From: Crambe crambe
Lineage: Eukaryota; Porifera; Demospongiae; Poecilosclerida; Crambeidae
Direction: 5' to 3'
NCBI GenBank assembly: GCA_963924555.1
Contig: OZ004583.1
Coordinates: forward strand, 620,001 to 684,000
DNA length: 64,000 nt
Shown here: piece after piece, positions 1-64,000 of the stretch
How the letters are laid out: each line of letters begins with the position of its first letter
Numbering within the stretch: position 1 is the stretch's first letter
Made by a program: the position numbers and the translations under genes
Notes under the pieces: model-generated
Seen by the model: the letters and a program-made list of their open reading frames with translations, nothing else
Databases searched by the model: none
Told to the model about the DNA's origin: nothing

Positions 1-3000
1 CAATAACATGCACTGGCACAATATGTATAATCTCATGAGAAATCTCACAATGTTAGATTGGATGAAATTTTTTCTATAGCCCAACATTCTCCTTCTTCTA
101 ATAGCCTCATCAAACTCAGGGTTAGAAGTATCTGGAGTCAACCACAGGGTTTTTCCGGATACCACATCAGGTCTCTTAGGGCGTGCAGGGGAGGAGTGGC
201 CTTTTCCATGTGTGTGATCAGGGGATGTGGGGGGTTCTGGGGTCACGGCGGAGGGGAGGGCAAACTGGATGCTGAGGGCAGCTACCTCCTCGGCAGTAGG
301 GAAGAGATTGTTCCTTGTCATATCAGCAATTTCATTGACCAGTGGTAGCTCATTCAGACATAAAAGAGCCCTGCAGTGTAACAACAACAGTATTTCATGC
401 AGTGTGCTACACTGTGGGAATACAGATAAACATTTCCTCCAAACATAAATCCTTTTGTAACTTGATAAGCTTATAACTGAAACACCTCAGGGGTAGGTTT
501 CTGTAATATCAGAACTAGGGTTTGAATATCCACATCAATCAATTAGGGAAAGCACGGACCTGAAGCTTGGTGGTGGAATGCAATTTGGAATGAAGATGAG
601 AGGGTGCTGCATAATCTCCCTGAGGGGACGAAAGAGTCTAATTCTAGGAAGGTCAACATCCAATGTTCCATAGAGCCGTTTAGAGAAGTTATAATCTGAG
701 TTATAGAAGACCTTGATGATGTTCTGGTCTTGGGAGTGGTGGTGTGGCAATTCATTCCATAATGTGGAAATTCCCTTTTCCTTGAGACCTTCCAGCATCA
801 CTATGTGTCTCTCCCAGTCATCCACATGGAATCCAGTTATCAGATCGTGTTGAAAACTTGACAACTGTTCACTAAGAAAATAATTTATCATATAATTTAT
901 GACTGATTTGTAGCAACTATCTTACTTGGTTAGCTTATAAGTAGAAAGTGCTGCTTCTAGTACATTGGGAGGCAATGAGTCCAGGCCCAAAGTGCTGGCA
1001 TTGATTTTATCAATCATCCTTAGAAGTCGTTGGAGCAGGGGCTTCCCCTCTGATGAAATCACATAAACCAGCCTAGTGAAGGGACAGGTGGTCACATGAT
1101 GAGTAGGAGTGGGAATGGCCAAATTTTTCCGGCGAAGGTTCCTCCACTGAGGAATATGGGAGGGGCTCTTGGCCTTGGCCATGGCGGCAGGAGAGGGAAT
1201 CCTTTTGCTAGTTGCAAGCGCAAGCTGATGCTGCAATTCGATCTTGATGGTGATTTCACATCCTGATTCCAAATAATCTCCATGAGGTAGGATTTGTGAT
1301 CTACCCAGGGACGATGACGATGATTCTGCACTGATACGAGGTCCTCTAGTCACAGGAATTGTAATGCTGAGGAATCTAATGCCATTGGCAAAGTCACTGA
1401 GGTCACAACGTGCAATTCCATATGGACTGGGGGGTTTCTTAAGGGTTTTGCCAATAACAGTACTGAAAGCATGGGTCCCTAGAATTGAATCTCGTACGTC
1501 TTGGCCAAATCTGGAGTCATCAGTAAATTTGGTATTTTTCTCTTTGCAGTCCCGATCGTGAACCTCAAAGACTAGAGGTGGTCCCCTGAGGTACTCAAGG
1601 AGGATGTTCTGCTCGATGACGCCCAAGAGAATGACATTAGTAGAATTGAAGGTGAGGTGAGGATAATGAGGGAGGCTGGGGGTACTGAATAACGGTCGAG
1701 AAGGGAATCGATATGAAACATAAACTGGTTCACATCTGCAGCAAGAATAAAAAGTGAAATAGGCTGGATCCCTACATTAAAGAGTACACATTCTATTCTT
1801 ACCTCTCGCTGAGTTCTTGGTGAGATAGAGGGGTGGTGGGCAACTTTGATACTTTCTGCACAGTTATCGTCATTGGTTTCAACTCCCGCGATAACTGGTC
1901 TGACAAGAATGGCTTGCCACCAGTAGCCTCCACTTCAAAACCTCTCAATCCTTCCACAGGGGTCTCCAACTTAGCTTTAACAATGCCCTCACTTGAGAAG
2001 AGATCAGATAGTCTCAGCTTCAAAATCACCCATTTGTCTGCTTCATCTACAGCACTAGGCTTACGACTGACTTCAGCATTGTATGTTTCTATCTCCTTCT
2101 TTCCTAGCAGAGAGAGTTGCTTTGAACCGATGTTTTTTGAAGACCTTGATCGAAGGGCTGGTGAAGAGGTAGGAGGGACTGGATATGAGATGTCTTTGGT
2201 TTGATCTTTATCTTCAGTAACATCCAAGTTTGCTGGAGGGAGAGGGAGGGGGGAAGAGAATTATTTTCTGATATCAAACTGGACACTTATTGAAGGATTA
2301 TAATTAGGACAGGGGCTGAGCAAATTAAGAATAATGGAAGTCAGAAAATAAGTTGACCGAGTTTGTATCACTTCCATAATGTTTATGAATAAACATATTG
2401 CAATTAGTGCAATGAATACTATGATGCCCAATCAGATTCATGAAATGGTAGCTTGAATGGGTGTGATCCATGACTGCTATGAATCTGCTAAAGCTTGTAG
2501 CTACATCCAATCCACTTTGTTAAGGAAGGCAGAACTGTTGTGCAATATGATAGCTTTAGTGGTAGCAGTGCTTATAGCAAGTGGAAAGTTGGTTGAAGTA
2601 TCAGCTCAGGAGGAGGTGATCACCATCAGTAGAAGTGGAGATGGAGATCTATTCGAAGTCAGTTCCTCTGAAGGTTCTTGCTTTAATGAGAGTTGTGCTG
2701 GAGACTTCAGCACTTACTTAGTGGAGGAGAGGGAGTGTGAAAATGACAGCACACTCCAGAGAAGTGAGTAGCTTACAGTATAATAGTTGATTCATTTCTC
2801 TTGAACACATTATCATGGACTTATAGATTGCTCAGTTCAACTGGTCCCCATAATTCCCAACACATTTACTACTAGTAGCATCTCTTCCTTCATTGCTGGT
2901 GATGGGACTCTGCTGGTGCTGGACTCTGTCACTTATGAGTATGGTATGGGCAGAGTGCACAGTAATGATGGAATCAGACAGGCTCCTGAAGAGTGTAGAG

Positions 3001-6000
3001 TAAGAAGTCTTGAAGTGATTAGAGGAAGAACACAAGCTACTCAAATAGATCACAGTGGATTCTCCATTATAACTGGTTCTATCGGAATCACCATCAGGGT
3101 GAGTACTAGTTAATGTAACTGCATGCCTCTATTCTTACCCACAGGTGGTCACTGATAACCTTACATACAATCGGACGGATTATGATGGAGAAGTGTTCCG
3201 TATGAATATAGTGTGTGATGCCAATACAAATGTGGACTGTGTCTTCTTTAAGTTGAATGGAACCACTGATCTCAGGAAAGGTAGCTACATAGCTATTATA
3301 CATGAGAAAACTGTTACTATAGCTACATATTATTTTTTACAGAGAAATTTGGTGGGCTGGTGTCTCTCTTCAATTCAAGTGTTGACTACTGCCTCAGCTC
3401 AACGACACAGCCAACAAGTATAACTCCTCTTCCTCCCTCCACTACGATCACGACAGATGACAGGACCACTTTCACCTCGTCTAATATTACTACGAACGTG
3501 ATAACTGTTACAAAGCCAATCAGTGATATCGTTAAATATGTGCTAATAGGTTTAGCAGCACTCGTCACACTTATTCTTGTGGCTGTTCTTGCTTGTGCAT
3601 GCATTGGAGTATATTTACACAGATCTAGGAAATCCAAACAGTCTCTTTATCTAGGTAATGTTGTTATTCATGATGTGTTAATATGCATCACTGAATATTA
3701 ATCCTTGCAGATCCAGCAGTTGAAGCCGATCCAGCACAAGTTATGAAACTGAAGAAAATAAAAGATGAGAACAGTGCTACTAAGGATGATTGAATAGCTA
3801 CCAAAGACTAATAGCATAGTAATAATAATTATCAGTCAAATGTAAAAGAAAAAAAAGAAAAAGAAAAGAAAGAAGAAGAAGAAGAAGAATAAGGAAGAAG
3901 AAGAAGAAGAAGAAGGAAGAAGAAGAAGAAGAAGAAGGAAGAAGAAAAAGAAGAAGGAAGAAGAAAAGATGAACAAGTCTGCCATGCATATGCATCTTCC
4001 TAGCACAAGCATGCATAAAAAGGGGTGGATAAAAATGGGTGTGCACTAAAAAGGGGTGGATAATGGGTGTGACACACCCATGGATTTTTGTTTACAATTA
4101 TTTTAAGGTCTATGGCTACTGTATAGCTAGAATGTGATATGATGGCTCTAGTGACAGCATTGCTGATGATAGCACACTGTGTTGGACTGTTGGCACAGGA
4201 AGAGGTGGTCACCATCAGCAGAAGTGGGAATGGAGACATTATTAGAGTCAGTTCCTCTGAAGGTTCTTGCTATAATGAGACTTGTGCTAGAAATTTCACC
4301 ACTTACTTAGTGGAGGAGAGAGAATGCGAAAATGATACCACACTCCAGAGAGGTGAGTGAGAAATTACTTGTGATGAATTATTATAAATGGATGATTTAG
4401 GTTGCTCAGTTCAGCTCGTCCCTGTAATTCCCAACAGATTTACTACTAGTAGCATCTCTTCCTTCATTGCTGGTAATGGGACTCTGATGGTGCTGGACTC
4501 TGTCACTAATGAGTATGGTGTGGGCAGAGTGCATAAAAAGAGTGGTAATTTAGAGAGGCAGACCTCTGGAAGAGGAGAGTGTAGAGTAGAAAGTCTTGAA
4601 GTGATCAGAGGAAGGATGCAAGCTACTCAGATAGATCACAGTGGATTCTCTGTTGTAGCTAATTCTATGGAAATCACCATCAGGGTAAGTACCTGCATGC
4701 CATATACCTATAGCTACATTCACAGAATTATTACCAGGTGGTCACTGATAACCTTACATACAATCGGACAAATTATGATGGGGAAGTGTTCCATATGAAT
4801 ATAACATGTGATGCCAATACAAATGTGGACTGTGTCTTCTTTAAGTTGAATGGAACCACTGATCTCAGGAAAGGTAGTTACAATGGCATATTAATAATAA
4901 TACTAAAATTGACTATTATTACAGAGAAATTTGATAGTGTGCTATCACCTGCTCAATCCCTCAACACCAATAACTACTGCATCATCTCTACAACACAGCC
5001 ACTGCCAACAAACTCTACCTCACTTAAGAATGCAATGATAACCATGACAGATAGTGGGAACTCTGTTGTCAGTGATTCGATCCTCAAATACATCCTGATA
5101 GGCATCACTGGATTAGGAGTGATCTTTGTGGTCATTCTAATGATCCTGCTATTCATTTTATGCTTAGTATGCACTTCGTCCAAGAAAACTAAACAAACTT
5201 CCAATCCTAAACTAACAGGTTTATATTTGACAGGTAATAATAGCATCGTAGAGTCTTCTCTAATCACAATGTTATTATGCTGCAGGAGCAAATGACTAGA
5301 AAAGACACGACAGGGCAAGAGAGCTGTATAATAGTGACCACGTTCAGGTGCATTTATAGGTCTTTCACTGAGACTTTCATATAGGATTTTATTTCAAAGA
5401 CTTAGATAGGTATATAATATGTCATACTGCAGTAATTGATGACATCAGTGCAACAATGTCTCACTTTAGTGATCCCACATGTAGACTGGCTTGCCAAGTC
5501 TAACCTCAATCCAGCATAACTATAGCTAGCATGCTTGATAACTCTACCTTGTGTGTTCTGAGTGTCACTAGACCGAGCACTCTCTCCAGACAATTCCCCT
5601 GAAACGTGCGTCTTTCTCCCCTTGGAGTTCCTCAAACGTGTCTCTTGAGACACCATGGGGAACATGAAGGATGACTTCTTGCCCAAGGTAACCGAGGAAG
5701 GAGGGAAAGGGAGACGAAAAGCCTTCGGCCGATCGTAGTTAGCACGAACGCATACTTTCCTCTTGAGTGGTGAGAGACATACCTCCATCACATACTGATG
5801 GAGTTGCAGGAGATGTGGCTTGGTAATTACAAACTTGTGCCTAGTAATTATAACAATTTATGTAGGATCACATTCCACAGCAAGCAAATAATATACATAC
5901 TTATGTTTCCAACGAAATGCAACTAACTCTCCTGAAGCACCTGCTTGTTCATCTAATACAGTGGTGGCATCATCACCACCGTTGCTATTTTCATTTTCTG

Positions 6001-6419
6001 GTGCTCTTCCTGGTATGACTCGTGTATCGACATCTGTGTAAACCTTTGCTACCACATCCTTAAAGCATACGACATCAGTGCTGTAGACTTTTGTGGTTCG
6101 AGTTTTTTGTTGATGGGTAGGGAAAGGTTGATAGTTGATGTGGAAGTAGCGAGTAGGGGGAAGATTTTCATAAATCTTTTTACGTTCTCCGTCGCGAACA
6201 CTCTCATAGAAATGAGGCTCTCTCTTTGCTGGAAAAAAATTAATAGTATGATGATATTCGAGCTGAAATCCAGTGGAAATAAAGCAGGTTCCAATTATGA
6301 TTGTGGCTACTGAGGAACTTACGTTGGTCCACTAATATAGTGAAGTACAGAGTGAGGATAGAGTGGGCCTCTTCTACAGTATTGAGACTCAGAGAGTCTG
6401 TAGACGCAGGTAATTCCAT
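1..6419 (-). CDS. CFAP92: CFAP92/KIAA1257-like cilia- and flagella-associated protein (3' end beyond window)
   Basis: Exons on the minus strand, all phase-consistent: 6419-6323 (start), 6228-5901, 5840-5548, 2232-1803, 1735-926, 871-560, and 370 to beyond the left edge (a possible donor lies at 48-47). The N-terminal part carries the DUF4550-like segment ending in NYDRPKAFRLP, with WKHKHKFVITKPHLLQL just before it. The fifth exon carries ILLEYLRGPPLVFEVHDRD, the hallmark of this family as I remember it. The family is axonemal and poorly characterised. The 3.3-kb intron between 5548 and 2232 holds two genes on the opposite strand. The start is the first Met of an exon that faces COX16 across a short gap. 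The family name is from recalled similarity; the exon chain is well supported by phase. Confidence 0.7.
2547..3793 (+). CDS. Type I single-pass membrane protein, unknown family (copy A)
   Basis: Five exons: 2547-2763, 2827-3098, 3145-3280, 3343-3654, 3711-3793; 339 residues. A signal peptide (MIALVVAVLIASGKLVEVSA) is followed by an ectodomain with several cysteines and NxS/T sites, a Ser/Thr/Pro-rich stalk (about 220-265), a transmembrane helix (about 274-300) and a short basic tail (HRSRKSKQ). I recognise no named domain. The gene is nested antisense in the large CFAP92-like intron and has a tandem paralogue 345 bp downstream with the same five-exon layout. A cell-surface receptor or adhesion role is only inference. 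Translation could start further upstream at 2457, but only the 2547 Met gives a clean signal peptide. Confidence 0.8.
3794..4138. repeat. Gap between copies A and B: AAG-type purine microsatellite and a short direct repeat
   Basis: From about 3846 to 3967 the plus strand is an imperfect AAG/AAAG tract. At 4017-4070 a unit containing AAAAAGGGGTGGATAA occurs twice. No coding signal was seen. The promoter of copy B must lie here. Confidence 0.8.
4139..5299 (+). CDS. Type I single-pass membrane protein, unknown family (copy B)
   Basis: Five exons: 4139-4352, 4401-4684, 4738-4873, 4925-5233, 5286-5299; 318 residues. It is the paralogue of copy A with identical intron phases and closely similar exons 1-3, for example the shared VVTDNLTYNRT and CVFFKLNGTTDL. 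Signal peptide about 1-19 (ending GLLA before QEEVV), Ser/Thr-rich stalk, transmembrane helix about 267-294, short tail with KKTK. Exon 4 (stalk and membrane region) is far more divergent from copy A than exons 1-3. The last exon encodes only GAND or so, so the tail differs in length from copy A. It is nested in the same antisense intron. Function unknown; cell-surface location is inferred. Confidence 0.78.
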
Positions 6420-6590
6420 CTTACTCTACGATCTCTTCAGATATACCCTATATCTCGATGGCACGTTTGCGGTAATGCCATAGCAACACTAGCCACGCCC
6501 CTTTAGAGGAGGGGCTAGCCAGCGAGCAGCAGATGAACTTTGAACTTTGCACAAAGTGTAGTTTTATATCGCCTTTTCTAACTACAGGGT
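6420..6590. promoter_or_regulatory. Shared head-to-head promoter region, CFAP92-like / COX16
   Basis: The start codons of the minus-strand CFAP92-like gene (6419) and plus-strand COX16 (6591) are 171 bp apart, so both promoters lie here or overlap. An acceptor-like CTACAG at 6581-6586, just before the COX16 start, hints at a 5' UTR intron. No TATA box stands out. Confidence 0.6.
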
Positions 6591-6881
6591 ATGTCCACAG
6601 TGATAAATAAGGTGAGAAAAGTCACCAGAAATAAAGCATTTCGCTATGGTTTGCCCTTCATCGGTCTCATTGTGATTGGGTCATTTGGACTGAGTGAATT
6701 TACATCTATCACTGTTTCAAAGAGGGAGGAGAAGAATAGGATGCTCACTGCTGAGGAAACGCTGGCCTACCAGAAGTCTGTTGAGAGAGTGGATGTTCAG
6801 GAAGAGTATGAAAAGACTAAGGAGAAACTTGATATTGAGCATTGGGAGAACAAGAGAGGACCCAGACCCTGGGAGCAATAG
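6591..6881 (+). CDS. COX16: COX16, cytochrome c oxidase assembly protein
   Basis: Single exon, 96 residues, close to the usual family length of about 106. A basic N-terminus precedes one transmembrane helix (about 19-37, YGLPFIGLIVIGSFGLSEF), then a charged segment ending in the family motif NKRGPRPWE. COX16 is an inner mitochondrial membrane factor for building complex IV (COX1/COX2 metallochaperone steps). It pairs head-to-head with the CFAP92-like gene. The call rests on the IGSFGL and RGPRPWE motifs and overall layout. Confidence 0.9.
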   Translation: MSTVINKVRKVTRNKAFRYGLPFIGLIVIGSFGLSEFTSITVSKREEKNRMLTAEETLAYQKSVERVDVQEEYEKTKEKLDIEHWENKRGPRPWEQ

Positions 6882-7098
6882 TTTAAAGAATTCATTTCAT
6901 TCACATCTCTTAAATGTATCATTCATTTCTTTACAGGCCTCCCCTTTGCAATTTATTTGGTGGGCATTGATTAAAATGGTGGGCATTAATTTAAGTGTGT
7001 GCGTGTTTGTGCAAGCATTATACATGTATAAAATTCGCATAAAATTTTTTCTAGACGAAATAGCTACAAGACCAGTGGCCCATTGATTTTCCAAGAAA

Positions 7099-9912
7099 AT
7101 GCCTCCCAAAAAGCGTGCAAAACCGTCCGGGGGAGATGCAGGAGATGGTAATTTAGATCCTTCCAAGCTGAAAGTGGCAGAGTTGAGGGAAGAACTGGAA
7201 AAGCGTGGTCTTGACTCCACTGGGAAGAAGGCTGAGCTGGTAGCTAGGCTGGAAGATGCTTTGCAAGGTGAGAACATTTTATTAAGTAACCACCAGCCCC
7301 CTTGATAATCTTGCCCCTATTCATTACAGCCCCTGCCCCTAGCAAAAAGCTGAAAGTGGAGGGAGATTCTGTTCCTAGTGTGGACTATTCAAAAATGAAG
7401 CTAGCTGAACTGAAGAAGGAACTGGAAGCCCAAGGGCTCAGCACAGTGGGAAAGAAGGCGAAGCTGGTTGCTCGACTGGAGGGAGCAGTAGGCAGTGCTG
7501 GGTCTGAGGTGGCTAAAGTGGACACTGAGAAGAAGACTGCGAAAGGAAAAAAAAAGCTCAAAGAAGAACCTGTTGTAGAAGAAAGTGACTTCAGTAAAGC
7601 AATGCGCGTTCTCACAACTTCTGATTCCAAAAAGAGCAAGAAACCCAAAAAGCACAAGGTTGATGACTTCTATCCAAGAATGGGGGGTGGAGTTGAAGTG
7701 GTGGATGATTTTGACTGCATGCTGAATCAGACGAATATCGGTCATAATAACAACAAGTACTATGTTATACAGCTGCTAAAGGGAACCTTTGGGTGAGTAA
7801 AAAAAAAAAAAAAAAGGGATAGCTACTGTAGATGTCGCCCATAAGAAATGAGAAATAGGTAGTGGCTTACAAGGACTTGATCCTTTATCCTTTCATGTCC
7901 TATGCAGTGTGACTAATTGTATCCACCTATTCCCCTAACCCAACCTGCAATGGAGTATCTTAACATTGATGATAAACTAATGATGTTTCTAGGTCAGCAT
8001 ACACTCTGTGGACCAGATGGGGACGTGTGGGGGAGCAGGGGCAAAGTGCAATCAAGTTGTTTGGTAATTTGGATCAAGGAATCAAAGAGTTCAAGAAGAA
8101 GTATTCCGACAAGACGAAGAATAAATGGGAGGAGAGAGAGAACTTTGTGCCGGTTCCTGGAAAGTATACTCTCATTGAGATGGAGGGTGAAGAAGATGAA
8201 GAGGATGATGAGGTATACCCCTTTAATTATAATGAGCAGCGCTTTAAGGTACATGTAATATCTTTGATGTAGGAGAGTGGTGGTATGGATGAACCTGACG
8301 TTGGCCTTCCTTCCAAGGTAAAGGCGTGCTCCCTCGATAAATCCACACAAGAACTCATCAAGCTCATTTTCAACCATGATATGTTCAACAGTGCCCTTAA
8401 GGAATTGGAGATTGGTGGGTGTGGTCTGCATGGATAGCATATGCATTCGTTAATAACTGTGACATTACAGACACGAAGAAGATGCCTCTTGGAAAACTGA
8501 GTAAAACACAGATTGCTAAAGGTTTCGAGGTGAGATGTGTTAATAATGTATCACATGATATCACCTCTCTGATCACAGGCTCTTGAAGCAATTGAGGCAG
8601 CCTTGGATGCTAGTGCCCCAAAGTCCAAACTTACTGAACTGACCTCTAAGTTTTATACCATCATTCCCCATGATTTTGGTCGCAGGATCCCACCCACCAT
8701 TGAGGACAAGGAGACACTTCAAAAGAAATTTGATATGCTTATGGTGAGGCTAATTACAGGGTCCCCCCAATTATGATGAACCTTTGGAGCAGGAATAGTT
8801 TGATACATTTTGTAGCCATGGCAATGAATGACATTTATGTACATGCCTCACTGTATATCACACGTCGTCCACATGCATATCACATGACAGGTTCTTGGAG
8901 ATATTGAGTTAGCCCAAGGTCTACAAAAGGAAGACAAAAAGAAAATTACGGTACATGCATGCCCATGCATGCCATGCCAATGCATGCCATGCCAATGCAT
9001 TTCCAATTATGTAATTGTCATATCACTACAGGCTAAAGAACAGGAAGTGCTGAATCAGTTGGACGTGCAGTACCAGTCCTTGAAAGCAGACTTAAAGTGG
9101 TTGAACGAGTCGTCACATGAGTATCATTTGATTTCCAAGTACATCGATCAAACAAGTGGAGGTGGAGGTTGGTACCACAAACCCAAACTCATGGATGTAT
9201 GGAGGGTGGATAGACATGATGTGGTGAGTTGTGGCTTCTCTCTCCTCTATTTTTTCACCCTTATTTGTCTTTTTCTCTCTCCCTCCTTTCAAGGATAAGC
9301 GATTCAGCCAACACTCGGCCATAACCAACCGTCGTCTGTTGTGGCATGGGACGAACGTAGCAGTTGTAGCTGCAATCCTCAAGTCAGGTCTGAGGATTAT
9401 GCCTCATTCAGGAGGACGAGTGGGAAAGGGCATTTATTTGGCATCAGAAAACAGCAAGTCTGCTGCATATGGTAAGGTCATTGAGGTCAAGAAGGGTCGA
9501 AATTGCATTTTTTTTTTTTTGGTTTTAGTGCGCTCTGCACCAGATGGTACAGGTATAATGTTCTTGAATGAGGCAGCGTTGGGTAAAGAACATCACATCA
9601 CAATGGATGACCACACCCTCACTGCCCCCCCACCGGGATTTGACTCCGTCATTGCAAAAGGAAGGACTGAACCAGGTAGAGATTTTGCAGCTAAGTCGAT
9701 CCAATCCTATTATTCCAATCCTCCTATTATTTTTTCTTTGTACAGATCCCAAATTGGACACTGAATTGATTCTTGATGGGGAAAAAGTTGTAGTGCCTCA
9801 AGGGAAGCCCATTTCAACCAGCTTGTCCACAAGCAGTTTCAGTCAGAGCGAGTACCTGGTCTACAAGGAGAGTCAGACTCGAATTCGCTACATGTTGCGG
9901 TTGAAATTCTAG
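7099..9912 (+). CDS. PARP3: PARP3-like ADP-ribosyltransferase with two N-terminal SAP domains
   Basis: Exons 7099-7267, 7330-7792, 7993-8212 (or -8248), 8273-8414, 8471-8529, 8579-8743, 8891-8950, 9032-9223, 9294-9471, 9529-9675, 9746-9912; about 653 or 665 residues. Order: SAP (about 20-56), second SAP (about 75-110), Lys-rich linker, WGR domain ([14 protein letters not shown]), helical regulatory domain, catalytic domain. The H-Y-E triad is present ([25 protein letters not shown]). The C-terminal half follows human PARP3 closely ([25 protein letters not shown]). PARP3 mono-ADP-ribosylates proteins and DNA ends during break repair in the nucleus. Human PARP3 (about 533 aa) lacks SAP domains, so the N-terminus is unusual. 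Exon 3 has two in-phase donors (8213 and 8249). Confidence 0.9.
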
Positions 9913-9940
9913 TTGTTTTAGTTGGGGGGATTTTTGTTTT

Positions 9941-9975
<35 letters not shown>

Positions 9976-10149
9976 ATTGTTGTTTTTTCCACCACAACGG
10001 TTGGCGACCCTGTACCCATCCAATTTGCATCATAAAAGGGGCGTTGCCATGCGTTTATGGCATGTGGTTGACGTGCAAATAAAACTTGGTTTTCCGGTAG
10101 GTGATCAAAGGCAGATCTTTTGAAGAGAGGCCAATCTAGATAGAACAAA
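9913..10149. repeat. PARP3-SLC25A3 gap with (GTT)n microsatellite
   Basis: A GTT tract runs from about 9942 to 9986. CAAATAAAAC near 10075 contains AATAAA and may be the PARP3 poly(A) signal. It is only about 70 bp before the next start codon, so the 3' end of PARP3 and the 5' end of the carrier gene nearly touch. Confidence 0.6.
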
Positions 10150-12030
10150 ATGGCAAACCTTAGAGAAGTATCGAAGTGTAATCCCTTTAGCAGTCCAGTT
10201 CAACCAAGAAAGCTATCGGCTGCTAGTGGTGAGTCCAAAAAAAAAAAAAAAAAAAGCTAGCTAGTTTAACTATGAGGTTGGTGGTCAAGGTAGCTTCAGC
10301 ATAGCTAGCTGTGAGTATAATTCAGAGTTAGGGTGCATGTGATGGTGCCATTCATTCTTGGTAGTGTACAAGTGTCCTGTGTGTTCTATATCTAGGCACT
10401 GATGAGACGAGTTGTGAATTTGGTTCCATGAAGTACTATGCCTTGTGTGGTTTTGGAGGGATCTTGAGCTGTGGCTTAACACACACTGCCGTGGTACCCC
10501 TGGATTTGATCAAATGCAGAATACAAGTGAGCAAAGCCATTAAGGGGATGTACCTGTCATTAGGGGACATTTATAGATCTTATTGGGAGTCAAGAATGTG
10601 TTTGAAAGTATGTTCTTTGTATGCCTAAACAAAGGGTCTGAAGGTGGCAACATGACAGTGTGCCTTTTATTCTAAAAGCATGGACAATAGTCATAGTCAA
10701 TCAGCAAGATTCTGGCTGGCCAATTCAGGAAAAGAGTGTCGGCATGCCTGTATTACTTTGGAGGGAAAGGAGGTGGGAGGTAGAGGATAGTTGGTGCTTG
10801 GGTGCTAGCACCTTACTTTTCTAGTTCCAATTGGGCTATAGACTACATCTTTACTCAATCCTGTCCTTTAGGTAGATCCAGGCAAGTATAAGAACATGTT
10901 TCACGGTTTCAAACTCACAGCCAGTGAAGAAGGTTTTCGTACCTTGGCTCGCGGGTGGGCCCCTACTTTTATTGGCTACTCCATGCAAGGTCTCTGCAAA
11001 TTTGGTTTCTATGAAGTCTTCAAGATCTTCTATTCTGGGTTGCTAGGAGAGGTAAGAGTGCTTTTCCAAATAGAGCCCACTGCAAGGGTACTGGAGTGTT
11101 ATCCTATACTCTCACTCTATAGGAAAGAACCTATCTTTACCGCACTAGTCTTTACTTGGCAGCTTCAGCCAGTGCAGAATTCTTTGCTGACATTGCTCTG
11201 TGTCCCATGGAGTCAGTAAAGGTCAGAGTTCAGACAGCCCCTGCCAGTGAGGGGTGGGGCACAACACTGAGGGAGTGTGCTCCTAAACTGTGGCAGAAAG
11301 AGGGAATATCTGGGTAAGTGCATTGGTAGCATTAAAGAGTAAAAAAATAATCCTCGTTATTGCAGGTTTTACAAGGGGCTTCCCCCTCTATGGATGAGAC
11401 AAATTCCTTACACTATGATGAAATTTGCCGCCTTTGAGAGAACTGTCGAATTCCTGTACAAATATGTGGTCCCAGTGCCTCGTGACCAACTGGGTAAACC
11501 CTCTCAGTTGGTAGTCACATTTGCCGCAGGCTACATCGCTGGAGTGTTCTGTGCTGTTGTCAGTCACCCGGCTGATTCCGTTGTCTCAAAACTGAACTCA
11601 ATGGAGGGAAGCACTGCCATTCAAGCGGCAAAGGACCTGGGTATGGCTGGTAAGTCTACAACACTTAGTACTCTAAATAATGGACACACTTGGGGTCAGG
11701 ACCCAGCCTTTTGTCCTTTGTAAAGAGGTTGTTCTCTTTAATTTAGAGGTTAGGGTTTTTGGAATGTCCTTTTTTTGGAAGTTCCAGTGTATATGAATTA
11801 ATGGTGACTATTATAAGCAGACTGCTATAGTGGGGATTCTTGTTGTCACCTAGCTCTTTTGTATAAACACAGGACTATGGAAGGGTCTAGGACCCAGGAT
11901 CTTGATGATTGGTACACTGACTGCCCTCCAGTGGTTCATCTACGACTCTGTAAAGGTCTTCTTCAGGTTGCCACGCCCACCTCCCCCTGAGATGCCCGAG
12001 AGCCTGAAGAGGAAACTCCAGCAACAGTAG
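10150..12030 (+). CDS. SLC25A3: Mitochondrial phosphate carrier SLC25A3, tandem copy 1
   Basis: Six exons: 10150-10228, 10396-10526, 10872-11051, 11123-11313, 11366-11649, 11873-12030; 340 residues. Three carrier repeats show the signatures PLDLIK, PMESVK and PADSVV. Family-specific stretches [40 protein letters not shown] and [20 protein letters not shown] are present, with C-terminus [15 protein letters not shown]. The protein carries phosphate with protons across the inner mitochondrial membrane, feeding ATP synthesis. A second copy with the same introns lies 365 bp downstream. Confidence 0.95.
11660..11789. mobile_element. Degenerate MITE-like repeat in intron 5 of SLC25A3 copy 1
   Basis: This stretch shares TAATGGACACACTTGG and CAGCCTTTTGTCCTTTG with a repeat at the same place in copy 2, and ends GGAAGTTCCAGTG. 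It resembles the CAGTG-AACC terminal-repeat family seen at 26717 and 28653. The left end is degraded. Confidence 0.5.
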
Positions 12031-12394
12031 CAGGGGGCTCAGTAAAAACACTTTTGCAAAATGCTGTGTGCATTACTAGACATCAATACTATTATTGTAT
12101 TAACAGGAATTGCTCATGTGATAGTTTAGATGATTATTTATTTATTATTTTTTGTTGATTAACTTGTGGTTCTAGGATATCCGGATATTGTTTCAGTATG
12201 CGGAAGTGAGGGTTTCTTTCTGTTGAACTTTGAACTCGAGATCTAGGAAGAAGAATGATGCAACTGAAGAAACCGGTAAAATCTGGTTCTTTATCTTTAA
12301 TTGCATCAGCCTTCAGTTCTATTAAAGTCGAAGACATGTACGGAAATCGTGAAAAAAGAATTTATATGAGAACAGCGTATCTTTCTGGAGTAAC
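12031..12394. other. Gap between the two SLC25A3 copies
   Basis: This AT-rich stretch holds the 3' end of copy 1 and the promoter of copy 2. No gene, RNA or clear repeat was seen. Confidence 0.5.
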
Positions 12395-13917
12395 ATGACT
12401 AATTTGACTTTAAAGGAGCTAGCAAAGGAAGACCCTTTCAACAGCTCCTCGCTTCCCAAACCAAAGAGAAAGCTACTAGCAGCCAGCACGATTAGTGGAG
12501 GTGGGAGTCAGCTAGTCATAATGATGATAATTGTATCAATTGTGTTCATGACAAGGTAGTGAAGAATGGAGTTGTGAATTTGGGTCACTGAAGTACTATG
12601 CCTTGTGTGGTCTTGGAGGGATCCTGAGCTGTGGCCTGACCCACACTGGCATGGTCCCCCTGGATCTTGTCAAGTGCAGAATACAAGTAAGGATGTTTAT
12701 TCAATGAATCCTCTAAAGAGTGACCTTTCATTCCATCACAGGTTGATCCAGCCAAATATAGGAACACGATCCATGGATTTCGCCTGACAATCCAAGAAGA
12801 AGGTTTTCGTACCTTGGCTCGTGGGTGGGCCCCCACCTTCATTGGCTATTCCATGCAAGGACTCTGTAAGTTCGGGTTCTACGAGATCTTCAAAATCCTC
12901 TATTCCGGAGTCTTAGGAGAGGTAGGTGTGGTTTAAGATTGCTGGGTTATGTATATCACCATTGCTCTTTCCTCCTTCAGGAAAGGTCCTATCTTTATCG
13001 CACTAGTCTCTACTTGGCAGCTTCAGCCAGTGCAGAATTCTTTGCTGACATTGCTCTGTGTCCCATGGAATCGGTAAAGGTCAGAGTTCAGACAGCCCCG
13101 CCCAGTGAGGGGTGGGGCACAACACTGAGGGAGTGTGCTCCTAAACTGTGGCAGAGAGAGGGAATTCATGGGTGAGTGAAGTCTGAGTTAATACTTTTTC
13201 GGATCTTTTAATTTGCAATTAATACAGTTTTTACAAGGGGCTTCCTCCTCTTTGGATGAGACAAATTCCTTACACCATGATAAAATTCTCAGTCTTTGAG
13301 AGAACCGTCGAATTCCTGTACAAATACATGATTCCAGTGCCTCGTGACCAACTGGGAAAGCCCTCTCAGCTGGTGGTGACGTTTGCCGCAGGCTACATTG
13401 CTGGAGTGTTCTGTGCTGTGGCAAGCCACCCCTTCGATTCTGTCGTCTCTAAACTGAACTCTCAAGAAGGCAGCACCGCTTGGAAGGCTGCCAAGGAGTT
13501 GGGAATGGTTGGTAAGTTATCTATTTAGCTACAGTGAAACTGCTGGATAATGGACACACTTGGAACCCAGCCTTTTGTCCTTTGTAAAGAGGTTGTCCTC
13601 TTTTGGAGGTTATCTTGTGTGGGTATAATTATACAAAGGTACTTATAGATTGTCCCTGTTGAGAGGTTTGTCCTCTTTCAGAGTGTCCTTCATTGGAGGT
13701 TCCTTATCTCAAGACCTTTCTCTCTCTTTTTTGTTTTGTTACATTATTTCAAACAGGAATATGGAAAGGTTTAGGACCCAGGATTGTGATGGTCGGCACA
13801 CTGACTGCCCTACAGTGGTTCATTTACGACTCTTTCAAAGTCTTCTTCAAATTGCCACGCCCACCTCCCCCTGAAATCCCCGAGAGCCTGAAGAGGAAGT
13901 TCCAACAGCAATACTGA
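12395..13917 (+). CDS. SLC25A3: Mitochondrial phosphate carrier SLC25A3, tandem copy 2
   Basis: Six exons: 12395-12500, 12556-12686, 12742-12921, 12981-13171, 13228-13511, 13757-13917; 350 residues. Intron positions and phases match copy 1 exactly. Exons 3-5 are close in nucleotide sequence to copy 1, while exon 1 (the presequence part, [15 protein letters not shown]) is quite different. Carrier signatures are PLDLVK, PMESVK and PFDSVV; the third has Phe where copy 1 has Ala. Same transport role; the different N-terminus hints at different expression or processing. Confidence 0.95.
13532..13702. mobile_element. MITE-like repeat in intron 5 of SLC25A3 copy 2
   Basis: It starts CAGTGAAACTGCTGGATAAT after a TA and ends near CATTGGAGGTTCC, with internal blocks TTTTGTCCTTTG and GAGGTTTGTCCTC. 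The layout matches other CAGTG-AACC repeats in the window. It carries no coding capacity. Confidence 0.55.
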
Positions 13918-14137
13918 TCGTCACAGACAGTACAGGAATACAAACATAATGTAAGCAAATGTGAAATGGCTATTTTTATACGTTCATTTTTAATTAATGT
14001 ACTCCTTTAAATAATATTATTACAATATTTTTTTATTTTGTGATAATCATTCATTATATACTTGATTACAGGGTTACATCATTATGATGTAATAGTTTCC
14101 TCTACATACATGGTAACCTGCTAGCATTGGAGTTGTT

Positions 14138-16390
<2,253 letters not shown>

Positions 16391-16501
16391 GGTGGTAAGT
16401 GCCTGCAAAACTAGAATGGGTGGGGCTCCACGCTTTCTGATGACGATCCTTACCTGACTAGGTTAAAATATCCGGTAGTGACCTCAGCAGAGCTCAACAA
16501 A
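16391..16501. promoter_or_regulatory. Shared head-to-head promoter region, RENBP / SUCLG2
   Basis: Only 111 bp separate the RENBP start (16390, minus) from the SUCLG2 start (16502, plus). Both transcription starts must be inside or very near it. No obvious TATA box. Confidence 0.65.
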
Positions 16502-19500
16502 ATGGCAACTTTGAGATGTACCAAGAATCTATTCAGAACAATTCGCTTGAGGCGAGACATTCTTCCAGTGAAGGTTAGTGGCTGTACCAGCTGGAGTTTA
16601 TAGTTCTAATTAACGCCCACCACACAGAGCTGCGGTGCAGGAGCAGCTGTGGTACCAGTAAGACATTTGAATTTGCACGAATACCAGAGCAAGCAGCTCA
16701 TGGAGAAGTACAACATTAACGTGCAGCGGTTCAAGATGGCAAAGGACCCAGAAGAGGCTGAGAGAGCAGTGAAGGAGCTAGGGGTCAAAGAGGTCGTGCT
16801 CAAGGCACAGATTCTGGCTGGGGGGCGTGGCAAGGGCGTGTTTTCCAGTGGACTGAAGGGCGGAGTTAAAGTGACTCAAGAGTATGTTTGCATGCATGTG
16901 ATGCCATGGGTGGGTTGGTTACCGGGTTACCAGGTTGCTGGGTAGTATAGTATAGTATGGGTACGTACATGGTCCTCGGATTCTGTTGAATTACATGAAA
17001 ATACTCTTATAGTACTACAGACATTATTCTATAGGATAATCTTAATCTTTTAATGGTATTCATGATGAATTCAGTTGTGGTTGGTCCACCCATTTTTTAA
17101 ATCTTTGAACCTTCTTTGTGTGTTTTGCATTTGAACTTAAAAATTAATAATGTCTGAAGAGAGTCAAACTATCAAGAAGCTTGAAGAAAGACTCAAGTGT
17201 GCCATCTGCCTCGACACCTATACTGACCCTAAACTACTCCAGTGCTTCCATGTCTTCTGTAGAGACTGTCTGGTGCGACTGGTGGTCCGAGACCAGCAGG
17301 GACAACTCTCCTTGACTTGCCCAAACTGTCGTCAGGCCACACCCATTCCAGCCAATGGAGTGGCAGGCCTCCAGTCAGCATTTCAAGTCAATAATTTCTT
17401 GGAGATTATGGATGAGCATAAGAAGCCCAAAGATTCATCAGACAGTGATGAAGGGGTGGAAGATAATGTGAAACACACCAATCCTCCAAAGAAAGTCTTC
17501 CTTCATTGCTCTATTCATGCTGACAGAGAACTGGATTTATACTGTGAGACATGTGGGGAGTTGATCTGCTCTCACTGTGCACTCCGAGGCCAGAAACATC
17601 ACAGCCATGAGTACGACTTGATCAGCTCGTGTTATGAGAAGTACACGAGAGAGATGACCCCATCACTGGAGCCAATGGAGAAGCAACTCACAACTGTCAA
17701 GAAAGCATTGGCACATTTGGATGAGCGTTGTGGAGAGATATCTGACCAGCGAGCAGTTATCGAAGCAGATATACATCATACCACCCAACGACTTCATGAA
17801 ATCATTGATGTCAGGAGTACTGAGTTGATAAACCAGCTACACCGAAAGACCCAGGAGAAGTTAAAAATCTTAGCAAACCAAAGAGATGAATTGGAGACTA
17901 TCCTGGCCCAGTTGAGCAGCTGTTTCGAGTTTGTGAGAGAGAGCCTGGAGACGAGTAGTCAAGGAGAAGTGATGAAGATGAAGACGACCATATTCAAGAG
18001 AGTTGAAGAACTAACAGCCACCTGTACCTTCCAACCAGATGCATTAAAGCCAGGTACAGAAGCAAACATAAAGTTCATCACTTCGACTGATATCACTGTA
18101 ATGTGTAAGAAGTATGGTGAAGTAACCGTACCAGGCAGGCCTGATCCATCACAGTGCCACACAGTGACTCAAGTCATGGAGGTTGCCGAAGTCGGAGAAG
18201 ACTGCACTGCTGTTATCGAAGCTAGCGACTTCAAGGGTGAATCTTGTGAAAACCAAATGTCGTTGCTGCAATGTGAGCTCGTATCTGATCTGACAGCTGC
18301 CGTTGTGAGAGGTGAAGTAAAGCGACGAGGAGGGACCCAGTATGAGATCAGCTACCAACCTACAATCAAGGGGAGGCATCAGCTACACATTAAAGTCGAA
18401 AACCAGCATATCAAAGGAAGTCCATTTCCTGTGACGATAAAGTTACCCACTGATAAACTAGGGACTCCAATCCGAACTACTTACGGTCTGAACCGTCCAT
18501 GGGGAGTGGCTATCAACGAGAGAGGGGAAATGGTGGTTACGGAACTGGGAGGAAATCGTGTAACAGTTTTCAGTCTCAGCGGAGAGAAGCTTCGATCCTT
18601 TGGCGCGTGTGGCTCTGGTCAGGGACAGTTTAAAGATCCTTGTGGTGTGGCAGTGGATGGCGAGGGAAATCTCCTAGTGACAGACGGCATCAACAATCGT
18701 GTTCAGAAGTTCACAGCTAACGGTCAGTTTCTCGTATTAGCAGGCACTCGTGGGTACGGACATCTGGAGTTCTTGTACCCCACTGGCATTGCATTCAACA
18801 CTCATAACGGCAAGATATACATATCTGATGGTGGTAATAGTCGCATTCAAGTTCTGAACTCTGACCTCTCCTTTTCAAGTGCTTTCGGGAAGAGGGGTAA
18901 AGGAAAGGGACAGTTTGTGTCACCCTCTGGTTTGTCCTGTGATACTACCGGGAAAGTATACGTCACCGATAGCGGGAACCATCGCATCCAGGTCTTCACA
19001 GCCGAGGGGGAGTTTGTGAAGGTGTTTGGGCGACATGGCAAAGGTAGAGGTGAACTGAACTGGCCTAACGATATTGCTATTGATGCCAATGGAGTCGTGT
19101 ACGTTAGTGAACGTGATAGTCACTGCCTTTCTCTATTCACTTCCGAGGGCGTGTTTGTGACATCATTTGGCAGCGTAGGGGAAGGACCAGGAGAGTTTTG
19201 GTCTCCCCGAGGAATAGCAATAGACAGCTGTGGAGTAGTGTATGTGTGTGACAGAGAAAACGATCGTATGCAATTATTTTAATTGTACTCTTTAGGTCTC
19301 ATTAGTTTCTTAATGATATTCATAGTATCTTAATAAACCACATCCTCTTATTGGTTTATGCATGTTAGTGCAGGAAAGAAAAATGTCTGAAACTCTTGAG
19401 AAGCTTGAAGAAAGGCTCAAGTGTGCCATCTGCCTTGACACCTATACTGACCCTAAACTACTCCAGTGCTTCCATGTCTTCTGTAGAGACTGTCTCATAC

Positions 19501-22500
19501 GATTAGTCATCCAAGACTCCCTGACTTGCCCTACCTGTCGTCAGGACACACCCATTTCAGGCAATGGAGTAGCAGGTCTCCAGTCGGCATTTCAAGTCAA
19601 TGACTTCTTAGAAATTGCAAAAGAGCTTAAAAGTACAAAGAAAATAACAGCTTATCAGGAGGGAGCAATGAGTGATGTGACAAGCCCCAATCCTTCAAAG
19701 AAAGTCTCTCCTTACTGCTCTGTTCATGTTGATAAAGAACTGGAGCTGTACTGTGAGACATGTGGGGAGCTGATCTGCTCTCACTGTGCACTCCGAGGCC
19801 AGAAACATCACAGCCATGAGTACGACTTGATCAGCTCATGTTATGAGAAATACAAGAGAGAGATGACCCCATCACTGGAGCCAGTGGAGAAGCAACTCAC
19901 AACTATCAAGAAAGCATTGGGACATTTGGATGAGCGTTGTGGAGAGATATCTGACCAGCGAGCAGCTATTGAAACAGATATACATCGTACCACCCAACGA
20001 CTCCATGAAATCATCGATGTTAGAAAGACCGAGTTGATAAACCAGCTACACCGAAAGACTCAGGAGAAGCTGAAAGGCCTTGCAGTCCAGAGAGATGAAT
20101 TGGAGACCATCCTGGCCAAGTTGAGTAGTTGTCTTGAGTTTGTGAGAGAGAGCTTGGAGACAAGTAGTCAGGGAGAAGTGATGAAGATGAAGACGACCAT
20201 AATCAAGCAAGTGAAGGAACTGACTGCTACACTCCAACCAGACATATTAAAGCCTAACACAGAAGCTGACATAGAGTTCATAGCTTCAACTGATGTCACT
20301 GCAATGTGTCAAAACTATGGACGAATATGCGTACCAGGAAGTCCAGACCCCTCACAATGCCATGCAACCGGTAAAGGTTTGGAGGTAGCTGTGGTTGGAG
20401 AGGAATCTACTGCTATCGTACAAGCTAACGACTTCAAGGGTGAACCATATGAGAAACAAGTGACATTGCAATGTGAGCTTGTGTCTGAACTGACAGGTGC
20501 CATGGTGAGAGGCAACGTAAGGAGAAGAGGAGAGAACCAGTACGAGATCAACTACCAACCTACCATCAAGGGGAGGCATCAGCTACTCATCAAAATCAAG
20601 GACCAGCACATCAGAGGAAGTCCATTTCCAGTGATAGCAAAGATGCCTGTTGAGAAACTGGGTACTCCAATCCAAATGATTGAGAAGTTGAACACTCCAT
20701 TGGGAGTGGCTATAAGTGCTAGTGGGAGAGTTATAGTGACCGAGAGCAACGATCATTGTATAACAATGTTAAGTCTCACTGGAGAGAGAATTCAGTCATT
20801 GGGTTCTCATGGGTCTAATCTGGGACAGTTTGAAATGACATACGGTGTGAAAGTGTATGAAGAGGAAGAGAATGTGAATGTTCTAGTGATAGATAGTTAC
20901 AATCATCGCATTCAGAAGCTTTCCTTGGATGGCCAGTCCTTAGGAGTCGTGGGTATGTTTGGATCTGGGCCTCTGCAGTTTATATGCCCTGCAGGCGTTG
21001 CGTTGAGTGACGATAAGATTTACGTGGCAGATACTGGTAATAATCGTATTCAAGTTCTGAACTTTGACCTCACCTTTTCGAGCACATTTGGGAAGGAGGG
21101 CAGGGGCAAAGGTCAATTTGCGTTCCCTTGTGACGTATCATGTGACAGCTCCGGGAGGGTGTATGTGGCCGACAGTGGTAACCATCGCATCCAAGTCTTC
21201 TCGGCTGAAGGAAAATATTTAAAGACATTTGGGAAGCACGGTCGTGATCGGGGAGAACTGGATTTTCCTGTCGGTGTAACCATTGATGTTAATGGCGTCG
21301 TGTATGTCAGTGAGAGTGACAATCATCGTATCTCCATCTTTACTTCCGAGGGGAAATTTATGATGTTGTTCGGTAGCAAAGGAAAGGGACCGGGAGAGTT
21401 TAGGTGTCCTCAGGGACTAGCAGTAGACAGAAGTGGAGTAGTGTGTGTGTGTGACAGAGACAACGGTCGCATTGTGTTATTCTAAATACTGACATGATTG
21501 TACCATGAGATAAGTGTATTCATACTGATACATGTAAAGTGCTAATGATAATCCTTACAAGTATTATGTAATAGTATGCACAAGTGGGCAATGACAGCAA
21601 ACAAAGCAACGGAAGCAACCAGGAAATGACCCTGATGTGTGGTGAAGTGAGGTTGACTGGTGAGAATCATCTATCAACTGGTATTCAGTATGGTTGCTCC
21701 ATGCTGATATTTGTCATGGTAACTATCACAAGTGTTTCATAGTATCATGTGAATTAGCCAGATAAGACCACACATACAGATATGCCCTTTGTTTGCGTGC
21801 ATTTGAAAATGTCTGAAGAAACTATCAAGAAGCTTGAAGAAAGGCTCAAGTGTGCCATCTGCCATGATACCTATACTGACCCTAAACTACTCCAGTGCTT
21901 CCATGTCTTCTGTGGAGACTGTCTGGTGCAACTGGTGGTCCAAGACCAGCAGGGACAACTCTCCCTGACTTGCCCTAACTGTCGTCAGGCCACACCCATT
22001 CCAGCCAATGGAGTGACAGGCCTCCAGTCAGCATTTCACTTCAATGACTTCTTAGAAATTATGGAAGAACTGAAGAAGCCAAAAGATACAGCAGCCAGTC
22101 AGGAAGGTAATGTGACACGCCCCAATTCTTCAAAGAAAGTCTCTCCTTACTGCTCTGTTCATGCTGATAAAGAACTGGAGCTGTACTGTGAGACATGTGG
22201 GGAGTTGATCTGCTCTCACTGTGCACTCCGAGGCCAGAAACATCACAGCCATGAGTATGACTTGATCAGCTCGTGTTATGAGAAGTACAAGAGAGAGATG
22301 ACCCCATCACTGGAGTCAATGGAGAAGCAACTCACAAGTGTCAAGGAAGCTCTGACAGATTTGGATGTGTGTTGTGGGGAGATATCCAACCAGCAAGAAG
22401 TTATCGAAGCAGGTATACATCGCATCACCCAACGACTCCATGAAATCATTGATGTCAGAAATACTGAGTTGATAAACCAGTTACACCAAAAGACCCAGGA

Positions 22501-25500
22501 GAAGAAGCTGAAAGGCCTTGCAGTCCAGAAAGACGAGTTGGAAACCATCCTGGCCAAGTTGAGCAGTTGTCTTGAGTTTGTGAGAGAGAGCCTACAGACA
22601 AGTAGTCAGGGAGAAGTGATGAAGATGAAGACAACCATAATCAAGAAGGTGAAGGAACTGACTGCTACTTTCCAACCAGACATATTAAAGCCTAACACAG
22701 AAGCTGACATAGAGTTCATAATGTCAACTGATGTCACTGCAATGTGTGAGAACTATGGACGAATAGGTGTACCAGGAAGTCCAGACCCCTCACAATGCCA
22801 TGCAACAGGCAAAGCTGTGGTTGGAGAGGAATCTACTGCCATCGTACAAGCTAATGACTTCAAGGGTGAACCGTGTGAGAAGCAAGTGACATTGGAATGT
22901 GAGCTTGTGTCTGAACTAACAGGTGTCGTGGTGAGAGGCAACGTAAGGAGAAGAGGGGAGAGCCAGTACGAGATCAACTACCAACCTACCATCAAGGGGA
23001 GGCATCAGCTACTCATTAAAATCAAGGACCAGCACATCAGAGGAAGTCCATTTCCTGTGACAGCAAAGATGCCTGTTGAGAAACTGGGTACTCCAATCCA
23101 AACTATTGATGGTTTGAATCGTCCCTGGGGAGTGGCTATCAACAGGAAGGGGGAAATGGTGGTAACTGAGTTTGTTGGAGATTGTGTAACAGTGCTCAGT
23201 CCCAGTGGAAGGAAGATTCGATTTGGCACACGTGGCTCTGGTCGAGGACAGTTTAAAAATCCTTTAGAAGTGGCAGTAGATGGTGATGGAAATCTTCTAG
23301 TGGCTGATCATTTTAATCATCGCATTCAGAAGTTTGTGGATTACCGATTTTTTGCAGCAGTGGGCACTGAAGGTGAAGGATCTCTTCAATTCAAAGCTCC
23401 CACGAGTATCGCATTTAATGCTGCAAACAACAAAATATATGTAGCTGATTCAGGTAATAGTCGTATCCAAGTTCTGAACTCTGACCTCACCATTTCAAGT
23501 AATTTTGGGAAGTATGGTAGTGGCAGGGGAAAGTTTAAGCATCCATATGGTGTATCTTGTGACAGCTCTGGGCAAATATTTGTTGCTGATACTGATAACC
23601 ATCGCATTCAAGTCTTCACAGCCGAGGGAATATTTATGAGGATGTTTGGGCAACATGGTAGTGGTTGTGGGGAGTTAAATGAGCCTATTTGTATTTTTGT
23701 GGATGCTGATGGAGTTGTGTATGTCAGTGAGGGTAAGAATCATCGTATCTCAGTCTTTACCTCTGAGGGTCGCTTCGTGACATCATTTGGTAGCAAGGGA
23801 GAAGGACCAAGGCAGTTTGATAGTCCTTGTGGCATAGCAGTGGACAACAGTGGAGTGGTGTATGTGTGTGACTGCGACAATTGTCGTATTCAAATGTTCT
23901 AACAGTGTAATGATTTGTACTTTGTTCTTGAGTGATTTAGCAAAAAAAATTTTTGTTGTGTTTCTTTATCAAAAGAGAAAATGATTACACTTGTAGCCTC
24001 TCACCCAGCCAGCCAGCCAGCCAGCCAGGCTCTTCAAAAACAGATGCTCAAACTTGAGGCTTGCTGTATGCCCATAGCCACAGGAAGGCTATCTTAACCA
24101 CACATGGGACACTTATCCCAGTTGGCATGCTCAGACTATTGCCTGGGCTGGGAGCACAGTCATTAATTCATAATACACCACATCATAAATGGGTGTGGCA
24201 GATCAAATAGGTACCCAAGGCTCCAATTCTTCCACTGTTAGACAAAATTATATGTAGTCCCAACTTGTCCATTATTAAAAGATCCCCAGTACCATCATTA
24301 TTCAGCAAGTGAGCACAGTGAGCAAGCTGACACTGGTCATGACTTATTGAAATTATCTAATCCCCCTCCCCCCCCCCCCCCCCCCGGGCGTAGGGATGAC
24401 ATGACATATAATGAGCTTGGCATAATGATTGTGGAGAGGTGTCCTTGATACAGAGGTTAAAACTCCATCATCGTTAGGTCCTCAACAAATATCCTTCGTA
24501 TAGAGCAGGGTCCTGCCCACACTGGCCATATTGGTCCTTTTGGCCACCACTCATTATACTCAGCTGTAGTGACTTTAGACTTGTACTACATATCAGTGAT
24601 GATTTTGACCATCCAAAGGAACATCCCCTAAATGAACATAGTCTGGGCATGGCAAATAATTTCGGCTGCCACTCAAGAATCCTGGGCAGAAGCCTGATAG
24701 AGGTTATCCTTTATTAAGTGCCTTTATTTAGAGGTTATTCTTTATTAAGTGCCTTTATTTAGAGGTTATCCTTTATTAAGTGCCTTTATTTAGAGGTTAT
24801 CCTTTATTTAGAGTGTCTCTTATTTGGAGGTTTATAATAGAATCATTGTTATGCAAGCATTATTTTCATCCCCTTCTCTATGACACAGCCTGGCCTCCAT
24901 TCCTGACTTGACCAACCAAATGGTGGGCTATAAGCTGAAGACAAAGCAGACCACGGGTGATGGCGTATTGGTCCACCGTGTGATGGTGGCCGAGGCCCTG
25001 GACATTGCCCGGGAGACGTACCTTGCCATAGTGATGGACCGGGGTTTCCAGGGGCCCGTGCTGGTGGGGAGTCCCGAGGGAGGTGTGGATATCGAGGAAG
25101 TGGCCGCCAAAACTCCAGAAAAAATATTCAAGGTGAAGTTATCACTTTGTCTCATCCACTCTGTATCACATGGTATCACTCCGTCTCATCTGTGTCACTT
25201 ACATTACTTTGCATTACTCTGTGTTAACTGCTTAGATCCCTGTGGACATAGAGAAAGGAATCACTGACAATCAGTGCAGAGAAATGGCCACCAATTTAGA
25301 ATTCAAAGGAGCCACTTTAGAAGAGGTACGTATGAGAGTTTGATCCCTAGCAGAAGAGACTTACTGTGACTCGTGATTGGTTGATAGGCTGCCAATCAAA
25401 TAAAGAACCTGTACGAGATGTTTCTGAGTGTGGACGCAACTCAAGTAGAGATCAACCCATTCGGAGAGACACCAGATGCAAGAGGTACATACATATGTCC

Positions 25501-26618
25501 CATTTCTATTAATCTTTAATGCAATTTCTTCTTCCCATCCCTCTCCCTCCTCCCCTCCCCTCCCTCCCCTCCCCCTCCCCTCCTTCCCCTTCGATCCCCT
25601 CCCTCTCCTCCCCCTCCCTCCTCCCCCTCCTTCCCCTCCTCCTCCTTCCCCTCCCCCTCCTCCCCCTCCCTCTCCTTCCCCTCCCCCTCCAGTGGTGTGT
25701 TTTGATGCTAAGATCAACTTTGATGACAACTCTCATTTCCGCCAGAAGGAGATATTTGAGCAGGAGGACACCAGTGAGAGTGACCCTCGAGAGGTGGAGG
25801 CAGCAAAGTCTAACCTCAACTACATTGGCATGACAGGGAATATCGGATGTTTGGGTAGGAGACATGGAGGACTAGAAGGATCATAGTCCATCATTGAAGT
25901 TGTTATTTCCTGTTTCAGTGAATGGTGCTGGCCTCGCCATGGCAACCATGGATATCATCAAGCTCCACAATGGAGAGCCAGCTAATTTTCTGGATGTGGG
26001 GGGCGGAGTGAACGAAAAGCAGGTCCTCAATGCCTTCAAGTTACTCACAAGGGATTCTCAGGTAAAACTTTTTGTACATTCCCACTGTATCTGAATCAAT
26101 TAAGGAACATGTTATTCATGCTAGCACTTATTTGCACAGGTAAAAGCTATTTTGGTGAACATATTCGGTGGGATTGTGGACTGTGCCACCATTGCTAATG
26201 GCATCATTGCTGCATGCAAGGAGATTACTCTCAACCTTCCCATTATTGTCAGGTTGGAAGGTATGTTTGTAGGAAGGTGTGCTATAAATAGAATATATAG
26301 TTCCTATGTTAGTAGAATAGTACTAGTTAGTTTATTGGGAAACCTTCTCCCTCCTTTCCTCCCTCCCTCCCTCCCCCCTCCTCCCTCCCTCCCTCCTCCC
26401 TCCCTCCCCCCTCCCCCCCCCTTCCCTCTCTCCTTCCCTCCCTCCCCCCCTTCCCTCTCTCCTTCCCTCCCTCCCCCCCTCCCCTCTCTCCTTCCTCCCT
26501 CCCTCCAGGTACAAATGTAGTCAAAGCCAAGCAGCTGCTGGTTGAGAGTGGCCTACCTATAACCCCGGCTGATGATTTTGGGGATGTAGCCAAGAAGGCT
26601 GTTGCTTCCATCAGCTAG
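16502..26618 (+). CDS. SUCLG2: Succinyl-CoA ligase beta subunit, GTP-type
   Basis: Nine exons: 16502-16573, 16628-16881, 24889-25132, 25236-25325, 25388-25484, 25693-25854, 25919-26061, 26140-26260, 26509-26618; 430 residues (human 432). Basic mitochondrial presequence, then [69 protein letters not shown] and [17 protein letters not shown]. The alpha/beta enzyme makes GTP from succinyl-CoA in the citric acid cycle. The residues read closer to SUCLG2 than to SUCLA2. Intron 2 is about 8 kb and holds three TRIM-NHL genes. Exons 6 and 9 follow long CCCTCC pyrimidine tracts. Confidence 0.95.
17150..19282 (+). CDS. TRIM-NHL E3 ubiquitin ligase, copy 1 (in SUCLG2 intron)
   Basis: Intronless, 710 residues. 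C3HC4 RING (C17, C20, C32, H34, C37, C40, C57, C60), B-box 2 (about 118-160, [20 protein letters not shown]), coiled coil (about 165-300), filamin-type Ig domain (about 310-435, ending [10 protein letters not shown]), then six NHL blades with motifs such as [10 protein letters not shown]. This is the TRIM2/3/71 class of RING ligases whose propeller binds RNA or protein partners. It lies in SUCLG2 intron 2 on the same strand. AATAAA at 19332 is a likely poly(A) signal. It is the most divergent intact copy: acidic linker [11 protein letters not shown] after the RING and differences throughout the propeller. The target is unknown. Confidence 0.92.
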   Translation: MSEESQTIKKLEERLKCAICLDTYTDPKLLQCFHVFCRDCLVRLVVRDQQGQLSLTCPNCRQATPIPANGVAGLQSAFQVNNFLEIMDEHKKPKDSSDSDEGVEDNVKHTNPPKKVFLHCSIHADRELDLYCETCGELICSHCALRGQKHHSHEYDLISSCYEKYTREMTPSLEPMEKQLTTVKKALAHLDERCGEISDQRAVIEADIHHTTQRLHEIIDVRSTELINQLHRKTQEKLKILANQRDELETILAQLSSCFEFVRESLETSSQGEVMKMKTTIFKRVEELTATCTFQPDALKPGTEANIKFITSTDITVMCKKYGEVTVPGRPDPSQCHTVTQVMEVAEVGEDCTAVIEASDFKGESCENQMSLLQCELVSDLTAAVVRGEVKRRGGTQYEISYQPTIKGRHQLHIKVENQHIKGSPFPVTIKLPTDKLGTPIRTTYGLNRPWGVAINERGEMVVTELGGNRVTVFSLSGEKLRSFGACGSGQGQFKDPCGVAVDGEGNLLVTDGINNRVQKFTANGQFLVLAGTRGYGHLEFLYPTGIAFNTHNGKIYISDGGNSRIQVLNSDLSFSSAFGKRGKGKGQFVSPSGLSCDTTGKVYVTDSGNHRIQVFTAEGEFVKVFGRHGKGRGELNWPNDIAIDANGVVYVSERDSHCLSLFTSEGVFVTSFGSVGEGPGEFWSPRGIAIDSCGVVYVCDRENDRMQLF
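19383..21485 (+). CDS. TRIM-NHL E3 ubiquitin ligase, copy 2 (in SUCLG2 intron)
   Basis: Intronless, 700 residues from the conserved MSE start at 19383; an in-frame Met at 19362 would add seven residues not shared by paralogues. Same RING / B-box / coiled coil / filamin / NHL order. The RING is shorter between its sixth and seventh ligands ([11 protein letters not shown], without QQGQL). Propeller blade 2 has an acidic insert ([13 protein letters not shown]). Its start is only 100 bp after the stop of copy 1, so its promoter overlaps the 3' UTR of that gene or the two share a transcript. Confidence 0.92.
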   Translation: MSETLEKLEERLKCAICLDTYTDPKLLQCFHVFCRDCLIRLVIQDSLTCPTCRQDTPISGNGVAGLQSAFQVNDFLEIAKELKSTKKITAYQEGAMSDVTSPNPSKKVSPYCSVHVDKELELYCETCGELICSHCALRGQKHHSHEYDLISSCYEKYKREMTPSLEPVEKQLTTIKKALGHLDERCGEISDQRAAIETDIHRTTQRLHEIIDVRKTELINQLHRKTQEKLKGLAVQRDELETILAKLSSCLEFVRESLETSSQGEVMKMKTTIIKQVKELTATLQPDILKPNTEADIEFIASTDVTAMCQNYGRICVPGSPDPSQCHATGKGLEVAVVGEESTAIVQANDFKGEPYEKQVTLQCELVSELTGAMVRGNVRRRGENQYEINYQPTIKGRHQLLIKIKDQHIRGSPFPVIAKMPVEKLGTPIQMIEKLNTPLGVAISASGRVIVTESNDHCITMLSLTGERIQSLGSHGSNLGQFEMTYGVKVYEEEENVNVLVIDSYNHRIQKLSLDGQSLGVVGMFGSGPLQFICPAGVALSDDKIYVADTGNNRIQVLNFDLTFSSTFGKEGRGKGQFAFPCDVSCDSSGRVYVADSGNHRIQVFSAEGKYLKTFGKHGRDRGELDFPVGVTIDVNGVVYVSESDNHRISIFTSEGKFMMLFGSKGKGPGEFRCPQGLAVDRSGVVCVCDRDNGRIVLF
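21486..21808 (+). promoter_or_regulatory. Upstream region of TRIM-NHL copy 3 with degenerate CArG-like module
   Basis: TAGCCAGATAAGACCACACA at 21755-21774 aligns with TAGCCAAATAAGGTCACAC upstream of two minus-strand copies. Here the CArG core is imperfect (CCAGATAAGA). Nothing else was recognised between copies 2 and 3. Confidence 0.45.
21809..23902 (+). CDS. TRIM-NHL E3 ubiquitin ligase, copy 3 (in SUCLG2 intron)
   Basis: Intronless, 697 residues from the conserved [13 protein letters not shown] start; an upstream Met at 21782 is in frame but not conserved. Complete RING ([10 protein letters not shown] variant), B-box, coiled coil (one extra Lys in TQEKKLKGL), filamin-type domain, six NHL blades ending NCRIQMF. 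Like its neighbours it is predicted to be a cytoplasmic ubiquitin ligase whose propeller chooses the target. It is followed by about 1 kb of gene-free intron before SUCLG2 exon 3. Confidence 0.92.
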   Translation: MSEETIKKLEERLKCAICHDTYTDPKLLQCFHVFCGDCLVQLVVQDQQGQLSLTCPNCRQATPIPANGVTGLQSAFHFNDFLEIMEELKKPKDTAASQEGNVTRPNSSKKVSPYCSVHADKELELYCETCGELICSHCALRGQKHHSHEYDLISSCYEKYKREMTPSLESMEKQLTSVKEALTDLDVCCGEISNQQEVIEAGIHRITQRLHEIIDVRNTELINQLHQKTQEKKLKGLAVQKDELETILAKLSSCLEFVRESLQTSSQGEVMKMKTTIIKKVKELTATFQPDILKPNTEADIEFIMSTDVTAMCENYGRIGVPGSPDPSQCHATGKAVVGEESTAIVQANDFKGEPCEKQVTLECELVSELTGVVVRGNVRRRGESQYEINYQPTIKGRHQLLIKIKDQHIRGSPFPVTAKMPVEKLGTPIQTIDGLNRPWGVAINRKGEMVVTEFVGDCVTVLSPSGRKIRFGTRGSGRGQFKNPLEVAVDGDGNLLVADHFNHRIQKFVDYRFFAAVGTEGEGSLQFKAPTSIAFNAANNKIYVADSGNSRIQVLNSDLTISSNFGKYGSGRGKFKHPYGVSCDSSGQIFVADTDNHRIQVFTAEGIFMRMFGQHGSGCGELNEPICIFVDADGVVYVSEGKNHRISVFTSEGRFVTSFGSKGEGPRQFDSPCGIAVDNSGVVYVCDCDNCRIQMF
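23903..24888. repeat. Gene-free part of SUCLG2 intron 2 with several simple and tandem repeats
   Basis: Contains (CCAG)n at about 24004-24029, a poly-C run at about 24362-24385, and a 31-bp tandem repeat (AGGTTATCCTTTATTAAGTG and so on, about three and a half copies) at 24711-24815. Phrases such as GTGTCCTTGATACAGAGGTT recall the CAGTG-AACC repeat family, but no clean ends are visible. No gene was seen. Confidence 0.75.
25530..25691. repeat. CCCTCC-rich pyrimidine tract before SUCLG2 exon 6
   Basis: Almost pure C/T on the coding strand, running directly into the acceptor at 25691-25692. It acts as a very long polypyrimidine tract. Confidence 0.95.
26347..26507. repeat. CCCTCC-rich pyrimidine tract before SUCLG2 exon 9
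   Basis: Repeats of CCTCCCTCCC on the coding strand run into the acceptor at 26507-26508, as for exon 6. Confidence 0.95.
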
Positions 26619-26716
26619 CTAGGTCATTGGACAAATAGGACACCATCTCTGTTATGTGTAATCATTAATTTATGTCATTTCTATTCCTTGATAAGTTATG
26701 ATGTGTATTGTGAACA

Positions 26717-26892
26717 CAGTGGAACCTTCAAGTAAAGGACACTTTGAGATCAGCGTCCTTTGTAGAGAAGGTTGTCCTTTTCTCGGAGGTTAAAAATGTA
26801 CTAATGCTATGGGAAAGGGGCCCAAAAGAGCGTCCTCATCAGGAGGGTGGTTGTCCTTTTCTTGGAAGGTCCTTTATCGGAGGGTTCCACTG
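26717..26892. mobile_element. MITE with CAGTGGAACC terminal inverted repeats
   Basis: The left end CAGTGGAACCTTCAAGTAAA and the right end ATCGGAGGGTTCCACTG are inverted partners; the 176-bp element has no coding capacity. Internal blocks GTCCTTTGTAGAGAAGGTTG and GTTGTCCTTTTC repeat. The end sequence resembles pogo/Tigger-type elements; that family call is tentative. Confidence 0.7.
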
Positions 26893-27283
26893 TTCACCAA
26901 CACTTCAGCAAAGTAATTAAAGTCCATTTGCATTATTTGATCCCTCGATCATTTACTATATTTATAATATTTTCAATTTTTGACCAATTTAATTTTGCAT
27001 TTAAATACATAGCTGATCACCCACTCTGAGCTGATTTATGAAATCTGAAATTTGGTTAAGAATTGAGAGAATGGATTAATTAAGTGAATGCTTTTACCCA
27101 CGCCATGACTGTATAAGCAGACATCCTTAAAACTTTTAACATCATAATTATTATGATCACTATTACAAGATACAATAGGTCAGCTTTTAAATAAAGATGG
27201 GTTTGGAAAAAACTTTTGTTTCTGTCATCTCCGAACAAACACAGCATTTGTCTTGATTAATGTCACCTGTCCATGTCCATGTT
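26893..27283. other. Convergent 3' region, SUCLG2 / STPR gene
   Basis: AT-rich sequence between the SUCLG2 stop and MITE and the stop of the minus-strand STPR gene. No gene or clear repeat seen. Confidence 0.5.
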
Positions 27284-29899
27284 TTACGAACAGGACGTGA
27301 AAATGACAGCCTGTAACTGTTCAGGGTAGCTCTGTCCAAGAGTGCCCTGCCCAAAATCAGGATGGTCAAGCCTTCTCTCCAGGAAACTCATCCTTCCCAA
27401 CATTTGTTTTTCATTCCCGTCAACTCCAACTTCTTTTTTCTCTTCCTTCTTGCTCATGTGTTTTGTCTCCCCCTCGTCTTCCTGGTGTCCCACTTCTTTT
27501 AATATGTCCTCTCCTTCATGATACTCCGCCACCCTCCTCGTCTCTCCCTCGCACTCTGTCTGTCTTCCAATTGATGCCCATCCAATTGCTTCTTCCTCAG
27601 TTTTTTCAGTTTGATAGCTCTCAAGAGGAAGATGGTGAGTGATGTTCTCCACCATCAACTCTGCTACCGTCTTTGCTCCCATTTCTAGTGGAGATGAGAG
27701 AGCTACAGAATCCTCTTGTTTAAACCAATCAATCTTCTCGTTGGTCGTTGCTAGTGAAGGCGAGGCAACAGCACATAGATTTGAGTCTGGGTTGAACTGA
27801 GGTGACACCGTGAGAGTGTTGTTGAAATCAATTGCGGTGTTCTCAGCTGTGAAGTTTGAAGTGATCATCAGAATGTGTTCGCATCCTCCATCATCACTGT
27901 TCAGGTTGGACGGTCTTCGGTGAGATCCAGAAGTGTTCCGTCGTCTAGTTTTCCTTTGATGTCGTGGTTTGCTATTGGAAACAGCTGTCGGAGTTTTGAG
28001 GGAGGTGGAGTCAGTTCTGGACTCAGAGGATGTCTGTTTCAACTCTTGGCTGTCAAGAAGAAGAGATAGGAGTACCTTATTATTAACCCTTTCCCTTTAT
28101 GGAAATGACCACCCTTTTCCTAATTTGATACTAACTTAGCACAGCTACAGGGGGACTGAGGGGTTGAGCCCAACTCTTACCGCCTCTGAGCTGCTCTAAT
28201 CCGACTGGTTTCCAACCTTCTCTCCCTCTCTTCAGAGGTCTCTTGACGTCTGCGGAAGGCAGCTTTCTCCCGTGACTCTCGCAGGCGTTTCTCTCTCTTT
28301 TCTGCTGACTCAGTCCTTCTCCTCTCGGCCTCTCTCTCTCGTGCCCTCTTCAATCTAGAGGACAAAGAAAGTCCTTTTAAAAGGGGAAATCCCTGCTTCA
28401 TTGCAATATCATAACAACACTCCATGCATCAATGGCCAGTTTTCTTAAAGCTTTTGTTTATTTAGTGTTCACATGGATACGTGACCACCACTATTACTGG
28501 TTTGTTGGGCCACAAGGTTGGTGGAAACCTTCCCAGCATGTTCTAACTGCCAAGATCATCCACCACATAAGCAACATGCATGCTCCATGCTTGATACATG
28601 CATGCTCCATGCTTGATACACAATTTTGTATTGGCAATGTGACTTTGAGCCACAGTGAAACCTCCAATGAAGGACACTCTGAAAGAGGACAAACCTCTCA
28701 ACAAAGGACAATCTAAAATATATACTCTAAAAGACGACCTCTATAATTATACAAAGTGGGTCCCAAGTTTGTCCATTATTTGGAGGTTCCCACCGTAAAA
28801 GGCTTCGCTACCACACACATACCTTAGTTCTCTTTCCTCAGCAGACTCTAAGCGCCTTTTTTCTGCCATTTTCTCTCTCTGCTCCTTGAGCCTCTTCTCC
28901 CGTTCAAATGGCATCTCCATGGAGCGTCTCCGAGCGGCACACTCTCTGGACAGCTTCAAACGTTTCTCTCTCTGGTCCTCAGCCTCACTGTGAAGCTACA
29001 AGGTTGGAAGTACAAAGTACAGCATAGTTAAATCCGACAATAATCAGAAATGGTTTACCTAATTTCAGTGTTTTCAAGTATCATAATAATTATTATAGGA
29101 TATTGGAAGTCTAACCAAACTTTAACTTATGACCAATCTAATTGGACACTTTTCTTCTGAGTTGCTTCACAACTGAGCTTAGAAAATGATCATGAAAACA
29201 GCAAAATAAACTTTCCATTCCTAGGAACATAACTAGCCTCTGCTGGTATTTGAAATTTGAAGTTTGGTAAAGTTATATATATGATCAAGGTGCCAGGTGA
29301 ATAGACTTTTAGTAAAATTATTTAGTTCCATGCAAGGTTATTAGTGACACACAAGACTAGTCAATTCTTCTTAACTGCTGTAATCATCTTCCACGATAAA
29401 AAGAGCTAAATCAGACTTTCCATTCCTAGGAACATAACTAGCTAAATCAGACTCCTGAAAATAGCTAGCAAAATAAACTTCCCCAATTATATCAAATGTG
29501 GCAGTCATGGGTAGAAAACCGAATATAATTCCACGAAATAAACGTGGTACTTGTCTGCATCAACTTCTTCTAGACCTGTGTTAATTTAGAGCTATAGAGA
29601 ATGAGCTACAAAAATGAACTACATGCCTGTTGCACTTTCCTACCTACCCCGACTGCCTTAATAGTAATATAGTAGTGAAGGTGGCCCTATACTAATACTA
29701 TACTACACTACTCTCCAGCTATAACCCCATATCAGTGCTGGCCATCTTATCCTACACCCACTAACTATACAGCTATATTACTTACTCTTGATCTGCCTTC
29801 CTTCACTGAAATCTGCCCAGAGTCTCTCAGAGACATCCTATGCTCCACTAAATCTGCCCAGTCCAGCAGATAATCCGACTCGAATCTCTGCTCCGCCAT
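27284..29899 (-). CDS. STPR-repeat protein (five 23-residue repeats)
   Basis: Four exons: 29899-29786, 28995-28823, 28354-28181, 28049-27284; 408 residues. Residues about 39-153 are five head-to-tail repeats with an exact 23-residue period, each of the form xESAEEREKRL...RExAAxRRR. That is the score-and-three-amino-acid-peptide repeat (STPR), a basic helical DNA-binding domain first known from silkworm FMBP-1. The long last exon encodes a disordered acidic/serine-rich tail starting with a basic patch (RHQRKTRRRN). No zinc finger is present. A nuclear DNA-binding or regulatory role is inferred from the family. The repeat units are split across two exons in the same phase. Confidence 0.8.
28653..28796. 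mobile_element. MITE of the CAGTG-AACC family in STPR intron 2
   Basis: Left end CAGTGAAACCTCCAATGAAG; right end CCATTATTTGGAGGTTCCCA followed by CCG and TA. The ends are imperfect inverted partners, 144 bp, non-coding. Same family layout as the elements at 26717 and 13532. Confidence 0.6.
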
Positions 29900-30258
29900 G
29901 ACTCCAGCTTTGGGTGTGTGTGTGTGTGTGTGTGCGTGACGTATAGATAGTTTGTATGTGTGTTAACATTCTCTCGTACACTTATTTGGAAGACTCACAC
30001 GAATGGCCGACGAGGGGAAATCGCACCTTTCGCTAGATCCAATCAAGATTTCACCTTCAGCTCCTTAGCGAAGCGGAGAAAAACCAGCCAGTTATCAACT
30101 GTAGCTGTACTGCCTACTGTATGTACATACATACATGCGCGCGCATGTTAAAATTAGCTAGATAGTAATTTACATCAATACTGACCAATCAGATTCGTGA
30201 TTATGACTACAATATACTGCAAAATTAATTATGTAGACTATGGACCACTATAGAAATA
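29900..30258. repeat. Gap between STPR gene and laminin gene with (GT)n
   Basis: A GT tract sits at about 29912-29934, right at the presumed 5' UTR of the STPR gene. The rest holds its promoter and the 3' end of the laminin gene. No other feature seen. Confidence 0.6.
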
Positions 30259-31666
30259 TCAGGTTGGAATGTTTCTTCTTCTCCTTCTTTTCCTCCTCTT
30301 TTGAAGTTCAGGGTCATCGAGACATACAGTGTTTCGTGCTATGAAGACCCGAATCTCCTTATCAAGTTCTTCAATCTCATTAGCCACTCTTTCAATGTCA
30401 GCTCGAATTGCCTCTTGTTCAAGTATCAGTGCATCCTTGATACGAATAAAATCTACGAAATGATAAATACATTTTGAGTACATCTTCAGTCAAAAATCAT
30501 GTATGCCTTACTTTCTACTTCAAGCAGCTGCCGTTGGGAGGAAGTTTGGAGAAGACAGGTTCTGTTCTGGATGTCCCTAGCATTTTCTAAATCTTGCTCT
30601 GACACTTGCAACTTTGTCTCGACATCTGTTCTCAAGTTGTTAAAATTGGACTCAGTCTCTAGACCATCCTGTGATGACAAAGAAAAGAGGACTCCTTGAT
30701 TAATACATAAGTGCTTGATTAAAAAAGTGTCCCCATGATAGTAACCAATTATTAGGGGTTTCCTCCTAATAATGGGTCATTCCTCTCAACATCATGTGAT
30801 GTATATACTACAAGTTAACATCATACACACACATACAAACATGTAACAGTACATACATACATACATACATACATACACATGTTACATACATACATGTTAC
30901 GTATGTACATACATACATACATACATACACATGTTACATATGTACATACATACATACATACATACATACATACATCATACATACATACATACATACATAC
31001 AACATACATACATACATACATACATACATACATGATGTACTTAACAATGTCACACATTCACGTGGACATGTAAGGAGAATTGGAGCCGTCACCATACATA
31101 CCTGTTCAGTTTGATTGGCTGTGTCCACTGCCTCACTCGTCAAATTCCGAGCTCTCTCCAACTCCATCTCATTCTGCATGATCAGCAATTCCAAACGGTC
31201 CAATTCCAAGTCCAGCTCAGACAGCGCAGAACGAGACGAGTTGGCTCTATTCTCACTGGCACTGAGTAAAACAGCAGCATCATCCAGGGAGGACTGTGAG
31301 GAATTGATCAGAGTCTGGGTGGTGTTGGCAAGACGATTGGCGGAGTTCAAGTCCTCAGCCAGCTGAATCAGTTGACCCTCCAAACGGCTAGTGTTTGTGA
31401 CGACCTCTCCCGTTAAGTTCCTGGAAAGTAAAGACCATAGAAATAAAGAGGAGGTGTGGTAAGTTTCAGCCTTTCTTACTCAGCTCTTAGTGCTCGTTCC
31501 AATGCCTCAGCGACTAGTCTCTGCAGTTCAACTTCACTGGAATTCACTGCGGAGAAGAACTGCTCTATGGTGGAGTTGATTTCTGATAGCACTAGAAAGA
31601 ACTGGAAATGATAAGATAACTAACAACAGTGGTAAACAATAAAAACACACACAACAACAACACTAG

Positions 31667-31697
<31 letters not shown>

Positions 31698-34600
31698 TAA
31701 CACCAGCAAAAGCATGTAGACCTTGATCCAGATTGGTTCCAAAATATAATGTATTGCTGGCTCATACCTGCTCTGGAAGGGAGTCCAACTCCAGTGATAG
31801 CGTAGCATTCACATTCATTCCAATTTCATCAGGATCCAATCTCGTTCCGTTCAATTCTGCCTCCACCTCAGTTATCAGGCGCTGTACCTGCAATAAAAAC
31901 TCATCAGCTTCTTCTCTTACATCTTCAGATGATTCTATCACACTTTGAGAGTCGTTGACAAGATCTCGAATGTCCTCCACCAATTCTGTAAGCCTTCGTA
32001 CTTGAGTTTGAATGTCGGTGAGCAAGAAGTTGGCTTGATCACGTGACGTTTGAGATCGGTTGAATGCCAAGATAGCACTCACAAAAAGACCATCACAAGT
32101 GTCACGCATAGTAGCACCACCACCAGCACCACCAGCACCACCACACATACCACACCCAATACCACCACATTCTCCACACGTCCCATTCCTCGAGATCTTA
32201 CCCCCGCACAACCTCAAGCTTGCTTCACTCACAAAGTCCTCCAACCTTTGAACTCTCACTCGAATGTCTTCAAATTGTGAGCGTAGAGCTACATTCTTTG
32301 TGGCAACGAGATTGACATCAGTTTGATTGTAGTCTTGCAGAGTGGATTGTACACTGCTCAATGTTGACGTGAAGTTCACCTCAATCAACTCCACTGCCAT
32401 ATTCGTCCTTCTCAGAGCAGCTTGGGATAATTCGAGGTAAAAAATAGTATCCATTGGTGAGGTATCAATGCTTTCGAGAAATTCTGAAATGTTTGCCAGT
32501 TCGCGCTCAAGTTGTGAGAGAGTATCCATGATGAGGGGCAGATTCTGTGATATTTCTAATAAGTCACTTTCAGAGGCACTCAATTGCTGTCTGAAAACTT
32601 GAGCTTGTGTGATGAAATTCTGTGTTCGTTCAAGTTGTGCACACGCTTGATTGTACGTGGAATTCACGTCAGATGAAAGATTTTCAATATTACTCCCTCT
32701 CAAATGCGCTCCTATCTGCTCCAGTAAATTTAGCAGTTCTTCAATGAACGGCAGATCAATCACAGCTGTCTGATTGGTCAGGTTGAGGCTGGCGATGAAT
32801 CTGACTGTCTCGGATATCTGATCTCGTAGGGAATTGATTCTGTCACGTCGTTGGTCGGTGCATTCGTCACACAAGTCACAGTTGGGGAAAGTTCCTTCGG
32901 TGGACGGGAGGCAAGAGTCGCACCTGTCTCCGCCCACCCCTCGCTGACAGGAGCAGACTCCTGTGCTGATGTTGCAAATGGGAGAGAGGGATGTCAGGGG
33001 GTGGCACTGACAAGCTGCATGTAAATTTAGTTACATATTATATAGCCATGTAAAATTTTTTTGTGGATAGTGTAAAATATTTTGTGGATAATGTAAAAAT
33101 TTTTGTGGATAGTATGAAATTTTTTGTGGATAGTGTAAAAAAAAATTGTGGGGTAAAATCTTTCTTTTTGTGTATTAGTAATAAATATAAAGTTTTAGGA
33201 GAGTATGCTAATTAGAGGGTCATCCTCATAATGATAATGCAATGGGACACAGAAAAGTGGTGATTTCTGAATTTTATTGGATTTCGGGGGGGTTCAGGTT
33301 CTTCTGCCAATTTCAGCCCACCACTTACGAATGCATGTTTCATTCCTGGCATCAAAGTATCCCAAAGCGCAAATATCGCACACACCAATTGCCAAGGGAA
33401 ACCTGGTCCTGTTGTACCCTTCCACACAGAACTGGCAGTCTGAGCCGAAGGTGTTGCCCTCACAGTTCCTACACACTCCGCTCACTGGGTCACAGTCGTT
33501 CGAAGTGAACCCACAGTGACACGGAGTACAGCGAGAGAATTCTCCCCCGAATGAAGGGTCAAAGGTGAAGCCATCTGCACATGACTGACAGATGGAGCCT
33601 GTACGCCTCTGAGAGCAGTTGCAACGCTCAACGTAATTGACGGGCTGAAGTGGAAGGAGGGCGGAGGTGGACGTGAGGTCCGTGATGTTGTCAGTGGCAA
33701 AGTTGAGAGTGGATTGATGGAGACGAAGCACTCGTTGAGATGATTCCACCCCTACCTAGATAATGGGGGGGGGGAGACAATTGTCAAGTATAGTAACTAT
33801 ATGACTAAAGGAGCCTAGGCCTAGGGATAGGGGCTAGCCTTACGGGAAATTCGATAATCAGTCTGAGGGAGATGATGTTAGCAAGAGACTTTCTTATATC
33901 CTGGTCATTAGCTGGAAAATTGGCACCAAAGTACCTCCGCCTGAAGACGTCTGACATCTCTGTTGCTAAAGTCACCTGTGTATTGAATGAATGAGTCCAT
34001 TTAACGAGCAGGAACTACCCCATGCATAAATAGATTACCTCGACTGGTTGTAGGTCGGCTCTGCTTGTGTTGATTTGAATGTTGAATAGTATTTTCGGGG
34101 AGAAGAGGAAAGACCTTCTCTCGGGAGTGATCTCCAGAGATGCCTTCACTTGAGACGAGGGAGAAGTCCCCATTTTCTCTGGCAGGTTGGGAAGGCTGAG
34201 GACGAGTGAGAGCTTCTGGCTGAAAGCTGTGCGTTTGTTGCCATGATAAGGGGCTGGGAAGGAGAGAATTAGCACGGAGCTGCTTGGTGTGGCTTTAACT
34301 TCGAGGAACCCCCTTTAATCAAAGTGTTAATGATTCTGGTAAAGGGTCTCAGATTCATTACTTACTCTGGGTTATAAGAAATGTCTCCAGGTGAAGCAAA
34401 TCCATTCAGTTCTTCCTCCGACTCAAATGTGTTGCTGACTTGAGCCTGGTACCACCCTGAGTCTGATTCACACCCCCGAAATGGGAATCCATTGCAAAAG
34501 CATTTGATACACGGCCTATAGGTATGGTTCGAAAACCCGACAAACCCGTTAGCACAGGAGTCACAACGCTGTCCCCGCACGCCTGGAAGACATTTGCACT

Positions 34601-36373
34601 GGCCCGTGGAGGTGTCACAGGTGGTGTCTGATACAGAACCAAGAGGGTTGCATTCACAGGAGGTGCATTCCCGGGTGACGGGGGACGGGAAGTAGCCGGG
34701 GGTGCAGGAACGGCACAGGGGCCCAGTGGAAGGAGGGAGGCACGTGAATGGTGGTGTTTGTGGGGGAGGGCAGGGGCAGGAGAGGGAATTATTACCTTCC
34801 TGTGAAACGGGAAAGATAAAATATAAAAGCTGTGAAGATAAAAATGCAAGCAGTGAAGACTTTAAAGCTTATAAGGAGGCAGAAAATGGCCGATAACCAT
34901 CTCATCTTTCACATCTATACAGTGTTTCACTTTGGTTTGTTTTTGAAGAGATTCTCACATGCCACAAATCACCCACTTCACTCAGACGATGAAAGGCTCA
35001 GTCAACCGACACATGTACTGTGTCACTGATTAACACCTTATGGTGCCACTGCATGCCATTCAAAAGATCAGCATGGAAGACATACATGTATCTCCATCCC
35101 TCAAACTATCCCTCCTGAAATGCAAGCATTGTGGAGTGAGCAGCATGTTCTGTCACAAAAAGAGGCCAGAATATTAGAGCATGTTAAAATAAATAATCTC
35201 ATAGGGGTTATCTAGTTGTAATCTCGTCCTGATACTTAATGACAGGGTTTTACCTCCCCATCCTGATGATAATTACTTGATATTACCTGAGGAAGGAGCA
35301 ACTGTCCATTGCAAATGCAGGCACCAGGGAGGGAGATGTCGAATATGGCATAGTCCTGAGCAGGGTGGTGGGGAGGAGGTTCGTCGTGATCAGAGGACCC
35401 AAAATCGAGGAGTCTGATTCGGAGGTTTGTGAAGGAGAAAGTGGACAAGAACTCAGACATATTTGCAGTAATGCTAGCGAAAGGATCGAAGATTAACTGC
35501 AAAATAGTAGTAACAATGAAGTGTATGTGAGGGAAAAGAATTCTAAGATACAAGAGTATTCCACATGTTGCTATGGAACTGAGAGAGTGATACACAGCAT
35601 TTTTGGGGGTTATTGACAGATAAAGGGTATGTATATGTAAACATTGGAAGCCTTATGAAGCACAGGTGCCTGGACTGTTGGTGGTTTTGAACTCAAAAAC
35701 TGATCAAAGTCGGCAGCACACCACTGCCATCTGTCAGACAACCACCAAATCCCTAACTCACCAAATTCTTGCCTTCTTCCTTGGCAGAGAATTCCAACGT
35801 GCAAATCAATTTATCTGGTTTCATACTTGCATTGATGCTCGGCGAGGTATCGGGGAGACCGAAACTCTCCATGCAGTTTTCAGAGTAGTAATGAAGAGGG
35901 TGATACTCGTTTCCAAAGTCTTGTGAAATCTCTATGACTGCAGCATAAGGGAGGGGAGAGAAGAAATCGACACGCAGACCTTGCATGAAGTAGAACCCGT
36001 TGAGTGATAGAGTTAGGGAGACCATATTGACACCATTCTCTGACTGCCACCATGTCCTGCTATTACTTAATGGGTCATCCTGATCTGTCAGGGCACTTGG
36101 TGGACGAGGGAACTTGCATGTCCTGTTATCATTTCTGCTGCCCACATCTTTCCCTACTTCACACGTTGAACTGGCATCAAAGGTCCTTCCAGTTGTCAGA
36201 TCTGGAAATATTGAGCCTAAAATGTATTGCGCATTATTTGCTACAGCTTTTGTACAAATAAATTTTTCATATCCATTCATCGAATGATTTTTCCTGTGTC
36301 ACTCACCCGATAAGCAAAGTTGAAGCTGAAGATAGAAGAGACAGAAAAGAAGCAGTAGCTTTGCATCGCTCAT
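30259..36373 (-). CDS. Laminin-like chain with LamN, L4a, LE modules and beta-type coiled coil
   Basis: Twelve exons: 36373-36307, 36216-35762, 35496-35287, 34799-34366, 34312-34039, 33975-33844, 33755-33329, 33014-31768, 31601-31480, 31420-31102, 30668-30512, 30452-30259; 1345 residues. Signal peptide (LLLLFCLFYLQLQLCLSG), laminin N-terminal domain (SIFPDLTTGRTFDASSTC), LE modules (GQCKCLPGVRGQRCDSCANG), a laminin IV type A-like domain (about exons 4-7), more LE modules, then a long coiled coil with heptads. The coiled coil is broken by a Cys/Gly knob (CGECGGIGCGMCGGAGG), as in beta chains. It ends with a Cys (ARNTVCLDDPEL) and a basic tail (KRRKRRRRR). No LG domains, so not an alpha chain. 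It should form a heterotrimer in basement-membrane-like matrix. Confidence 0.9.
30845..31037. repeat. (ACAT)n tetranucleotide repeat in laminin intron
   Basis: Imperfect ACAT repeats with interspersed ACATGTTAC units, within the intron between the exons at 31102 and 30668. Confidence 0.95.
31650..31698. repeat. (AAC)n microsatellite in laminin intron
   Basis: AAC repeat in the intron between exons 31768 and 31601. Confidence 0.9.
33050..33160. repeat. Short tandem repeat in laminin intron (TTTGTGGATAGTGTAAAA)
   Basis: About four to five imperfect copies of a unit of roughly 26 bp containing TTTTTGTGGATAGTGTAAAA, within intron 7. Confidence 0.85.
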
Positions 36374-36486
36374 AATGCAACCTGCAAGCAAACACAAACG
36401 CACTTCAAAGATTACCGCAGATTACATTTCTGCGCATGAGCAGTTCAAATCTTTATCAATATTATTGGTGATTGAATGTATAATAA

Positions 36487-47939
<11,453 letters not shown>

Positions 47940-48263
47940 CTGCAATGGGTAATGATAGTAAGGTATATGGTTTATGTTACTGACTGCACACTACAAAAGG
48001 TTCTGGGTAATTGACTGTAATGTCATAGACAAATACTGTACAGACATTGCACTGTACAGGGTGGGAGCATGAACATCCTGAAAGGCGTGCATCTTCCTGT
48101 GGCCATGGGCAGCAAGATAAGAAATGAAGGGATTGACTTGGAAGCAATGCTGTTCTCTTTGCAGAGCATGCTTGGCTGAATGAAAGGCATGTTCTATTTT
48201 AATAACACAAACTTAACAAAATTAGTCTGACACAAAATACTACTAAGGAACAAAGTGACACAG
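47940..48263. other. Gap between UTP20 exon at 47939 and TRIM-NHL copy 5
   Basis: Holds the acceptor for the UTP20 exon and the 3' UTR of copy 5. No gene was seen. It probably belongs to a UTP20 intron. Confidence 0.5.
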
Positions 48264-50363
48264 TTAGAATAATTGAATCCGATGATTACTGAAGTCACAC
48301 ACATACACTACTCCACTGTTGTCCACTGCTATGCTACGAGGAGTCTTAAATTGCCCTGGTCCTTCTCCCTTGCTACCAAACGATGTCACAAAACGACCCT
48401 CAGAAGTGAAGACTGAGATACGATGATTCTCATTCTCACTGACATACACAACTCCATCAACATCAACAAAAATACAAATAGGCTTGTTTAACTCCCCACG
48501 ACTGCTACCACCTTGCCCAAACATCCTCACAAATCTTCCATCGGCTGTAAAGACTTGAATGCGATGGTTCCCATAATCGGCAATGAATATTTGCCCAGAG
48601 CTGTCACAAGATACACCAAATGGACGATCAAACTGTCCCTTGCTACTACCACGACCCCCAAAAGTGCTCAAAAAGGTGAGATCAGAGTTCAAAACTTGGA
48701 TACGATTATTACAAAAATCAGCTACATATATTTTGTTATTAGCAGCATTGAATGCAATACTCGTGGGACCTGTGAATTGAAGAGGTCCTTCACCTACAGT
48801 GCCCACTGCTGCAAGAAATCGGCCATCCCCTGCAAACTTCTGAATGCGATGATTGAAACCATCGACCACTAGAAAATTTCCATCACTATCCACTACCACA
48901 CCATGAGGATTGTCAAACTGTCCTTGACCAGAGCCATGTGTGCCAAACGATTGAATCTTTTCTCCACTGGGACTGAGAACTGTTACACAATGCTCATCAA
49001 ACTCAGTTACCACCATTTCCCCCTTCCTGTTGACAACCACTCCCCAGGGATGATTCAAACCACCAATAGTTCGGATTGGAGTACCCAGTTTCTCAACAGA
49101 CATCTTTGCTGTCACAGGAAATGGACTTCCTCTGATGTGCTGGTCCTCGATTTTGATGAGTAGCTGATGCCTCCCCTTGATGGTAGGTTGGTAGTTGATC
49201 TCGTACTGGCTCTCTCCTCTTCTCCTTACATTGCCTCTCACCACGACACCTGTTAGTTCAGATACAAGCTCACATTGCAATGTCACTTGTTTCTTACATG
49301 GTTCACCCTTGAAGTCATTAGCTTGTACGATAGCAGTAGATTCCTCTCCAACAACAGCTACCTCCAAACCTTTACCTGTTGCATGGCATAGTGAGGGGTC
49401 TGGACTTCCTGGTACACCTATTTGTCCATAGTTCTCACACATTGCAGTGACATCAGTTGAAGCTATGAACTCTATGTCAGCTTCTGTGTTAGGCTTTAAT
49501 ACATCTGGTTGGAGTGTAGCAGTCAGTTCCTTCACTTGCTTGATTATGGTTGTCTTCATCTTCATCACTTCTCCCTGACTACTTGTCTCCAGGCTCTCTC
49601 TCACAAACTCAAGACAACTGCTCAACTTGGCCAGGATGGTCTCCAACTCGTCTCTCTGGACTGCAAGGCCTTTTAGCTTCTCCTGGGTCTCTTGATGTAG
49701 CTGGTTTATCAACTCAGTCTTTCTGACGTCGATGATTTCATGGAGTCGTTGGGTGGTGCGATGTATATCTGCTTCGATAGCTGCTCGCTGGTCAGATATC
49801 TCCCCATAACGCACATCCAAATCTGCCAATGCTTTCTTCACAGTTGTGAGTTGCTTCTCCATTGGCTCCAGTGATGAAGTCATCTCTCTCTTGTACATCT
49901 CGTAACATGAACTGATCAAGTCGTACTCATGGCTGCGATGTTTCTGACCTCGTAGTGAGCAATGAAAGCATATTAGCTCCCCACATGTCTCACAGTACAA
50001 CTCCAGCTCTTTATCAGCATGAACAGAGCAGTAAGGAGACACTTTCTTTGAAGGATTGGGGCATGTCACATTACCTTCCTGACTGGTTGTTGAATCTTTG
50101 GGCTTCTTATGTTCTTTCATAATTTCTAAAAAGTCATTTGCTGACTGGAGGCCAGTCACTCCATTGGCTGGGATGGGTGTGGCCTGACGACAGTTGGGGC
50201 AAGTCAGGGAAAGTTGTCCCTGCTGGTCTCGGACCACCAGTCGCACCAGACAGTCTCTACAGAAGACATGGAAGCACTGGAGTAGTTTAGGGTCAGTATA
50301 GGTGTCAAGGCAGATGGCACACTTGAGCCTTTCTTCAAGCTTCTTGATAGTTTCTTCAGACAT
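48264..50363 (-). CDS. TRIM-NHL E3 ubiquitin ligase, copy 5
   Basis: Intronless, 699 residues from the conserved [13 protein letters not shown] start at 50363; the frame stays open to a Met at 50459 but those 32 residues are not shared by paralogues. Full RING / B-box / coiled coil / filamin / six NHL blades ([40 protein letters not shown]). The B-box has F for S in ELICFHCSLRGQ, zinc ligands kept. The linker after the RING lacks a few residues (GLQSANDFLEI). Probably in a UTP20 intron, same strand. Confidence 0.92.
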   Translation of the reverse strand: MSEETIKKLEERLKCAICLDTYTDPKLLQCFHVFCRDCLVRLVVRDQQGQLSLTCPNCRQATPIPANGVTGLQSANDFLEIMKEHKKPKDSTTSQEGNVTCPNPSKKVSPYCSVHADKELELYCETCGELICFHCSLRGQKHRSHEYDLISSCYEMYKREMTSSLEPMEKQLTTVKKALADLDVRYGEISDQRAAIEADIHRTTQRLHEIIDVRKTELINQLHQETQEKLKGLAVQRDELETILAKLSSCLEFVRESLETSSQGEVMKMKTTIIKQVKELTATLQPDVLKPNTEADIEFIASTDVTAMCENYGQIGVPGSPDPSLCHATGKGLEVAVVGEESTAIVQANDFKGEPCKKQVTLQCELVSELTGVVVRGNVRRRGESQYEINYQPTIKGRHQLLIKIEDQHIRGSPFPVTAKMSVEKLGTPIRTIGGLNHPWGVVVNRKGEMVVTEFDEHCVTVLSPSGEKIQSFGTHGSGQGQFDNPHGVVVDSDGNFLVVDGFNHRIQKFAGDGRFLAAVGTVGEGPLQFTGPTSIAFNAANNKIYVADFCNNRIQVLNSDLTFLSTFGGRGSSKGQFDRPFGVSCDSSGQIFIADYGNHRIQVFTADGRFVRMFGQGGSSRGELNKPICIFVDVDGVVYVSENENHRISVFTSEGRFVTSFGSKGEGPGQFKTPRSIAVDNSGVVYVCDFSNHRIQLF

Positions 50364-50628
50364 TCCACACACACAAAGCGCATGAGGTTTCATGTGATAC
50401 TCATGAATATCATTAAGAGTAAGCCACAATGGTTGACCATCGTGATTGATATCTCTCACTACCAGTCAACCTCACATATTAGGGTCATTTCCTGTTTGCA
50501 CATGTTTTCTACAAGGTTGGGAATATTTCCACACCAAGTTTTAGCTCCAAGGCTACTAGTTATGGAGAGCAACTCCACCTTGCAATAATGCATGGAGCCC
50601 ATAGGAATTCTCTGTCCTATAATACTAT
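50364..50628 (-). promoter_or_regulatory. Upstream region of TRIM-NHL copy 5
   Basis: No CArG box and no ACAGGAAGT match was recognised. The block ends where a MITE-like element begins. Confidence 0.35.
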
Positions 50629-51024
50629 CCATAGGCGGCTGAGGCACTTGAGTTTTGGGGGGGCTGAGGATGAGGTGTAATGTAGAAAGTGCACCAGATA
50701 TGGGCCAAGCCATTAAAAGTAGCTAGCTAGGAAGTCTAAGCAGAAGCTACATCAAGCTCAGTATTACTCAATGCAGTGGTAACCCACTAACTTGATTGTA
50801 GCAGCTGCAAATTTTTAATTAAGTTCATTGCTAATCATGTGATTATTGTTTTAACAGAGCATTGCACATTCTAACAAGTCTAACAGTTCAATGTAAGGTT
50901 CAATGAAAAAGATGTAATGTAGGCAAAAATTTTTGAGGGGGCTGAGCCCCCCCTTTCAGAATTTTTTTTTTTGGGGGGGGGGGGGGGCTCTAGCCCCTCT
51001 AGCCCCCACCCTCAGCCTCCTATG
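50629..51024. mobile_element. MITE-like element with CATAGG-GGCTGAGG inverted ends
   Basis: Left end (C)CATAGGCGGCTGAGG and right end CCTCAGCCTCCTATG are inverted partners with one mismatch. CTATC flanks both sides as a possible 5-bp target duplication. Inside lie a G/C-rich region (GGGGGCTGAGCCCCCCC) and a T-run followed by a poly-G run at about 50973-50987. About 395 bp, non-coding. The family is uncertain. Confidence 0.6.
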
Positions 51025-51358
51025 CTATCCCATGTAGACAAGTGGCAAACTTGGACATGAGTGCTGTATGGACAACCAGACACATGGCGGGGAGTCTCTG
51101 ACATCATGAAAGGGGTGCACTATTTAGAGTTACACATTAATTTTCACTGTCTACAGTGTCTTCCTATGGCCATGGACATCAAGCAAGAAAAAAAATTAAG
51201 AAGGGATTGGGCCCTCAATGGAGGTTAAGCAGTTCTTTTACGGAGCCTGGCTGGTTGGCCGAGAGGATATGAGTAGTAAAGATATAAATAAAAACAAATT
51301 TGGTCCGACACACATGAACTGCTAAGGAACAAAGTTATTGTATGCCACAGGCCAACAG
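51025..51358. other. Gap downstream of TRIM-NHL copy 6
   Basis: Contains a block (TCTTCCTATGGCCATGGACATCAAGCAAGA) similar to one downstream of copy 5 (48090-48120), so 3' flanks were duplicated with the genes. No gene seen. Confidence 0.5.
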
Positions 51359-53467
51359 TTAGAATAATTGAATGCGATGATTGCCAAGATCACACACATA
51401 CACTACTCCACTGTTGTCCACTGCTATGCCACGAGGACCATCAAACTGCCCTGGTCCTTCTCCCTTGCTACCAAACGATGTCACAAAATGACCCTCAGAG
51501 GTGAAGACTGAGATACGATGATTCTCACTCTCACTGACATACACAACTCCATCAGCATCAATAAAAATACAAATAGGCTTGTTTAACTTCCCACGACAGC
51601 TACCATGTTGCCCAAACATCCTCACAAATCTTCCCTTGGCTGTGAAGACTTGAATGCGATGGTTCCCATGATCGGCTATGAATATTTGCCCAGAGCTGTC
51701 ACAAGATACACCATATGGACGATCAAACTGTCCCTTGCCAGTACCATACTTCCCAAAAGTGCTCGAAAATGTGAGGTCAGAGTTCAGAACTTGGATACGA
51801 TTATTACAAGTATCGGCTGCATATATTTTGTTGTTTTTAGGATTAACTGCAATGCTCACAATGCCTACAAATTGAAGAGGTCCTTCACCTACAGAACCAA
51901 CTGCTATGAGGAATTGGCCATCTCCTGTGAACTTCTGAATGCGACCATTATAACTATCAGCCACTAGAAGATTTCCTTTGCTATCCACGGTCATACCACC
52001 AGGATGGTCGAACTGTCCTTGACCAGACCCACGTGTGCCAAATGATTGAAACATCTCTCCACTGAGACTGAGCACTGTTACACAATGTCCATCAAACTCT
52101 GATATCACCATTTCCCCCTTCTTATTGATAACTATTCCAAAGGGACAGTTCACTTCATAAATAGTTCGAATTGGAGTACCCAGTTTCTCAACAGGCATCT
52201 TTGCTGTCACAGGAAATGGACTTCCTTTGATGTGCTGGTCCTTGGTTTTGATGAGTAGCTGATGCTTCCCCTTGATGGTAGGTCGGTAGTTGATCTCGTA
52301 CTGGTTCTCTCCTCTTCTCCTTACATTGCTTCTCACCATGGCACCTGTTAGTTCAGACACAAGCTCACATTGCAATGTCATTTGTTTCTCACATGGTTCA
52401 CCATTGAAGTCGCTAGCTTGTACAATGGAAGTAGATTCCTCTCCAACCACAGCTACCTCAAAACCTTTACCTGTCACTTGGCATTGTGAGGGATCTGGAC
52501 TTCCTGGTACATGAACCTGCCCATAGTTCTGACACATTGCAGTGACATCAGTTGAAGCTATGAACTCTATGTCAGCTTCTGTGTTAGGCTTTAATACATC
52601 TGGTTGGAATGTAGCAGTCAGTTCCTTCACTTGCTTGATTATGGTCGCCTTCATCTTCATCACTTCTCCATGACTACTTGTCTCCAAGCTCTCTCTCACA
52701 AATTCAAGACAGCTGCTCAACTTGGCCAGGATCATCTCCAATTCATATCTCTGGACTGCAAGGCCTTTCAGCTTATCCTGGGTCTCTTGGTGTAACTGGT
52801 TTATCAACTCGGTATTTCTGATGTCGATGATTTCATGGAGTCGTTGGGTGGTGCGATGTATATCTGCTTCGATAGCTGCTCGCTGGATGGATATCTCCCC
52901 ACAATGTACATCCAAATGTGTCAGAGCTTTCTTGACAGTTGTGAGTTGCTTCTCCACTGGCTCCAGTGATGGGGTCATCTCTTTCTTGTATTGCTCATAA
53001 CATGAGCTGATCAAGTCGTACTCATGGCTGTGATGTTTCTGGCCCCGAAAGACACAGTGAGAGCAGATTAGCTCCCCACATGTCTCACAGTACAACTCCA
53101 GTTCTTTATCAGCATGAACAGAGCAGTAAGGAGAGACTTTCTTTGAAGGATTGGGGCGTGTCACGTCGCCTTCTGGTCTGGTTGCTGTATCTTTTGGCTT
53201 CTTGTGTTCTTCCATAATTTCTAAGAAGTCATTGACTTGAAATGCTGACTGGAGGCCAGTCACTCCATTGGCTGGGATGGGTGTGGCATGACGACAGTTT
53301 GGGCAAGTTAGGGAGAGTTGTCCCTGCTGGTCTCGGACCACCAGTCGCACCAGACAGTCTCTACAGAAGACATGGAAGCACTGGAGTAGTTTAGGGTCAG
53401 TATAGGTGTCAAGGCAGATGGTACACTTGAGTCTTTCTTCAAGCTTCTGGATAGTTTCTTCAGACAT
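51359..53467 (-). CDS. TRIM-NHL E3 ubiquitin ligase, copy 6
   Basis: Intronless, 702 residues from MSEETIQKLEERL. RING with [11 protein letters not shown]-box with SHCVFRGQ, coiled coil, filamin-type domain ([12 protein letters not shown]), six NHL blades ([40 protein letters not shown]). ACAGGAAGT at 53501-53509 upstream is shared with copy 8. Propeller blade 1 (EVNCPFGIVINKKGEMVI) differs clearly from the usual NHPWGVAI form. Confidence 0.93.
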   Translation of the reverse strand: MSEETIQKLEERLKCTICLDTYTDPKLLQCFHVFCRDCLVRLVVRDQQGQLSLTCPNCRHATPIPANGVTGLQSAFQVNDFLEIMEEHKKPKDTATRPEGDVTRPNPSKKVSPYCSVHADKELELYCETCGELICSHCVFRGQKHHSHEYDLISSCYEQYKKEMTPSLEPVEKQLTTVKKALTHLDVHCGEISIQRAAIEADIHRTTQRLHEIIDIRNTELINQLHQETQDKLKGLAVQRYELEMILAKLSSCLEFVRESLETSSHGEVMKMKATIIKQVKELTATFQPDVLKPNTEADIEFIASTDVTAMCQNYGQVHVPGSPDPSQCQVTGKGFEVAVVGEESTSIVQASDFNGEPCEKQMTLQCELVSELTGAMVRSNVRRRGENQYEINYRPTIKGKHQLLIKTKDQHIKGSPFPVTAKMPVEKLGTPIRTIYEVNCPFGIVINKKGEMVISEFDGHCVTVLSLSGEMFQSFGTRGSGQGQFDHPGGMTVDSKGNLLVADSYNGRIQKFTGDGQFLIAVGSVGEGPLQFVGIVSIAVNPKNNKIYAADTCNNRIQVLNSDLTFSSTFGKYGTGKGQFDRPYGVSCDSSGQIFIADHGNHRIQVFTAKGRFVRMFGQHGSCRGKLNKPICIFIDADGVVYVSESENHRISVFTSEGHFVTSFGSKGEGPGQFDGPRGIAVDNSGVVYVCDLGNHRIQLF

Positions 53468-53980
53468 TTTCAAATACACATATGCACATTGTCTGGTTAT
53501 ACAGGAAGTGTGTTTTATTCGTTATTTTTGGCATTGAATGCAATGCTTGAAGGGTTTGAGGACCGAAAAGTTCATTTTGAAATGGCTAGACTTTTCTGGC
53601 CAGAGAATGTCCCTAATTTCAATCGTAAGTTTATAATTTCACTCCTACCTACTGCGCATGTGCAGACTAACTAACCTAGTAACAACATTTCTGAAGATGG
53701 TAGGCAAGCTTGATTGATTTCTACAGCATTTTTTCAGGGTGAATTGTTATACCCAAATTACACTCAAAAGCATGTAATTATTTACCTATACTAATTGGGG
53801 TGGTCACTAATTGTGGTTGCTTTTTTTTTTTTTATGCTTTTATTAGGCAAAAAATAATCAGTAGATTAATTTCACTTGAACAAATGAGGGTAAATGTACT
53901 AGTAAATATCAACCATATGATTATACTCTTAATAACACAATAATAATACACTTATGGAATATGAACTGTTGTGATATACA
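53468..53980. other. Gap between TRIM-NHL copies 6 and 7
   Basis: Holds the promoter of copy 6 (ACAGGAAGT at 53501-53509, an ETS-like core) and the 3' end of copy 7. A poly-T run sits at about 53820-53834. No gene seen. Confidence 0.5.
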
Positions 53981-56062
53981 TTAAAATAACTGAATGCGAT
54001 CATCCGTGTGGTCACATACGCACACTACACCATTGGTGTCTACTGCCAGTCCCATGGGACGTACTGGTCCTACCACCTCATTACCAAATGATTTTAAAAA
54101 CTGACCCTTGGAGGTGAACAAGGAGACACGATGATTATCACGCTCACTAACATACAAGAGACCATTAGCATCAACAGCAATACCAGTCGGTTTATTAAGT
54201 GCCTCCCTACCACCCCCACCACCACGTTGCCCGAACATCCTCAAAAACTTCCCCTGTGCAGTGAAAACTTGAATGCGATGGTTCCTGGTATCGGCCACAT
54301 ACACATTACCAGAGCTATCACAAGATACACCACGTGGGAAATAAAATTGTCCGTTGCCACTTCCCATCTCACCAAACGTGCCTGAATAGGTGAGGTCAGA
54401 GTTCAAGACTTGGATACGATCATGATCCACCACGTATATCTTATTGTTATAAGCATTGAATGCAAGGCCAGCAGGATCGTTGAACTGAAGAGATCCTTTC
54501 CCCTTTGCACCAACAGCTGCTATAAACTGGCCATTTGCTGTAAACTTTTGAATGCGATGATTACAAGCATCTGCCACTAGAAGATTCCCCTTACCATCTA
54601 CTGCCACACCACGTGGATTATGTAACTGTCCCTGACCAGAGCCATGTGTGCCGAAGGATTGTAACTTTTTTCCACTGAAAGAAAACACTGCTACACTATG
54701 TCTATCATTCTCAGTTACGACTATTTCCCCTTTCTTGTTGATAGCCACTCCCCAAGGATGATTCAAGCCATAGATATTCCGGATTGGAGTACCCAGTTTC
54801 TTAACAGACATCTTTGCTGCCACAGGAAATGGACTTCCTCTGATGTGCTGGTCCTTGATTTTGATGAGTAGCTGATGCCTCCCCTTGATGGTAGGTTGGT
54901 AGTTGATCTCGTACTGGCTCTCTCCTCTTCTCCTTACGTTGCCTCTCACCACAGCACCTGTTAGTTCAGATATGAGCTCACATTGCAATGTCACTTTCTT
55001 CTCATACAGTTGACCCTTGAAGTCGTTAGCTTGTACGACAGCAGTAGATTTCTCTCCAACCACAGCTACCTCCAAACCTTTACCTGTTGCATGGCATTGT
55101 GAGGGGTCTGGACTTCCTGGTACACCTATTCGTCCATACATTGAAGCAACATCAGTTGAAATTATGAACTCTATGTCAGCTTCTGTGTTAGGCTTTAATA
55201 CACCTGGTTGGAATGTAGCAGTCAGTTCCTTCACTTGCTTGATTATGGTCTTCTTCATCTTCATTACTTCTCCCTGACTACTTATCTCCATGCTCTCTCT
55301 TACAAACTCAAGATAACTGTTCAATTGGGCCAGGATGGTCTCCATCTCGTCTCTCTGGACTGCAAGACCTTTCAGCTTCTCCCGAGTTATTTGGTATAGC
55401 AGACTTATCAACTCAGCCTTTCTGATTTCATGGAGTCGTTGGGTGGTGTGATGTATATCTGCTTCGATAGCTGCTTGCTGGTCGGATATCTCCCCACAAC
55501 GTTCATCCAAATGTGCCAATGCTTTCTTAACAGTCACGAGTTGCTTCTCCATTGGCTCCAGTGATAGGGTTATCTCTTTCTCGTATTTCTCGTAACATGA
55601 ATTGATCAAGTCGTACTCATGGTTGTGATGTTTCTGGCCTCGGAGTGCACAGTGTGAGCAGACTAGCTCCCCACATGTCTCACAGTACAGCTCCAGTTCT
55701 TTATCAGCATGAACAGAGCAGCAAGGAGAGATGTTCTTCATAAGTTTGGGGCGTGTCATGTCACCCTTTGCCCCTTCCTGACTGGCTGCTGTATTTTTGG
55801 GTTTCTTTAGTTCTTCTAGAGCTTCTAGGAGGGGGTTGACGTGAAATGCTGACTGGAGGCCTGTCACTCCATTGGCTGGAATGGGTGTGGCATGACGACA
55901 GTTTGGGCAAGTCAGGGAGAGTTGTCCCTGCTGGTCTCGGACCACCAGTCGCACCAGACAGTCTCTACAGAAGACATGGAAGCACTGGAGTAGTTTAGGG
56001 TCAGTATAGGTGTCAAGGCAGATGGCACATTTGAGCTGCTCTTCAAGCTTTTTGACAGACAT
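53981..56062 (-). CDS. TRIM-NHL E3 ubiquitin ligase, copy 7
   Basis: Intronless, 693 residues from MSVKKLEEQL (Met at 56062; the extra upstream Met at 56080 is not conserved). RING, B-box (CETCGELVCSHC), coiled coil, filamin-type domain, NHL propeller. The coiled coil lacks the IIDV residues of other copies (RLHEIRKAEL). Blade 4-5 has a glycine-rich insert (GQRGGGGGREALN) and the last blade is degenerate (GNEVVGPVRPMG, without the usual GPGQF). A CArG box lies 38 bp upstream. The gene plus its upstream flank was duplicated to give the neighbouring pseudogene at 57105. Confidence 0.92.
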   Translation of the reverse strand: MSVKKLEEQLKCAICLDTYTDPKLLQCFHVFCRDCLVRLVVRDQQGQLSLTCPNCRHATPIPANGVTGLQSAFHVNPLLEALEELKKPKNTAASQEGAKGDMTRPKLMKNISPCCSVHADKELELYCETCGELVCSHCALRGQKHHNHEYDLINSCYEKYEKEITLSLEPMEKQLVTVKKALAHLDERCGEISDQQAAIEADIHHTTQRLHEIRKAELISLLYQITREKLKGLAVQRDEMETILAQLNSYLEFVRESMEISSQGEVMKMKKTIIKQVKELTATFQPGVLKPNTEADIEFIISTDVASMYGRIGVPGSPDPSQCHATGKGLEVAVVGEKSTAVVQANDFKGQLYEKKVTLQCELISELTGAVVRGNVRRRGESQYEINYQPTIKGRHQLLIKIKDQHIRGSPFPVAAKMSVKKLGTPIRNIYGLNHPWGVAINKKGEIVVTENDRHSVAVFSFSGKKLQSFGTHGSGQGQLHNPRGVAVDGKGNLLVADACNHRIQKFTANGQFIAAVGAKGKGSLQFNDPAGLAFNAYNNKIYVVDHDRIQVLNSDLTYSGTFGEMGSGNGQFYFPRGVSCDSSGNVYVADTRNHRIQVFTAQGKFLRMFGQRGGGGGREALNKPTGIAVDANGLLYVSERDNHRVSLFTSKGQFLKSFGNEVVGPVRPMGLAVDTNGVVCVCDHTDDRIQLF

Positions 56063-56099
56063 TTTTTTATACAGATTCAAACCAGAAGTGTCAGTGTGA

Positions 56100-56109
56100 C
56101 CTTATTTGG
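56100..56109 (-). promoter_or_regulatory. CArG box (SRF-type) upstream of TRIM-NHL copy 7
   Basis: CCAAATAAGG on the minus strand, in the same TAGCCAAATAAGGTCACAC block as in copy 4. The matching place in the pseudogene copy (59633-59642) reads TCAGATAAGG and no longer fits. Confidence 0.5.
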
Positions 56110-57104
56110 CTAAGGAATGTGCATGATGAACATGGCTTTTATTAATGACATGTTATTAACATGTTCCATGTCTCATTGGCATAATTGGCTCTTTATCTCA
56201 TCCCTCTGTGTCTCAGTTTCTCTTCTCTAGGATCTGAACTACTCAATGAATTTTAAAGCAAATTAAAGGCTAGGGCTTGCTCACTCATCCCAATTATCCT
56301 AGAGTTGAAATGGCTAGCCTCCTTCTGCAAAAGACACTTTAAATGTCTGCTGTGATCCTTGTTGCTATGTAAATGGCTGATAGGTCTTATCATCATGAAA
56401 GGTGTGCACTATTTATAACTATAACACAATGGTTCTACCGGCCATTGGGCTATCAAGCCAGAGGAGAAACGAGGGTGGTGGCACGTAACCACGTGGTCAT
56501 AATGATTACTACCCATAAATTTCCAGTATGATACAGAGAGTTTCAGTGGGGACCATATGAAATTCATTGAATCTCTGAAAGTACGAGCCAAAAAATTAGC
56601 ATATAGAATAGTTGAACAAGATTACATATCTTGCCCAGAATCTCAGGTAGAAAGCCGTGTCATTGATGTCATGAGAATATGTAACCAGAAATCAACAAAA
56701 GCTTTTGTTATTTTGTAGAGAAGAGTGATAAGAAACAGTTGATCACTAATCTCAAGTGATTGGTGAGTTAAGGACTGTTCATTTCCCTTCATGTCTGGCA
56801 TATGTGGTAGAGTTATGATTATGAATAATTTGTTGTCAAGAGATAAACACTGGAGTAGTTACAGTTGATTTATTATTTTTAGCATCCCTGTATCACAGGT
56901 TACCACATTTCATTGAGTTTGGTTAACCACTGGATACAAAACTCTAGCCATGGAGCAACTACAGTACTGAATAAAAAAACAAGCAAAGAGCAGATAATGG
57001 AACTCTAGAATGCAGCTTCCCCAATTATACTCTTATTATCAAAATAACACTATAATGACTATTTTGAAATACACTTATGAAACATGAAACCTGTTGTGAT
57101 AGAC
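56110..57104. other. Gap between TRIM-NHL copy 7 and the pseudogene, partly duplicated sequence
   Basis: 56110-56340 and about 56635-56760 align with 59645-60010 upstream of the pseudogene. The stretch between (about 56350-56634) is absent from the other copy, so it is an insertion here or a deletion there. No gene seen in it. Confidence 0.65.
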
Positions 57105-59590
57105 ATTAAATAACTGAATGCGATTGTTCATGTGGTCACACACACACACACACTACTCCATTGGTGTCTACTGCCAGTCCTATAGGACGTCCTGGTCCTA
57201 CCACTTCATCACCAAATGACATTAAAAATTGACCCTTGGAGGTGAACAAGGAGACACGATTATCACGCTCACTGACATACACAACACCATCAGCATCAAC
57301 AGCAATACCAGTCGGTTTATTAAGCTCCTCCCTACGTTGCCCAAACATCCTCACAAACTTCAGTGAAGATTTGAATATGATGGCCACATACATGTTACCA
57401 GAGCTATCACAAGATACACCACGTGGGAAATCAAATTGTCCGTTGCCACTTCCCATCTCACCAAAAGTGCCTGAATAGGTGAGGTCAGAGTTCAATACTT
57501 GGATACGATCATTATAAACATCTGCTACGTATATCTTATTGTTATAAGTATTGAATGGAAGGCCAGAAGGATCGTTGAACTGAAGAGATCCTTTCCCCTT
57601 TGCACCAACAGCTGCTATAAACTGGCCATTTGCTGAAAACGTTTGAATGTAATTAGAAGCATCTGCCACTAGAAGATTCCCCATGCTATCTACTGCCACA
57701 CCACGTGGATTGCAAAACTGTCCCTGACCAGAGCCATACGTACCAAAGGATTGTAACTTTTTTCCACTGAGAGAAAATACTGTTACACAATGTCCGTCAT
57801 TCTCAGTTACCACTATTTCCCCTTTCTTGTTGATAGCCACTCCCAAGGGATGATTCAAGCCATAGATATTCCGGATTGGAGTACCCAGTTTCTTAACAGA
57901 CATCTTTGCTGTCACAGGAAATGGACTTCCTCTGATGTGCTGGTCCTTGATTTTGATGAGTAGCTGATGCCTCCCCTTGATGGTAGGTTGGTAGTTGATC
58001 TCGTACTGGCTCTCTCCTCTTCTCCTTACGTTGCCTCTCACCACGACACCTGTTAGTTCAGACATGAGCTCACATTGGAATGTCACTTGCTTTGCACATG
58101 GTTCACCATTGAAGTTGTTAGCTTGTACAACAGCAGTAGATTCCTCTCCAACCACAGCTACCTCCAAATCTTTACCTACTGCATGGCATTATGAGGGGTC
58201 TGGACTTCCTCTTATACGAACCTGACCATAGTTCTGACACATTGCAGTGATATCAGCTGACATTATGAACTCTATGTCAGCTTCTGTGTTAGGCTTTAAT
58301 ACGTCTGGTTGGAATGTAGCAGTCAGTTCCTTCACTTGCTTGATTATGGTCGTCTTCATCTTCATCACTTCTCCCTGACTACTTGTCTCCAGGCTCTCTC
58401 TCACAAACTCAAGACAGCTGCTCAACTTAGTCAGGATGGTCTCCAACTCGTCTCTCTGTACTGCAAGGCCTTTCAGCTTCTCCTGGGTCTATTGGTGTAG
58501 CTGGTTTATCAACTTAGTCTTTCTGATATCGATGATTTCATTGAGTTGTTGGGTGGTGCGATGTATATCTGCTTCAACAGCTGCTCGCTGGTCAGATATC
58601 TCCCCACAACGTACATACAAATGTGTCAGAGCTTTCTTGATGGTCGTGAGTTGCTTCTCCACTGGCTCCAGTTCTCTCTCTTGTACTTCTTATAACATGA
58701 TCTAATCAAGTCATACTCATGGCTGTGATGCTTCTGGTCTCGAAAGACACAGTGAGAGCAGATTAGCTCCCAACATGTCTCACAGTACAGCTCCAGTTCT
58801 TTATCAGCATGAACAGAGCAGTAAGGAGAGACTTTCTTTGAAGAATTGGGGTGTGTCACATCATCTTCCTGACTGGTTGCTGTATCTTTGGGCTTCTTGC
58901 ATAATTTCTAAGAAGTCATTGACTTGAAATGCTGATTGGAGGCCTGCCACTCCATTGGTTGGAATGGGTGTGGCCTGACGACAGTTGGGGCAAGTCAGGG
59001 AGAGTTGTCCCTGTAGTCTCGTGCAGACTTTCCTGATGGGCGGGGCTTCACGGAGAGGGAGAGTCTGATAACTGTGGCCAGGTTTCAGTGGACACTCTGG
59101 AATGCAGTCACATGCACTTGTCACGTGCGCAAAAGAATTTATTTTAGAGTTCTTTTCCTTTTTTAGGGAGGAGGTTTAAGGATTTGATTGTCATCTGTGC
59201 GAGACCATCAGCTAATGGAGCTATTTGACAGCTTCTCTGATAGCAAGAGAATCAACCATCTTCGAACGCGCGATCGTTTATAGCTGATATTCATGATAAT
59301 CACATGACATTCACGCCCATTTTTTTGAATCTGCGATCTGATTGGTGCTGCCACAAATTCCTGCAGTGTCCACTGAAACCTGGCCACAGTTACCAGACTT
59401 TCCCTCTCCCTCTCCGTGAAGCCCCGCCCATCAGGAAAGTCTGCGCGAGACTATTGTCCCTGCTGGTCTCGGACCACCAGTTGCATCAGACAGTCTTTAC
59501 AGAAGACATGGAAGCACTGGAGTAGTTTAGGGTCAGTATAGGTGTCAAGGCAGATAGCACACTTGAGCTGCTCTTCAAGCTTTTTGACAT
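57105..59590 (-). pseudogene. TRIM-NHL pseudogene, interrupted by a MITE
   Basis: Matches copy 7 from MSKKLEEQL (59590) to the last NHL blade near 57105. The RING coding region is split by a 440-bp element (59014-59453). A stop stands in the coiled coil (LHQ then TAG, near 58490), and frame changes occur near 58170-58200, 58680, 58860-58915 and at the C-terminus, where a CA repeat has lengthened and one T of the terminal TTTTAA is missing. A piece of one NHL blade is lost (near 57355-57370). The longest open piece (58167-57136, 343 residues) still reads as filamin domain plus NHL blades, but no RING can be made from it. A host gene copy that decayed after a local duplication. Confidence 0.9.
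59014..59453. mobile_element. 440-bp MITE with about 85-bp terminal inverted repeats and 9-bp target duplication
   Basis: Left inverted repeat 59014-59096 and right 59365-59453 both read inward from TAGTCTCG(T/C)GCAGACTTTC, through GGGCGGGGCTTCACGGAG to TTTCAGTGGACACT; the right has six extra bases. TTGTCCCTG flanks both sides (59005-59013 and 59454-59462) and occurs once in intact paralogues. It encodes nothing. Long inverted repeats plus a 9-bp duplication suggest a Mutator-like non-autonomous DNA transposon; the superfamily is inference. Confidence 0.88.
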
Positions 59591-60135
59591 TTTTTATACA
59601 AAAAGAGATTCAAACCAGAAGTGTCTGTGTGACCTTATCTGACTAAGGAATGTGCTTTGATGAATATGGCTTTTATTAATGACATGTTATTAACATGTTC
59701 CACGTCTCATTGGCATAATTGGCTCTTTATCTCATCCATCTGTGTCTCAGTTACTCTTCTCTAGGATCTGAACTACTCAACAGATTTTAAAGCAAATCAA
59801 AGGCTAGGGCTAGGGCTTGCTCACTCATCCCAATTATCCTAGAGTTGAAATGGTTAGCCTCCTTTTGCACACTTTAAATGCCCAGAATCTCAGGTAGCAA
59901 GCCATGTAATTTATGTCATGAGAATATGTAACAAAGTAAACCAGAGATCAACAAAAACTCTTGTTATTTTGTAGAGAAGAGTGATAAGAAACAGTTGATT
60001 ACAAATCTCAGGCGATTGGTGAGTTAAAGACTGTTAGGTCTGGAATTGGCTTCATGTGTGGATGAAATGTGCCACAACCCTTTAACCTCAAGTTATTTTG
60101 ACATAGAGACACTATAAATACACATAAAGCCACAG
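59591..60135. other. Upstream flank of the TRIM-NHL pseudogene (duplicated from copy 7) and 3' side of copy 8
   Basis: 59600-60010 is the duplicate of the copy 7 upstream flank. No open gene; the CArG position is altered. Confidence 0.6.
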
Positions 60136-62247
60136 TTAAAATAATTGAATGCGATGATTATTTAGGTCACACACATACACTACTCCACTGTTGTCCACTG
60201 CTATGCTACGAGGACGATCAAACTGCCCTGGTTCTTTTCCCTTGCTACCAAACGATGTCACAAAGTGACCTCCAGAGGTGAAGACTGAGATACGATGATT
60301 CACATTCTCACTGACATACACAACTCCATCAGCATCAACAAAAATACTAATAGGCTCATCTAACTCCCCACGACCACTACCATGTCGCCCAAACCTCCTC
60401 ACGAATCTTCCCTCGGCTGTAAAGACTTGAATGCGATGGTTATTAGTATCAGCAACAAACACTAGCCCAGAACTGTCACAAGATACACTATATGGACAAT
60501 CAAACTGTCCCCTACCACTACCATACTTCCCAAAAGTACTTGAATACGTGAGGTCAGAGTTCAGAACTTGAATACAATTGTTACCAAATTCAGCTATATA
60601 TATTTTTTTGTTTGTAGCATTAAATGCAATGCTTGTGGGGCCTATGAACTGAAGAGGTCCTTCACCTATAGTGCCTACTGCTGCGAGAAATTGGCTGTCC
60701 CCTGTAAATTTCTGAATGCGACAATTGAAACCATCAGCCACTAGAAGATTTCCATCACCATCCACTGCCACACCACAAGGATGGTTGAACCGTCCTTGAT
60801 AAGAGCCATGCATGCCAAATGATCGAATCTTTTCTCCACTGGGACTGAGGACTGTCACACAATGTCCACCACCTTCTATTATCACCATTTCCCCCTTCCT
60901 GTTGATAATTATTCCACAGGGACCATTCACTCCATTGATACTTTGAATTGGAGTACCCAGTTTCTCGACAGGCATCTTTGCTGTCACAGGAAATGGACTT
61001 CCTCTGATGTGCTGGTCCTTAATTTTGATGAGTAGCTGATGCCTCCCCTTGATGGTAGGTCGGTAGTTGATCTCGTACTGGCTCTCTCCTCTTCTCCTTA
61101 CATTGCCTCTCACCACGGCACCTGTTAGTTCAGACACGAGCTCACATTGCAACAATGTCACTTGTTTCTCACACGGTTCATCCTGGAAGTTGTTAGCTTG
61201 TACGATAGCAGTAGATTCCTCTCCAACCACAGCCACCTTCACACCTTTACCTGTCACATGACATCGTGAGGGGTTTGAACTTCCTGGTACATGAACCTGC
61301 CCATAGTTCTCACACATATCAATGATATCACTTGAAGTAATAAACTCTATTTCAGATTCTGTGTTAGGCTTTAATACGTCTGGTTGGAATGTAGCAGTCA
61401 GTTCCTTCACTTTCTTGATTATGGTCGTCTTTACCTTCACCACTTCTCCCTGACTATTTGTCTCCAGGCTCTCTCTCACAAACTCAAGACAGCTGCTCAA
61501 CTTGGCCAGGATGGTCTCCAACTCGTCTCTCTGGACTGCAAGGCCTTTCAGCTTCTCCTGGGTCTCTCGGTGTAGCTGGTTTATCAACTCGGCCTTTCTA
61601 ACATCGATGATTTCATGGAGTCGTTGGGTGGTGCGATGTATATCTGCTTCAATAGCTGCTCGCTGGTCAGATATCTCCCCACAACGTACATCCAAATGTG
61701 CCAGAGCTTTCTTGACAGTTGTGAGTTGCTTCTCCATTGGTTCTAGTGATGGGGTCATCTCTCTCTTGTACTTCTCGTAACATGAGCTGATCAAGTCGTA
61801 CTCATGGCTGTGATGTTTCTGGCCTCGGAGTGCACAGTGAGAGCAAATTAGCTCCCCACATGTCTCACAGTACAGCTCCAGTTCTTTATCAGCATGAACA
61901 GAGCAGTAAGGAGAGACTTTCTTTGAAGGATTGGGGCGTGTCATGTCACCTTCCTGACTGGTTGCTGTATCTTTGGGCTTCTTGTGCTCTTCCATAATTT
62001 CTAAGAAGTCATTGAAATGAAATGCTGACTGGAGACCTGCTACTCCATTGGCTGGGATGGGTGTGGCCTGACGACAGTTAGGGCAAGTCAGGGAGAGTTG
62101 TCCCTGCTGGTCTTGGACCACCAGTCGCACCAGACAGTCACTGCAGAAGACATGGAAGCACTGGAGTAGTTTAGGGTCAGTATAGGTGTCAAGGCAGATG
62201 GCACACTTGAGCCTTTCTTCAAGCTTCTTGATAGTTTCTTCAGACAT
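60136..62247 (-). CDS. TRIM-NHL E3 ubiquitin ligase, copy 8
   Basis: Intronless, 703 residues from [13 protein letters not shown]. Complete RING (one S for R in VFCSDCL), B-box, coiled coil, filamin-type domain, six NHL blades (DGFNCRIQKF, EFGNNCIQVL, DTNNHRIQVF, DLNNHRIQLF). Blade 1 is unusual ([18 protein letters not shown]). ACAGGAAGT upstream (62290-62298) is shared with copy 6. Confidence 0.93.
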   Translation of the reverse strand: MSEETIKKLEERLKCAICLDTYTDPKLLQCFHVFCSDCLVRLVVQDQQGQLSLTCPNCRQATPIPANGVAGLQSAFHFNDFLEIMEEHKKPKDTATSQEGDMTRPNPSKKVSPYCSVHADKELELYCETCGELICSHCALRGQKHHSHEYDLISSCYEKYKREMTPSLEPMEKQLTTVKKALAHLDVRCGEISDQRAAIEADIHRTTQRLHEIIDVRKAELINQLHRETQEKLKGLAVQRDELETILAKLSSCLEFVRESLETNSQGEVVKVKTTIIKKVKELTATFQPDVLKPNTESEIEFITSSDIIDMCENYGQVHVPGSSNPSRCHVTGKGVKVAVVGEESTAIVQANNFQDEPCEKQVTLLQCELVSELTGAVVRGNVRRRGESQYEINYRPTIKGRHQLLIKIKDQHIRGSPFPVTAKMPVEKLGTPIQSINGVNGPCGIIINRKGEMVIIEGGGHCVTVLSPSGEKIRSFGMHGSYQGRFNHPCGVAVDGDGNLLVADGFNCRIQKFTGDSQFLAAVGTIGEGPLQFIGPTSIAFNATNKKIYIAEFGNNCIQVLNSDLTYSSTFGKYGSGRGQFDCPYSVSCDSSGLVFVADTNNHRIQVFTAEGRFVRRFGRHGSGRGELDEPISIFVDADGVVYVSENVNHRISVFTSGGHFVTSFGSKGKEPGQFDRPRSIAVDNSGVVYVCDLNNHRIQLF

Positions 62248-62822
62248 TTTCAAATGCATACAAGGTGTGTGTACTGCAATATTAATTGTACAGGAAGTAT
62301 GTCACATGACACTACTATGAATATCATTATGACTGTGGTTGTGTGGGTGACCTCAGTATTCTCATGGTTGCATGTTAATTAGAATGTCAACCAGAGAAAT
62401 GCAGGGCATTGTGGGGCAAGTGAAAGCAAGTGTCAATTAAAATTCCAGGTAGATAATTTTAGGTGAAATTGAACCCATGGGTTCTCTTAGAATTAGACTT
62501 TAAAGTCAGCCTCTATGCTGGTTCTACCTTAGTCTTTGTAACTCGAGACGACCTGTCTCTTCTCTGTGCTAAGTAGCACATCTTGAATGTTTTGCTCCTA
62601 TTTGATGGTTTTTGAGACATTCTTTACTTTTGTCCTTCTCTCTCATTGGCACGATTAGCTTTTTCTCTGCATCTTACCTTCTCTTTCAAGGATAATTGAG
62701 CCCAAAATAATATCACTTCCAAAAATTGATGCTGGCAATTGGACTGACCACCATAGTTGATTTCAGCACATTGCCAAGGCAAAAAGGAACAACAAATAAA
62801 GTACAACTCATTAATGTTACAG
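62248..62822. other. Gap between copy 8 and the partial copy 9
   Basis: Upstream region of copy 8 with ACAGGAAGT at 62290-62298, then AT-rich sequence with no gene or repeat that I recognise. Confidence 0.5.
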
Positions 62823-64000
62823 TTAGAATAATTGAATACGATGATTATTTCTGTCACACACATACACTACCCCACTGTTGTCCACTGCTATGCCACGAGG
62901 ACTATTAAACTGCCCTGGTCCTTCTCCCTCACTACCAAACGATGTCACAAAGTGACCCTCAGAGGTGAAGACTGAGATACGATTATTCCCATTCTCACTG
63001 ACATACACGACTCCATCAGCATCAACAAAAATACAAACAGGCTTGTTTAACTCCCCACGACTGCTACCACGTTGCCCAAACATCCTAACAAATCTTCCCT
63101 CGGCTGTAAAGACTTGAATGCGATGATTATTAGTATCAGTAACAAACACTTGCCCAGAGCTGTCACAGGATACACCAAATGGACGTTCAAACTGTCCCTT
63201 GCCACTACCATGGTTCCCAAAAGTACTCGAAAATGTGAGGTCAGAGTTCAGAACTTGAATACGATTATTACCAGCATCAGCTGAATATATTTTGTTGTTT
63301 TTGGCATTATGCAACGCTCAAAATGCCTACGAACTGAAGCGGTCCTCTACCTACAGTACCAACTGCTGCAAGGAATTGGCCTTCACCTGTGAACTTCTGA
63401 ATATGATTATTGTAACCATCAACCACTAGAAGATTTCCTTTGCTATCCACAACCACACCACAAGTATTGTGACCAGAGCCATGTGTGCTGAAGGATGAAA
63501 GTCTCTCTCCATTGACACTGAGTACTGTTACACGATGTCCGCCATATTCAGTTACCACCATTTCCCCCTTCCTGTTGATAGCCACTCCCCAGGGATAGTT
63601 CAAGCCATCAATAGTTCGGATTGGAGTGCCCAGTTTCTCAACAGACATCTTTGCTGTCACAGGAAATGGACTTCCTCTGATATGCTGGTCCTTGATTTTG
63701 ATGAGTAGCTGATGCCTCCCCTTGACGGTAGGTTGGTAGTTGATCTCATACTGGCTCTCCCCTCTTCTCCTTACGTTGCCTCTCACCATAACACCTGTTA
63801 GTTCAGACACAAGCCCACATTGCAATGTCACTTGTTTCTCACAAGGTTCACCCTTGAAGTCGTTAGCTTGTACGATGGCAGTATATTCCTCTCCAACCAC
63901 AGCTACCTCCACACCTTTACCTGTTGCATGGCATTGTGAGGGGTCTGGACTTCCTGGTACACCAATTTGTCCATAGTTCTGACACATTGCAGTGACATCA
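62823..64000 (-). pseudogene. TRIM-NHL copy 9, partial at window edge, frame-broken
   Basis: The window ends inside the coding region, so only the filamin-type domain and NHL propeller (about the last 390 residues) are visible. The reading frame breaks near 63305-63315: intact paralogues have GCATTTAATGC where this copy has GCATAATGC, two bases fewer, which ends the frame at once. The downstream frame continues open to a normal NHRIQLF end. Also one blade lacks the GQGQF segment (HGSGHNTCGVVVD). It could be a recent pseudogene, or the break could be an assembly or read error. Confidence 0.8.

Follow-up and report, generated by a model that had tools for sequence, protein, structure and literature searches.

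Genes of the window and their domains

A cluster of TRIM-NHL genes in a 64,000-nucleotide stretch of the genome of the sponge Crambe crambe (the whole stretch analysed, hereafter the window) raises the question of whether one half of these proteins is kept as a constant effector while the other diversifies as a binding face. The presence of eight intact paralogues, proposed earlier from the sequence, was confirmed by domain searches, with RING, B-box, filamin and NHL matches exceeding Pfam cut-offs in 8/8 ORF products. The eight genes are each single-exon with ORFs of 699 to 731 aa, "intact" denoting a frame open for 670 aa or more whose start lies ahead of the RING. They are listed below with two broken copies; residues are numbered after the 703-aa form of g60, which starts at 62247.

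17150..19282, + strand: g17, intact TRIM-NHL, single open frame of 710 aa
19362..21485, + strand: g19, intact TRIM-NHL, ORF of 707 aa; homologous start 19383
21782..23902, + strand: g21, intact TRIM-NHL, ORF of 706 aa; homologous start 21809
40238..42388, - strand: g40, intact TRIM-NHL, ORF of 716 aa; homologous start 42358
48264..50459, - strand: g48, intact TRIM-NHL, ORF of 731 aa; homologous start 50363
51359..53479, - strand: g51, intact TRIM-NHL, ORF of 706 aa
53981..56080, - strand: g53, intact TRIM-NHL, ORF of 699 aa
57108..59594, - strand: broken TRIM-NHL copy, longest ORF just 343 aa (57136-58167)
60136..62259, - strand: g60, intact TRIM-NHL, ORF of 707 aa; 703 aa from homologous start 62247
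60136..60963, - strand: g60 NHL propeller, residues 429-703 plus stop
62826..64000, - strand: broken TRIM-NHL copy truncated at the window edge, open frame of 551 aa (L011 past the edge)

The architecture is exemplified by g17, in which RING, B-box, coiled-coil region and filamin domain precede an NHL propeller of six blades, as counted by alignment register. A single B-box (PF00643) exceeds the cut-off in each of the eight proteins, and the filamin domain (PF00630) and NHL repeats (PF01436) are likewise found in all of them. For the coiled coil, residues 15-310 of g60, the one protein of the eight that was searched, match the RING-to-coiled-coil structure of TRIM3 (8amr, E 8.5e-31), and PML_CC is weakly listed by Pfam in five of the eight. 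The best solved-structure match of g60 is TRIM71/LIN41 (6fpt, E 1.6e-59). No B30.2 (PRY-SPRY) domain was matched by Pfam in any of the eight proteins, nor is there a membrane or secretion part among their Pfam matches. When zinc-ligand positions are assigned from the known RING and B-box motifs, the eight Cys/His positions of the RING are invariant in 56/56 copies from the genome, as are those of the B-box except His118 (55/56). By domain content the window genes are thus class VII TRIMs (TRIM-NHL), with predicted E3 ligase activity. Among the other ORFs of the window, Pfam gave a UTP20 match in one and no match in four.

The family extends to at least 98 such places in the genome (93 plus 5), broken ones included. 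Of the two broken copies above, that at 57108-59594 has the start of its RING (59448-59594) about 410 bases apart from the remainder and in a different frame, and that at 62826-64000 shifts frame near 63308. Seven among the first 63 copies lack a full open frame or a clear start, so that part of the family is decaying. Four further loci (L014, L049, L069 and L076) count as intact by the definition above yet end unusually or early.

Divergence along the protein and history of the ligase half

Uniform divergence along the gene, named by the earlier note as a refuter of its view, was not observed. Mean amino-acid identity over the 28 pairs of window genes is 0.91 in the RING, 0.90 in the B-box, 0.84 in the coiled-coil region and 0.81 in the filamin domain, and falls to 0.65 in the NHL part, against 0.83 for the ligase half as a whole; the variation of the NHL blades between copies is therefore borne out. 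The accompanying statement that the ligase half is almost the same in all copies holds for the domains from RING to filamin, and fails for the RING-to-B-box linker, which is poorly kept (mean identity 0.68, 28 pairs). The variable motifs that had been quoted proved to be the b-c loop of the second blade, which in the eight copies in order reads DGIN, DSYN, DHFN, DSYN, DGFN, DSYN, DACN and DGFN.

The dN/dS of whole halves is unusable alone as proof of the view taken in the earlier note, because over the 28 window pairs the ligase half (0.33) and the propeller (0.34) are equal. This equality follows from synonymous divergence, which is likewise low in the ligase half (dS 0.265 vs 0.694 in the propeller, the latter near or above 1 in many of the pairs). 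Among the four close copies g21, g48, g51 and g60, propeller dN/dS is 0.49-0.67 and that of the ligase half 0.23-0.38, and pooling of close pairs genome-wide gives 0.67 and 0.32. The excess of the propeller among close pairs stems from the face sites defined below, constraint on its remaining sites being similar to that on the ligase half.

Within the cluster, much of the resemblance between ligase halves is also synonymous, and gene conversion, rather than selection acting only on the effector, is its best explanation. Codon constraint was considered as its cause and discarded, since ligase-half synonymous sites diverge freely elsewhere, with a median dS of about 0.9-1.2 between distant clusters. 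Upstream flanks of 600 bases are alignable in only 5 of the 28 window pairs. In addition, even when the 30 face sites are omitted, ligase half and propeller each reject the tree of the other in three clusters (AU p 2e-59 to 0.005); the ligase half has a history separate from that of the propeller, by gene conversion or recombination.

Face sites and their variability

The face was defined from zebrafish LIN41, for which 14 residues touching RNA are named in the available passages of the structural paper (Kumari et al., 2018, PMC5908797). All 14, ten located by script with a single numbering offset and the remaining four placed by hand in the same numbering, fall in registers P-2, P-1, P+1, D+1 and D+2. 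These five registers in six blades make up 30 sites, counted in g60 from P443, P490, P537, P585, P632 and P679 and from the D positions 458, 505, 553, 600, 647 and 694. An earlier set of 36 sites chosen by variability, which included D+4 (set w 1.72), was dropped in favour of the contact registers; D+4 by itself has w of 1.0. By analogy with LIN41, the five registers would form a single face. The a-b and c-d hairpins are taken by us, from general propeller topology, to be the loops of the opposite face.

Comparison of the variable sites with the contacts published for LIN41 showed that the registers touching RNA there hold most of them. Across 56 copies, mean entropy is 3.02 bits at the 30 face sites vs 0.90 elsewhere in the propeller; when the 275 propeller sites are ranked by variability, 26 of the first 30 belong to the face. 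In the eight window copies on their own the means are 1.97 vs 0.67 bits and the face supplies 20 of the top 30, and copies not used before give 23 of the top 30. This pattern far exceeds chance, and the face sequences are distinct in all 56 copies compared. A distant group of 20 genes repeats it only weakly, with 16 of the top 30 in a gap-rich alignment and a face-site w of 1.71 from five pairs (70.5 nonsynonymous and 7.5 synonymous counts). In composition, the face is rich in Tyr (8.6 vs 2.3 percent) and Trp (3.5 vs 0.2); Arg (not Lys), Ser, Asn, His and Cys are also enriched, and Val, Phe, Ile and Pro depleted. Its net charge over the 30 sites ranges from -5 to +5, with a mean of +0.8.

Positive selection at the face

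Values of dN/dS (w) well below 1 at propeller-face sites, the other outcome named in advance as a refuter, were not found either. Face w is 1.78 for the eight window genes (p = 1e-5 against 1), and 2.48, 4.25, 3.01, 4.33 and 3.83 for the sets C5C20, C3a, C3b, C9 and C17, the window set and C5C20 having four genes in common. In the same sets the presumed opposite-face loops give 0.21-0.40, the remaining propeller 0.31-0.71 and the ligase half 0.31-0.56. Separate trees for three propeller segments yield face w of 1.70 to 4.84, each with p < 1e-4, so that face dN/dS exceeds 1 in all sets fitted (1.7 to 4.8). The expectation of a diversifying binding face, which whole-half dN/dS over the 28 pairs did not bear out, stands at the face sites, in the window and in further clades.

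The codon models are home-made and use one dS common to all partitions, whereas a tree-free test uses separate dS. In this test, 32 disjoint closest pairs of 76 long open copies have face dN of 0.436 and dS of 0.249, hence w of 1.75 by the face sites' own dS (binomial p 3e-6); w is 0.45 for the remaining propeller sites and 0.32 for the ligase half. Face dS is raised in comparison with the remaining propeller (0.170) and the ligase half (0.186), perhaps through changes of several bases at a time or through imported tracts. Site by site, 27 of 33 nominally positive sites lie within the 30 face sites, and none of 116 negative sites does. A register scan pooled over five clades found w above 1 at P-10, P-2, P-1, P+1, D+1 and D+2 only. 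P-10 is a strongly selected register, yet it holds no RNA contact in LIN41. Taken together, these data support that diversification is driven by selection at the presumed binding face.

A candidate recognition repertoire and its rivals

We propose, with a probability of about 0.66, that this large clustered family of class VII TRIM E3 ligases would be an intracellular recognition repertoire with a constant effector and a diversifying face. The zinc ligands of RING and B-box and the propeller scaffold are retained, while a few loop registers recurring in the six blades, among them those that grip RNA in LIN41, diversify under positive selection. These registers may make up one target-binding face, and the RING may ubiquitinate the target or the target's carrier. 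Selection would come from changing antagonists, for which viruses, microbes living inside cells or transposons are the most plausible candidates. The ligand may be RNA, which TRIM71 and Brat bind, or protein. A bolder extension, which we regard as doubtful, would make of the NHL propeller a germline-encoded, antibody-like scaffold with some 30 to 35 hypervariable positions in fixed registers of the six blades and a constant E3, the variable and constant halves being exchanged among about 100 loci through gene conversion.

Explanations without recognition fare poorly. The reduced synonymous divergence of the ligase half, together with the broken copies, does show conversion and turnover, which would suit relaxed constraint at tolerant loops with conversion homogenising the 5' half. 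Such relaxation predicts w near 1 in place of the 1.7 to 4.8 at the face, and loops elsewhere in these propellers are constrained; six registers stand out in the scan pooled over five clades, and the variability recurs in copies not used before and, more weakly, in the distant group. This account was rejected as very improbable. Recombination between copies can bias tree-based site tests, and between-half recombination is demonstrated here. Nevertheless, the signal survives segment trees as well as disjoint pairs analysed without a tree, and an artefact of this kind is not expected to strike the same registers blade after blade; it was rejected too, as scarcely tenable.

Among recognition accounts, it is quite possible, if somewhat short of an even chance, that the faces bind varied foreign or self proteins in the manner of the B30.2 loops of TRIM5 and finTRIM. 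The paratope-like composition (Tyr and Trp raised) and mixed charge favour this, the B30.2 loops under positive selection in TRIMs of fish offer an analogy in the passages available (PMC3137616), and relatives with known face ligands in the papers cited speak against it, as they bind RNA. That the faces differ in the RNA sequences or hairpins they read, and act as sensors or silencers of viral or transposon RNA, is held more tentatively. The selected registers contain all 14 published LIN41 contacts, and Brat and Mei-P26, according to excerpts, bind RNA on the same surface (PMC13245067, PMC9070667). In Brat, as there described, the spacings Tyr829-Arg847 (18) and Phe916-Asn933 (17) fit P-1/D+2 and P-1/D+1 by spacing only, with Asn800 and Arg875 unplaced. 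Enrichment of Arg (not Lys) and Tyr also agrees with RNA, but faces of negative as well as positive net charge occur, in contrast to the basic pocket of LIN41. The coincidence of registers fits RNA or protein alike, the top face of propellers being a common protein-binding site too. Diversifying selection among paralogues would be expected also from fertilisation, self-recognition or arms races with the animal's own transposons. Replacing pathogen defence by a contest with own transposons or other selfish elements, or by fertilisation or allorecognition, would leave an identical evolutionary signature, and no antagonist is singled out by the data; we consider it unlikely. Nothing specific speaks against the transposon version; a cell-surface role is weakly disfavoured by the Pfam matches, which include no membrane or secretion part.

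Comparison with known systems

TRIM71/LIN41, a class VII TRIM known as a conserved developmental regulator, with an NHL part that binds RNA hairpins, resembles the intracellular repertoire proposed here in its filamin and NHL domains, its structure (the closest solved one to g60) and the registers of its RNA contacts. It differs in that the sponge family occupies at least 98 places, its contact positions are among the most variable of the protein and its face charge is mixed; conserved basic contact residues of the LIN41 type were not found at the 30 equivalent sites. TRIM2 and TRIM3 are likewise of class VII, and g60 matches TRIM3 from RING to coiled coil; according to excerpts they are two paralogues, expressed mainly in brain (PMC9732051), in contrast to the large repertoire here. 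In the passages available, the fish finTRIM, btr and trim35 sets and TRIM5 (class IV) share big duplicated sets, selection on ligand loops and recombination between copies (PMC3137616), whereas their variable part is B30.2 in place of the NHL propeller.

In the sections available, Sardiello et al. (2008, PMC2533329) divided TRIMs by SPRY or other C-terminal domains, a division in which NHL TRIMs would belong to group 1. The sole invertebrate expansion noted there concerns worm and fly filamin-subgroup genes without mammalian counterpart. Group 1 is described as conserved, with human-mouse Ka/Ks of about 0.13, whereas the present family resembles the fast group 2 in its behaviour. Rapid tandem expansions in animal TRIMs, which may serve responses to external aggression, were reported by Marin (2012, PMC3503706); its available passages mention no NHL face, positive-selection map or comparable species. 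Among the matches listed from the open-licence literature, none describes such a TRIM-NHL expansion or positive selection on NHL faces. TRIM and NHL are absent as whole words from the searched text of an oyster paper (PMC4346834), and in excerpts NHL occurs once in a figure legend of a Halichondria paper (PMC8242945) and a TRIM71-like transcript in a table of an Antarctic sponge heat paper (PMC6896943).

NHL TRIMs are usually counted as an old, conserved TRIM branch, and fast selected repertoires have been described for the vertebrate B30.2 branch. Here the NHL branch behaves like a fast repertoire, and most of its selected sites fall on positions that hold RNA in the solved structure of a relative. 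The family offers proteins on which changes of propeller specificity can be tested directly and, in an invertebrate, a candidate recognition system. If its faces read RNA, an animal that lacks adaptive immunity would have a protein-based repertoire with which to tag RNA of foreign or selfish origin.

Genes of the window and size of the family

Eight single open frames were found where the earlier note had placed intact TRIM-NHL genes, each with RING, B-box, coiled-coil region, filamin domain and NHL repeats, and this domain content makes the family a class VII TRIM (TRIM-NHL), an architecture that marks the host as an animal. Three genes run rightward (17-24 kb) and all others leftward. The window, G000:C5:620001-684000 of an assembly of 143 Mb, also holds two further family copies, both broken, and the cluster extends past it to about 698 kb. 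The following features accompany these genes.

57108-59594, minus strand: broken TRIM-NHL copy whose RING start is set apart from the remainder by about 410 bases and lies in a different frame
46104-46718, minus strand: ORF in which a long Ser-Leu simple repeat precedes a Pfam match to UTP20 (N-terminal), close to the next two features
44051-45010: Leu/Cys-rich simple repeat ORF
45670-45753: tRNA-Leu call
G000:C5:696100-698650 (assembly coordinates): L012, closely related to the window genes, with one blade (about 50 aa) duplicated near-exactly in the propeller of a 750-aa open frame

L012 apparently encodes a seven-bladed NHL propeller, an assembly error being the alternative.

Genome searches were run with five family members, each returning the best 63 of about 600 candidates. 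The first four together gave at least 93 places on 12 contigs and the fifth added five (C12:3452741, C12:3511148, C3:5911029, C3:7388594 and C3:5947531), so that the family occupies at least 98 places, broken copies included. An NHL-model search yielded 1503 candidate repeats, and many of the best 150 fell on other contigs, within additional open frames about 700 aa long. A RING-like pattern, called from Cys/His spacing in the open frame rather than by Pfam scoring, stood near the start of the longest open frame (674-770 aa) in 20/20 distant places sampled. The real family is probably well above 98 in size. One distant NHL-TRIM subgroup (L084-L090, G000:C17:651700-773900, and L091-L093, C10:7.06-7.09 Mb) has a RING start like CAICQEHYTEPKVLSCLHYYC, and its members L091 and L092 form an almost identical gene pair.

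Divergence of the ligase half and the propeller

A constant ligase half joined to a variable propeller had been proposed from the sequence by eye. Amino-acid identities bear this out: in the eight window genes their mean is 0.83 for the N-terminal half and 0.65 for the propeller. Nevertheless, over the 28 window pairs (Nei-Gojobori) dN was 0.087 and dS 0.265 in the N-terminal half (ratio 0.33), compared with 0.235 and 0.694 in the NHL part (ratio 0.34), propeller dS being near or above 1 in many pairs. Since both dN and dS are lower in the N-terminal half, synonymous changes contribute to the contrast as much as amino-acid changes do, and the step falls close to alignment column 440, where the propeller starts. 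Among close copies, amino-acid evolution does proceed faster in the propeller: in g21, g48, g51 and g60 (window genes named by their start in kb) propeller dS was 0.20-0.30 and the ratio 0.49-0.67, the N-terminal half having ratios of 0.23-0.38; close pairs pooled genome-wide gave 0.67 for the propeller and 0.32 for the N-terminal half. The propeller excess lies in a few registers.

Variable sites and LIN41 contacts

Variability was surveyed in 56 copies, comprising the eight of the window and 48 of 55 others retrieved. In every blade, the hypervariable positions were P-2, P-1 and P+1, counted from a conserved P in the d-a loop, and D+1 and D+2, counted from a conserved D/E in the b-c loop. 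RNA-touching residues of zebrafish LIN41 are given by Kumari et al. (2018; PMC5908797). With one numbering offset, the ten residues mutated in that study fall at P-1, P+1, D+1 and D+2, and the same numbering places Cys563 at P-2, Ser582 at D+2, Trp660 at P+1 and Phe722 at D+1. The hypervariable registers thus coincide with 14/14 RNA contacts in the available text of that paper, in agreement with the earlier suggestion of a diversifying binding face. Extended to all six blades, the five registers define 30 face sites; the variability, and 36 sites picked by it (w, i.e., dN/dS, 1.72), were known before the LIN41 contacts were consulted.

Entropy over the 56 copies was 3.02 bits at the face sites and 0.90 elsewhere in the propeller (Mann-Whitney p 1e-18). 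Face sites made up 26 of the 30 most variable among 275 propeller sites, 20/30 in the window copies alone, and 23 of the top 30 in twenty previously unused copies. Face variability was weaker in the distant group (16 of the top 30), where w was 1.71 from small counts.

Positive selection at the face

Codon models were fitted by maximum likelihood with one dS and a separate w per partition. Face w was 1.78 in the eight window genes, 2.48 in C5C20 (a set sharing four genes with them), and 4.25, 3.01, 4.33 and 3.83 in the sets C3a, C3b, C9 and C17, each significantly above 1 and as expected from the diversification proposed earlier; the four close window genes gave 2.98. Elsewhere w was 0.21-0.40 in the presumed opposite-face loops, 0.31-0.71 in the remaining propeller and 0.31-0.56 in the N-terminal half of the five sets fitted for it (all but C17). 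Placing three propeller segments on separate trees kept face w at 1.70 to 4.84. A tree-free comparison of 32 disjoint closest pairs from 76 long open copies gave 1.75 for the face with its own dS, 0.45 for the rest of the propeller and 0.32 for the N-terminal half, face dS itself being raised (0.249 vs 0.170 and 0.186, respectively).

When the registers of five clades were scanned together, w rose above 1 at P-10 (4.0), P-2 (3.0), P-1 (4.0), P+1 (2.5), D+1 (3.0) and D+2 (5.0) and nowhere else. Per-site tests at 275 sites found 33 positive and 116 negative at nominal p < 0.05, uncorrected for multiple sites, of which 27/33 and 0/116 were face sites (hypergeometric 2e-28 and 2e-8). Outside the face, five positive sites were at P-10, each in a different blade, and the sixth was a P-8 site. 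P-10 (480, 527, 575, 622 and 669 in g60) is under strong positive selection, yet the available LIN41 account places no RNA contact there; it may belong to a wider binding face or serve a different partner.

Separate histories of the halves

In cluster C5, to which the window belongs, median dS was 0.20 in the N-terminal half and 0.77 in the NHL part (66 pairs, 12 copies). The corresponding medians were 0.34 and 0.26 in C3, 0.22 and 0.14 in C9, and 0.21 and 0.20 in C17, indicating that the step is a trait of the window's cluster rather than of the family. The single pair L055-L058, for example, had dS of 0.37 and 0.09, respectively. Synonymous sites of the N-terminal half are free to change, as its median dS between distant clusters is about 0.9 to 1.2. 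With the 30 face sites excluded, the trees of the two halves rejected each other in C5C20 (AU p 1.5e-50 and 1.6e-55), C3a (2e-59 and 0.005) and C17 (8e-6 and 6e-10). Similarity in 600-base flanks was found upstream in 5/28 and downstream in 7/28 window pairs, in some cases as short or displaced matches that may reflect dispersed repeats. Short stretches downstream of g17, g19, g53 and g60 match one another at 82 to 94 percent; they are shifted relative to the stop codons and probably represent a dispersed repeat. The simplest reading of these patterns would be old duplicates whose 5' coding halves were repeatedly homogenised by gene conversion in the window's cluster, with halves swapped in other clusters.

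Possible ligand and proposed working

All 30-site faces were distinct (56/56). They are enriched in Tyr, Trp, Arg, Ser, Asn, His and Cys, depleted in Val, Phe, Ile and Pro, and carry net charges of -5 to +5. Judged from composition, the putative face looks closer to a general binding surface than to a single uniform basic pocket, and RNA is therefore not claimed as its ligand. In the available accounts of Brat and Mei-P26, RNA is bound on the NHL surface (PMC13245067; PMC9070667), and Kumari et al. emphasise fast NHL-face change among subfamilies (PMC5908797).

RING, B-box and scaffold are constant, the registers diversify, histories are modular and the clusters include broken copies. The diversifying registers may together form one face gripping a target, which the RING would tag with ubiquitin. 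Such targets would be rapidly changing, as in viruses, intracellular microbes or transposons.

Comparison with known TRIM families

No published report of such a TRIM-NHL family was found among the matches listed from the open-licence literature. In the text available, Sardiello et al. (2008; PMC2533329) describe the non-SPRY TRIM group as conserved, the filamin subgroup being the sole invertebrate expansion they saw, and Marin (2012; PMC3503706) considers tandem TRIM expansions as possibly serving responses to external aggression. Positive selection in the finTRIM, btr and trim35 sets of fish has been located in B30.2 loops (PMC3137616). Judging by sequence patterns, the sponge family would work likewise, whereas its binding module is the NHL propeller in place of B30.2.
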